From an uncultured Bacteroidales bacterium (GTDB taxonomy: Bacteria; Bacteroidota; Bacteroidia; Bacteroidales; Paludibacteraceae), in assembly GCA_902778935.1 (NCBI GenBank), contig CACYZT010000012.1:1-43728 (forward strand): a stretch of DNA of 43,728 bases, given 5' to 3'. This document shows positions 1-43,728 of this stretch, one piece after another (position 1 is the first letter of the stretch; every line of letters starts with the position of its first letter). A program made the translations under genes and the position numbers. Under the pieces are notes generated by a model, which was not told the DNA's origin, did no database searches, and saw only the letters and a program-made list of their open reading frames with translations.

Positions 1-2
1 AT

Positions 3-996
3 CTGGACGAAGTGGAGCGCGTGTATAATGCGTTGGCGATTGTCTATTTCTCGCTCGGCGAATATGACAAGATGGAGAAGTGCTTTGAGAAAGCGATTGC
101 ACAAGCTGCGGACTCAGCGTTTATTGTCAATGTGGTTCGCCGCAATTATGCCGACCTGTTAGGCGAAATAGGACAAACCGACCGCGCAATAAAGATGCTG
201 GAAGATCTGACGGAAGAATACCGCCAAGCGGACAGTTGGTTGCAAGTGGAGAGCCTCTATTCGCTCTCGCGCTTGTGGCTGAACAAAGGCAACAAACAGC
301 GTGCGGAGCGGTATATGCGCGAGGTGGAGAAGTTGTTCGCCAAATACAAAGAGAGCGCGGAGTTTGACCCGGCAGCCGAAGCGGCTTTTCTTGCGCACAG
401 ACAAGTGCTGGAATATGCCCAGAAGGGTTCGTACCATTGTTTCCCGTTGGTACAATACAATAACCATTGGTCGGAGGCGGACTATGTGCGTTACCGCGTA
501 GCGGAAGCCAAAGAGCGTTCTATCCGTGACTTGCGTGAACGTAATCTGTACCTGACCATCAGCCGCCAACGGCAGACCTGCGGATGGGAATGTGCGCAAA
601 CTGATGTTGCAGCAATTGGGTGTCATCAAAACGATTGCAGGGACACCCACCGAAGCCAACCAGCAACTGCTTGCACGCCTCATGGCATTGAACGAGACTA
701 CAGCTAATGCCCTTATAGATTGGCCAAGCATTTACCAAACCATAGATTTGGTTTATGATGGCTTCTACACCCGTCTTGTGCAGAAATATGGAAATGTGTT
801 GAACGAGAAGGAACTGCAACTCTGCTGTTTGCTCAAAGCCGATTTCTCCACTAAGGAGATCAATATGCTCACTCGTCAAAGTCTCCAAACCATCTACCAG
901 CGCAAGACCCAAGTCCGTCAGAAACTTTCCCTTGCCGAAGCCGAGGACATCACAAAGATATTGGAATGTTTAAGCGTATCAAATAGCTCAAAATAA
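3..996 (+). pseudogene. TPR regulator with C-terminal HTH-like domain, 5' truncated and frameshifted
   Basis: The reading frame is open from the left edge, so the start lies outside the window. The first part (to about base 578) holds TPR-like helical pairs such as NALAIVYFSLGEYDKMEKCF and then a charged helix. The C-terminal part continues in another frame from about base 580 (ADGNVRKLMLQQLG) to the stop at 996. It contains an HTH-like segment, LNEKELQLCCLL followed by STKEINMLTRQSLQTIYQRK, similar to LuxR-type domains in Bacteroidota TPR regulators. Skipping one base near 579 (ACC, T, GCG) restores one continuous protein, so this is a single-base insertion or a sequencing error. The first frame otherwise runs into a nonsense tail ending at 707. 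A full-length relative lies at 22951-24042. The 3' end overlaps the convergent HAD gene by 9 bases. Function is inferred as a signalling or transcription regulator. Confidence 0.7.
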
Positions 997-1599
997 TAAT
1001 TCCTTCAATTCGTGTATGCTTGCGCAGGTATGCCATCTCACGGTCTGTTCTGCCGCTTGGCGGTTCGATTCGGAATCGTCCACAAAATAAGTCTGCTTCG
1101 GGTCTGCCTTAATAAAGCAATCTACTTCTTTGAAAATGTATGGGTTAGGCTTTGCCTCCCAATAATTAAATGACAGAAAGGTAGCATCAAATAGTTGTTC
1201 AATCCGGTCTCGATAAAGCGATAGTGTATGCTCCCAATGTATTCGGTCTGTGTTGGACAAAAGGTATGTGCGGTAACCTTTCTGGCGAAAATGCTGTATG
1301 GTCTCCCACTTATCATCGGTAATGCCGGCATGGATGATGTTCCAAGCGTCTATTACTTGCTGTTCGGTTGTGCCTTGCTTGCAATGCTTCAATACCTCTT
1401 CGACAAACCATTTAGGATTGTTGCCCCAACGTGTTTCAAACTTCGCTCTAAGTGTGCCCGGCTTGTTATTTCCCAAGCCCAGGACATTCTCTATGTCATC
1501 GTCCGGCATGAACTGTCGAAAAGCATGCAGACAGCCTTCCCAATTGTGGTCCATCAGTACACCACCAAAGTCAAATATGATATTCTTCGCGTCTATCAC
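988..1599 (-). CDS. HAD-superfamily hydrolase (YihX-like phosphatase)
   Basis: A protein of 203 residues if it starts at GTG 1599. HAD motif I is FDFGGVLMD with the nucleophile Asp10. Motif II is LLSNTDRIH. The motif III lysine is in EAKPNPYIF, and motif IV is YFVDDSESNR. The small helical cap after motif I fits the alpha-phosphoglucomutase-like or YihX-like group that dephosphorylates small phospho-metabolites; the substrate cannot be read from sequence. The frame stays open to 1650, but the GTG at 1599 lies two bases after the upstream gene's stop and gives the normal N-terminus (IDAKNIIFDFGG). A Bacteroidota -7 box (TACCTTTG on the minus strand) at 1640-1647 inside the upstream gene's tail may drive it separately. 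Confidence 0.85.
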   Translation of the reverse strand: MIDAKNIIFDFGGVLMDHNWEGCLHAFRQFMPDDDIENVLGLGNNKPGTLRAKFETRWGNNPKWFVEEVLKHCKQGTTEQQVIDAWNIIHAGITDDKWETIQHFRQKGYRTYLLSNTDRIHWEHTLSLYRDRIEQLFDATFLSFNYWEAKPNPYIFKEVDCFIKADPKQTYFVDDSESNRQAAEQTVRWHTCASIHELKELLF

Positions 1600-1601
1600 C
1601 C

Positions 1602-2177
1602 TTAGTGAATTTGTCGCTTCGTTGTGTGCCAATTTGGCGCAAAGGTACAAAGTTTCAGTTCGATATACATCATGGCACGAATGAATGCGGGGAATTGCGC
1701 ATATCTCTTGCCTTTTCCGGTTATCGGGTCTATGGGCGCTTGCGAATCGGGTTTGGTTCGCCGAGCAGGAGCGTCCGGCGAAGGACGATACGTGCAGCCC
1801 GGTAACTGGGCAATGAAGCGTTCGTGGTAGTGGGCGTACAGGGCTTGTGCTTCTTCCCAGGTGTAGTAATCGGGGATGTTATTAATCTGACGATGGAAAA
1901 GCTGCTGCTTCGTTAGTCCTTCCGGCTGTGCAGATTGCAAAATCTGGGTTGTACGCAAGCAAGCCTCCCTCCAGCGGTTATGGTGAGCGAGTTCGGCTCC
2001 TTTAGCGGGATTGAGTTTCCAGTCGCGCGGGTGTTTGATTACATAGGCTTCCTGGCATCCTTCACAAATAACCCGTCCTGATTCGTCGCGATATTTTTTC
2101 TGTCGGTTAATGATGCCTTTTCGGGTAAATGCCCCGTGAATTTCAAGTACCGGTTCGGATAAAATAACACGTGCCAT
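1602..2177 (-). CDS. Conserved hypothetical protein of Bacteroidales
   Basis: A protein of 191 residues starting MARVILSEPVLEIHG. It is basic and has conserved-looking blocks: INRQKKYRDESGRVICEGCQ, RDWKLNPAKGAELAHHNRW, and a C-terminal ITGKGKRYAQFPAFIRAMM. I recognise it as a small conserved Bacteroidales protein of unknown role, with no catalytic motif. Two cysteines (CEGC) might bind metal, but they stand alone. The conserved part seems to end at MMYIELK; the last 16 residues (LCTFAPNWHTTKRQIH) are encoded by DNA that also holds a -7 promoter box, which suggests a lost stop codon and read-through. A complete promoter lies about 150 bases upstream at 2329-2360. Confidence 0.7.
   Translation of the reverse strand: MARVILSEPVLEIHGAFTRKGIINRQKKYRDESGRVICEGCQEAYVIKHPRDWKLNPAKGAELAHHNRWREACLRTTQILQSAQPEGLTKQQLFHRQINNIPDYYTWEEAQALYAHYHERFIAQLPGCTYRPSPDAPARRTKPDSQAPIDPITGKGKRYAQFPAFIRAMMYIELKLCTFAPNWHTTKRQIH
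1640..1647 (-). promoter_or_regulatory. Bacteroidota -7 box for the HAD gene, inside the upstream gene
   Basis: The minus strand reads TACCTTTG, a perfect -7 element, about 41 bases before the HAD start at 1599. The -33 position (20 bases upstream) does not read TTTG, so the promoter is incomplete by the rule the others in the window follow. It lies in the last codons of the upstream gene. Confidence 0.45.
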
Positions 2178-2184
2178 GTGCTGT

Positions 2185-2256
2185 TTAGATAAGTTGTTAG
2201 ATTGTTAGTTGTTCCGTTGTGCTATGCTGTTGCATTGCTGTTGCTATGCTGTCTCT
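2185..2256. repeat. Short tandem repeats upstream of the 1602-2177 gene
   Basis: TTGTTAGATTGTTAGTTGTT at 2194-2213 is one 8+7 unit of the TTRGNNGA-like family. It is followed by a second simple repeat of the word ATGCTGTTGC at 2222-2254. Both lie in the 5' leader between promoter and start codon of the minus-strand gene. Confidence 0.6.
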
Positions 2257-2328
2257 CCGCATACTAACATATAGAAATCATATCAATATCATACGAATCA
2301 CATATGTTTAGATGCTGCAAATATGCTG

Positions 2329-2360
2329 CAAAGGTACTGCTTTTTTCGGAAATATGCAAG
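2329..2360 (-). promoter_or_regulatory. Promoter for the minus-strand hypothetical/HAD genes
   Basis: The minus strand reads CTTG at 2360-2357, a 20-base spacer, then TACCTTTG at 2336-2329. The spacer begins CATAT, as in most promoters of this window. It is back to back with the 2377-2408 promoter. Confidence 0.75.
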
Positions 2361-2376
2361 TTTTTGAGCAAAAAAA

Positions 2377-2408
2377 TTTGCATATATGCAAAAAATGTAG
2401 TACTTTTG
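2377..2408 (+). promoter_or_regulatory. Promoter of the polysaccharide cluster
   Basis: TTTG at 2377-2380, a 20-base spacer, and TACTTTTG at 2401-2408. The ATG at 2417 is 9 bases after the -7 box, so the mRNA is leaderless or has a leader of only a few bases. The spacer opens with the palindrome GCATATATGC. Confidence 0.8.
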
Positions 2409-2416
2409 CAGGCGAA

Positions 2417-3880
2417 ATGAGTTATTCGATGCCGATACCGATATTGCGACTGCCGTCTTGGGTGACACGAAATGCGCTGTTGGCGTATGTGTTTGCGTTG
2501 GTGGTAGTGAGCCTGGTGTATTCGTCCTACAGTCTGCCGTGGTACTATATGGTGGCCGGTTTTTTCGGCGTAATGACCTTCTTTGTTATCGGTCTGCAGA
2601 TGTCCCGCAATATGACGATAGCGAGGGTACACCGGCCGGAGAATTTTGAGATTCAAGTTGTTTCTGTGGCTTTCGGCTTTCGGCTGGTCTTCGTGCTGTT
2701 TCTCTACTGGATATTCAAGCTCAATTTCAATAATCCTTTCGGTTTTGAGAATGCGGATGCGTTCTATTACGACCAGTTGGGCAGGTATGTGTCGGAGTTG
2801 ATATTGAAGGGCGATTATCATTTTTACGACCGCATATCCCAATGGAGCGGCATGGACGATATCTCCGATATGGGTTATGGTGTGTATCTCGGTTTTGTCT
2901 ATTGGCTGACGGACAATAGTGTTATTGCCGCACGTTTGCTGAAGTGTGTATGGTCGTCGTTAACGGTTCTGCTGATGTACCGTTTGGCGCAACGTAACGT
3001 AGGTGAACAGGCAGCCCGTTTGACGGCTATTTTCTGTGCGCTGTGGCCTAATTTCTGGTACTACTGTTCCGCTCACCTCAAAGAGGTGGAGATGGTATTT
3101 TTGACGGTTTTGTTTATCGAGCAGGCCGACCAGATGTTGCGTTCGCGGCAATTCACGGCATGGAAAGTGATACCTGTTTTGCTGATAGCCGCCATCATTT
3201 TTACCTTCCGTACGCCTTTGGGCATCGTGGTTCTGCTGGCGCTCGTTTTCTCGTTGGTGATGTCTTCCACTCGCGTGGTGACATGGGGCAAGCGTATTAT
3301 CGTCGGTTTGCTGGCGATTGTGCTTATCGGCGTGATTGCGGGTAACCGGATAGAAGAGCGTGCGGATGTGCTTGTTGAACAAGTGCGGGAAGGCAGCCAA
3401 GCGCAGAATATGGAATGGCGAAGCAGCCGTGACCAAGGAAATTCGCTCGCCAAATACGCCAGTTCTGCGGTCTTTGCGCCGATGATTTTTACCTTACCAT
3501 TCCCTTCGATGGTGCGTCCGTTTGACGATCAGGATATCCAACAATTGAACCATGGCGGTAATTTTATAAAGAATATCGTCTCTTATTTTACCATTCTGGC
3601 GTTGGTTATCCTGCTGATGTCCGGTTATTGGCGGGAAATGCTGCTGCCGCTGTCGTTCATGCTCGGTTATTTAGTGATGCTGACGTTGAGTTCTTTTGCC
3701 CATTCGGAGCGTTTCCACCAACCGGCTATGCCGTTTGAGTTCATGTTCGCGGCTTACGGAGTGGGTATCGCTCTTTCGAAAAAGAAATACCGGCGTTGGT
3801 TCGGTTATTGGTGTGTGGTAATGTTCCTTGCCGCCGTGGCGTGGAACTGGTTCAAACTAAAAGGACGCGGGTTGGCGTAA
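2417..3880 (+). CDS. Multi-spanning GT-C-like (PMT/ArnT-type) membrane glycosyltransferase
   Basis: A protein of 487 residues from ATG 2417. The frame is open further upstream, but the promoter at 2377-2408 excludes those starts. It has roughly 10-12 hydrophobic helices. Between the early helices is a loop with acidic residues (FENADAFYYDQLGR), then a segment with DDISDMGYGVYLGFVYWLT, a layout seen in GT39/PMT_2-like enzymes that use polyprenyl-phosphate sugars. Family assignment rests on topology and this loop, not on a decisive motif. It opens the surface-polysaccharide cluster, and the next gene starts one base after its stop. A flippase or polymerase-like role is also possible. Confidence 0.7.
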   Translation: MSYSMPIPILRLPSWVTRNALLAYVFALVVVSLVYSSYSLPWYYMVAGFFGVMTFFVIGLQMSRNMTIARVHRPENFEIQVVSVAFGFRLVFVLFLYWIFKLNFNNPFGFENADAFYYDQLGRYVSELILKGDYHFYDRISQWSGMDDISDMGYGVYLGFVYWLTDNSVIAARLLKCVWSSLTVLLMYRLAQRNVGEQAARLTAIFCALWPNFWYYCSAHLKEVEMVFLTVLFIEQADQMLRSRQFTAWKVIPVLLIAAIIFTFRTPLGIVVLLALVFSLVMSSTRVVTWGKRIIVGLLAIVLIGVIAGNRIEERADVLVEQVREGSQAQNMEWRSSRDQGNSLAKYASSAVFAPMIFTLPFPSMVRPFDDQDIQQLNHGGNFIKNIVSYFTILALVILLMSGYWREMLLPLSFMLGYLVMLTLSSFAHSERFHQPAMPFEFMFAAYGVGIALSKKKYRRWFGYWCVVMFLAAVAWNWFKLKGRGLA

Positions 3881-3881
3881 G

Positions 3882-4757
3882 ATGCGAATACTGATAGTAG
3901 CGAGATATAAGCAAGGTCGTTTTGCTCCTTTTGTGGCGGAACAGGCAGAGGCTTTGCAGCAAGCCGGCTGCGAGGTTGTTTGGTTTGGCGTACAAGGCAA
4001 GGGAGTGTCCGGTTATTTGCGTGAGTTACCGCGTTTGCGTAAGGCTATCCGAAGCACGCGACCGGATGTGGTACATGCTCATTACGGCTTATGCGGTTTG
4101 CTCGCGAACATGGCTACACGGCGTGTGCCTGTTGTGACGACTTATCATGGAAGCGACATGAACGTGCGATTTGTGCGTCCGTTCTCCAGACTCGCGATAG
4201 GCTTGTCGGCATGGAATATCTTTGTTAACGGCGAATGGGCGAAAGGGCGAAAGGCGAGTGTTATTCCTTGCGGGGTGAATGTGGGAACGGCGAAAGGCGA
4301 AGAGGCGAAAGGAGAAAGGGATAAAGGGCGAGTGCTGTTTGCCGGCGCGTTTGATGATGCGGTTAAGGATGCGGCATTGGCCTTTGAGGCTATGAGCGGA
4401 TTAGACGCAGAGTTGGTAGAGCTGAAAGGCTATACACGAGAGGAAGTGAACCGATTGTTGAGCGAAGTGCGATGCTTGCTGATGACAAGCAAAAGCGAGG
4501 GTAGTCCGCAGATTATCAAGGAAGCGATGGTGTGCGGTTGTCCAATAGTGAGTGTGGATGTGGGCGATGTGAAAGAGCGTATCGAAGGCGTGAACAACTG
4601 TTACATCGTTCCGCGTGAACCTCGTGCGATAAGAGAGGCGATTAGAAAGGTTACTGCCGAGCGGACCAACGGACAAGAGAAGATTATTGCCGATGGGTTG
4701 ACGAACGAGCAGGTGGCACAAATAATCATGGATGTGTATGCACGTGTTATGCGATGA
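3882..4757 (+). CDS. GT4-family (GT-B) glycosyltransferase
   Basis: A protein of 291 residues. The N-terminal Rossmann half starts MRILIVARYKQGRFAPFVAE and contains RPDVVHAHYGLCG and VTTYHGSDMN. The C-terminal half has the donor-site pattern SKSEGSPQIIKEAMVCGCPIV, with the E-x7-E type glutamates of retaining GT4 enzymes. It should transfer a nucleotide-activated sugar in the cytoplasm during polysaccharide repeat-unit assembly. It is shorter than the usual 350-400 residues. The linker between VIPCGV and the domain start VLFAGAFDD is made of a GGCGAAAG-type repeat encoding Lys/Glu/Gly-rich residues (GTAKGEEAKGERDKG). It overlaps the next gene by 26 bases. Confidence 0.85.
   Translation: MRILIVARYKQGRFAPFVAEQAEALQQAGCEVVWFGVQGKGVSGYLRELPRLRKAIRSTRPDVVHAHYGLCGLLANMATRRVPVVTTYHGSDMNVRFVRPFSRLAIGLSAWNIFVNGEWAKGRKASVIPCGVNVGTAKGEEAKGERDKGRVLFAGAFDDAVKDAALAFEAMSGLDAELVELKGYTREEVNRLLSEVRCLLMTSKSEGSPQIIKEAMVCGCPIVSVDVGDVKERIEGVNNCYIVPREPRAIREAIRKVTAERTNGQEKIIADGLTNEQVAQIIMDVYARVMR
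4230..4333. repeat. In-frame GGCGAAAG-type tandem repeats inside the GT4 gene
   Basis: Two blocks, about 4230-4259 and 4288-4333, built of 7-8 base units such as GGGCGAAA and GGCGAAAG. They leave the frame intact and encode the Lys/Gly/Glu-rich interdomain linker. Similar words recur at 10378-10429 and 27369-27385 and, reversed, at 16733-16759. Confidence 0.75.
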
Positions 4758-5733
4758 AATAGACAGAGCAGAGTGGAGTAGGCTGGTTGCGGAGAGTGCA
4801 ACGGGCACATGGTTTCAAACGCCTGAAGCGTACGATTTCTTTGCTTCTCAACCGGAGTTGTTCGAACCTTTTTGCCTCGGCATAAGGTCGGCGCAAGGTC
4901 TGCGCGGCGTGTGTGTTGGTTATGTGACGAAAGAGCACTCGGCCTTCAAGCAGTTTTTTACCCGCAGAGCTATTATTATTGGTGGTCCGTGTTTGGCGGA
5001 TGACGCCACGAATGCGGAGGTTGAAGGGTTAATGTCTGCTGTTCGCACAATATTGCGACATAAGGCTATTTATATCGAGACACGCAATTTTAATGATTAC
5101 AGCCGTTGGAGAGAGGCGTTTGAGCAAGCCGGATTTGCGTATCAGCCTCATCTGAATTTTCATGTGGATTGCACGGATGAGGAGGCGATGAGAAATAAGT
5201 TGAGCGACAACCGTAAACGACAAATTAAGAAAGCTATTCAGAATGGTTCTCATGTAGTTGAGGCGCAGAAAGAAGAGGAGATAATAGCCTGGTATGCAAT
5301 CTTGAAATCGCTATACCGGTCTAAGGTTAAAACGCCGCTGTTTCCGTTATCGTTCTTTTTGACATTCTATCGAAAAAAGTTAGGCAAGTTCCTTTTGGTA
5401 AAAACGAATGAGAGAGTAATAGGTGGAATGATGTGTCCGATTCTTGATGGGAAGTGCATTTATGAGTGGTTCGTGTGTGGTGATGATGTAGCGTACAAAG
5501 ATGCAAGTCCATCGGTTATGGCAACATACGGGGCTATGGAATATGCTCATGCACATACCATCCCTATCTTTGATATCATGGGGGCGGGAAAACCCGATGT
5601 TCCTTATGGCGTGCGGGATTTCAAAGCGGAGTTTGGTGGAAAGTTAGTGGAACACGGGCGTTTTTTGAAGGTACAAAAACCGGTGTTGTATGGTATAGGT
5701 GTTATGGGTGTAAAGATGCTAAAGAAGATATGA
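4732..5733 (+). CDS. FemAB/GNAT-like acyltransferase
   Basis: A protein of 333 residues, or 331 from the second ATG at 4738. It has the two-lobe GNAT pattern of the FemAB-like (PF13480-type) family: the mid segment with CTDEEAMRNKLSDNRKRQIKKA, and the C-terminal part with ERVIGGMMCPILDGKCIYEW and later PIFDIMGAGKPDVPYGVRDF, plus an F-K-x-x-F-G-G block (FKAEFGG). FemX-like proteins transfer aminoacyl or acyl groups to amino acceptors. In polysaccharide clusters they probably decorate a sugar amine, which fits the aminotransferase WecE further down. It shares 4 bases (ATGA) with the next gene. The substrate is unknown. Confidence 0.75.
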   Translation: MCMHVLCDEIDRAEWSRLVAESATGTWFQTPEAYDFFASQPELFEPFCLGIRSAQGLRGVCVGYVTKEHSAFKQFFTRRAIIIGGPCLADDATNAEVEGLMSAVRTILRHKAIYIETRNFNDYSRWREAFEQAGFAYQPHLNFHVDCTDEEAMRNKLSDNRKRQIKKAIQNGSHVVEAQKEEEIIAWYAILKSLYRSKVKTPLFPLSFFLTFYRKKLGKFLLVKTNERVIGGMMCPILDGKCIYEWFVCGDDVAYKDASPSVMATYGAMEYAHAHTIPIFDIMGAGKPDVPYGVRDFKAEFGGKLVEHGRFLKVQKPVLYGIGVMGVKMLKKI

Positions 5734-6791
5734 AAACAGGAGCACAAAAATCGTTAGTATGTTATTGCGGACATCCTGCGCAATATCATTTCCTCAAACA
5801 TACCATCCAAAATCTCAAGGATGCCGGTTGGCATGTGGTGGTGCTCATCAAGACGAAAGATATTCTTGAACAGCTGCTACAAGAAGATGGTGTGCCCTAT
5901 ATCAATATACAGCCTTCAGTGCGCAAAAACAACAAGTTATCTATTCTCTTAGCTTCTATCACACGGACAATTGTAGTGTATAAGATTGCTAAAAAGCATC
6001 ATGCCGATGTGCTTATTGGTACCGACTCGTCTATAGCTCAAGCCGGATGGTTGCTTGGCAAGCCTGCTATCACGACGCTGGAAGATGATTACGACGTAAT
6101 CAAGCACCTTGCGCGTTTGACGTATCCGTTTACAAGCCATATCGTTGTGCCTAATGTGTGCAGCGTAGGAAAATGGGAGCAGAAAAAAACAGGTTATGAC
6201 GGTTACATGAAATTAGCCTATCTACATCCCAACTATTTCACTCCTTCCATCGATATCGTGAATGCCTACCATATTGATCAGCCCTTTGTTATGGTCCGCA
6301 TGGCCAAGTTAGCTGCACATCACGATGTGGGCATTGGAGGACTTTCGTTGGAACAATTGAGCGAATTGATTGCCCTTAGTCAGAGCCACGGGTATCGGGT
6401 GTATATCACGTCTGAGATAGCTTTACCCGAAACCTATAAACCCTATCAATTACATATCCGGCATACCGATATTCATCATATCCTTGCCTTTGCATCACTA
6501 TTGATATCGGATAGTCAATCGATGTCTGTCGAGGCAGCTATGTTAGGCGTGCCTTCTGTGCGCTATAGCGATTTTAGCGGTCGTATAAGTGTGTTGGAAG
6601 AGTTGGAAAAGAAATATGCTTTGACATTTGGCATCAAGACGACCGAACCGGAACGATTGAAAAGCCAAGTAGAGACACTTCTCTCGATGCCACATCTGAA
6701 AGACGAATGGCAGAAACGGAGAGAGCGAATGTTGCGCGAAAAGATTGATGTGACGGAGTTCTTGACGCATTTTATTGAGAAATTCGGTTAA
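5730..6791 (+). CDS. DUF354-like GT-B fold protein
   Basis: A protein of 353 residues. The N-terminus has CYCGHPAQYHFLKHTIQNL, then HADVLIGTDSSIAQAGWLLG and LEDDYDVIKHLARLTYP. The C-terminal half has LLISDSQSMSVEAAMLGVPS, the usual donor-site-like block. This matches the DUF354 family, which resembles UDP-GlcNAc 2-epimerases and GT-B transferases and is common in polysaccharide clusters; the reaction is not established. It is joined to the FemAB-like gene by an ATGA overlap. It ends a first transcription segment, because a promoter and a small hairpin follow before wecB. Confidence 0.75.
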   Translation: MKTGAQKSLVCYCGHPAQYHFLKHTIQNLKDAGWHVVVLIKTKDILEQLLQEDGVPYINIQPSVRKNNKLSILLASITRTIVVYKIAKKHHADVLIGTDSSIAQAGWLLGKPAITTLEDDYDVIKHLARLTYPFTSHIVVPNVCSVGKWEQKKTGYDGYMKLAYLHPNYFTPSIDIVNAYHIDQPFVMVRMAKLAAHHDVGIGGLSLEQLSELIALSQSHGYRVYITSEIALPETYKPYQLHIRHTDIHHILAFASLLISDSQSMSVEAAMLGVPSVRYSDFSGRISVLEELEKKYALTFGIKTTEPERLKSQVETLLSMPHLKDEWQKRRERMLREKIDVTEFLTHFIEKFG

Positions 6792-6792
6792 T

Positions 6793-6813
6793 TTTTTACA
6801 AATTCTGTAAAAA
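6793..6813. other. Small inverted repeat after the DUF354-like gene
   Basis: TTTTTACA, a 5-base loop, then TGTAAAAA make a perfect 8-base AT-rich stem directly after the stop codon. There is no clear T tract, so it is a weak terminator candidate or a binding site. Confidence 0.35.
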
Positions 6814-6817
6814 GATT

Positions 6818-6857
6818 GACATATATTTGTATATGTCATTTTTTTTGTGTACCTTTG
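6818..6857 (+). promoter_or_regulatory. wecB promoter with palindrome over the -33 box
   Basis: TTTG at 6826-6829, a 20-base spacer, TACCTTTG at 6850-6857, and ATG at 6891. The -33 box is exactly the loop of a perfect inverted repeat: GACATATA (6818-6825) and TATATGTC (6830-6837). A repressor or activator site is a reasonable inference. Confidence 0.8.
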
Positions 6858-6890
6858 TGCGCTAAATTGGGTGAGTAGGGCATTTTTGTC

Positions 6891-7979
6891 ATGAAACGAA
6901 TAGTAACCATCATAGGCGCACGTCCGCAGATTATCAAGGCTGCCGCGGTATCGCGAGCGGTTCAAGCGCATTTCTCTTCGCAGATAGAGGAACACATTCT
7001 CCATACGGGCCAGCACTACGACAGCAACATGTCGGAAGTGTTCTTCCGTGAGTTGGGTGTGCCGGAACCGATGTATAATCTGCATGTGGGTAGTGCTTCG
7101 CATGGTGTTCAGACCGCGCGGATGATTGAAGGGATAGAGGCCGTACTGATGCAGACGCACTATGACGGCGTGTTAGTGTATGGCGATACGAACTCCACGC
7201 TGGCTGCGGCTGTGGCGGCAAGTAAGTTACAAGTGCCGGTTTTTCATGTGGAAGCCGGTCTTCGTTCGTTCAACATGTCGATGCCGGAGGAGATTAACCG
7301 CATCGTTTGTGACCGTTTGTCGAGCTTGCTGTTTGCTCCGACGACTACTGCGGTTCGCAATCTGGAGGCTGAGGGTATGACCAAAGGCGTAGTGCTGAGC
7401 GGCGATGTGATGTACGACAATGCGTTGTATTATGAGACCGCTGCGCTAAAAGATCGCTACGCTAAAAGACAAAAGACCGCTTCGCTAAAAGACACGTTTG
7501 TGTTAGCAACCGTTCATCGTCCGGCGAATACGGACAATGAGGAACATCTGCGTTCGATTGTCCGAGCTTTGCAGGATATCGCCAAGACGGGTATGGATGT
7601 GGTGGTTCCGCTTCATCCGAGGACGAAGAAACGGATAGCGGATTTGCGATTGAATACGGATGATTTGCGGATTATCGAGCCCGCCTCGTTTCTGGAGATG
7701 ATTGCATTAGAGAAGAACGCCGCTGTGGTTCTGACGGATAGCGGAGGCGTTCAGAAAGAGGCTTTTTTCTATGGTACGCCGTGTGTCATCCTCCGTCCCG
7801 AGACGGAATGGGTGGAGATCGTCGAAGCCGGGGCAGGTATTCTTGCCGACGCAGACTATGAGCGTATCATGGCTGCTTACGAACAGTTGGCCAACAAACC
7901 GATTGATTTTCCGCCTTTGTACGGCGATGGTCACGCGAGTGAGAAGATTTTGGAAGAGATAGTGCGATATTTGGGTTAA
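6891..7979 (+). CDS. wecB: UDP-N-acetylglucosamine 2-epimerase (non-hydrolysing)
   Basis: A protein of 362 residues, the usual family length. It shows all the family landmarks: IGARPQIIKAAAVSRAV at the N-terminus, HTGQHYDSNMSEVFF, VYGDTNSTLAAA, HVEAGLRSFN followed by MPEEINR, ATVHRPANTDN and LTDSGGVQKEA. It interconverts UDP-GlcNAc and UDP-ManNAc in the cytoplasm, feeding ManNAc or ManNAcA units into a surface glycan. It has its own promoter (6826-6857). At residues 183-201 the normally variable linker before the second domain is replaced by an in-frame repeat encoding RQKTASLKDT. The sugar transferase gene starts one base after its stop. Confidence 0.95.
   Translation: MKRIVTIIGARPQIIKAAAVSRAVQAHFSSQIEEHILHTGQHYDSNMSEVFFRELGVPEPMYNLHVGSASHGVQTARMIEGIEAVLMQTHYDGVLVYGDTNSTLAAAVAASKLQVPVFHVEAGLRSFNMSMPEEINRIVCDRLSSLLFAPTTTAVRNLEAEGMTKGVVLSGDVMYDNALYYETAALKDRYAKRQKTASLKDTFVLATVHRPANTDNEEHLRSIVRALQDIAKTGMDVVVPLHPRTKKRIADLRLNTDDLRIIEPASFLEMIALEKNAAVVLTDSGGVQKEAFFYGTPCVILRPETEWVEIVEAGAGILADADYERIMAAYEQLANKPIDFPPLYGDGHASEKILEEIVRYLG
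7436..7494. repeat. In-frame repeat inside wecB (AAAGACCGCTTCGC family)
   Basis: Units GACCGCTGCGCTAAAA, GATCGCTACGCTAAAA and GACCGCTTCGCTAAAA in tandem, with a 7-base GACAAAA between the last two. The frame is kept. The exact 14-mer AAAGACCGCTTCGC at 7472-7485 recurs at 28642-28655 and 28807-28820 in the S9 peptidase gene. Confidence 0.8.
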
Positions 7980-7980
7980 G

Positions 7981-9276
7981 ATGGTAAGAGAAGGATGGCA
8001 TAAGCGAGTAGGCGTAGATTTGTTGGTATGGCTGTTGGCTGTGCTGCTTTGCATGTTCTGGCGCTGGATAGCGGACAAGAGTGAGATAAAAGCCTATTGG
8101 GTGCTCTTCGGCGTGCTGGCTGTGCTATGGGTGGTAGTCGGTTACGCGGTACAGCTCTATCGTTCGTATAAAGAGACGTATATATGGCAGTCGTTGTTGT
8201 CCGTCATCGCCGATGATATCGTGCTGATTGCGTTGAGTTGGGTAGTTTTGCCTCGATTGCCTTATAGTCTCTCTCCCCGCGTGGCGACATCGATGATTGT
8301 GCTGGTCGGAGGTTTGGAGTTAGTGGTTGTGATGCTGGAGCACTACTGGAAATACGCCACGAATATGGATGTGCCGGTGATGCCTATTCAGCCGCGTGAG
8401 AAGAAGACGTACGAGCGTGACACGATTATTGACGAAGTGCCGCTGAACGACATACGCGGTATCAACAAGCGTTTCTGTGTGGTCAATCAGCTGTTACCGG
8501 ATGACGGCAAGTATGTGTGCTGTTATCGTCCGCAGGAGTATGAGAAAGCGAGCAAATGGGCTAAGTTCGTCAAGCGTGTGTTGCCGCGATTGTTGCTCAC
8601 GAGCCGGTTGTATTTCGATATCAACAAAGGTCGCAAACGCATGCTGAGCAAGACGGAAGTGTACGGACGATTGTACTACTGCGGGTTTGAAGTGGACAGG
8701 TCGGAGAACAAAGGTGAACTCGAGTATGTCTATGCCCACCGTAAGTCACAACCCTATCCGCGTGAGAAAATGAAAGTATATGGTCCGCTCATCAAACTGC
8801 CGCGCGTTTGCGAGCACGGAGAAGTGAAGTATTTCTATAAAATCCGGACCATGCATCCATATGCCGAGTATATCCAGAATTATGTGTTTGATAATCGCGG
8901 AGGCATGGATATCGCGGACAAATCGAATGACGACTGGCGTATTACGGCATGGGGCAGAGTGTTGCGTAAGTATTGGTTGGACGAGTTGCCGATGGTGTAC
9001 AACTGGCTCAAAGGGGACATGAAATTAGTGGGCGTCCGGCCATTGAGTCAAGCTATGTTTGACAGTTATCCGGAGTGGCTGCAAGAGAAACGGACGAAAT
9101 GCAAGCCCGGTTTGATGCCGCCTTTCTATGTTGATCATCCGACGACGATGGAGGAACTCTTTGCTAACGAAGATGCGTATCTCACGGCTTATTTAGAGCA
9201 CCCGATACGCACGGATATGAGGTATTTCTTCCTTATCCTGCGCTCCATACTAACCCGCAAAACACATAGTGCATGA
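7981..9276 (+). CDS. Initiating sugar-phosphate transferase (WcaJ/PglC-type), divergent N-terminus
   Basis: A protein of 431 residues. The N-terminus has about four membrane helices (residues 12-120). A soluble middle part (about 155-255) follows, with FCVVNQLLPDDGKYVCCYRP and YGRLYYCGFEVDR, and looks like a degenerate methyltransferase-type fold. The C-terminal catalytic core is recognisable: FYKIRTMHPYAEYIQ, then WGRVLRKYWLDELPMVYNWL and GDMKLVGVRPLS, matching the bacterial sugar transferase family that loads the first sugar-1-phosphate onto undecaprenyl phosphate at the inner membrane. The core has V in place of the common P in LVGPRP. It overlaps the next gene by ATGA. Confidence 0.85.
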   Translation: MVREGWHKRVGVDLLVWLLAVLLCMFWRWIADKSEIKAYWVLFGVLAVLWVVVGYAVQLYRSYKETYIWQSLLSVIADDIVLIALSWVVLPRLPYSLSPRVATSMIVLVGGLELVVVMLEHYWKYATNMDVPVMPIQPREKKTYERDTIIDEVPLNDIRGINKRFCVVNQLLPDDGKYVCCYRPQEYEKASKWAKFVKRVLPRLLLTSRLYFDINKGRKRMLSKTEVYGRLYYCGFEVDRSENKGELEYVYAHRKSQPYPREKMKVYGPLIKLPRVCEHGEVKYFYKIRTMHPYAEYIQNYVFDNRGGMDIADKSNDDWRITAWGRVLRKYWLDELPMVYNWLKGDMKLVGVRPLSQAMFDSYPEWLQEKRTKCKPGLMPPFYVDHPTTMEELFANEDAYLTAYLEHPIRTDMRYFFLILRSILTRKTHSA

Positions 9277-10376
9277 GGTATTTGGACTTGGTAAAAGCGG
9301 CATTGTGGGGCCGGCAGTCGGAATGGCCGGAAGCAGAGACGGAGGAATTGTTGCGTCTGAACGCAGCGCAATGTACCGATGTGCTCGTTTATCCGATGGT
9401 GTTGGCGCAAGAAGGATTGTCGGACGCAACGCGTAAGCAGATGAAAAGCGTTTGCGTCAACGCGATGCATAAACAGGTGAAGCTGCAACATGTGCTGGAG
9501 CAAGCGTGGCGGGCATTGGAGAAGGCGAATATACCAGCTGTTTTGCTCAAAGGAGCAGGTTTGGCTGCCCTCTATCCGGATAGCCAACTGCGCTCATGGC
9601 GAGACGTGGATGTGTTCGTGGGCAAAGAGAACTATCACGCAGCCTGTGCGGCTATCCGGGAGGTATTCCCCGAGACGGGTGCTATCAAGGAAGAGATGGA
9701 GTACTACAAGCACTATAACATCCATGCCGACGATATACCCGTCGAGATACACCGCGTGACGATGAGCCTGCAGCATCCGATGGATAAACGGCGATACGAG
9801 CGGATAGAGAAATACGGCATGACGCATGGCGACTGGCGGACGATAAACGGGTTGCGAGTGCGAGTGCCGGAACCGACTTTTAATGTGCTGTTTGTCTTTC
9901 TGCATAGCTGGGAGCATTTTATAGAAGGAAGCGCTAACGTCCGGCAGATGTGCGACTTAGCTTTACTGCTGCATCATTACACGAAAGAACTGAAACCCGA
10001 ACTTTTTGAACAATGGTTGAGGCAGCTTAACTTGCTGGATGTGTGGCAATTATACGCTTATAATCTGGTGTATGGTCTAGGATTGAGTCGAGAAGAGTCG
10101 CTTTTGCTCCCGAAAAAGGTCTCCGCAGAGGTATCGGAACGGGCTGAGAAGATGATGAGTGAGGTGATTAGGGGATTAGAGGTTAGAGGATTAGAGGTTA
10201 GGGGATTAGAGGTGAAGGAGAGCCGATGGGTGAGGAAATGGAGAACGATGCAAGAACGGATGAGGTGTGCTGAACGGATAAAAGAGTTCAGTCCGGCCTA
10301 TGCGCGGCATATGAACTGGACAACTTGGCTGCACGGAATAGGCAGGCTGTTTGCCAAAGACAGAAAATGGGAATAA
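9273..10376 (+). CDS. Nucleotidyltransferase-fold family protein (NTP_transf_5 type)
   Basis: A protein of 367 residues. The pattern IPAVLLKGAGLAALYPDSQL then RSWRDVDVFVG is typical of the uncharacterised nucleotidyltransferase family PF14907, with the D-x-D metal pair in RDVDVFV and a further acidic residue in VEIHRV. These proteins sit in surface polysaccharide clusters of Bacteroidota, but their substrate is unknown. Near the C-terminus three in-frame copies of a 15-base repeat add RGLEV three times (10173-10217). The gene overlaps its upstream neighbour by ATGA. A second repeat block follows its stop. Confidence 0.8.
   Translation: MRYLDLVKAALWGRQSEWPEAETEELLRLNAAQCTDVLVYPMVLAQEGLSDATRKQMKSVCVNAMHKQVKLQHVLEQAWRALEKANIPAVLLKGAGLAALYPDSQLRSWRDVDVFVGKENYHAACAAIREVFPETGAIKEEMEYYKHYNIHADDIPVEIHRVTMSLQHPMDKRRYERIEKYGMTHGDWRTINGLRVRVPEPTFNVLFVFLHSWEHFIEGSANVRQMCDLALLLHHYTKELKPELFEQWLRQLNLLDVWQLYAYNLVYGLGLSREESLLLPKKVSAEVSERAEKMMSEVIRGLEVRGLEVRGLEVKESRWVRKWRTMQERMRCAERIKEFSPAYARHMNWTTWLHGIGRLFAKDRKWE
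10173..10217. repeat. Three 15-base repeats inside the nucleotidyltransferase-like gene
   Basis: GGATTAGAGGTTAGA at 10173-10187, a copy with one change at 10188-10202, and a diverged copy at 10203-10217. Rotated, the unit reads TTAGAGGATTAGAGG, the AG version of the TTRGNNGA family. At 15 bases it is frame-neutral and encodes RGLEV per copy. The reverse complement resembles the array at 17521-17560. Confidence 0.85.
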
Positions 10377-10377
10377 A

Positions 10378-10429
10378 GGACGAAAGGCGAATGGGCGAAG
10401 GACGAAAGGCGAATGGGAGAAGGACGAAA
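10378..10429. repeat. 22-base tandem repeat at a gene junction, supplying a start codon
   Basis: GGACGAAAGGCGAATGGGCG continuing AA at 10378-10399, a near-identical copy at 10400-10421, then a partial copy to 10429. It fills the gap after the stop at 10376. Each copy contains an ATG, but the spacing of 22 puts them in different frames; the one in the second copy (10413) opens the next gene. Confidence 0.8.
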
Positions 10430-11978
10430 ATATATTATTATGGCTTGCAACATCGTGTTTTTCACGGTGATGGCGCTCTTGTTGCCATTGGGATTTGAGG
10501 AGAACGACGATGTGATGATGGCTATGATAGCTAACGGCACATATTCGGGTGCGCCGGATTTTCATCTGGTGTATATTAATGTGCTGTACGGTTTTGTCGT
10601 GGCCGGTTTGTACAGTCTGACAACCGCTGTCGAGTGGTACACCGTCCTGTTCGCTGCGCTCCATGTGCTGTCGATGAGCGTGCTCGTTTACTGTATCCTG
10701 ACCATGCCGAACAGAGCGCGATGGGAACGGATACTATGGCTGGTGGTGCTTTATGTGCTATGGGCGCGTATCATAATCGCCTTCCAGTTTACGACGACCG
10801 CCGGTTTGGTATGTCTGGCGGGGTGCGCTTTGTTGCTTCGTGAGAGCAGTAAATCCCGTTGGAGCGGCGTAGCGCTGGTGGTCATCGGTGCGTTAATACG
10901 CTTCATGGCGGCAGGACTGGTTGGACTGCTGATGGCGCCTATTATCGTCTATACATACCGGCTGGAGTGGCGTAGATACATACCGATTGTGGTCATGCTG
11001 ACCGTTATTGTCGGTTGCCGTGGGGTAAACAAGATGGTCTATGACCATGACTCCGAGTGGAAATACTATCGGGCGTACAACCAGCTCCGTGCGCAGTTGA
11101 ATGACAATCCCAATGCGTACAAGTTGACCGTCAGCCAGTTGCCCGAAGGTATCGATGCGATGGATTATCAGTTGTTACTGCGTTTTGTGCCGGACGCCGA
11201 GCAGATAGACTTGCCGGCTATTCGTCAGCTGAGTGCAACGGTGGGGAAAGTGCCGTACAGACAGCAGATGGACAACCTGCATCGGTTGGATAAGTATGCA
11301 GTGGAGGTGGCGATATTATTAGCCTTGCTTGTGCTGATGATGCTCACAACCGGCAATCGGAGCAAATTGATTTTCCTTTGTCTTTACACGCTGTTTATCA
11401 TGGGACTTATTGTTCATGTGAGTTTGGACGGTTTTCTCAAGAACCGCGTGTTCCTCTGCATGTTGATGCCGATGATGGTAACGGATTTTATGTTACTGCC
11501 GAATACGACGGGTTTGAAGCGTCGATGGGGAATAGGCATCGCTTTTGCTGTGTTGAGCGGATGGTATGTATGGCAGATGTACGAGGAGCACACTACAGCG
11601 GAATATAACCGCTATACCTGGACACATCTGCAGCAACCGTTGTTGGAGTATATGCCGCACGATGCCTATGTGACCACCATCGGAACATCGATGATGATGG
11701 AATCCACGAATCCGTGGCATATATGGCCGTACGATTTTAAGAAATATACTTTGGGTTGGCTAACCTGGTGTCCGCTTAACAAACCTGTCGGACACAGTTA
11801 CCGAACCTTGCTGCGCGAAGATATGTACGTGTTTACGGATGTCAATTATGTCCATCCGCACACGGCTCTGCAGCGCGTCTGCGAGCAGATAGGCAAGCAC
11901 TACGGCGTGCCGACAGAGATCAAGTGGATATGCCGAAACGGCAAATATGCGTTAGTAAAAGTGAAGGTGAGCGAATGA
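10413..11978 (+). CDS. Multi-spanning membrane protein of the polysaccharide cluster (GT-C-like)
   Basis: A protein of 521 residues from ATG 10413, or 512 from ATG 10440; the first start lies inside the 22-base repeat, so 10440 may be the original one. About 10 hydrophobic helices. The first external loop carries FEENDDVMMAMIANG, an acidic motif reminiscent of the metal or acceptor loop of GT-C glycosyltransferases. A soluble C-terminal tail of about 130 residues follows. No family is certain. A lipid-linked sugar transferase or polymerase (Wzy-like) role is inferred from topology and location. The stop overlaps the ATP-grasp start by ATGA. Confidence 0.7.
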   Translation: MGEGRKYIIMACNIVFFTVMALLLPLGFEENDDVMMAMIANGTYSGAPDFHLVYINVLYGFVVAGLYSLTTAVEWYTVLFAALHVLSMSVLVYCILTMPNRARWERILWLVVLYVLWARIIIAFQFTTTAGLVCLAGCALLLRESSKSRWSGVALVVIGALIRFMAAGLVGLLMAPIIVYTYRLEWRRYIPIVVMLTVIVGCRGVNKMVYDHDSEWKYYRAYNQLRAQLNDNPNAYKLTVSQLPEGIDAMDYQLLLRFVPDAEQIDLPAIRQLSATVGKVPYRQQMDNLHRLDKYAVEVAILLALLVLMMLTTGNRSKLIFLCLYTLFIMGLIVHVSLDGFLKNRVFLCMLMPMMVTDFMLLPNTTGLKRRWGIGIAFAVLSGWYVWQMYEEHTTAEYNRYTWTHLQQPLLEYMPHDAYVTTIGTSMMMESTNPWHIWPYDFKKYTLGWLTWCPLNKPVGHSYRTLLREDMYVFTDVNYVHPHTALQRVCEQIGKHYGVPTEIKWICRNGKYALVKVKVSE

Positions 11979-13027
11979 AAACTCTGGCAATCATAGGAGC
12001 AAGTTATTTGCAGCGTCCGGTAGTGGAGCGGGCAAAAGAGATGGGTTTGCGGACGATTTGTTTCGCATGGCCTCAAGGAGCGGTTTGTAAGGAACTATGC
12101 GACACGTTCTATCCTGTTTCTATCACGGAGAAAGAAGAGATTTTACGTCTCTGCTGCGAGGAGCATATCGACGGTATATGTACCATCGCAAGCGATGTGG
12201 CGGCTCCGACGGTGGCTTATGTAGCGGAACAGATGGGCTTGGCGGGAAACAGCTATGAAGCGGCTCTGCGTGCGCATGACAAACATCGGATGCGCGTGGC
12301 GCTGAGTGCGGCAGGTGTGGATTGTCCGAAGTTCAGAGTGGTTCATGATTCACGGTTCACGATTAATGGTTTATCTCTGCCGCTGATTGTCAAACCGAGC
12401 GATAGAAGCGGCAGTCTCGGCGTGCATAAGATAGAGCGATGGGAAGATCTGGCTGCGGCTGTAGAGACGGCATTGGAGGTTTCGCTGGCACACGAGGCAC
12501 TGGTGGAGGAGTTCATCGAAGGACGCGAGATAAGCGTGGAGATGATTTCGTGCGCCGGTACCCATTATGCACTACAGATAACGGACAAGACGACCACGGA
12601 TGCACCGCATTTTGTGGAACTGGCGCATCATCAGCCTTCGTCTCTTCCGGCAGCGATGCAGGAACATATCTTCGCTATCACCCGCAAAGCGTTGGATGCG
12701 TTGGGACTGACGAGCGGAGCCAGTCACTCGGAGTATAAGATAACAAGGGAAGGCCGGATAGTGGTTATGGAGATAGGCGGTCGAATGGGCGGGGACTTCA
12801 TCGGCAGCGACCTTGTGCGGCTGAGTACTGGTTATGATTTTCTCGAAGGAGTGATACGCGTGGCTCTTGGAGAGACCATCCATCCGCAACCTCGTGCTCT
12901 GGCGCGTAGCAGCGTGGTCTTCACGGCTCCGGAGAACGTCACGTGTAGTGCTGAACGAACAGGATATATAATTTATCAAAACGATGAGATATACAAACAG
13001 TCTGTCGGTGGTAATACCGATATATAA
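11975..13027 (+). CDS. ATP-grasp domain ligase
   Basis: A protein of 350 residues starting MKTLAIIGASYLQRP. It has a pre-ATP-grasp Rossmann-like part (1-105), the flexible glycine-rich loop PSDRSGSLGVHKIERWED (about 140-157), EALVEEFIEGREISVEMISC, and the metal-binding block VVMEIGGRMGGDF. It resembles carbamoyl-phosphate-synthase-like and D-Ala-D-Ala-like ligases that form an acyl phosphate and join it to an amine. In this cluster it may ligate an amino acid or small acid to an amino sugar or glycan; the substrate is inference. It overlaps the upstream gene by ATGA and the GT2 gene by 44 bases. Confidence 0.85.
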   Translation: MKTLAIIGASYLQRPVVERAKEMGLRTICFAWPQGAVCKELCDTFYPVSITEKEEILRLCCEEHIDGICTIASDVAAPTVAYVAEQMGLAGNSYEAALRAHDKHRMRVALSAAGVDCPKFRVVHDSRFTINGLSLPLIVKPSDRSGSLGVHKIERWEDLAAAVETALEVSLAHEALVEEFIEGREISVEMISCAGTHYALQITDKTTTDAPHFVELAHHQPSSLPAAMQEHIFAITRKALDALGLTSGASHSEYKITREGRIVVMEIGGRMGGDFIGSDLVRLSTGYDFLEGVIRVALGETIHPQPRALARSSVVFTAPENVTCSAERTGYIIYQNDEIYKQSVGGNTDI

Positions 13028-13913
13028 TGACGAAGAAGTGATAGGCGAGTTACTGCGGCGCTTGACAGCCGTGGTGGAGGACATCGTTGGCGAATACGAG
13101 ATTATTCTCGTCGATGACGGCAGTCGTGACCACTCGTGGGAAATCATGCAGCAAGAGCGTGTTCAGCGTACCCATCTGCGTATCGCCCGTTTGAGCCGTA
13201 ACTTCGGTCAGCAAAACGCTATAGCGGCAGGCCTGTCTCTGACGACCAAGGAGTTGATTGTACTCATGGACAGCGACTTGCAGGACCGGCCTGAAGATAT
13301 CCCGCTGCTGATAGACGCTCTGCTGGCGGACAAGGAAGCCACGATGGCTATCGCGCAATGGGAGGAACGCAAGGACAGCCGGATGAAAATCGCCGTTTCG
13401 CGTCTGTTCCAGCGGGTGAGCAACCGTATTACGGATATTCATCAAATGCCGCGTTTGGGTATTTTCCGTGTGATGAAAAAGAGCGTAGTGGATGAGTTGC
13501 GTAATTTCCCTGAACGCACAGCCACAGCCGTGAGTCTGCTCTATTATATCGGGCATAAATACGTGGCGGTACCGCTCAAACGCGATGCGCGGTTTGCCGG
13601 CAAGAGCGGTTATAACCTGAGCAAGATGCTGTCTCTCACCTTCGCCCGTATATTCTCGTTCTCCATGTTCCCGATACGTATGGTGACCTATCTGGGTACT
13701 TTGCTATGTGTGGGTTCGATGATAGCGGCGTTGGGACTGATTATCTACAAGTTAGCCGGCAATGTGTTAGCCGGTTGGACCAGTATGATGGTAATGATGT
13801 TGTTTCTTTTTGGACTTAACTTCGCGTTTCTGGGTATCCTCGGCGAGTATATCGGCCGTATTTTCCTGGAGACCAAACAGCGTCCGAACTACATAATCGA
13901 GCAAGTGATATGA
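12984..13913 (+). CDS. Polyprenyl-phosphate glycosyltransferase, GT2 (DPM1/GtrB/ArnC-like)
   Basis: A protein of 309 residues. The GT-A core has SVVIPIYNDEEVIGELL, the nucleotide motif LVDDGSRDHSW (Asp44-Asp45) and the metal motif LMDSDLQDRPEDI. RFAGKSGYNLSKM follows, and two C-terminal membrane helices (about 225-250 and 262-290) end in LGILGEYIGRIF. This is the layout of ArnC and GtrB, which transfer a sugar from a nucleotide donor to undecaprenyl phosphate on the cytoplasmic face. Together with the downstream SMR pair and the GT-C protein it suggests a lipid-carried sugar used outside the membrane. The ATGA overlap with the next gene supports co-expression. Confidence 0.92.
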   Translation: MRYTNSLSVVIPIYNDEEVIGELLRRLTAVVEDIVGEYEIILVDDGSRDHSWEIMQQERVQRTHLRIARLSRNFGQQNAIAAGLSLTTKELIVLMDSDLQDRPEDIPLLIDALLADKEATMAIAQWEERKDSRMKIAVSRLFQRVSNRITDIHQMPRLGIFRVMKKSVVDELRNFPERTATAVSLLYYIGHKYVAVPLKRDARFAGKSGYNLSKMLSLTFARIFSFSMFPIRMVTYLGTLLCVGSMIAALGLIIYKLAGNVLAGWTSMMVMMLFLFGLNFAFLGILGEYIGRIFLETKQRPNYIIEQVI

Positions 13914-14566
13914 GAAAAGTAGCGATATTAGGCGGAAAAGGCAATGCGGCTCTCGTGGCTGCGGCTATGGAGCATGCGCGGCGCATGGGTGCTATGGAGT
14001 GGGAAGTGGCAGGTTTTCTCAATGACCGAGAGCCGGTAGGTAGCATAATAGATATGTTTCCCGTTATCGGCAAGACAACGGATGCCAAGCGTCTGCTGGA
14101 TGAAGGGTATTGGTTTGTCAACGCTATCCTTCGTATCGACGGCAACCATGAGCGCATCGCTATGTTTGAGAACTTAGGTATTCCTGATGACCGTTTGGCG
14201 ACGTTTGTTCATCCGATGGCTTATGTAGCTCCGAGCGTACAGTTGGGGGCCGGGTGTATCATTATGCCGAACGTGTCCATGTCGCCGGGAACGAAGTTAG
14301 GCAAGGGTTGTCTGATGATGGTCGGTTCGATGATGGGGCATGATAATATCGTAGGCGATTTCTGCCATATAGCGGCGCAAGCGGCCGTCGGCAGTTATCT
14401 CACGATAGGAAAGGGTGTGCATATAGGGCTCAATGCGACGGTCAAAGAGAATTTGTCTATCGGCGATTTTGCTACTCTCGGCGCAGGCGCTGTGCTGACT
14501 AAGAACATGGGTGAGAATGAAATATGGGCAGGTAATCCGGCTAAATTCCTTCGTTATGTGCGTTAA
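13910..14566 (+). CDS. NeuD/PglD-like sugar acyltransferase (left-handed beta-helix)
   Basis: A protein of 218 residues. An N-terminal Rossmann-like part (VAILGGKGNAALVAAAME, 1-85) is followed by hexapeptide repeats from about residue 100: VAPSVQLGAGCIIMPNVSMS, GHDNIVGDFCHIAAQAAVG, GVHIGLNATVKENLSIGDF. His and Gly at MGHDN fit the catalytic His region of the family. NeuD and PglD acetylate sugar O or 4-amino groups with acetyl-CoA. The WecE aminotransferase three genes downstream makes a 4-amino sugar, so N-acetylation of that product is the natural guess. It overlaps both neighbours. Confidence 0.88.
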   Translation: MRKVAILGGKGNAALVAAAMEHARRMGAMEWEVAGFLNDREPVGSIIDMFPVIGKTTDAKRLLDEGYWFVNAILRIDGNHERIAMFENLGIPDDRLATFVHPMAYVAPSVQLGAGCIIMPNVSMSPGTKLGKGCLMMVGSMMGHDNIVGDFCHIAAQAAVGSYLTIGKGVHIGLNATVKENLSIGDFATLGAGAVLTKNMGENEIWAGNPAKFLRYVR

Positions 14567-14894
14567 ACCTTTGGATATAGTAGCCCTGGTGGGCATCAAC
14601 ATGCTCTACGCCTGCGTAGGTATATGCACGAAAAAAGCGGCGTTGCAGTCGCCTATGTCGTGGTGGTATTGGTTGTGGTTCGCAGGCGCTGTGGCGGTCA
14701 TTGGCATCTATGCTATGCTGTGGCAACAAGTGCTCAAGCGCATCGAACTCGGCACAGCGTATATGTTCAAGGGCACATCGCTCATCTTCACGATGCTCAT
14801 TGCGGCGTTGCTGTTCGGCGAAGCTATCACGGTACCGAATATCATCGGTTCGGTCATCATCATAGTAGGAATTGTCTTTTTAGCACGCTCATGA
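14556..14894 (+). CDS. Small four-helix membrane protein, SMR/ArnE-like (first of pair)
   Basis: A protein of 112 residues from ATG 14556, which overlaps the upstream stop. It has four membrane helices with an SMR/DMT pattern: IVALVGINMLYACVGICTKK, then WYWLWFAGAVAVIGIYAML, LGTAYMFKGTSLIFTMLIAA and VPNIIGSVIIIVGIVFLA. The Lys-Lys after helix 1 and the AYMFKGTSL segment resemble ArnE/ArnF subunits, which flip undecaprenyl-phosphate aminoarabinose. Multidrug efflux by an EmrE-type pair is an alternative, but the membrane-proximal Glu typical of EmrE helix 1 is not visible. It shares ATGA with its partner. Confidence 0.8.
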   Translation: MCVKPLDIVALVGINMLYACVGICTKKAALQSPMSWWYWLWFAGAVAVIGIYAMLWQQVLKRIELGTAYMFKGTSLIFTMLIAALLFGEAITVPNIIGSVIIIVGIVFLARS

Positions 14895-15226
14895 AATACG
14901 GACTGATAGCCATAGTAGTTGTTTTTGTAGCAGCATGCGCACAGATGTTGCTCAAGCAGGGTGCGCGAAAGGAGTACAGCCCGTGGTGGCGGCAGTATGT
15001 CAACGGATGGGTTATCAGCGGCTATGCCATTATGTTCGCAGCCATGATAGCCAATATATGGTGCATGAGCAAAGGGTTGCAGCTCAAAGAGCTAAGTATC
15101 ATCGAAGCAATGAGTTATTTCTTTGTGCCGGCGCTCAGTTGGTTGTTCTTCAGGGAACCTATCAACCGCCGCAAAGCCCTCGCCATCGGTATTATCATCA
15201 TCGGAGTAATTGTATTTTTCTTATGA
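14891..15226 (+). CDS. Small four-helix membrane protein, SMR/ArnF-like (second of pair)
   Basis: A protein of 111 residues from ATG 14891. The frame is open upstream to 14624, but the ATGA overlap with the first SMR gene decides the start. Helix 1 is IAIVVVFVAACAQMLLKQGA. The remaining helices include GYAIMFAAMIANIWCMSKGL, then IIEAMSYFFVPALSWLFFRE and ALAIGIIIIGVIVFFL. Two adjacent, dissimilar SMR genes are the signature of heterodimers such as ArnE/ArnF. It lies between the NeuD-like gene and wecE, so lipid-linked sugar translocation is likelier than drug efflux. Confidence 0.8.
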   Translation: MKYGLIAIVVVFVAACAQMLLKQGARKEYSPWWRQYVNGWVISGYAIMFAAMIANIWCMSKGLQLKELSIIEAMSYFFVPALSWLFFREPINRRKALAIGIIIIGVIVFFL

Positions 15227-16350
15227 TAAATTTTAACCAACCTCATCTGACGGGCAAGGAAGCCCATTACATGTACGAAGCTGTTTTTGCCGGTAAGTTG
15301 TCCGGTAACGGTAAGTTCACCAAGGCATGCCAGGCTTGGTTTGAGCAGCGTTACGGTTTCCGCAAATGTCTGTTGACCACGAGCGGGACGGATGCGCTGG
15401 AGATGTGCGCTATGCTGTGTAATCTGCGTCCCGGCGATGAAGTGATAGTACCCAGTTATACCTTTGTCAGTACGGCTCTGGCGTTTCTGCGCGAAGGAGC
15501 GAAAGTAGTGTTTGCGGACTCGATGACGCGCAATCCCAATATCGATGCCGAGACCTTAGAATCGCTGGTCACGCCGCGGACGAAAGTTATTGTGCCCGTT
15601 CACTACGCCGGTGTGGCATGTGATATGGATGCTATTATGACGGTAGCAAAAAAGCATGACCTGCTCGTTGTGGAAGATGCCGCGCAAGCCATCGATAGTT
15701 ATTATAAAGGCCGTCCTTTAGGTTCCATCGGTCATTTGGCTGCTTTCTCGTTTCATGAGACGAAGAATATCACCGCAGGAGGCGAAGGCGGTCTGCTGGT
15801 GGTTAACGACGAGCGTTTTGTCCGCAGAGCGGAGATCATTTGGGAGAAAGGCACCAACCGTGCGGAGTTCTTCCGCGGCGAAGTGAACAAATACGGATGG
15901 GTGGATATGGGTTCCAGTTTCCTGCCCAGCGAAGTGAATGCCGCTTTTCTGTGGGCACAAGTGGAGAATATCGATGACATACAGGCGAAGCGCAAGCTGC
16001 TATGGAATACCTACTGGGAGCTCTTGCAGCCCTTGGCCCAGCAGGGTAGGTTCAGTCTGCCGGACATCCCTGAATATGCGACGAACAATGCTCACATGTT
16101 CTACCTCGTGTTGCCGGATTTGGATCAGCGGACGGCGCTTATCAAGTATCTGAAGGATAACGGTATATGCGCGGTGTTCCATTATCTGAGTCTGCATAGC
16201 AGCGAGTATTACAGGTCCAGGCACGACGGACGCAGTCTGCCGCAATGCGACCGTTATGCAGATTGTCTGGTTCGATTGCCGCTCTTTTATGATTTGTCGG
16301 TGGATAGTGTCAAACAGATATGCGAAACTATAAGCACATACTATCAATAA
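15223..16350 (+). CDS. wecE: dTDP-4-amino-4,6-dideoxygalactose transaminase
   Basis: A protein of 375 residues from ATG 15223 (ATGA overlap). It follows the E. coli WecE/RffA pattern closely from end to end: INFNQPHLTGKEAHYMYEAV, PSYTFVSTALAFLREGAKVV, PVHYAGVACDMDAIM, VEDAAQAIDSYYKGR and SFHETKNITAGGEGG with the PLP lysine at about residue 181. It transfers an amino group from glutamate to dTDP-4-keto-6-deoxy-glucose, giving dTDP-Fuc4N. RmlA and RmlB, needed for the substrate, are not in the window. The last 31 bases overlap the next gene. Confidence 0.93.
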   Translation: MINFNQPHLTGKEAHYMYEAVFAGKLSGNGKFTKACQAWFEQRYGFRKCLLTTSGTDALEMCAMLCNLRPGDEVIVPSYTFVSTALAFLREGAKVVFADSMTRNPNIDAETLESLVTPRTKVIVPVHYAGVACDMDAIMTVAKKHDLLVVEDAAQAIDSYYKGRPLGSIGHLAAFSFHETKNITAGGEGGLLVVNDERFVRRAEIIWEKGTNRAEFFRGEVNKYGWVDMGSSFLPSEVNAAFLWAQVENIDDIQAKRKLLWNTYWELLQPLAQQGRFSLPDIPEYATNNAHMFYLVLPDLDQRTALIKYLKDNGICAVFHYLSLHSSEYYRSRHDGRSLPQCDRYADCLVRLPLFYDLSVDSVKQICETISTYYQ

Positions 16351-17879
16351 CGCTGCTTGTGGCGGCTCTGGCGTACACCCTTTGGTTCGTGTTCGCCGGC
16401 TTTGGCAATCATCAAGACCCGCTCTACTGGCTCTATAAATACGAGCATTTGGAGGGTGGCTGGATGGCTGTCGGTACGTTGCTGACGGGCGGAGCGATTG
16501 TGAAGCTGTTAGGCGCCCAACTGGTATGGCTGCGGCTATTCGGTTGGCTGTGTACTGTGACGGCAATATCGTTGCCGTTTGTGTGCCTGTTGGATAATGA
16601 GCAACGGCGAGAGAATATTCATTGGCTGGCATTGACGTATATACTGATGGGTTACGGTGCTTTCCAGGAGTTCAGTCCCGGCACGCTGTCCGTACTTCTC
16701 TTGTCTGCTCTGTGGGTAACGAGCGTGAGCCGTTCGCCATTCGCTTCTCGTCTCTCGCCTATACTGCTCGGACTCGCCGTCGCAGCGCGTTTCCCGAATA
16801 TTCTGGCGCTGCTTGTATTGGTGCCGCTATGGAAGAAACGCAGTCTTTGGAATATCCCTATTGCGGCAGTGGCGGCAGGCGTGGTCTATCTGTTGGGTTG
16901 GTGGCTGGTTACGCCGGCTGCTACGGATGCAGCGATGACGAGCAGTCATGAACTGCTGTCCATGTTCACCAAACTATGGGAGAACAGTGGTAAGTTGGTG
17001 GGTTATTTACTCATGGCGGCAGGTGTGCTGGCGTTCCGAGAGAAGAAATACACCGGTTGGCTCGCAGGAGGTGCGTTGGTGCTGGTAATCGTCTATACGA
17101 TGAAGCCGTTACAGTGGTATAACACCGACCTGACGTACCTGCTGTCGGCGTTGGCACTCGCTTTGAGCGTTAGCGGTCTTTCTACTTTCCATCGTCCGCT
17201 CCTTGTAGGTGCAGCCGTTTTGAGCGTTGCTACGCTGGGTACTGACACGGCGTGGCTCAAACTCTTCCCAGCTGTGCTATGCCTGTTGCCTGTGGCGCTG
17301 ACGCAGTACAAGACCGTCGCCGAGCAGCGTTATCTGTACGAAGTGCTGGTGGTGCTCTGCGTCATGGTGGTCCTGCGTATGACGCATAATAGTGTAGGGC
17401 AGAGTGACCTGACGAAGGTGCAGACGTTCAGTTCCGTCTCGCCTTACAAAGGTATCGCCATTCGTGAAATCGAAGAAGAACGAATGATGCAGTATAAAGC
17501 GGATTTCGACAGCCTCATTGCCCCTAATCCCCTAACCCCTAATCCCCTAACCCCTAAACCACTCATCCTTTCTATCGGACAAGAGATGCATCTGATGCGT
17601 GCCGTGACCGGTTGCGAAGCGGCGCGATACAATGAGTTCTGGTCGAATATCTTTGACTCCGTCTATACGGTTAAGTACCGCGATATCATCGAAGCGGAGC
17701 GGCCTATTGTGTTTTGCTCTTTCTCGCCGCAGTTCCGCTTCAAGCCGAGGAAGGACAAAGAGAGCATGCTGGAGAATATGTTACGCGAGCAGGGGTATCG
17801 CGAGATAGATAGAAGTAAATACAAATACATGATTTATATACCTCAATCGTCTAATCGTCAATCGTCAAATGGTAAATAA
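16320..17879 (+). CDS. Multi-spanning membrane protein with soluble C-terminus (GT-C/ArnT-like candidate)
   Basis: A protein of 519 residues with 10-12 hydrophobic helices. Early loop: FGNHQDPLYWLYKYEHLEGG, which has the acidic residue placement seen in GT-C first loops. A C-terminal soluble tail of about 140 residues ends in a repeat-encoded stretch. It is probably the periplasm-facing transferase that uses the lipid-linked sugar made by the genes before it; this is inference. In-frame repeats at 17521-17560 encode NPLTP twice. The last codons (QSSNRQSSNGK) come from another array, which also supplies the start of holA. Confidence 0.7.
   Translation: MRNYKHILSITLLVAALAYTLWFVFAGFGNHQDPLYWLYKYEHLEGGWMAVGTLLTGGAIVKLLGAQLVWLRLFGWLCTVTAISLPFVCLLDNEQRRENIHWLALTYILMGYGAFQEFSPGTLSVLLLSALWVTSVSRSPFASRLSPILLGLAVAARFPNILALLVLVPLWKKRSLWNIPIAAVAAGVVYLLGWWLVTPAATDAAMTSSHELLSMFTKLWENSGKLVGYLLMAAGVLAFREKKYTGWLAGGALVLVIVYTMKPLQWYNTDLTYLLSALALALSVSGLSTFHRPLLVGAAVLSVATLGTDTAWLKLFPAVLCLLPVALTQYKTVAEQRYLYEVLVVLCVMVVLRMTHNSVGQSDLTKVQTFSSVSPYKGIAIREIEEERMMQYKADFDSLIAPNPLTPNPLTPKPLILSIGQEMHLMRAVTGCEAARYNEFWSNIFDSVYTVKYRDIIEAERPIVFCSFSPQFRFKPRKDKESMLENMLREQGYREIDRSKYKYMIYIPQSSNRQSSNGK
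16733..16759. repeat. Possible inverted copy of the GGCGAA-type repeat
   Basis: The plus strand reads TTCGCC ATTCGCT TCTCGTC TCTCGCC; its complement resembles the GGCGAAT/GGCGAGA words at 4230-4333 and 10378-10429. It encodes SPFASRLSP, which could also be ordinary coding sequence, so confidence is low. Confidence 0.4.
17521..17560. repeat. Two perfect 15-base repeats inside the GT-C-like gene
   Basis: CCCCTAATCCCCTAA at 17521-17535 is repeated exactly at 17536-17550, then a 10-base partial copy. Reverse complemented and rotated the unit is TTAGGGGATTAGGGG, the GG version of the TTRGNNGA family. It keeps frame and encodes NPLTP per copy. Confidence 0.85.
17845..17870. repeat. TTRGNNGA-family array across the 3' end of the GT-C gene and holA start
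   Basis: AATCGTC occurs at 17845-17851, 17853-17859 and 17860-17866, followed by AAATGG that contains the holA ATG (17869). Reverse complement: TTGACGA, TTGACGA, TTAGACGA. The same AC version appears in opposite orientation at 31108-31137. Confidence 0.8.
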
Positions 17880-18903
17880 GTATAACGATATCATGACTGC
17901 CCTGCGCGCAGGCACGTACGCGCCGATATATATATTGTGTGGTGAGGAACCGTATTACATCGACCAGGTCTATTCGTTCATTGCCGACCATGCCTTGGAT
18001 GAGATGGCGCGAGAGTTTGACCAACAGGTCCTCTACGGACGTGACTTGCAGGGTGCGGATATAGCGCCGGTCATCGGCGCTGCACGCGGTTTCGCCATGA
18101 TGGGCGGACGAAAGGTCATTATCGTGCGCGAGGCGCAGGCGGTGAAGAAATGGGATGCGCTGGCCGCCTATCTGGATAATCTCATGCCCCAGACCGTTCT
18201 CGTTCTCTGCTATAACGGCAAACCTGACAAACGTCAGAGCGTTTGGAAGAAAGCGACGGACCATCCGCAGGTCGTGTGGCTGCAGTCCGACAAACTGCGG
18301 GACTACGAGGTCGAACGGTGGATTAACGCCTATATCGCCGATTTTAATAAAACCAACGGTCAAAGCCTCTCCATCGACCCTCGTATTGCACCTATTCTTG
18401 CTGACTATCTGGGTACAGACTTGTCAGCTATCGTCGGAGCACTGCAGAAACTGATGGACGGCCGACCCGAAGGCGTGAACACCATCGATGCGGCACTTGT
18501 GGAGCGCAATATCGGTATATCGAAGGACTATAACATCATCGAACTCCAAACGGCACTTATTCAGGGAGATATCGTGAAGGCAAACCGCATTACCCAGTAT
18601 TTCGCGAGTAGCAAGGACCATCCGATGTTTCGCGAACTGGCACCGCTGTTCACCTTCTTCTCGAATCTCCTTATGTACCATTATCTGCCCGACAAGTCGC
18701 AGGCAGCTGTGGCACGGGAATTGGGTATCAATCCCTATTTCGTCAAGGACTACGAGAAGGCGGCGAAGCGTTATCCGGCGGGGAAAGCGTTTCTGATAAT
18801 GGGTTACTTGCGCGAGACGGATGCGCGACTCAAAGGTATCAATAATCCGTCCGCGAAAGATGCGGACCTCTGGAAAGAACTAATCTTCCGAATTATGCAC
18901 TAA
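17869..18903 (+). CDS. holA: DNA polymerase III subunit delta
   Basis: A protein of 344 residues, the usual HolA length. Typical landmarks: PIYILCGEEPYYIDQVYSFI near the N-terminus, GRKVIIVREAQAVKKW, a mid region with TVLVLCYNGKPDKR, and the C-terminal collar helices including LGINPYFVKDYEKAAKRYP. It is part of the clamp-loader that puts the beta clamp on DNA. The start lies 11 bases before the stop of the membrane protein gene, inside a repeat array. So holA is probably expressed as the last gene of the polysaccharide operon or from a weak internal promoter. It overlaps the convergent DUF4296 gene by 24 bases. Confidence 0.92.
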   Translation: MVNKYNDIMTALRAGTYAPIYILCGEEPYYIDQVYSFIADHALDEMAREFDQQVLYGRDLQGADIAPVIGAARGFAMMGGRKVIIVREAQAVKKWDALAAYLDNLMPQTVLVLCYNGKPDKRQSVWKKATDHPQVVWLQSDKLRDYEVERWINAYIADFNKTNGQSLSIDPRIAPILADYLGTDLSAIVGALQKLMDGRPEGVNTIDAALVERNIGISKDYNIIELQTALIQGDIVKANRITQYFASSKDHPMFRELAPLFTFFSNLLMYHYLPDKSQAAVARELGINPYFVKDYEKAAKRYPAGKAFLIMGYLRETDARLKGINNPSAKDADLWKELIFRIMH

Positions 18904-19413
18904 CAGAGGCGATGGGACGTACGGCGCAGGGGCAAAGACGGGCATCGGTTGCCACATCGACGGCCAGCCGTGCTGCGTTACCCATAGTGTGCTGTCCATC
19001 TGCGCCTGCGTGAACACAGGTCGGTCCTGTGTCGTTTCGTCTATGTCCGGCGTCAGATGAAGGGCTTGCTCATGCTGCGCCACGAAGGCTTCTTCTTCGG
19101 CTTGCAGGTCGGCGAGCACTTTGGGATAAATCTTATCGAAGAGTTGCGGATGGGCGGTGTACCAGACAAGTGAAGAGTCGAATTGCGCCTGCGTCACGCC
19201 ATTTTTCTCAAGCACCTGAGCGTAGTATAGCGCTTTGTCCTCCGGCGAAGCCTGCGACAGACCGTGTATCTGCAGCAGAGCGTCCGCCTTATGCAGGTCG
19301 ATGAGCACCTTGCGCATCTCCCATGAATGCAATATCCCCTTCGGACGACAAGAGGGGAGAGTAAATACAATGGACAATAAACAAAGGACTAATATGGTTT
19401 TATTGACTTTCAT
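18880..19413 (-). CDS. DUF4296 lipoprotein
   Basis: A protein of 177 residues. Lipoprotein signal: MKVNKTILVLCLLSIVFTLPSC with the lipobox Cys at 22. The following region MRKVLIDLHKADALLQIHG, then EKNGVTQAQFDSSLVWYTAH, matches the DUF4296 family of Bacteroidota, often found beside lspA. The role is unknown; it should be anchored in the membrane facing the periplasm. It starts one base after the lspA stop, so the two are translated together. The C-terminal Pro-rich tail (about 150-177) overlaps holA in antisense. Confidence 0.82.
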   Translation of the reverse strand: MKVNKTILVLCLLSIVFTLPSCRPKGILHSWEMRKVLIDLHKADALLQIHGLSQASPEDKALYYAQVLEKNGVTQAQFDSSLVWYTAHPQLFDKIYPKVLADLQAEEEAFVAQHEQALHLTPDIDETTQDRPVFTQAQMDSTLWVTQHGWPSMWQPMPVFAPAPYVPSPLLVHNSED

Positions 19414-19414
19414 T

Positions 19415-19978
19415 TCAGTCCTGATTCTTGACTCCTGATTCCTGATTCAACTGCTTCAAGTAGAACAGAAGGATGACGGCCACGGCGCAGGTAATACAAC
19501 TGTCCGCGAAATTGAATACCGGACGGAAGAATAGCACCTCGCCGGCACTATTGCGGATGAGCGGGAAATAGAACATATCCACCACGCGGCCGTAGAACCA
19601 ACCGGCGTAGCCGAAGAGCTTACCGTAACATACGCAATCGATGATGTTGCCCAATGCGCCGGCGATGATGAAGGCGATGGTAGCGAGATAGCCCACCGGT
19701 GTCTCGGGTTTGCGCAGCAGGGTATGGATGTACCAGCCGAGCAGACCGACGGCTATCAGACGGAACAGCGTCAGCGCCAGTTTGGAGAACCACTCGATGC
19801 CGAACGCCATGCCGTTGTTCTCCACATAGCACAGCCAGAACCACGAGAACACTTCCCGGCTCTCGCCCAATTCGTAATGCGTGGCTATGTAGAGTTTGAT
19901 AGCCTGGTCGATGGCCACCGCGCCGAGCACGATGGCGATGACTAATATGCGTTTATTCCAAATCTTCAAATCTTCCAA
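19415..19978 (-). CDS. lspA: Lipoprotein signal peptidase (signal peptidase II)
   Basis: A protein of 187 residues with four membrane helices. Family motifs: IDQAIKLYIATH, VENNGMAFGIEWFSKLALT, the catalytic-Asp block GALGNIIDCVCYGK (the usual Arg after Asp is Cys), RVVDMFYFPL, and FNFADSCITCAV with the second catalytic Asp. It cleaves prolipoproteins, which the window encodes in at least five copies. The start is TTG 19978 inside an AAATCTTC repeat array that also encodes DLKI. The C-terminus (NQESGVKNQD) is likewise repeat-encoded, so both ends of this gene have been reshaped by repeats. Confidence 0.92.
   Translation of the reverse strand: MEDLKIWNKRILVIAIVLGAVAIDQAIKLYIATHYELGESREVFSWFWLCYVENNGMAFGIEWFSKLALTLFRLIAVGLLGWYIHTLLRKPETPVGYLATIAFIIAGALGNIIDCVCYGKLFGYAGWFYGRVVDMFYFPLIRNSAGEVLFFRPVFNFADSCITCAVAVILLFYLKQLNQESGVKNQD
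19418..19449. repeat. TTCCTGA-type array at the lspA/DUF4296 junction
   Basis: Units TTCTTGA, CTCCTGA and TTCCTGA on the plus strand (period 7). They encode the last residues of LspA, contain its stop codon, and end a few bases before the DUF4296 ATG. Confidence 0.65.
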
Positions 19979-20005
19979 TTTTCAAATCTTCAAATCGTCA
20001 AATCC
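19960..20005. repeat. AAATCTTC array at the metK/lspA junction
   Basis: Five 8-base units: AAATCTTC twice, CAATTTTC, AAATCTTC, AAATCGTC, then AAATCC. The metK stop codon and the lspA TTG start both lie in it. The 40706-40769 array has the same unit and ends in the same order (AAATCGTC then AATCC). Confidence 0.85.
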
Positions 20006-21278
20006 CGAAAGCCGTTTTGACTTGGTCAATGCGGTCCAGTTTCTCCCATGTGAACAGTTCCACCTCGCGGGTATATTCGTGTCCGTCCGCATCGAGGAAG
20101 GTCTTGGTAACCACCTCGTTGGTGCGGCCTACGTGACCGTATTTGGCGGTCTCTTCGTACATTGGTTGCGTGAGTTTGAGGTCACGGATGATGGCTGCGG
20201 GACGAAGGTCGAACAGTTGTTTCACTTTCTCGGCTATCTCCGCATCGCTGAGTGCCACATGTGCGGTACCGTAGGTGTTGACATATATCGAGACGGGCTC
20301 TGCTACGCCTATGGCGTAACTCACCTGTACCAGAACCTCGTGCGCCACGCCGGCTGCTACCAGGTGCTTCGCTATCCATCGAGCGGCATAGGCTGCCGAG
20401 CGGTCCACTTTAGACGGATCTTTACCGCTGAAAGCACCACCGCCGTGCGCACCGCGACCGCCGTAGGTATCGACGATGATCTTGCGTCCCGTCAGACCGG
20501 TGTCGCCGTGAGGACCGCCGATGACGAAGTTACCCGTCGGGTTGACCAGCAGTTTGGCGTTCTTGTCCGCTAAAAACTCGTGCAGCAGATGACCGTAGCG
20601 CGAGTCGCGTGTTGCTACGCGGGGAAGAAGGATATTAATAATATCTTTTTTGATAAGCTCCGGCGTCACTTCAATACATTCGCCGTTCGCCTCTACGCAC
20701 GGGTCATGCTGCGTGGAGAGCACGATGGTGTCGATGCGGACGGGTTTACCGTCCTCTGTATATTCGATGGTCACTTGACTCTTGCTGTCCGGACGAAGGT
20801 AAGTCATCTGCTTTCCCTCTTTGCGGATACGCGCGAGCGTATAGACGAGCGTGTGCGCTAAGTCGAGCGTGAGAGGCATGTAGTTGTCCGTCTCGTCCGT
20901 CGCGTAACCGAACATCATTCCTTGGTCACCGGCACCTTGTTCTTCGGCTTTCTCGCGGCTCACGCCCATGTTGATGTCAGCCGACTGGGCATGCAGCGCA
21001 GTCAGGATTCCGCAACTCTCGGCTTCGAATTTATACTCCGCCTTGGTGTAACCGATCTCGGCTATCGTCTTGCGCACCACGCGCTGGATGTCCACCCATC
21101 CGTTACAACTCACTTCGCCGGCGATTACCACTTGACCGGTGGTGCACAGCGTCTCACAGGCAACGTGTGCCTGCGGGTCCTGCGCTAACATGTTATCAAG
21201 AATAGCGTCCGATATCTGGTCGCTCACTTTGTCCGGATGTCCTTCTGACACGGACTCTGACGTAAATAAATAATTCAT
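19998..21278 (-). CDS. metK: S-adenosylmethionine synthetase
   Basis: A protein of 426 residues from ATG 21278, giving the canonical N-terminus [20 protein letters not shown]; longer in-frame starts upstream add non-conserved residues. Other landmarks: [36 protein letters not shown], the P-loop-like [20 protein letters not shown], and [20 protein letters not shown]. It makes SAM from methionine and ATP. It lies between hpf and lspA on the same strand. The 63-base gap to hpf can fold into a hairpin (see 21279-21341). Confidence 0.97.
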
Positions 21279-21341
21279 TTGTTTTTTAGCATTTTTTGTA
21301 ATGAGGTTGCAAGCAGCCAAATCTGTCCTCATTGCTGGTTG
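21279..21341 (-). promoter_or_regulatory. Structured leader between hpf and metK (candidate)
   Basis: On the minus strand AATGAGG pairs perfectly with CCTCATT across about 20 bases, and flanking AGCA and TGCT can extend the stem. It lies just before the metK start. It does not match a SAM-II consensus that I can recall. It may be an unknown cis element, a terminator remnant or chance. Confidence 0.3.
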
Positions 21342-21617
21342 TTAATTATTTTTTCTCTTCTCTAATTGTCCTTCCAGAGCGTTGATGCATGCATCTATTC
21401 CTTCCTCGAAGCTGTCGGCCGTTTTCTCCGCGAACAATCCTGCGATGCGCATCTTCACTTCTTTGTTGTTGTTTGTCTGCGGTTTGATAACCGACATTCG
21501 GATTTCTACTTTGTCATCGGCGTTCAGGTGACGCTCGAAGCGATTCATTTTCTTCTCAATAAACTTCTCCAGTTTGTCTGCCATTTCAAAATTTACGGCA
21601 TTGATCGTCATGTTCAT
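21342..21617 (-). CDS. hpf: Ribosome hibernation-promoting factor, short form
   Basis: A protein of 91 residues, the short HPF/YfiA type without the C-terminal dimerisation domain. The beta-alpha-beta-beta-beta-alpha fold is suggested by MTINAVNFEMADKLEKFIEK, then EIRMSVIKPQTNNNKEVKM and DSFEEGIDACINALEGQLEK. It binds the 30S subunit near the decoding site in stationary phase. ATG 21617 is 37 bases from a complete promoter (21654-21685); ATG 21611 is the alternative. It is first in a transcript that likely continues into metK. Confidence 0.9.
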   Translation of the reverse strand: MNMTINAVNFEMADKLEKFIEKKMNRFERHLNADDKVEIRMSVIKPQTNNNKEVKMRIAGLFAEKTADSFEEGIDACINALEGQLEKRKNN

Positions 21618-21653
21618 AATTGTATGTTTTTAAGGTTCTTTGAAAATTGTGTG

Positions 21654-21685
21654 CAAAGTTACTACTTTTTTTTGAAATATGCAAA
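21654..21685 (-). promoter_or_regulatory. Promoter for hpf
   Basis: Minus strand: TTTG at 21685-21682, a 20-base spacer beginning CATATTTC, TAACTTTG at 21661-21654. Confidence 0.8.
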
Positions 21686-21839
21686 CTTTTTTGAAAATAA
21701 TTCGTCTGCGTTCGCACAATCATAGTTTTGTGCTAAAAAGATTGTTGTTTGCACGAAATGCGACCGTACCTTCGAAGGGGCCCTCTGGTTGCTTTTTTTG
21801 TGCCATTTTGCATAAAATTTGTAAATTTTTGCCATAAAA

Positions 21840-21871
21840 CTTGCATATGTCATAAAAAAACTATAACTTTG
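21840..21871 (+). promoter_or_regulatory. Promoter of the DUF3990 cassette
   Basis: CTTG at 21840-21843, a 20-base spacer beginning CATATGTCAT, TAACTTTG at 21864-21871. The first ATG of the cassette is at 21897. Confidence 0.8.
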
Positions 21872-21896
21872 CAGCCTAAAGTTGCAAAGATTTATT

Positions 21897-22112
21897 ATGA
21901 GTAAGTACGAAATTCCATTTTTGACGAGTGCTATTCAGGCTTTTGCACGGAAGTTTGCCATGACAAGGCAAGCTGCTTTTCGCTATTTGCAGCAGCATAA
22001 AGCTCTTTCGTTCTTAGTGGAGTTTTATGATGTAGAACACCTGCAATCAATGGATGATACAATAGATGATATGATTATCGTCTGTCGCCAAAATGGAGGA
22101 ACGCTGGTATGA
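21897..22112 (+). CDS. DUF3791-like small protein (antitoxin candidate)
   Basis: A protein of 71 residues from ATG 21897. It has a helical N-terminus (FLTSAIQAFARKFAMTRQAA) and the conserved-type core LSFLVEFYDVEHLQSMDDTI followed by DDMIIVCRQNGG. The pattern FYDVxHxQ with a following acidic helix matches DUF3791, a small family found directly before DUF3990 genes. Its position (first, short, translationally coupled by ATGA) suggests that it neutralises or modulates the DUF3990 product. No DNA-binding domain is evident beyond a possible helix-turn-helix in the first 40 residues. Confidence 0.75.
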   Translation: MSKYEIPFLTSAIQAFARKFAMTRQAAFRYLQQHKALSFLVEFYDVEHLQSMDDTIDDMIIVCRQNGGTLV

Positions 22113-22597
22113 TACTTTTTCACGGCACAAATACGGACATAGAAACGATAGATCTTTCCAGTAGCTTGAATCACAAAGACTTTGGCAAAGGGTTCTATCT
22201 AACATCATCGCGAGAGACTGCTATTCGAATGGCAGAGAAGAAAGCGCGTCTCTTTGGAGGAAAAGCGACTTTGATTATATACGAGTTTGATGAGTCTGCA
22301 TTGAATTCCGATTTGAAAGTTAAGGTATTTCCAGTGAAAGCCACGGTGGAGTGGTTCTTGTTTGTGGATGCCAACCGCGACAGAGCGAACCAACAGCCTA
22401 TACACGACTACGACATTGTTGTCGGACCAATAGCAGATGATGGAGTAGTGATGCAAATTACTAATTATCGCGAATCTATTTATACTGCAGAACAAGCGGC
22501 TAAAGCCCTGCAAGACAAGTATCTCGACCAGCAGTATTATTTCGGGACAGAGAAAGCCTTGCGCTATATTAAGAAATCAAAAGTGCAAATTCTATGA
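22109..22597 (+). CDS. DUF3990 ADP-ribosyltransferase-like protein (toxin candidate)
   Basis: A protein of 162 residues. It starts MILFHGTNTDIETIDLS, followed by KDFGKGFYLTSSRETAIRMA (Asp24 to about residue 43), HDYDIVVGPIADDGV and the C-terminal YYFGTEKALRYIKK. These are hallmarks of DUF3990. The His5, Tyr30 and Glu148 placement resembles the H-Y-E triad of ART-fold enzymes that use NAD+; the triad assignment is inference. The gene is bracketed by two short genes, each joined by a 4-base ATGA overlap, a toxin-antitoxin style layout. The target is unknown. Confidence 0.8.
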   Translation: MILFHGTNTDIETIDLSSSLNHKDFGKGFYLTSSRETAIRMAEKKARLFGGKATLIIYEFDESALNSDLKVKVFPVKATVEWFLFVDANRDRANQQPIHDYDIVVGPIADDGVVMQITNYRESIYTAEQAAKALQDKYLDQQYYFGTEKALRYIKKSKVQIL

Positions 22598-22803
22598 CAG
22601 CCGACCGTCACCAAATAGCAACTTATTTAACCGATTACGCCTTGAGCGAATTGGTAAAGTATGTAATGGAAGATACCGGCTGTGATGTCGAGCAGGCGAT
22701 GGACAGAGTCTATAATTCGTCCATTATGCCGGCTTTGCAGGACGAAGAAAACGAACTCTACGTCCAAAGTCCTGCATATTTGTACGAATTGATGCAACAA
22801 TAA
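22594..22803 (+). CDS. Small acidic partner protein of the DUF3990 cassette
   Basis: A protein of 69 residues, acidic and helical: IATYLTDYALSELVKYVMED, AMDRVYNSSIMPALQDE and AYLYELMQQ. I recognise the general type as a small protein that follows DUF3990 genes, but I cannot name a family with confidence. The ATGA overlap with the DUF3990 gene ties its translation to it. It may be a second antitoxin or a stabilising partner. Confidence 0.7.
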   Translation: MTADRHQIATYLTDYALSELVKYVMEDTGCDVEQAMDRVYNSSIMPALQDEENELYVQSPAYLYELMQQ

Positions 22804-22950
22804 CCTACCGTCACTTACTGACGAAAATAGGACCAAGTTTGACTTGCTCTGCAGCGTTAAAAAGAGAGTACATAAAAGGCGATTACTAGCATTTATGTTT
22901 CAATAATGAACACAATGTGATGGGACTTCAAACCTTCAGTGAACTTATAA

Positions 22951-24042
22951 ATGAAGAATATGCCCTTGATTCCATATGCCAGCAATAGGACAACACTCAC
23001 TAAAATATACAATTTCTTGAAGACACATAGATTAATATTAGTTGTTCTAGTTTTGTCCTGTACTTTTATTGGCTGTAAAAGACAAAACGTAGAATTGTGT
23101 TATAATAATGCATATGCTGCCTTTGTTCGTGGAGAATTGACAAAGGCTATTCCTTGGTATGTGCAGTGTATTTCTTTTATTCAACCACAAGATGAAAGAA
23201 TAGCTGCGCTTGCCTATAGAGACTTGGCAACTATATGTCATTTAGAAGGGAATAACAAGATTGCGTTTGAATTAAACGAAAAGAGTGTATTTTATAATGA
23301 AAAGGCAGGTTTACTCGTGGAGTATAATGATGCCTTGTGCCGTTCTGCTGTTTACAAAGCGTATTTGGGGAATACAGAAGAAGCCATTATGCAACTACGC
23401 CATGTTCAGTTGATAACTCGAGATAGTGTCATCAAAAACATGGCAAAGACATATTTGCAACTTCTGCAATTAAATCAGTTACCGACTTTGAATACTGCTA
23501 TGGAACAAACGAGTGCGACTGAATTATACACATCCGTTGAGATGTTGAAATACGAATTATATAGAAAACCTTTTTTTATAAAGGTTATTGTAGCAGTTGT
23601 TGTCTTTCTTTTATTGTCGTTCGGAGTGTACGCCACTCATAGTGGTTTGTTGGAGCACTTAATAAATTTACGCAAAGAGAAAGAAAAATATCAACAGCAA
23701 TGTGCTGCAGATGTTGTAAAATTCTGTGATTACTTGCATGATCATCCTGAAGAACTTAAGAGAGAACTATTTTGGGGTAATTATGGGAAAATGTGTGCTG
23801 TTGTGAATATGAAATTGGGTGGTTTGATAGATAAACTATCACGCTTTAACACGTTAAACGAAACTGAGAAACGCTTGTGTGTGTTAGTGTTGATTGATTT
23901 ACAAAGAAAGCAGATATCTGAAATCTTGCCATATGCTCTTAATAGTGTTGGCAAACTCAAAAATACTGTTGCAAAAAAAATACATACAGACGGTAAAAAT
24001 ATGAAAAACATGTTACTGAATTTGGCTTTGCAAGGCGCTTAA
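22951..24042 (+). CDS. TPR protein with lipobox-like signal, membrane helix and C-terminal HTH-like domain
   Basis: A protein of 363 residues from ATG 22951. A TTG at 23017 would give a shorter N-terminus, MKTHRLILVVLVLSCTFIGC, a textbook lipoprotein signal with Cys at position 20, so that start is attractive. TPR-like helices fill about residues 45-190. One membrane helix is at about 207-228 (FFIKVIVAVVVFLLLSFGVY), then a coiled coil, then a C-terminal part with NETEKRLCVLVLIDLQRKQI and SEILPYALNSVGKLKNTVAK resembling the degenerate LuxR-type domain of the first gene in the window. The role is inferred as membrane-linked sensing or regulation. It is AT-rich compared with the polysaccharide cluster. 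Confidence 0.75.
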   Translation: MKNMPLIPYASNRTTLTKIYNFLKTHRLILVVLVLSCTFIGCKRQNVELCYNNAYAAFVRGELTKAIPWYVQCISFIQPQDERIAALAYRDLATICHLEGNNKIAFELNEKSVFYNEKAGLLVEYNDALCRSAVYKAYLGNTEEAIMQLRHVQLITRDSVIKNMAKTYLQLLQLNQLPTLNTAMEQTSATELYTSVEMLKYELYRKPFFIKVIVAVVVFLLLSFGVYATHSGLLEHLINLRKEKEKYQQQCAADVVKFCDYLHDHPEELKRELFWGNYGKMCAVVNMKLGGLIDKLSRFNTLNETEKRLCVLVLIDLQRKQISEILPYALNSVGKLKNTVAKKIHTDGKNMKNMLLNLALQGA

Positions 24043-24131
24043 TTAGTAACATTAGAAAGATTCCCACTACCAATAATCTGTAACGTGCAGAAAATGAGAT
24101 ATATATCAAAATACAATTCCCACCTTGAAAA

Positions 24132-24163
24132 TTTGTGTATATTCGTAATTTAGAGTAATTTTG
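24132..24163 (+). promoter_or_regulatory. Promoter for the orphan lipoprotein pair
   Basis: TTTG at 24132-24135, a 20-base spacer, TAATTTTG at 24156-24163. The ATG follows at 24210. Confidence 0.75.
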
Positions 24164-24209
24164 CAGTGTCAAATGATGACACATGTTTAACTTCTAAAAA
24201 TTACGAATT

Positions 24210-25211
24210 ATGAAGAGATTTTATTTATTTGCAGTTATGATGTGTTCGCTGCTCATTGCATGTACAATGGAAAAAGAACCATCTACATTAAAACAACAAC
24301 GAATTTTTGAAAGCGAGACGCGTTTCCCTATTGGTTCGTATGAAAATTTATACGACACCATTAAGATAAGGGTAATTCCAAATATAATGGAATTGTATGA
24401 CGTACAAGAATTGTTTGATGATATTATCATTGGTTATCTTGATGAAGATGATATCGATACACTTTTCATTAGACAAATGGGAGAACATAATCAAGAATCC
24501 ATACTACAAATGTTAGAAGATGCTCTGGAAGACAATGATATTCCATTAGATTTAGAAGATAACAATCTTGCTTGGCATGATTATTACATGGCACCAATTC
24601 TTTCAGAAATGCGAGATAGTGTATATATTACTTCGAATTTTAGATACGAGAAAATTTATACCAATTTTTATTTAACTGAATATGAGAAATTTTCATTATG
24701 TCTTTTAGCTGCGATAAACAATACTATATTTGAAGAGTTATATAATAATACTGTGGTCATAAGAGATGATATCCATGAATTTTATTATTCAACACAATTT
24801 CACCCAACTACCAATCTACCAGTACAATGGACAAACCCTTGGGATATATATGAAATACATGTAGAAGATATATCTCTTTTTGATCCTATTGATATTGAAG
24901 GTTACATAGCACATGAATATGGAAACTATATCCCATTTCACACATATGAAGAGTGTGTAAGTTATCTGGAAACGTTAGAACATGGTTATGATATGTATTA
25001 CGTTACAAGTGAGGAATGTGAGGTAGAGAGAGAGGAAGCAGAGGACCGCTTGTTAACAGATGTTGCATTTGGAATTGTGTTAAGTGCCGCTACAGCTCCT
25101 GAAGCACTTATGGTAGCATCATTTGTATGCTTAGTATATTATGAAGCACAACATTTGAAGATTGAGCAACAGTATAGAGACTGTTTGGCAAGTGCTGAAG
25201 ACGAGGAATAA
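24210..25211 (+). CDS. Orphan acidic lipoprotein with C-terminal hydrophobic segment
   Basis: A protein of 333 residues. Signal and lipobox: MKRFYLFAVMMCSLLIAC with Cys at 18. The body is very acidic and rich in Tyr, Ile and Asp (DDIIIGYLDEDDIDTLFIRQ). It has no recognisable enzyme motif; HEYGNY resembles a truncated metal site but lacks the second His. A hydrophobic stretch near the C-terminus, AFGIVLSAATAPEALMVASF, is flanked by cysteines (SEECEVE before, YRDCLAS after), so it may form a membrane hairpin or a disulfide-closed helical cap. I do not recognise the family. It shares promoter and terminator with the next gene. Strong AT bias suggests acquired DNA. Confidence 0.7.
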   Translation: MKRFYLFAVMMCSLLIACTMEKEPSTLKQQRIFESETRFPIGSYENLYDTIKIRVIPNIMELYDVQELFDDIIIGYLDEDDIDTLFIRQMGEHNQESILQMLEDALEDNDIPLDLEDNNLAWHDYYMAPILSEMRDSVYITSNFRYEKIYTNFYLTEYEKFSLCLLAAINNTIFEELYNNTVVIRDDIHEFYYSTQFHPTTNLPVQWTNPWDIYEIHVEDISLFDPIDIEGYIAHEYGNYIPFHTYEECVSYLETLEHGYDMYYVTSEECEVEREEAEDRLLTDVAFGIVLSAATAPEALMVASFVCLVYYEAQHLKIEQQYRDCLASAEDEE

Positions 25212-25233
25212 TTAATACTAAATTCATACTATT

Positions 25234-25689
25234 ATGTTTAATTTTAAAGGTATTCGAGCATATTACTTCATCGTAATGATGGTCTTGGTGTCGCAGATGT
25301 TTAAGTTGATTAACTTTATTAAATCAATCGAAGTAGTAACAATTATAGCACTTGTTTTAACTATAGGATTAACAATCAAATTGGCTGTTTTTGATAAGAA
25401 ATTTAGAAATGCAAGGTATTGGTTGCTAATTGGTTTTATGTTTGTACAGGAAATTATTATTGGACTTGACCGACTTCTGCCGAATAGTGAATATAACATA
25501 GTTGTCTCGATTATGTTGGCTGGAAGTATATGTATTCTATATTACTATGATGCGCCATCTGTTCGCAAGCTTATGGATGATGATGCATATATTTTGAAAA
25601 ACACTTGTTCAATGTATGCATTTACATATTCTATAGCAGTATGTGATATTTTGTTTGAAAGTATATATCCTCATCATCTACCCATCTGA
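25234..25689 (+). CDS. Small integral membrane protein, four helices, unknown family
   Basis: A protein of 151 residues with four hydrophobic helices at about 8-28, 33-51, 60-80 and 85-105, then a polar stretch (APSVRKLMDDDAYILKNTC) and a final weakly hydrophobic segment. No family is recognised. It starts 22 bases after the orphan lipoprotein and is followed at once by a strong terminator, so the pair is one transcript. A secreted effector plus membrane partner (for example an immunity protein) is possible, but nothing in the sequence proves it. Confidence 0.7.
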   Translation: MFNFKGIRAYYFIVMMVLVSQMFKLINFIKSIEVVTIIALVLTIGLTIKLAVFDKKFRNARYWLLIGFMFVQEIIIGLDRLLPNSEYNIVVSIMLAGSICILYYYDAPSVRKLMDDDAYILKNTCSMYAFTYSIAVCDILFESIYPHHLPI

Positions 25690-25722
25690 TTAAGAATTAG
25701 ATTTATTAAATGTCATCATTTC

Positions 25723-25750
25723 CTGCCCGAGAACATCGGGCAGTTTTTTT
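25723..25750 (+). terminator. Rho-independent terminator
   Basis: CTGCCCGA, loop GAACA, TCGGGCAG (8 perfect pairs) followed by seven T. It ends the orphan lipoprotein/membrane protein transcript. Confidence 0.92.
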
Positions 25751-25753
25751 ATA

Positions 25754-26111
25754 CATTTCCAAGCCTAAAAAAGACTAATCGTTGAGGCGGAAGTGAGGCT
25801 TCGTTAGAGTATCCTAGACTTTATGTTTTTTAACATGCTTGTAGTCGGCTGATATACAGGAATATACGAGGTATGATGTGTGGCTTAAAAAATATGCTTT
25901 TTTTGCCTTGAAAATGGTTTTTGTGTGGACTTTTTTTGGTTGGCGTAAGGACGTTCTCGGGACATGGTCCCGTGATGGTCACGTTTTTAGACCGAGATGA
26001 GTCTTGTTTACTAACGGTAATGGTTAACGGATGACTAAGAATATATAAGAACCACTAACGATTTTGGGAATGAATAATGAATAAAAATTTGACATGAGAA
26101 ATGTGAGAAAT
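25754..26111. other. Gene-free stretch after the terminator
   Basis: No convincing gene is seen. It holds two adjacent small hairpins: CGGGAC-ATG-GTCCCG at 25958-25972 and CGTGA-TGG-TCACG at 25971-25983 followed by TTTTT, which could act as a further terminator. The rest is AT-rich with no repeats or RNA gene that I can recognise. Confidence 0.5.
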
Positions 26112-26164
26112 GTGAGAAATCTCACAAAAATATTTGCAAATTTGAAAAATTTGTAGTAACTTTG
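26112..26164 (+). promoter_or_regulatory. Promoter with adjacent palindromic operator candidate
   Basis: TTTG at 26133-26136, a 20-base spacer, TAACTTTG at 26157-26164. Seven bases before the -33 box is the perfect palindrome GTGAGAAATCTCAC (26112-26125), itself the last copy of a tandem GTGAGAAAT motif that starts near 26095. Confidence 0.75.
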
Positions 26165-26183
26165 CACGCAAAATTGTGCAAAG

Positions 26184-27455
26184 ATGAAATTGTTGCTTGT
26201 TTTAATGGCGGTGATGTCGTTCACGGTGGAGTCGAAGACTACCGTTTTGGCGGATGGATTATGGCCGTACGACATGAGTGCAACCTACGCGAACACCTAT
26301 AACAAAGGTCAAGTGCGGGCGAATGATGTAGCCACGCTTACCGTGAGCGGACTGGATGGTATCACGATTGATGCCATAGAGGTCAGTGTGAAGTCAAACA
26401 AGAGCAGTGGAGCCGGTACGTTCACTGTGAGCGCGGACGGACAACAGATAGCGATGAAAACCGGTTCGCTCAAGGACTGGTTCGGCGCGTTCAACAATGT
26501 GGATTTTCAGGCCCTGAGCCTGCTGAGTACGCCGAGAAACAATGTGAACGAGTTGGTCATCACTCTGACGGGCACCGAGAGTTCGCTGTACATCGACCGA
26601 TACACGATTATCTGGTCGCATTCGCAAGTCCAGACGCCGGCTTACACTGTGACGCTGATGAAGGGCAACTCCCTCTATGCGGTGCAGACGGAGCAGACGG
26701 GTGGGGCAGGTGTGATGTTGCCGAAGCTGCTGGATCTGGAAGACTGGCGTTTTGTGGCTTGGACGGCAGCGCCGTTCGAGGCCATGAATACCATGCCCGC
26801 TTCCTGGATAGCGCCCGGGCTCTATCACCCGACGGAGGACTGCACCTTGTGGGCGGTCTATGAGTACCGACCGCCGGTATCGCAGTCGATTGCCACAGAG
26901 CTGCAAGACGGCGTGTATATCTATGCCGAATGGTCGCAGCAAAAAGCCATGAGCGGAGGCATCGTGGACGGAATAGCCGGTTCGGCAGACCTGGATATAA
27001 GCGACCCGAACCAGTGGTATAGCGTCACCTTTCTCACGGACAGCACCGCCACGATACAACTGATGTACACCTATGAATATATCGGTTATGCGGGCACGCA
27101 GCTGTCGTCCGAGCTAAGCGTATGGAAGGTGTACCACGAGGGTGCATTGACAGCGTTCTATACCGAGGCGAACAACAAGAAATACATCTTGTGGCCGAAT
27201 TATTTGAAGGATATGGGACACGGCGTCTATGAGGAGTGTGCCGCCTTGATACCTACAGGCGACATCAGCAAGACTTCTACCATGCTTATTTCTACGGAGC
27301 CGGTCATGGAAGAGCCGTTGTATTCCTGTTATCCCGAAGCGCAAGGGCTTGACGAGGTGACGACCGAGCGGGCGAAAGGCGAATATAGGATGCCCTTCGG
27401 CCCATACGATTTGATTATTAAAGACGGAAAGAAATATTTGAGAATCAGAGAATGA
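26184..27455 (+). CDS. Secreted protein with Listeria-Bacteroides-type repeat domain
   Basis: A protein of 423 residues with a signal peptide (MKLLLVLMAVMSFTVESKTT). A beta-rich N-terminal domain (about 20-150) resembles a carbohydrate-binding or adhesin-like sandwich but has no named motif. Residues about 155-230 (YTVTLMKGNSLYAVQTEQTG, FVAWTAAPFE, CTLWAVYEY) match the repeat type found in Bacteroidales surface proteins. The tail MPFGPYDLIIKDGKKYLRIR resembles a conserved C-terminal end of secreted Bacteroidales proteins, possibly a sorting signal. An ATGA overlap links it to the S9 peptidase. A GGCGAAAG word occurs at 27369-27385, just before the tail. Confidence 0.75.
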   Translation: MKLLLVLMAVMSFTVESKTTVLADGLWPYDMSATYANTYNKGQVRANDVATLTVSGLDGITIDAIEVSVKSNKSSGAGTFTVSADGQQIAMKTGSLKDWFGAFNNVDFQALSLLSTPRNNVNELVITLTGTESSLYIDRYTIIWSHSQVQTPAYTVTLMKGNSLYAVQTEQTGGAGVMLPKLLDLEDWRFVAWTAAPFEAMNTMPASWIAPGLYHPTEDCTLWAVYEYRPPVSQSIATELQDGVYIYAEWSQQKAMSGGIVDGIAGSADLDISDPNQWYSVTFLTDSTATIQLMYTYEYIGYAGTQLSSELSVWKVYHEGALTAFYTEANNKKYILWPNYLKDMGHGVYEECAALIPTGDISKTSTMLISTEPVMEEPLYSCYPEAQGLDEVTTERAKGEYRMPFGPYDLIIKDGKKYLRIRE

Positions 27456-29494
27456 AACTGTTAGCAATTATATTTTCGGTGCTGCCGGCGATACTGGCAG
27501 GCGATTTTGTTCCGCAGACGCTCTCCATAGCCGAGCAGGACAGCATATTGAATGTACAAAGTGCGAAGGAAGAAGCCGCGTGTACCCGTTACCGGCTCGA
27601 ATACGAGAACGAGGAGAAACTATTTCGCCATTCGCGCGAAGCGGACTGGTTTGTGCTGGACTCGATGCGTCATACGCGTAAGCAACTCGGCGCAGGGCTT
27701 CAACTGGGCAAGGTGCGGGATGCCGTCATGTCCCCTAACGGCCGTTATGTGGCGTTCGCAAAAGGGAACAACCTCTATATCCATAAACTCGATTTCGGAA
27801 CCGAGGTGGCGGTGACCAAGGATGAGAACACCGACATCATCAACGGCATCGCCGACTGGCTCTACGAGGAGGAGTTCGGTACGACGGCACTCTTCGCCTG
27901 GTCGCCTGACTCCAAGCAGTTAGCGTTCGTCAAACTCGACGAGACCGAAGTGCCTTCGTTCAGCTGGCAGTACTATCTGGACACCTCGTACCCGACGACC
28001 GACAGCCTGCGTTACCCCAAAGCCGGTTTCCCGAATGCCAAAGCACGCGTGTGCGTCTATGACGTGGCTACCAAAGGCATCGTGACCATGCAGGTAAATG
28101 CGGACGATGTTTATTTCCCCCGACTGAGATGGAAAGACGATAATACGCTTATGGTGCTCCGCGTCAACCGCGACCAGATGAAGATGGAAGTGCTCTCTTG
28201 CAATTCCAAATCGACCGTCTCGCATCTTTTGTACAAGGAAGAGGGCAAGGACTGCTTCATCGACTACGCCCTTTTCGACGAGTGGAAATGGCTGTCGGAC
28301 GGACGATTCATCGTGCTCAGCGAGCAGGACGGCTGGCGACGCGCCTATCTGTACAATGCGCAGGGAGTCAAGCAGCGTGCGCTGACAGCCGAAGGCATGG
28401 ACGTGACCGCGGTCTATGCGATGGACGAGAGCACGCAGACGCTCTATTACCAAGCCGCACCAACGCCTGCTACACGGCATATCTATGCGGTGAGCCTCAA
28501 GAATCCCGACGTACGCATTCAGCTCTCTGAAGGCGAAGGCATGCACTCCGCACGGTTCAGCGAGGACGGCAAGAGGATGATTGAGTGCTTCCATAGCTTC
28601 GACACACCGAACCGCTATACGCTGTATAAAGTAGAAAGCAAAAAGACCGCTTCGCTCAAAGTAGAAAGGGTAATAGAGGACAATGCCGCGGTGCGCGAGG
28701 CATGGAAAAGCCATGCTCTCCCCGAGCCGGAACTGATGACCATCCACAACGGCAACGGACAGGAACTGGAGGCCATGCTGCTAATAGACCGCTCCGCAGA
28801 AAGAGCAAAGACCGCTTCGCAGAAAGAGCAAAGACCGTTAGTCGTGATGCACTATAGCGGTCCCGCCAGTCAGCGGGTACTGAACAGGTGGCGTAAGAAA
28901 TTCGAATATGCGTTGGTGGAAGCCGGCTACGCGGTGCTCATCGTCGATGTGCGCGGTTCGGACTGCCGCGGACGCGCTTGGCGCAATGAGACTTATATGT
29001 CGCTCGGACAAAAGGAGGCGGAGGACCTTATCGCCGCGGCTCAATGGGCGGCACAGCAACCATACATAGACGGCAATCGAATGGCAATTCTCGGTTGGTC
29101 GTACGGCGGATACGAGACGCTCTATACGATGAGCGAGAAGAATCATCCGTTCAAAGCAGGCATCGCCATCGCGCCCGTCACTGACTGGCGGCTCTACGAC
29201 ACCGGTTATACGGAGCGTTACATGCGCCGTCCGCAGGTGAACGACCGCGGATACGAACAGGCTTCGTTGTTGCCCCGCGCCAAGGACCTGACCGGTGAAG
29301 TGCTTATCATCCATGGCACAGCGGACGATAACGTACACGTTCAGCACACGATGCAGTATATCGAGGCTCTCGTGCAGGCAGACAAGCAATTCGAGATGCA
29401 ACTCTATCCTGATGACAACCATCATCTGCGCAAGGGCAACAACGCTGCGCACATGCATGAGCGAATCCTGCGATTCCTGAAGAAGAATTTGTAA
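27452..29494 (+). CDS. S9B-type dipeptidyl peptidase (DPP IV family)
   Basis: A protein of 680 residues with a probable signal peptide (MKLLAIIFSVLPAILAGDF). The N-terminal beta-propeller has typical repeats (DAVMSPNGRYVAFAKGNNLY, FAWSPDSKQLAFVKLDE and the W-L-Y-E-E-E-F-G block of DPP IV). The C-terminal alpha/beta hydrolase has GWSYGGYE with nucleophile Ser550, HGTADDNVHVQH with Asp625-626 and DDNHHLRKG with His657. It removes dipeptides, often X-Pro, from peptides in the periplasm. It is coupled to the secreted protein upstream. Two in-frame repeat insertions lie in the loop between propeller and hydrolase (28642-28668 and 28787-28837). Confidence 0.9.
   Translation: MKLLAIIFSVLPAILAGDFVPQTLSIAEQDSILNVQSAKEEAACTRYRLEYENEEKLFRHSREADWFVLDSMRHTRKQLGAGLQLGKVRDAVMSPNGRYVAFAKGNNLYIHKLDFGTEVAVTKDENTDIINGIADWLYEEEFGTTALFAWSPDSKQLAFVKLDETEVPSFSWQYYLDTSYPTTDSLRYPKAGFPNAKARVCVYDVATKGIVTMQVNADDVYFPRLRWKDDNTLMVLRVNRDQMKMEVLSCNSKSTVSHLLYKEEGKDCFIDYALFDEWKWLSDGRFIVLSEQDGWRRAYLYNAQGVKQRALTAEGMDVTAVYAMDESTQTLYYQAAPTPATRHIYAVSLKNPDVRIQLSEGEGMHSARFSEDGKRMIECFHSFDTPNRYTLYKVESKKTASLKVERVIEDNAAVREAWKSHALPEPELMTIHNGNGQELEAMLLIDRSAERAKTASQKEQRPLVVMHYSGPASQRVLNRWRKKFEYALVEAGYAVLIVDVRGSDCRGRAWRNETYMSLGQKEAEDLIAAAQWAAQQPYIDGNRMAILGWSYGGYETLYTMSEKNHPFKAGIAIAPVTDWRLYDTGYTERYMRRPQVNDRGYEQASLLPRAKDLTGEVLIIHGTADDNVHVQHTMQYIEALVQADKQFEMQLYPDDNHHLRKGNNAAHMHERILRFLKKNL
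28642..28668. repeat. In-frame copy of the AAAGACCGCTTCGC family in the S9 peptidase
   Basis: AAAGACCGCTTCGC at 28642-28655 is followed by TCAAAGTAGAAAG. It encodes KKTASLKVER. The same 14-mer and the peptide KTASLK occur in wecB at 7472-7490. Confidence 0.8.
28787..28837. repeat. 23-base tandem repeat in the S9 peptidase
   Basis: Two copies of a 23-base unit (28787-28809 and 28810-28832, one mismatch) plus GACCG of a third. The unit begins GACCGCTTCGCAGAAAGAGC. The duplication plus flanks keeps the frame and encodes RAKTASQKEQR. Confidence 0.85.
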
Positions 29495-29526
29495 TGAATA
29501 TGTTTAATTTTTATATTTAATATGCT

Positions 29527-30483
29527 ATGAAAAAATACGCTTTAGGTATTGACTTAGGTGGTACAGGCACCAAGTTCGGTTTAGTGAATGACGAAGGTAA
29601 AGTGCTCCGTTGGGACTCTATCCCGACGCCGCAATATCCGAATATCGACGAGTACTGCGATGTGCTCTGTGCCGGTCTCAAGCGCCTGGTGGCGGACGAA
29701 GGACTGACCATGGCGGACATCATTGGAATTGGTTGCGGTGCGCCGAACGCTAATTTCTATTCGGGCTGCATCGAGCAGGCACCGAACCTGCCGTGGAAAG
29801 GGGTAGTGCCGCTGGCTAAACTCATTAGCGAGCGCATGGGCGTCAAATGTACCATCACCAATGATGCCAACGCGGCTGCGCAGGGCGAGATGATTTACGG
29901 TTCGGCTCGAGGCATGAAAAACTTCATCGTCATCACCCTCGGTACCGGTGTTGGTTCAGGTATCGTGATTGACGGTAAACTGCTCTACGGACATGACGGC
30001 TTCGCCGGTGAGTTAGGTCACTGCAAGATAGACCACTCGGGCAACGGACGTCTCTGTGGTTGCGGTCAGAAAGGTTGCATTGAGGCGTACGCGTCCGCCA
30101 CAGGTGTGGCCCGTACGGCGAAAGAGATCGTCACTTCGACCACCCAACCCACGCTCCTACGTCAAGTAGCAGACATCGACCATATTACCTCCAAGGATGT
30201 CTTCGATGCCGCAGAAAAAGGCGACCTCGTAGCCAAAGAGATATTCGACTACACCGGTCATCTGTTAGGCGAGAAACTGGCGGATTTCGTTCATTTCTCC
30301 AGCCCGGAAGCCATCATCCTCTTCGGCGGTCTGACCAAGTCCGGTCACTGGATTATGGACCCGATACGTGAGGCGCTGGACGCGAACCTCATGCCGATCT
30401 GGAAAGGTAAAATCCCTGTTTCCATCTCCGTGCTCAAAGATAGCGACGCCGCTATCCTCGGCGCTTCTTCGCTCGCTTGGTAA
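29527..30483 (+). CDS. ROK-family sugar kinase (glucokinase-like)
   Basis: A protein of 318 residues. ATP motif GIDLGGTGTKFGLVNDEG at the N-terminus, catalytic Asp region TITNDANAAAQGEMIYGSAR, VITLGTGVGSGIVIDG, the ROK acceptor motif ELGHCKIDHSGNGRLCGCGQ and the zinc motif CGCGQKGCIEAYAS. It phosphorylates glucose or a similar hexose (N-acetylmannosamine is possible) in the cytoplasm. The next gene begins inside its last codons at a TTG. I see no convincing promoter in the 32 bases before it, so it may be read from the peptidase transcript. Confidence 0.92.
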   Translation: MKKYALGIDLGGTGTKFGLVNDEGKVLRWDSIPTPQYPNIDEYCDVLCAGLKRLVADEGLTMADIIGIGCGAPNANFYSGCIEQAPNLPWKGVVPLAKLISERMGVKCTITNDANAAAQGEMIYGSARGMKNFIVITLGTGVGSGIVIDGKLLYGHDGFAGELGHCKIDHSGNGRLCGCGQKGCIEAYASATGVARTAKEIVTSTTQPTLLRQVADIDHITSKDVFDAAEKGDLVAKEIFDYTGHLLGEKLADFVHFSSPEAIILFGGLTKSGHWIMDPIREALDANLMPIWKGKIPVSISVLKDSDAAILGASSLAW

Positions 30484-31118
30484 GACTAAGAGATATAGGA
30501 CATGCCCTTTACCCGTACGCAGTGTTTCGTACGGGTGAAGCGGTCTATCTGACTTTCGATGACGGTCCGATACCCGAGGTCACGCCGAAAGTGCTGGATA
30601 TACTGGCTCGATACGGCGTGAAAGCTACGTTCTTCATGGTGGGCGAGAATATAGACAAACATCCGGAAGTTTTTGCCCAAGTGATAGCAGCCGGTCACGC
30701 CGTAGGAAACCATACTTACAACCATCTCAAAGGATGGAACCACTCCTTTGAGCAGTATATGGCGAATGTGGAGAAAGCGCAAAAAACGATAGCGCAACAT
30801 TTGCCGAAGGATTATCCTGCTCCGGTTCTGAACCGGTTCCGTCCGCCGTACGGCAAAGCGACCTTTGCGCAACGCAGAGCGCTCAGTAGGCAAGGGTATA
30901 AGCTCATATACTGGGATATCCTAACCCGCGATTACGATGCCCGCGTCACGACGCAACAGATGGTCAGCAAGATTAAGCGCCAGGTTCGACCGGGCAGTAT
31001 TATCAATTTTCACGACTCGCTCAAATCGAACGAGCGTATGTTACAAGCCCTGCCGCAAGTCATCGAATGGCTGCAAAGCAAGGGATATAAGTTGGAGAAA
31101 TTAGAATTTGACGATTAG
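30477..31118 (+). CDS. Polysaccharide deacetylase (NodB domain)
   Basis: A protein of 213 residues starting at TTG 30477, overlapping the kinase stop. NodB motif 1 is VYLTFDDGPIPEVT (Asp28-Asp29), motif 2 is GNHTYNHLKGW (His79, His83). FRPPYGKATFAQRRAL (motif 3) and YWDILTRDYDA (motif 4) follow. A complete metal site suggests activity on N-acetylated glycans, such as peptidoglycan or chitooligosaccharide-like substrates. No signal peptide is visible, although the non-ATG start leaves the N-terminus uncertain. Its stop codon lies in the repeat that opens the next gene. Confidence 0.9.
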   Translation: MVRLRDIGHALYPYAVFRTGEAVYLTFDDGPIPEVTPKVLDILARYGVKATFFMVGENIDKHPEVFAQVIAAGHAVGNHTYNHLKGWNHSFEQYMANVEKAQKTIAQHLPKDYPAPVLNRFRPPYGKATFAQRRALSRQGYKLIYWDILTRDYDARVTTQQMVSKIKRQVRPGSIINFHDSLKSNERMLQALPQVIEWLQSKGYKLEKLEFDD

Positions 31119-31137
31119 ACGATTGACGATTAGACGA
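31108..31137. repeat. Perfect 15-base tandem repeat giving two alternative TTG starts
   Basis: TTGACGATTAGACGA at 31108-31122 is repeated exactly at 31123-31137. Each copy begins with a TTG in the same frame, so the Big_5 gene has two equivalent starts, 15 bases apart. The deacetylase stop (31116-31118) is in the first copy. It is the AC version of the TTRGNNGA family, also found at 17845-17870. Confidence 0.9.
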
Positions 31138-33021
31138 TTTATCATAGGAGTAGCCGCCGTCGTGCTTATGGCGAGTTGCGCGAACAGAGGTGTCGGTCCG
31201 CAGGGCGGTCCGAAGGATACGATACCGCCTATACCCTTGTTCTCTGAGCCGGAGATAGGGGCGCTCAATTTCCACGGCGACCGTATTGAGGTGACCTTCA
31301 ACGAGTATATCCAGCTCGATAACGTAGCGACCAACATGCTCATGTCTCCGCCGCAACAGAACTCACCGGAGGTCAAGGCTCGCGGTAAGAAACTGATTGT
31401 GCAACTCAAAGACACGCTGCATGACAGCACTACTTATACCATCGATTTCGGTCCGTCCGTTTGCGACTACCGCGAGAAAGTGCCGCTTCGTGGATTCTCG
31501 TTCTTTTTCTCTACCGGTCCCGAGATAGACACGCTCATGCATTTCGGACGCGTGTATGAGGCAGAGACGCTCAATCCCGTATATGGCATGCTCGTCGGTA
31601 TTCATAAGAACATGGACGACACAGCCTTTGTTCGTAATCCATTCCTTCGCATCGCCAAGACGGACTCTACCGGCGGTTTCCGAATCGGTAATATCCATCC
31701 GGGCAAGTACCGGCTCTACGCCGTCGATGATATCAGCCGCGACTACCGTCTGACGATAGGCGAAGCCTTGGCTTTTGCGCCTCAACCGATAGAGGTGCGT
31801 GCTCCGTTGGAACCCGTACAGTCCTTTGCGCCCGATACCGCTCTGCTGGATAGTCTGGCGGACGAACTAATGGAGAAGGACGGTCTGGACATGGATACCG
31901 CGCTCGTCCACCGGTTACAGTTACCCGAACCCAAAGAAGAGGAACTGTCCTGCCTATTCCTTTTCACGGAAGCGCAGAAGAAACTGTACCTGCAACGAGT
32001 AGTGCGGGAGGAGCAGCATAAGATTTCGATTCAGTTCTCTTCCTCGCCGGACAGCCTGATGACTTGGCGTGCGTTACGGCCGTCTGAAGTGGACTCCACT
32101 TTGTCCGACAGCGCATGGATAGACCCTTCGGAGCATATCCATCCGGCTTACTCGGCACACGGAGACACCGTCGTTTTCTGGCTGACGGACAGTGTCGCAA
32201 TAGGGCAGGACAGTATATTCCTGGAGACTCGTTACCGCCGTACCGATTCGCTTTATCATCTGGAGTGGTACACCGATACACTGCGGGCTTTCTGGCGTGC
32301 GCCTAAGCTGACAGCCAAGGCACTGGAAGCCAAGCAACGCGAATTGCGTAACCGGCGTCTGGAGCTGAAGACGAATGCCCACAAAGGCTTTGAGATGTAC
32401 GACACCCTTTGGCTGAGTTGTACAACACCGCTCGCGGTGGTACACGAAGAGGCATTCCATCTCTACGAACGTGTGGACACCGTGCTCACACCCGTACCGT
32501 TTGAGATTGCGCCGTACGACACGCTGCCTATGCGGTTTACTATCCTCGCTGACCTGCAACCCAACGGCGACTACGAACTGCAGCTCGACAGCGCTGCGCT
32601 CTACGATGCCTACGGATTTACGCATATAGCAGCCAACTACCCGCTGAAAGTGAAAACCCCGGCGGACTATTCCACGCTGCGCGTCATCCTCAAACCCTTT
32701 GAACCTAAGGCGCGAATACAGCTCCTGAATAGCAAAGATATCGTGGTGCGCGAACTGCCGGCTACCGAAGAAGGTGCATTCTTCGAGCACCTCAAACCCG
32801 ATACCTATTACTTGCGCCTATATCTTGACGAAGACGGCGACGGACGATGGACAACGGGTAGTTGGGAGCACCATCGCCAACCGGAACCGGTCTATTATTA
32901 TCCCGAAAAGATTCAAACCAAATCGAATTGGGACTTTGAGCAAGAGTGGGATTACACAGCGGTGGAGCAGGTTAAATCCAAACCCCGTGAACTGATAAAG
33001 GTCGTTACGAAAAAGAAGTAA
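31108..33021 (+). CDS. Ig-like (Big_5) domain lipoprotein
   Basis: A protein of 637 residues from TTG 31108, or 632 from the second TTG at 31123. After the repeat-encoded TIRRLTIRR comes a hydrophobic stretch and lipobox, VVLMASC, with Cys at 24. The mature N-terminus ANRGVGPQGGPKDTIPPIP and the domain up to about residue 130 (RIEVTFNEYIQLDNVATNML, GFSFFFSTGPEIDT) match the Big_5 Ig-like domain lipoproteins universal in Bacteroidota. The rest is beta-rich, with a C-terminal PDTYYLRLYLDEDGDGRWT segment. The role is unknown, probably at the outer membrane or cell surface. Its stop shares a base with the pnuC start. Confidence 0.88.
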   Translation: MTIRRLTIRRFIIGVAAVVLMASCANRGVGPQGGPKDTIPPIPLFSEPEIGALNFHGDRIEVTFNEYIQLDNVATNMLMSPPQQNSPEVKARGKKLIVQLKDTLHDSTTYTIDFGPSVCDYREKVPLRGFSFFFSTGPEIDTLMHFGRVYEAETLNPVYGMLVGIHKNMDDTAFVRNPFLRIAKTDSTGGFRIGNIHPGKYRLYAVDDISRDYRLTIGEALAFAPQPIEVRAPLEPVQSFAPDTALLDSLADELMEKDGLDMDTALVHRLQLPEPKEEELSCLFLFTEAQKKLYLQRVVREEQHKISIQFSSSPDSLMTWRALRPSEVDSTLSDSAWIDPSEHIHPAYSAHGDTVVFWLTDSVAIGQDSIFLETRYRRTDSLYHLEWYTDTLRAFWRAPKLTAKALEAKQRELRNRRLELKTNAHKGFEMYDTLWLSCTTPLAVVHEEAFHLYERVDTVLTPVPFEIAPYDTLPMRFTILADLQPNGDYELQLDSAALYDAYGFTHIAANYPLKVKTPADYSTLRVILKPFEPKARIQLLNSKDIVVRELPATEEGAFFEHLKPDTYYLRLYLDEDGDGRWTTGSWEHHRQPEPVYYYPEKIQTKSNWDFEQEWDYTAVEQVKSKPRELIKVVTKKK

Positions 33022-33686
33022 TGGTTCGTCGCAAATGGTTTGATATGGGGTTTCTGACCTTCGGACTGCTGGTACAAGTAGTCACGTACGCGATTACCCT
33101 TCGTCTGTCCCCTTCCTCTCTTTCACTCCTGTCGCTTATCAGCGGCTGTTTCGGCGTATGCTCGGTTTGCCTGGCGTCGCAGGGAAATATCCTTACTTTC
33201 TTCTTCGGCTTCGCGCAAGTAGCTACTTATACCTATCTCTGTGTCACCCAGCGTTTCTATGCCGAGATAGCCATCAATGCGTACTATTTCGCTACGATGA
33301 TTTACGGTGTGTTCGAATGGAAAAAGCGGCTCAAGAGTGAGGCATCGGGTGGGTTGACGGTCACTCCGCGGGCATTGTCTGTTCGTACGATTGTGGTTAT
33401 GGCAGTCGCTACGTTGGTTGGTTCAGGGCTCGTAGGATGGGGACTGGCTGCGTGGACGGACGATACACAGCCTTATTTGGATGCCTTTACGACAATACCT
33501 GCACTCGTGGCGCAGGTATTGATGATTCTCGTCTATCGCGAGCACTGGTTCCTTTGGCTCGCGGTGGATATACTGAGTGTGGCGTTATGGCTTCGTGCCG
33601 GCGATTATTGCATGGTTGCGCAATATACGTTCTGGTGCGCTAACTGTCTCTACGGACTTCGCCGCTGGAAATCTCTAACCCCCTAA
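33021..33686 (+). CDS. pnuC: PnuC-like nicotinamide riboside/nicotinamide transporter
   Basis: A protein of 221 residues with about seven membrane helices. Family features: FGVCSVCLASQGNILTFFFG, QRFYAEIAINAYYFATMIYG followed by VFEWKK, and a C-terminal VAQYTFWCANCLYGLRRWKS that matches the conserved W-N-x-YG-x-x-x-W end of PnuC. It moves vitamin B3 precursors by facilitated diffusion; thiamine or riboflavin relatives (PnuT, PnuX) cannot be excluded. TAATG overlap with the upstream gene. Its stop is inside the 33675-33708 repeat. No riboswitch is visible upstream, as it is in mid-operon. Confidence 0.87.
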   Translation: MVRRKWFDMGFLTFGLLVQVVTYAITLRLSPSSLSLLSLISGCFGVCSVCLASQGNILTFFFGFAQVATYTYLCVTQRFYAEIAINAYYFATMIYGVFEWKKRLKSEASGGLTVTPRALSVRTIVVMAVATLVGSGLVGWGLAAWTDDTQPYLDAFTTIPALVAQVLMILVYREHWFLWLAVDILSVALWLRAGDYCMVAQYTFWCANCLYGLRRWKSLTP

Positions 33687-33708
33687 TCCTCTAATCCTCT
33701 AATCCTCA
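33675..33708. repeat. TAATCCTC array between the convergent pnuC and DUF4837 genes
   Basis: TAATCCTC units in tandem (CTAATCCT three times) span the whole interval and include both stop codons. Reverse complement TTAGAGGA is the AG version of the family, as at 10173-10217. Confidence 0.8.
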
Positions 33709-34716
33709 CTCGTTCGGCATCTTGAGCGTATAAAGGATAGCTTCGCATTGACGGAGTGCGTTGCGTTTCTTCTGTCCAGCAGCGAAGATGAAGGTCTCAG
33801 CCGTTACGACACGGCCGTTCACCTGGTCCAGACGCGTCAGGCTGACGAACGGACCACCCATCGCTTCGCCGTCTAACATCTTCCATAAGCCGCGGGTCTC
33901 CATCGCATAGAAGCCGCCTATGCTGTCCCGCAGAGCCGGTACTTGGCGTGTCTGTGGCGGGAAATGTTTGTACTCCGTACCCATGTGACTGCCGGGCACT
34001 TGAGCGCTGACGATTTGTCCGAGCACGGCGTTGCGCATGGCGAGAATAGCCTCTTGGCCAAACTGCTCTTGAGCGGTGTAGGGGAAACTATAGATGATGA
34101 CATCCTTGCGCATAGGTCCTTTGTTGTTGCAGCACCATACGACATCGACGGAGTCATTGTTAACTTGTAATCGTTCGTTTTTAATTAGCATGAAGTCCTC
34201 GGGTATCAGCATGTCGTATTTCCACTGGTTGAGTTTCGCGCGCGCTTCCTTATTAGTGTTCGCACGATAGAAACGGATTTGCCGGGCCATCTCTTCGCGT
34301 ACGAACCACTCGCGGACTGCTTCTCCGTTCTCACGCCAATATGCCTGGAATGCCTCATGGCTCGGAGCCTGAATACGGATGAACGCCTGCGGCTTGGACC
34401 ATACGTCACGAGAGTGCTGTACTTTCGTCTGGGTGTATTTGTGTTCGTCCACATCGACCAGCAGGATATTTCGGCTCGATTTGAACAAGTCGTCAAACTG
34501 CGCAGGGGTGACATGCGACACCGTGAAATAGGGTTCCATCTGCGGCAAACCGTACATATCCGCACCCATCGTGGTACAGACCGCCTCTTTCTCCGACGGT
34601 TCGCAGATAACCAGACACTCATAGATACTTCCGGTCGCGGAAGTGAGCAGTCGTTCACTCTTCGAGCAACCAACCATAACAAGCGCTAAAAACGCAAAAA
34701 TAATGCTCTTTTTCAT
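33706..34716 (-). CDS. DUF4837 lipoprotein
   Basis: A protein of 336 residues. Signal MKKSIIFAFLALVMVGC has the lipobox Cys at 17. The following SATGSIYECLVICEPSEKEA and the later FTVSHVTPAQFDDLFKSSRN, then EFF-like C-terminal blocks (DSIGGFYAMETRGLWKMLDG, GGPFVSLTRLDQVNGRVVTA) match DUF4837, a Bacteroidota periplasmic lipoprotein of unknown role. The promoter is at 34739-34770. It is back to back with the AraC regulator gene, which might control it; that is inference. Confidence 0.88.
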   Translation of the reverse strand: MKKSIIFAFLALVMVGCSKSERLLTSATGSIYECLVICEPSEKEAVCTTMGADMYGLPQMEPYFTVSHVTPAQFDDLFKSSRNILLVDVDEHKYTQTKVQHSRDVWSKPQAFIRIQAPSHEAFQAYWRENGEAVREWFVREEMARQIRFYRANTNKEARAKLNQWKYDMLIPEDFMLIKNERLQVNNDSVDVVWCCNNKGPMRKDVIIYSFPYTAQEQFGQEAILAMRNAVLGQIVSAQVPGSHMGTEYKHFPPQTRQVPALRDSIGGFYAMETRGLWKMLDGEAMGGPFVSLTRLDQVNGRVVTAETFIFAAGQKKRNALRQCEAILYTLKMPNE

Positions 34717-34738
34717 AATAATAGTGCAATTACGAGTG

Positions 34739-34770
34739 CAAAATTACAAAAAATTAACGAAAATAACAAA
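34739..34770 (-). promoter_or_regulatory. Promoter for the DUF4837 gene
   Basis: Minus strand: TTTG at 34770-34767, a 20-base spacer, TAATTTTG at 34746-34739, start codon 34716. Confidence 0.8.
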
Positions 34771-34784
34771 TTTATTGCAAAAAA

Positions 34785-34816
34785 TTTGCATATTTGAGAA
34801 AAAAAATGTACTTTTG
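34785..34816 (+). promoter_or_regulatory. Promoter for the AraC-family regulator
   Basis: TTTG at 34785-34788, a 20-base spacer starting CATATTTG, TACTTTTG at 34809-34816, ATG at 34860. Only 14 bases separate it from the divergent DUF4837 promoter. Confidence 0.8.
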
Positions 34817-34859
34817 CAGCGAAAATGAGTAGTTAGACCCACTAAATCTACTTACCATT

Positions 34860-35729
34860 ATGACACTATCGAATGAATATGTTTTTTTAACAGACGACAA
34901 AGAAGGTTTTCGCGAGTGTCGCGAGAAGCGAACAGTATCTTCATCTGCGACGATGACTATTTTGCTGTGCAAGGCAGGATATATAGACGTCTATTACCGT
35001 GGAGAAATGGTGCGCATACGCAAGAATGATTTATTCGTGCGTGTACCGGATTTCAGCCATGAGTTAGGACCTTATGAAATGTCGCCGGACTTTGAGTTCA
35101 TGCAAGTCACGTTTGACTCCAGTATCTACGCGCAAATCATGTTCGATCACATGCGCGTGGAGCCTAACTGGTATGCCAAGCAGGAGTATATCAAGCAGAA
35201 CCCGATATTCCCCTTGGATGACATGAATATCGATTTCTTCAATACCTACTACCATGCGCTCTCGCTGCAACTACAGAGCCGTTTGACCGAGTATCGCAAG
35301 CAGATTATGATGCTTATCGCCCGTAGCGCGGTGATGGAGATGCTCAATTATATGGACCATTTGGCGGTTCTGGAGATGAAGGATAAACCGCGTATGTCGG
35401 TTAATCAGAGCGATTATACCTTCCATCGCTTCACCCAGTTACTCCAGCAGTATCCTCATGAGCGCGAGGTACAATGGTATGCCAAGCAACTTAATATCAC
35501 GCCCAAATATCTGTCCGAGATATGCAAGGAGCGTAGCGGTAAGTCTGCCGGTGAATGGATTGTAGATATCACGGTCAGCGAGTTGAGGCACTATTTGCAT
35601 AATACTACGCTGCCAATTCGCGAGATATCGCGTCTCATGGATTTCCCCAATGCCAGTTTCTTCAGTCAGTATGTGAAGAAGCACATGGGCTCTTCGCCTA
35701 ACAAGTACCGTAAACTGAAACGAGTATAA
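34860..35729 (+). CDS. AraC-family transcription regulator
   Basis: A protein of 289 residues. The N-terminal half is a cupin-like sensing domain (GYIDVYYRGEMVRIRKNDLF, about 40-65). The C-terminal AraC/XylS domain has two HTH units: QWYAKQLNITPKYLSEICKE (about 205-225) and IREISRLMDFPNASFFSQYV (about 252-271), ending in HMGSSPNKYRK. The effector is unknown. It has its own promoter facing the DUF4837 gene, and a bidirectional terminator directly after its stop. Confidence 0.92.
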   Translation: MTLSNEYVFLTDDKEGFRECREKRTVSSSATMTILLCKAGYIDVYYRGEMVRIRKNDLFVRVPDFSHELGPYEMSPDFEFMQVTFDSSIYAQIMFDHMRVEPNWYAKQEYIKQNPIFPLDDMNIDFFNTYYHALSLQLQSRLTEYRKQIMMLIARSAVMEMLNYMDHLAVLEMKDKPRMSVNQSDYTFHRFTQLLQQYPHEREVQWYAKQLNITPKYLSEICKERSGKSAGEWIVDITVSELRHYLHNTTLPIREISRLMDFPNASFFSQYVKKHMGSSPNKYRKLKRV

Positions 35730-35756
35730 AAAAATCCTCCATGTGGAGGATTTTTT
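35729..35756. terminator. Bidirectional terminator between araC-type gene and glyA
   Basis: A run of A, then ATCCTCC, loop ATGT, GGAGGAT, then a run of T. The symmetric A and T tracts let it stop transcripts from both sides. Confidence 0.92.
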
Positions 35757-35757
35757 G

Positions 35758-37062
35758 TTACCATGCGAACAGCGGATGTTGGTTCATCTCTCGGTTCACT
35801 TCTTCGCGAACCGCCGCGATGACCTTCTCGCTGACCGGTCCATTTGCTCCGTTGCTGTTCACGGCATCGAGCACGCGGTCAATCAGTTCAACAATCCACG
35901 GCATCTTGTCCTCTTTGAGCCCGCGGGTGGTGATAGCCGGTGTACCGAAACGCAGACCGGATGTCTGGAAGGCAGAGCGACTATCGAACGGAACCATGTT
36001 CTTATTCGTAGTGATATCTGCGCTTACGAGTGCCTGCTCGGCTACTTTACCCGTCAGTTCCGGATATTTGGTGCGTAGGTCGATGAGCATGGAGTGGTTG
36101 TCCGTTCCGCCGGAGATAACCTTGTATCCCTTGTCCATGAATGCCTGCGCCATCACAGCCGCATTGATCTTGACTTGCTTTTGGTAAGTCTTGAACTCAT
36201 CCGTCAGCGCTTCGCCGAATGCAACGGCTTTGGCAGCAATCACGTGCTCCAACGGACCGCCTTGCGTACCCGGGAAAACAGCCGAGTCGAGTAGGGCGGA
36301 CATCTTTTTAATCTCACCCTTAGGAGTCGTCTTGCCCCACGGGTTGTCGAAGTCCTTGCCCATCAGGATAATACCGCCACGCGGACCGCGGAGCGTCTTG
36401 TGCGTCGTGCTGGTTACGATGTGCGCATACTTGAGCGGGTTATCCAGCAGACCGGCAGCTATCAGACCGGCAGGGTGCGCCATATCCACCATAAATATTG
36501 CGCCTATCTCGTCTGCTACGCGACGGATACGAGCGTAGTCCCACTCGCGGCTGTAAGCACTCGCGCCGGCAATGATGAGTTTGGGCTTATGCGTGCGAGC
36601 TTTGAGCTCGAGGTCATCGTAATCCACGCGACCCGTTTCTTCGTTGAGGTCATAGCCTATAGCGTTGAACATCAAACCGGAGAAATTAACGGCCGAACCA
36701 TGACTGAGGTGACCGCCGTGACTGAGGTTAAGACCCATGAAGGTATCTCCGGCTTTCAGACAAGCCATGAAGACCGCCATATTCGCTTGCGCACCACTGT
36801 GAGGCTGCACATTCACATACTCCGCGTTGTACAGTTTTTTCAGTCGGTCACGGGCGATGTCTTCCGCGATATCCACTACCTCACAACCGCCATAGTAGCG
36901 GTGGCCGGGATAACCCTCGGCGTACTTGTTGGTCAGTACGCTGCCCATAGCTTCTAATACTTGGTCGCTAACGAAGTTCTCGCTCGCAATCAGTTCAATA
37001 CCTTTGGTCTGACGTTCGCGCTCACGGCGGATCACATCAAAAATCTCCATGTCTCTGTTCAT
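35758..37062 (-). CDS. glyA: Serine hydroxymethyltransferase
   Basis: A protein of 434 residues from ATG 37062 ([20 protein letters not shown]); upstream in-frame codons lie within the promoter. Landmarks: [72 protein letters not shown] and the PLP lysine in [14 protein letters not shown]. It converts serine and tetrahydrofolate to glycine and methylene-tetrahydrofolate. Single gene between its own promoter and the terminator at 35729-35756. Confidence 0.97.
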
Positions 37063-37088
37063 TGCTTCTCTATTTACGAATTTTGGCA

Positions 37089-37120
37089 CAAAGGTACAAA
37101 AAAAATTGCATATATGCAAG
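37089..37120 (-). promoter_or_regulatory. glyA promoter
   Basis: Minus strand: CTTG at 37120-37117, a 20-base spacer starting CATATATGCAA, TACCTTTG at 37096-37089. Confidence 0.82.
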
Positions 37121-37144
37121 AAAATTCAGTTTTTTGTGCAAATA

Positions 37145-37176
37145 TTTGCACATATGCAAAATTTGTTGTAAATTTG
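37145..37176 (+). promoter_or_regulatory. Promoter for the membrane pyrophosphatase
   Basis: TTTG at 37145-37148, a 20-base spacer starting CACATATGCAAAA, TAAATTTG at 37169-37176, ATG at 37248. Divergent from glyA. Confidence 0.78.
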
Positions 37177-37247
37177 CATCCGCTTTTGAAAGAAAACACG
37201 AAAAATAACTAATACTAATTCTTAAAAACACAGATTTTTAGACGTTT

Positions 37248-39461
37248 ATGAATGATTTAACTATTCTTATGTATGTCGTTTTGGCGGCATCCGTGTTAGC
37301 GCTCGGTTTTGCCTACTATTTCTATCGCTCGATGTTGAGCAAGGATGAAGGCACCGACCTGATGAAAACCATCGCTTCCCATGTGCGCAAGGGAGCTATG
37401 GCTTATCTCAAGCAGCAGTACAAAGTTGTGACGATTGTGTTCGTGGTGCTGGCTGTCGTTTTTGCCATTATGGCGTATTTTAACTTGCAGAATGGTATCG
37501 TCTGGTTCGCTTTCCTGACCGGCGGTTTCTTCTCCGGTCTGGCTGGTTTCTTCGGTATGAAGACCGCAACATATGCGTCGGCTCGTACGGCTAACGCGGC
37601 GCGTCAGAGCCTGAATGCGGGTCTGCAAGTCGCTTTCCGTTCGGGTGCGGTGATGGGTCTGACGGTAGTGGGTCTGGCGCTGTTGGACATCGCCGGTTGG
37701 TTCCTTATCCTTAATGGTACCGGTTTGCTTGAGCTGGTAGGGGCGGAAGGAGACCTCATCACCATCACGACCACCATGCTTACCTTTGGTATGGGTGCTT
37801 CCACGCAGGCACTTTTTGCCCGCGTAGGCGGTGGTATTTATACCAAGGCGGCAGATGTAGGAGCCGACCTTGTCGGTAAGACGGAGTATAACATCCCGGA
37901 GGATGACCCGCGCAACCCTGCTACTATCGCCGATAACGTAGGCGATAACGTAGGTGACGTAGCCGGTATGGGTGCCGACCTCTACGAGTCGTATGCCGGT
38001 TCTATCCTCGCCACGATGGCATTGGGCGCGTCGGCGTTTGCCACTTCGGCTGTGGAAGGAATGCAGCTCAAAGCCGTGTTGGCGCCTTCGCTTATCGCTG
38101 CCTGCGGTGTGCTGCTGTCCATCATCGGTATTTATATGGTGAAAACCAAAGAGGGCGCGGGTATGAAAGAGTTGCTGCGTGCGTTGGCTGTCGGTACGAA
38201 CACCGCCGGTTTTCTCATTGCGGCAGTCACTTTCGGCATCTTCGCATGGCTGTTCGGTACGGAGACGGACCAGTGGTGGCAAGTATCGCTGTCGGTAGTA
38301 GTTGGTCTGATAGCGGGTATGATTATCGGTCAATCGACCGAGTACTATACCTCGCAGAGTTATAAGCCTACGCAGAAAGTGAGCGAGAGTTCGCAGACCG
38401 GTCCTGCCACCGTCATCATCAGCGGTCTGGGCTTAGGTATGCTCTCAACGGCTATTCCGGTGGTGACCGTAGGCGTAGCTATTGTGCTGGCTTATCTGTG
38501 TGCGAACGGTTTCCACGTGGAGTTCAGCGCAGAGAACCTCTCGATGGGCTTGTATGGTATTGGTATCGCAGCCGTGGGTATGCTCTCCACGCTGGGTATC
38601 ACGCTGGCTACGGATGCGTACGGTCCTATTGCTGATAACGCAGGCGGTAACGCAGAGATGTCCGGTCTGCCGGCGGAAGTACGTCAGCGTACGGATGCGC
38701 TCGATGCACTGGGTAACACCACTGCTGCGACCGGTAAGGGTTTTGCCATTGGTTCGGCTGCCCTCACGGCATTGGCTCTGCTGGCTTCCTATGTAGAGGA
38801 GATTAAGATTGCGCTCATCCGTACGGGCGAAGCACTGCCGAACGGTATTGAGGCGGCGAAAGCCACACTCGTGGACTTCATGGATGCGTATAATGTCAAC
38901 CTGATGAACCCCATCGTGCTCGTCGGTATCTTCATCGGTTCGATGATGGCATTCCTCTTCTGCGGCTTGACGATGAATGCTGTAGGCCGTGCAGCGCAGA
39001 AGATGGTAGAAGAGGTGCGCCGTCAGTTCCAGACCATCAAGGGTATCCTCGAAGGCAAAGCAGATCCTGATTATGCACGTTGCGTAGCGATATCCACCAA
39101 GGGTGCGCAGCACGAGATGTTGCTGCCCTCTATCTTAGCGATTATCGTACCTATTGTGACGGGTCTGCTGCTCGGCGTAGCCGGTGTGCTCGGTCTGCTG
39201 ATAGGTGGCCTGGCTACGGGCTTTGTGTTGGCTGTGTTCATGGCGAATGCAGGCGGAGCATGGGATAACGCAAAGAAATACGTGGAGGAAGGTCATTTCG
39301 GCGGTAAGGGTTCCGATTGTCATAAGGCCACCGTGGTGGGCGACACTGTAGGTGACCCGTTCAAAGATACATCGGGGCCGAGCCTCAATATCCTCATCAA
39401 ACTGATGTCGATGGTATCCATCGTCATGGCCGGCCTTACGGTGACCTATCACTTGTTATAA
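37248..39461 (+). CDS. hppA: K+-dependent membrane-bound ion-pumping pyrophosphatase
   Basis: A protein of 737 residues with about 16 membrane helices. The pyrophosphate site shows [40 protein letters not shown] then [26 protein letters not shown] and, near the C-terminus, [20 protein letters not shown]. The segment [18 protein letters not shown] has Ala where K+-independent enzymes have Lys, so it belongs to the K+-dependent class. Such enzymes in Bacteroidota pump Na+, sometimes with H+; ion choice cannot be settled here. It recovers energy from biosynthetic pyrophosphate. It is followed by a short repeat and a bidirectional terminator. Confidence 0.95.
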
Positions 39462-39480
39462 TAGCCAACAGCTAATAGCC
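39459..39480. repeat. TAATAGCC repeats after the pyrophosphatase stop
   Basis: TAATAGCC, AACAGC, TAATAGCC in tandem, beginning at the stop codon. Reverse complement TTGGCTA, TTAGCTG, TTGGCTA: a period-7 member of the TT-R-G family. Confidence 0.6.
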
Positions 39481-39513
39481 AAAAAAAACGGAGCTTTCGG
39501 GCTCCGCTTTTTT
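39481..39513. terminator. Bidirectional terminator
   Basis: A run of A, then CGGAGC, loop TTTCGG, GCTCCG and a T-rich tract. It separates the convergent hppA and cytidylate-kinase-like genes. Confidence 0.9.
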
Positions 39514-39524
39514 GTATGCTGTGC

Positions 39525-40091
39525 TTAACCGATTTTGCGGTGTACGCATTCGGCGATGAAACGCGCTACTTCGGTTGCCTCCAGACCGGTCACGTTGAGC
39601 ACCAGGTCATAGTTGCGGGCATCATAACGCGATTTACCGCTGAAGGTCTTGGTGAAGTTCTCACGCGCATCGTCCACTTTGTTGATAAGGGCGTCGGCAC
39701 TGCCTTCGTTGATGTTAAGACGACGGGCAACCTTGTCGCGGCGATAGGTCTTGTCGGCCATCAGAAAGACCTTGAAGGCGTTCGGTTCATCGCGGAAGAT
39801 ATGAAAACCCGTTCGACCGAGAATGACGCACGACTCTTTCGCTGCCAGCGAACGAACGAGGAACTCCTCGTCGTCATACAGTTCTTGCGACACGTTCTCA
39901 TACCACCAACTCGGTTTCACCGCTTTGATATGGTCCACTTCTTCCTGCGTCAGGTTATGACGCTCGCGGATCGGTTCGAGCAGCTGTTTGTCGTACAGCT
40001 GAACGCCTAACATCTGCGCCAGCTCTGTAGCTATCTGACGACCGCCTGTACCGAACTCACGACCGATAGTGACGATAAAACGTTTGTCCAT
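39525..40091 (-). CDS. Cytidylate kinase-like protein
   Basis: A protein of 188 residues. The P-loop region is VTIGREFGTGGRQIATELAQ, a variant lacking the canonical GKS end. LYDKQLLEPIRERHNLTQEE follows, then CVILGRTGFHIFRDEPNAFK and the lid segment RRDKVARRLNINEG. This is the cytidylate-kinase-like family PF13189, common in Bacteroidota and distinct from Cmk; its substrate is not established. Last gene of the minus-strand CYTH/TPM/LemA run, 11 bases after LemA. Confidence 0.88.
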   Translation of the reverse strand: MDKRFIVTIGREFGTGGRQIATELAQMLGVQLYDKQLLEPIRERHNLTQEEVDHIKAVKPSWWYENVSQELYDDEEFLVRSLAAKESCVILGRTGFHIFRDEPNAFKVFLMADKTYRRDKVARRLNINEGSADALINKVDDARENFTKTFSGKSRYDARNYDLVLNVTGLEATEVARFIAECVHRKIG

Positions 40092-40102
40092 AATCGTAAG
40101 GC

Positions 40103-40690
40103 TTAAAATTCTACTTTCGGAGCGGTGCGGGCACCTTCTTCAGCCTCGAAATACGGCTTTTTCTCAAATCCGCACATGGAAGCGATGATGTTGTTCGGGA
40201 AACGGCGTACTTTGGTGTTGAAGTTACGCGCCTCGTCGTTGAACAACTGACGGGCCACAGCGATGCGGTTCTCCGTACCTTCGAGTTGCTGTTGCAAGTC
40301 GCGGAAGTTCTCGTTCGCTTTCAGGTCAGGATAGTTCTCTGCTACAGCGAGCAAACGACCCAAAGCCTGGGACAGCTCACCTTGTGCAGCCTGGAATGCA
40401 GCCAGTTGGTCAGCTGTGGCGTTCGCAGGGTCAATCGTGATCTGCGTAGCCTTGGCGCGCGCTTCGATAACGCCTTCCAGCGTCTCCTGCTCATGCGCCG
40501 CATAACCCTTCACCGTAGCCACCAGGTTCGGCACCAGGTCGGCACGACGTTGGTACTGATTTTCTACTTGTGCCCAAGCGGACTCTACTTGCTCTTCAGC
40601 CGATACAAGACCGTTGTACACGCCTACACCCCAGAGGATGATGATTGCCAGTGCCGCCAGCACTACAATCCAGATAGTTCCTTTTTTCAT
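40103..40690 (-). CDS. lemA: LemA family protein
   Basis: A protein of 195 residues. One N-terminal membrane helix (WIVVLAALAIIILWGVGVYN) is followed by the LemA helical bundle: VESAWAQVENQYQRRADLVP, NLVATVKGYAAHEQETLEGV and the C-terminal VRRFPNNIIASMCGFEKKPY then FEAEEGA. LemA proteins are membrane-anchored helical proteins of uncertain role and often pair with TPM-domain genes, as here. The 86-base gap to the TPM gene is almost entirely repeat DNA. Confidence 0.93.
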   Translation of the reverse strand: MKKGTIWIVVLAALAIIILWGVGVYNGLVSAEEQVESAWAQVENQYQRRADLVPNLVATVKGYAAHEQETLEGVIEARAKATQITIDPANATADQLAAFQAAQGELSQALGRLLAVAENYPDLKANENFRDLQQQLEGTENRIAVARQLFNDEARNFNTKVRRFPNNIIASMCGFEKKPYFEAEEGARTAPKVEF

Positions 40691-40705
40691 AATCTATAAA
40701 TTATT

Positions 40706-40769
40706 AAATCTTCAAATCTTCAAATCTTCAAATTTTCAAATCTTCAAATCTTCAAATCCTCAAATCGTC
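40706..40769. repeat. Eight-unit AAATCTTC array between the TPM and lemA genes
   Basis: Eight consecutive 8-base units: AAATCTTC three times, AAATTTTC, AAATCTTC twice, AAATCCTC, AAATCGTC. In sense direction the unit is GAAGATTT, the AA version of the family. Being 64 bases long it is not frame-neutral and lies outside genes. The array at 19960-20005 has the same unit and the same end. Confidence 0.92.
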
Positions 40770-40776
40770 AATCCTT

Positions 40777-41577
40777 TTACCATTTTCCTCCTGCGCCACC
40801 GCCGGAAGTGGAACCGCCGCCAAACGAACCGCCGAAGTCTCCGCCTCCGCTGAATCCTCCGCCGAAGCCTCCTCCGCCCATAAAGATCGTTCCGCCGGAA
40901 GAACCTGAGTGGCCGGAATGACCGCCTTTATTGCCCTTGCTGCTCGACCAGATAAGGGAAATAATCACGATGAGAATCGCTATGGCAATCATCCAATCTT
41001 CGAGCGTCCATCCTTTCTCTTCGGCGTACTGTCCGCGGTTGGTAACCGAGCGAATAGTGAGCAGCTCTTCCGGTGCATCGCCGTTCGTGCATGTTTCATA
41101 GATATCCAGCGCTCCAAGACAGATTCCGGCATCATAGTCACCGTTTCGGAAAGCGGGGAACATATCGTCATGCATGATTTGCGAGCACTTGGCGTCCGTC
41201 AGTACCCCTTCGATGCCCGTACCGGTCATGATACGAAGGTCATGGCTGTCCAGCACAAAGAGGATAAGCACACCCGTGTTCTGACTTTTGCGGCCGATAC
41301 CCCAGCGCTGGAATAACTCGTATGCGAAATCGAAGGCGTCGGCATCGTCGATAGACTCCAGCGCCACCACGCACAGCTCGACATTCGTTTTGCTCTCGAG
41401 CATGGAGGCACAGGTGTTGAGCCATATCACCGATGAGTCCGCGAGGATGTCGTCCGGATTGGATACATAGTACTGTTGTCCTTCCGTTTTGGGGTTCGGT
41501 ACATCCGCCGGCGTATACGTCTCTGCCCACAGGCAGGTGGACGCCATTATCATCACCACCCAGATAAATCGTTTCAT
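40777..41577 (-). CDS. TPM-domain membrane protein (YgcG family)
   Basis: A protein of 266 residues from ATG 41577 (MKRFIWVVMIMASTCLWAE), which gives a proper signal peptide. The TPM_phosphatase domain spans about 40-165, with VELCVVALESIDDADAFDFA, NTGVLILFVLDSHDLRIMTG then TGIEGVLTD. A membrane helix (WMIAIAILIVIISLIWSS) and a Gly/Ser-rich tail (GGGGFGGGFSGGG) follow, as in most YgcG proteins. The TPM domain is linked to membrane protein and photosystem quality control elsewhere; its role here is unknown. It starts 10 bases after the CYTH stop and is linked to lemA. Confidence 0.9.
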   Translation of the reverse strand: MKRFIWVVMIMASTCLWAETYTPADVPNPKTEGQQYYVSNPDDILADSSVIWLNTCASMLESKTNVELCVVALESIDDADAFDFAYELFQRWGIGRKSQNTGVLILFVLDSHDLRIMTGTGIEGVLTDAKCSQIMHDDMFPAFRNGDYDAGICLGALDIYETCTNGDAPEELLTIRSVTNRGQYAEEKGWTLEDWMIAIAILIVIISLIWSSSKGNKGGHSGHSGSSGGTIFMGGGGFGGGFSGGGDFGGSFGGGSTSGGGAGGKW

Positions 41578-41587
41578 AGGTCTTTTG

Positions 41588-42058
41588 TCACATATTAGCA
41601 TTATAGTACTGCGGTTGACCGGTCACCTCTTCGCCCAACCATTCCGGTCGCTCGAAGGGTTCGTTCTCATCGCCTAACTCCAACTCCGCCAGCACGAGAC
41701 CGGCCATCTTACCGCTGTGGAATACGTCCACTTCCCATGCTCGCGACTCACCGTGGTAGGGCGGGGCAGGGATGATATAGCGCGTCTTGGAGATAGCTCC
41801 GGGTAAGCAGAGCTTGAGCAGCTCTTGGGCATCGCTCAACTCAATCTCCCGTTCCCATTCGAATTTAGCCAAGCCTTCACGCAGTGTGCCGGATTTAATG
41901 GTAAGGAACGCGCGCTCGTCTCGGATGCGTACGCGGATGGTCTTACCGGGCTCTTTGCATAGATAGCCCTGTTCGATTTCATACTTGCCAGTCGCTTGAG
42001 CCAAATATGCATCCGAACGGACTAGAAATTTACGCTCTATTTCGGTATTCTTTGGCAT
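41588..42058 (-). CDS. CYTH-domain triphosphate-binding protein
   Basis: A protein of 156 residues from ATG 42058, which gives MPKNTEIERKFLVRSDAYLA; the E-I-E-R-K (ExExK) signature sits at the N-terminus. Further barrel residues: GYLCKEPGKTIRVRIRDERA, TIKSGTLREGLAKFEWEREI, and the C-terminal VDVFHSGKMAGLVLAELELG. CYTH tunnel enzymes bind triphosphate and cleave tripolyphosphate, thiamine triphosphate or make cAMP; the short NMN-like bacterial form is usually a tripolyphosphatase. It opens the minus-strand operon behind its own promoter. Confidence 0.92.
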   Translation of the reverse strand: MPKNTEIERKFLVRSDAYLAQATGKYEIEQGYLCKEPGKTIRVRIRDERAFLTIKSGTLREGLAKFEWEREIELSDAQELLKLCLPGAISKTRYIIPAPPYHGESRAWEVDVFHSGKMAGLVLAELELGDENEPFERPEWLGEEVTGQPQYYNANM

Positions 42059-42078
42059 AATATTTTCGTATTTGGGCA

Positions 42079-42110
42079 CAAAGGTACAACAAAAATCGCA
42101 TATATGCAAA
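42079..42110 (-). promoter_or_regulatory. Promoter of the CYTH/TPM/LemA operon
   Basis: Minus strand: TTTG at 42110-42107, a 20-base spacer starting CATATATGCGAT, TACCTTTG at 42086-42079, ATG 42058. Confidence 0.82.
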
Positions 42111-42127
42111 AAAAAGTGCAAAAATAT

Positions 42128-42159
42128 TTGGTCAATTCAAAAAAAAGCAGTACCTTTGC
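42128..42159 (+). promoter_or_regulatory. tRNA-Ser promoter
   Basis: TTTG at 42128-42131, a 20-base spacer, TACCTTTG at 42152-42159, about 70 bases before the tRNA. It lacks the GCATAT palindrome found in most protein-gene promoters here. Confidence 0.78.
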
Positions 42160-42229
42160 AGCCGATTTTGAGATTTAGGATGCGAACGCATTGATTTCGC
42201 GAATCGTACTAAGCCTTAGTGCAAGCGAT

Positions 42230-42316
<87 letters not shown>

Positions 42317-42320
42317 CACT

Positions 42321-42360
42321 AAAAGAAAATAGGAACCGTGAAGGCTCCTATTTTTCTTTT
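42321..42360 (+). terminator. Terminator after tRNA-Ser
   Basis: AAAATAGGA and ACC pair with GGC and TCCTATTTT around GTGAA, followed by T-rich sequence. It lies four bases after the tRNA end. Confidence 0.85.
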
Positions 42361-42363
42361 ATG

Positions 42364-42384
42364 AGAAGGCAGGGAGCCTTCTCA
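42364..42384. other. Inverted repeat downstream of the tRNA
   Basis: GAGAAGGC, loop AGGGA, GCCTTCTC: a perfect 8-base stem directly after the tRNA terminator. It has no T tract; its function is unknown. Confidence 0.5.
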
Positions 42385-42505
42385 CGCCCTCGGTCGGAGG
42401 GTTCTTAGCTCGGATAAACCTCGCACGATTATTGCTGCGCAATTTTCGAATCCCCGGTTCTCACACCCACGCTCGGTGCCCCGCATTAACTTTTTTATGT
42501 TTTTT

Positions 42506-42537
42506 CTTGCATATATGTAAAAAAAATAGTAATTTTG
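42506..42537 (+). promoter_or_regulatory. Promoter of the BspA-like gene
   Basis: CTTG at 42506-42509, a 20-base spacer starting CATATATGTAAAA, TAATTTTG at 42530-42537, ATG at 42578. Confidence 0.82.
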
Positions 42538-42577
42538 CAGTCGGAATTGAATATGAATCGTTAAATTATATTACATC

Positions 42578-43728
42578 ATGAAAAAAATTTCCATTTTCCT
42601 CCTCGCGCTATTTGCCAGCGCCGGAATTACCCAAGCCGCCATCTTTGATGGCCCTTGCGGCGACAATCTCACGTGGTCATTAAACACCCAAGACAGCACA
42701 CTCACCATTACCGGTAGTGGCGAAATGACAAACTGGCATGGAGATCCGGATTTTGCTCCTTGGTATGATTACAAATCATACATTAAGTATGTATCTCTGC
42801 CGAATGGCGTCACCAGCATTGGAGATTGGGCTTTCCGCGATTGCAGCGGTTTGACCTCGATTGAGATTCCCAATAGCGTTACCGGCATTGGAAGTGATGC
42901 TTTCGATGGTTGCAGCGGTTTGACCTCTGTGACGATTGGTAATAGCGTCACCGGCATTGGAAATACTGCTTTCTCTTATTGCAGCAGTTTGACCTCTGTG
43001 ACGATTCCAAATAGCGTCACCGGCATTGGAGATTATGCTTTCTATGAGTGCTACCGTTTGACCTCTGTGACGATTGGTAATAGCGTCACCAGCATTGGAA
43101 GTAGTGCTTTCGGGGGTTGCAGCAGTATGACCTCTGTGACGATTCCGAGTAGCGTCACCATCATTGGAGAGGGTGCTTTCTTTCTGTGCACCGGTTTGAC
43201 CTCTGTGACGATTCCGAATAGCGTCACCAGCATTGGAAGTTCTGCTTTCTCTGGTTGCAGCGGTTTGACCTCTGTGACGATTGGCAATAGCGTCACCGGC
43301 ATTGGAGATAAGGCTTTCAAGGATTGCACCGGTTTGACCTTTGTGACCAACTATGCCACTACACCGCAGAGCATCAATAGCAATGTGTTTGATAATGTTA
43401 ACAAATCCACCTGCGTACTCAATGTGCCGAAGGAGTCGGTAAGCCTGTATCAGGCTGCCAATGTGTGGAAAGAGTTTACGCACAAGACTGTCGAAGGCGA
43501 TTATACGATTAACTATGTGGATAAAGATAGCCAAGCCTTATACAACCATGTAGTTACACTCTATGTGCCCGTAGCGCCGACTATTACCGGCTTTACGTTT
43601 GTAGGATGGCAGACTGTTTCTACAATGCTAACAGACGGCATCACTCTGCAAGCCGTTTATCAAGCCGACGAACCTTTTTCTGCTCCGGCGGTATATACCA
43701 ACCCCGCCAACCCCGCGCAGAAACTGAT
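42578..43728 (+). CDS. BspA-like leucine-rich repeat surface protein, 3' end cut by the window
   Basis: At least 383 residues, open to the right edge. Signal peptide MKKISIFLLALFASAGITQA. A short N-terminal domain (LTWSLNTQDSTLTITGSGEM) is the usual cap. Eight BspA-type LRRs of 23 residues follow (about 72-256), of the form NSVTSIGSSAFSGCSGLTSV. Then comes a region with NVPKESVSLYQAANVWKEFT, a repeat-type domain (GFTFVGWQTV, LQAVYQADEP), and at the edge PAVYTNPANPAQKL, resembling the C-terminal region of secreted Bacteroidales proteins. BspA-like proteins are adhesins or host-binding proteins. The gene has its own promoter. Confidence 0.92.
   Translation, partial: MKKISIFLLALFASAGITQAAIFDGPCGDNLTWSLNTQDSTLTITGSGEMTNWHGDPDFAPWYDYKSYIKYVSLPNGVTSIGDWAFRDCSGLTSIEIPNSVTGIGSDAFDGCSGLTSVTIGNSVTGIGNTAFSYCSSLTSVTIPNSVTGIGDYAFYECYRLTSVTIGNSVTSIGSSAFGGCSSMTSVTIPSSVTIIGEGAFFLCTGLTSVTIPNSVTSIGSSAFSGCSGLTSVTIGNSVTGIGDKAFKDCTGLTFVTNYATTPQSINSNVFDNVNKSTCVLNVPKESVSLYQAANVWKEFTHKTVEGDYTINYVDKDSQALYNHVVTLYVPVAPTITGFTFVGWQTVSTMLTDGITLQAVYQADEPFSAPAVYTNPANPAQKL
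42793..43344 (+). repeat. Eight 69-base tandem repeats coding the LRRs
   Basis: The unit is 69 bases, highly alike at the DNA level (GCAGCGGTTTGACCTCTGTG recurs with small changes), so copy number could change by recombination. Differences gather in the few codons around the variable x-AF positions. Confidence 0.9.

What the first reader, a model, noticed from the sequence alone, without database searches (positions are those of the whole stretch)
17845..40769. A degenerate short tandem repeat family, TTRGNNGA, placed on gene junctions and inside genes
Seen directly: arrays of period 7-8 bases, often paired as 15-base units, at 2194-2213, 10173-10217, 17521-17560, 17845-17870, 19418-19449 (TTCnnGA variant), 19960-20005, 31108-31137, 33675-33708, 39459-39480 and 40706-40769. 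When rotated and put on one strand they read TTAGGGGA/TTAGGGG, TTAGAGGA/TTAGAGG, TTAGACGA/TTGACGA and TTTGAAGA. The two variable bases are uniform within an array (GG, AG, AC, AA) but differ between arrays. Positions are not random: they contain or touch the stop codon of one gene and/or the start of the next. This suggests one repeat-generating process, and array-specific homogenisation suggests recent slippage or copying. I do not recall a description of this in Bacteroidota.
Basis: partly seen in the sequence, partly recalled or inferred. Interest (0 to 1): 0.75.

Follow-up and report, generated by a model that had tools for sequence, protein, structure and literature searches.

The report
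Spreading seven-letter DNA repeats between genes
In an uncultured gut bacterium and its relatives, short DNA words of seven or eight letters, repeated in rows, fill gaps between genes and loops inside proteins, differ between species at the same spot, and in at least one family appear to have been copied from place to place.

Summary
The genome is probably a ruminant-gut Paludibacteraceae MAG. Arrays of period 7/8 occur 67 times in 444 kb of it (0-1 after codon/dinucleotide shuffling) and 182 times in 706 kb of 38 relatives (2-3). They gather at gene ends: 35 of 67 lie within 30 nt of a start or stop (random mean 7.9). TTRGNNGA is one of many unit families. At the same junction or protein loop, species carry different units or none; sister loci about 95% identical show whole-array replacement, once at equal length inside holA. 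Units recur at unrelated loci above fair controls (137 of 2211 pairs share a 12-mer; reversed control 23). GACGATT arrays favour one start phase; a 26-nt pattern from their head occurs 83 times in 23 of 178 genus genomes, in 29 contexts among 38 copies compared, in many copies within a 100-145 bp imperfect palindrome. I favour copying plus slippage, tolerated at flexible sites. Tandem heptamers are known in cyanobacteria, Xanthomonas, Beggiatoaceae and some Bacteroidota, so this is a new variant of a known kind. The copying route is unidentified: MutS loss was excluded; reverse transcriptase and RAYT-like transposase gained no support.

The parts
4230..4254 (+). in-gene array, unit GGCGAAAG, glycosyltransferase gene 3882-4757
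4284..4328 (+). second in-gene array, same family, same gene
10168..10213 (+). in-gene 15-nt (7+8) array TTAGAGGATTAGAGG, read as GLEVRGLEVRGLEV, nucleotidyltransferase (PF14907) gene 9273-10376
   Evidence: L049, L051 and L057 have GLEV repeats at another position of the same protein
10376..10429 (+). junction array AAGGACGAAAGGCGAATGGG(C/A)G from the stop of 9273-10376 towards the start called at 10440
17521..17563 (-). in-gene 15-nt array TTAGGGGATTAGGGG, read antisense as NPLTPNPLTPK in gene 16320-17879 (called P16320 here)
17845..17877 (-). GACGATT-family array at the 3' end of 16320-17879 and the start of holA (17869)
19419..19448 (-). AATCAGG-family array at the 3' end of lspA; 27 nt including internal variants shared with an unrelated locus (L087)
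19959..20004 (-). array with GACGATT head and TTTGAAGA body; holds the metK stop and the called lspA start
31108..31139 (+). GACGATTAGACGATT (7+8) array holding the stop of polysaccharide deacetylase gene 30477-31118
33675..33707 (-). TTAGAGGA array overlapping the stop codons of two convergent genes (33021-33686 +, 33706-34716 -)
40688..40771 (-). array with GACGATT head and TTTGAAGA body between TPM-domain gene (40777-41601 -) and lemA (40103-40690 -)

Best explanation
The arrays belong to many families of short dispersed repeats with 7- or 8-nt units. In at least one family (GACGATT) short pieces have been copied to new places in the genome, where arrays grow, shrink and drift by slippage. 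Copies survive where length and sequence are flexible: between a stop codon and the next start, at protein ends, and in loops, where they must be stop-free (7+8 = 15 nt, five codons, is one way). Lineages differ in repertoire, so the same site holds different units in different species. In part of the genus the GACGATT family also forms a 100-145 bp palindromic, MITE-like element. Shown: abundance, period, placement, turnover, recurrence, preferred head phase, shared head sequence. Inferred: copying as the cause of recurrence in the other families, slippage as the cause of length change, tolerance rather than function. Unknown: the enzyme or route of copying.
For: Own sample 67 arrays vs 0-1 in shuffles, relatives 182 vs 2-3; 5 in 346 kb from 20 other Bacteroidota genomes. 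Recurrence: 137 of 2211 own pairs share an exact 12-mer vs 23 with one partner reversed and a mean of 2.3 (max 5) with letters permuted inside the period; 18-mers 32 vs 2. Same-genome pairs in relatives: 52 of 554 share a 12-mer, reversed 6; family sharing 73 of 554 vs label-permuted mean 29.6, max 49. GACGATTNGACGATT: 52 hits here, reversed 0; 11 of 60 other genus genomes have any; G003, nearest by holA, none. Start phase: 39 of 69 sites have exactly ATT before the first full unit; 37 of 69 heads within 12 nt of a gene end vs 2.8% of random positions. 26-nt head pattern (25 fixed letters): 83 copies in 23 of 178 genus genomes, own included, control 0; 29 contexts among 38 copies compared; two copies in different parts of one gene in G042. 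Same site, different units: metK|lspA 8 of 35 species with 5 families, before holA 10 of 38 with 7, lspA|DUF4296 13 of 35 with 4, P16320 loop 9 of 20 with 5. Replacement between close pairs.
Against: No copying enzyme found. My first recurrence null (pure repeats of random seeds, mean 1.3-1.4 pairs) was too easy, because real arrays hold more distinct 6-mers; with one partner reversed the count is 77 against 241 in the own sample and 529 against 881 in relatives, and a cruder 15-nt block permutation gave 99.5 against 241 but 1203 against 881 in relatives (it raises k-mer diversity of 7-nt arrays). So part of the recurrence is composition. The head evidence concerns the GACGATT family only, and this genome holds one copy of the 26-nt pattern. 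Some arrays begin with the gene's own stop codon as first unit (L072 12100, L077 6261), as local slippage would produce; some close-pair differences are whole units (-21 nt, L049/L052). Only 1 of 67 own and 4 of 182 relative arrays have a 10-nt inverted partner within 200 nt, no more than chance, so most are not MITEs.
Confidence: 0.55

Rival explanations
1. Independent polymerase slippage at each site, with a preferred 7-8 nt step (the proposal credited to Mrazek et al. 2007 in PMC4679880 and PMC4692102). Recurrence comes from biased composition. No copying between loci.
For: Sharp period 7/8; arrays whose first unit is the gene's own stop codon; unit-multiple length changes between sisters; part of the recurrence is matched by the reversed control.
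Against: Excess of shared 12- to 18-mers over reversed and permuted controls; shared 26-nt head pattern in 29 contexts; preferred start phase; unit replacement at equal length. MutS1 present in 41 of 41 genus genomes, own included, so mismatch-repair loss is not the cause.
Confidence: 0.25
2. Selected regulatory sites: arrays are binding sites or leaders that act in translation or mRNA stability at gene starts and ends, as proposed for TAACTGA in Beggiatoaceae.
For: Enrichment at starts and stops; five folded copies of the palindromic element beat shuffles (z -2.8 to -5.1).
Against: Arrays absent at the same junction in most relatives and of other units where present; 24 of 67 and 82 of 182 lie more than 30 nt inside genes; both orientations occur.
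Confidence: 0.08
3. Transposase-mobilised miniature element (MITE or REP) whose decayed copies are the arrays, moved by a Y1/RAYT-like transposase.
For: The GACGATT element is a 100-145 bp imperfect palindrome, some copies with ATTGACGATT at both ends; Y1_Tnp matches in 10 of 16 GACGATT-rich vs 2 of 16 other genomes.
Against: With a family profile the association fades: 13 of 16 vs 11 of 16; G042, G020 and G010 bear GACGATT repeats without a match (G020 is 63% complete); three GACGATT end patterns are absent, on the gene's strand, from the 14 fetched stretches of 3.5-4.5 kb; most arrays lack an inverted partner.
Confidence: 0.1
4. Assembly artefact of metagenome binning.
For: Most named relatives are titled MAG or uncultured.
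Against: Arrays are in frame inside holA and metK, identical letter for letter in some sister records, and present in records from several projects.
Confidence: 0.02

Closest known systems
Heptanucleotide STRR/LSSR arrays (Calothrix, Nostoc, Xanthomonas GGGAATC; PMC4692102 passages; Mazel 1990 and Mrazek 2007 recalled or seen as cited)
   Same: 7-nt units, dispersed at many loci, near genes; length and sequence vary between close relatives (stated for Xanthomonas)
   Different: Here many unit families, mixed 7/8 steps, frequent in-frame arrays in genes, whole-array replacement between sisters. In Xanthomonas 89-93% are intergenic and about 90% stay between the same genes.
TAACTGA direct repeats of Beggiatoaceae, Cyanobacteria and five Bacteroidetes (PMC4679880 passages)
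   Same: Heptamer arrays next to starts and stops, patchy distribution, no mechanism known, includes Paludibacter propionicigenes; Microcystis and Gramella carry other heptamers as well
   Different: In the Beggiatoaceae genome one unit dominates and related heptamers are rare; here a continuum of related units, a preferred head and a composite palindromic element.
Rickettsia palindromic elements and ERIC (PMC10969869 passages; ERIC length and operon placement recalled)
   Same: Short palindromes (RPE about 150 bp) in gaps; RPE also in frame inside genes
   Different: Here built of 7/8-nt units; most arrays are simple and not palindromic.
BrickBuilt MITE of Porphyromonas gingivalis (PMC4596501 passages)
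   Same: Bacteroidota; tandem repeats carried by a miniature inverted-repeat element
   Different: 23-nt repeats, always intergenic, non-repetitive leader and tail.

Membership tests
Heptanucleotide short tandem repeats (STRR/LSSR) | head-to-tail 7-nt units more frequent than chance | tested here: met
   lag 7 is the commonest in own (30 of 132) and relatives (123 of 289); shuffles
Heptanucleotide short tandem repeats (STRR/LSSR) | same unit at many loci of one genome | tested here: met
   GACGATTNGACGATT 52 hits at 37 loci; 12-mer sharing 137 vs 23 and 2.3
Heptanucleotide short tandem repeats (STRR/LSSR) | mainly intergenic (usual in the described cases rather than part of the definition) | tested here: not met
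   inside genes 27 of 67 and 85 of 182, partly 21 and 64, wholly intergenic 19 and 33; hence filed as a variant
MITE | terminal inverted repeats | tested here: not met
   arrays in general: 1 of 67 and 4 of 182 with an inverted partner; matching ends only in some copies of the GACGATT element
MITE | mobilised by the transposase of a related IS; target duplication | tested here: inconclusive
   no linked transposase found; target duplications not examined
REP/REPIN | 20-40 bp palindrome linked to a RAYT gene | tested here: not met
   no RAYT link found; arrays not palindromic
Phase-variable simple repeats | length variation within a population switches a gene | not testable with these tools
   needs reads or strains

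The most novel reading that the evidence does not exclude
A dedicated writing process with a 7-8 nt step stamps arrays of a lineage-specific unit into flexible sites, overwriting what was there, and so steadily rewrites protein loops and operon gaps in this genus.
Probability: 0.15. Interest if true: 0.85.

Novelty: new variant of a known kind. Interest (0 to 1): 0.6.

Why it matters
Why heptamers are so common among bacterial tandem repeats, and how one unit comes to lie at many unrelated loci, is open in the papers seen here (PMC4679880, PMC4692102). This genus offers many sequenced species in which array birth, replacement and spread can be followed site by site, including inside holA and metK. 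It also shows how protein loops and operon spacers can be rewritten quickly while the reading frame is kept.

Tried and rejected
Single consensus TTRGNNGA: too narrow. Slippage from random or flanking seeds: my first null was too easy and is replaced by the reversed and permuted controls; the excess remains but is smaller, and I lowered the main confidence from 0.60 to 0.55 and raised slippage from 0.20 to 0.25 for that reason. Loss of mismatch repair: MutS1 in 41 of 41 genus genomes, own included. Reverse transcriptase as writer: PF00078 in 9 of 41, own genome among them, but not in G048, which has 18 GACGATT hits; not needed, though not excluded here. RAYT-like transposase as mover: first look suggestive, profile search not, no GACGATT ends beside the fetched genes. 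The 32 genomes were picked by hand: 16 with GACGATT repeats (own, at least 3 hits, or at least 5) and 16 with fewer or none (G090 has one hit). Hairpins as a general feature: no excess of inverted partners. Insertion sequence with GACGATT ends: an inverse end was not found in the 27 loci scanned, mostly 3-kb stretches.

Literature searches; one search failed on its argument. The listings shown held no description of multi-family 7/8-nt arrays in Paludibacteraceae; only open-licence papers are held and listings were capped, so this is no proof. Seen as passages only: PMC4679880, PMC4692102, PMC3733652, PMC10969869, PMC4596501. Mazel 1990, Mrazek 2007 and Elhai 2008 are recalled or seen as cited, not read.
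Full report
Where it is. The window is contig C12 of a 2.18 Mb, 41-contig genome. Relatives found with the holA protein are titled uncultured Bacteroidales, Paludibacteraceae, Bacteroidia or (one) Porphyromonadaceae; where a source is named it is mostly a ruminant gut (sheep, goat, roe deer, buffalo, yak), once pig. That the window itself is such a MAG is inferred. All of metK, lspA, DUF4296 and holA are found in 35 of the 38 loci L031-L068, which gives syntenic sites.

The observation. TRF and a custom quasi-period scan (lags 2-24, neighbouring lags may switch, score at least 12) find the arrays. In 443,728 bases of this genome (20 stretches of 20 kb plus the window) there are 132 arrays; lags 7, 8 and 15 lead (30, 20, 16). 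In the 38 relatives (705,904 bases) there are 289, lag 7 at 123. Arrays that follow a 7/8 path with score at least 0.4 number 67 of 132 and 182 of 289; the other 65 and 107 were left out of later counts. Codon-order shuffling of called genes with dinucleotide shuffling of gaps leaves 0-1 of this class in the own sample (5 replicates) and 2-3 in the relatives (2 replicates). Stretches of 20 other Bacteroidota genomes (17 of 20 kb, three of 1-4 kb; 346 kb) hold 5, three of them in one genome.

Placement. With a home-made gene caller, 35 of 67 own arrays lie within 30 nt of a start or stop (random mean 7.9, maximum 14) and 85 of 182 in relatives (22.2, maximum 36); arrays of other periods are also found there (20 of 65, 31 of 107). 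At several operon junctions the array runs from the stop codon to a few bases before the ATG. In the window, 33675-33707 overlaps the stops of both convergent genes, and 19959-20004 holds the metK stop and the called lspA start. 24 of 67 and 82 of 182 lie deeper in genes, where they are translated, for example GLEVRGLEVRGLEV at 10168 and NPLTPNPLTPK at 17521.

Many families, recurring. Units include TTAGGGG/TTAGAGGA, GACGATT(N), TTTGAAGA, GGACAATG, TAAATCG, GTTAAAT, AATTGAA, AATCAGG, CAGCCAA and GGCGAAAG. Of 2211 pairs of own arrays 241 share at least four 6-mers. My first null, pure repeats of random or flanking seeds, gave 1.3-1.4, but real arrays hold more distinct 6-mers, so it is too easy. 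With one partner of each pair reversed, which keeps composition and diversity, the count is 77 in the own sample and 529 (observed 881) in relatives; a 15-nt block permutation gave 99.5 in the own sample, but 1203 in relatives, above the observed. Longer sharing separates better: exact 12-mers 137 vs 23 reversed and 2.3 permuted within the period (own), 357 vs 174 and 48.3 (relatives; the observed and reversed counts leave out ten close species pairs, the permuted one does not); 18-mers 32 vs 2 and 90 vs 9. Sharing is concentrated within genomes: 52 of 554 same-genome pairs share a 12-mer, reversed 6; family sharing 73 of 554 vs label-permuted 29.6, maximum 49. So recurrence is partly composition and partly real kinship. 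The AATCAGG array at the end of lspA shares 27 nt, internal variants included, with an array in an unrelated gene (L087).

Repertoire differs between species. GACGATTNGACGATT occurs 52 times here, at 37 loci, its reverse never. In 246 other Bacteroidota genomes 6 have one hit each, and 7 have one reversed-control hit. In 60 other genus genomes 11 have hits: G048 18, G347 14, G029 12, G079 7, G010 5, the rest 1-2; G003, the nearest by holA (88%), has none.

Turnover at fixed sites. In relatives a lax scan (score 9) finds arrays at metK|lspA in 8 of 35 species (5 unit families), lspA|DUF4296 13 of 35 (4), before holA 10 of 38 (7), NTP5|P10413 4 of 13 (2), the holA linker 4 of 38 (3) and a P16320 loop 9 of 20 (5); close species are not independent. 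In L063, which matches G003 by contig coordinates and identity, none of the six window arrays of this region (10168 to 19959) has the same unit at the same site; the lax scan reports one weak array of another unit at metK|lspA. Five sister pairs at 94.0-96.3% identity and one at 88.5% show three behaviours: identical arrays, changes by whole units, and replacement. L047 has AATTCTC repeats where L043 and L042 have ordinary holA codons, 32 nt for 32 nt. L047 metK has 39 more nucleotides than L043, of the same unit. L048 and L051 hold different though similar units in a 41-nt stretch of equal length. L049 and L052 hold 26 and 95 nt of different units at metK|lspA. Several arrays could not be compared for want of anchors.

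A preferred head and a shared element. GACGATT loci were fetched for this genome (37 of 37), G048 (13 of 14), G347 (10 of 14) and G029 (10 of 12, one then dropped as identical to its G347 counterpart). At these 69 sites the first full unit is preceded by exactly ATT in 39 (20 of 37, 7 of 13, 6 of 10, 6 of 9), where an arbitrary phase would spread over seven lengths; 19 sites show no partial unit, some because the walk accepts two mismatches. 37 of 69 heads lie within 12 nt of a start or stop, against 2.8% of random positions. The window arrays at 40688 and 19959 have a GACGATT head followed by TTTGAAGA units. In G347 and G029 the head often continues into a sequence that is not a plain 7/8 repeat. 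The pattern GACGATTGACGANGTACGATTGATTG occurs 83 times in 23 of 178 genus genomes, own included (G384 14, G054 11, own 1), control 0. Among 38 copies compared there are 29 flanking contexts. Seventeen of 19 longer copies, two left out, were aligned (100-144 nt); five folded copies form imperfect hairpins and beat shuffles by z -2.8 to -5.1. G042 has two copies, one diverged, in different parts of one gene, antisense and in frame. This is copying, at least for this family. Most simple arrays have no inverted partner: 1 of 67 and 4 of 182, as by chance.

Mechanism. Copying plus slippage plus purifying selection fits best. MutS1 is present in 41 of 41 genus genomes. Reverse transcriptase occurs in 9 of 41, this genome included, but not in G048. 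Y1 transposase matches were commoner in GACGATT-rich genomes (10 of 16 vs 2 of 16), but a profile of the family found it in 13 of 16 vs 11 of 16, twice in this genome, and the fetched genes have no GACGATT ends nearby. The route remains open: ectopic gene conversion, template switching at microhomology, or an unknown enzyme.

Against my reading. Some arrays start with the gene's own stop codon as first unit, which looks like local slippage; part of the recurrence is composition; the strongest copying evidence comes from one family, and its longer form is nearly absent from this genome; most sequences are MAGs; the gene caller, thresholds and family criterion are mine.

Known or new. Heptanucleotide repeats are a known kind: cyanobacteria and Xanthomonas (PMC4692102, passages), TAACTGA in Beggiatoaceae, cyanobacteria and five Bacteroidetes including Paludibacter, with a range of heptamers in Microcystis and repeat-free close relatives in some cases (PMC4679880, passages). 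In-frame dispersed palindromes are known as RPEs (PMC10969869, passages), and a Bacteroidota MITE carrying tandem repeats as BrickBuilt (PMC4596501, passages). What I did not see in those passages is the combination: mixed 7/8 step, preferred head, wholesale replacement between sisters, and high frequency inside genes.

Noticed in passing
L082:703-1638 (-), own genome C15: RAYT-like Y1 transposase gene flanked on both sides by the palindrome CCTCTTCGTTAAGTTGCCCTAACTTCAGTTAGGGC: looks like a REPtron in Bacteroidota. A second gene of the family lies at L072:368-1363.
   Followed up: partly
L212 and L213, downstream of the RAYT-like frames: Repeated short palindromes (CGTCGGATATCATCCGAC; GCCGGATAATATCCGGC with flanking CGTCCATT) follow the gene.
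   Followed up: no
L075, L076, L077, L084, L085; possibly window 7435-7494 and 28786-28837: A separate 16-nt dispersed family GACAGACCGCTTCGCT; GGTCTGTCAGYG occurs 15 times in the own sample, reversed 0.
   Followed up: partly
window 42803-43347: 69-bp tandem repeats in a gene (42578-43726 by my caller); the unit looks like a BspA-type leucine-rich repeat (recalled, not searched).
   Followed up: no
G072 C8 and G091 C38, mutS1: mutS1 matches are split by 66 nt within one open frame near profile position 590, as an in-frame insert would give.
   Followed up: no
L038, L043, L047 at lspA|DUF4296; L058 12813-12848: G+C-rich palindromic filler (AGCCTCCCCTAAAGGGGAGG-like, and CCCTCCCTTGAGGGGGGGG) occupies sites where relatives have heptamer arrays.
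   Followed up: no
G042 (L015), P16320 loop: Relatives without the insert can read CAATCG or CAGTCG at the site (L036 ACGCAATCGCC, L065 ACGCAGTCGCC), like the end of the inserted CAATCGTC: possible microhomology at the junction.
   Followed up: no
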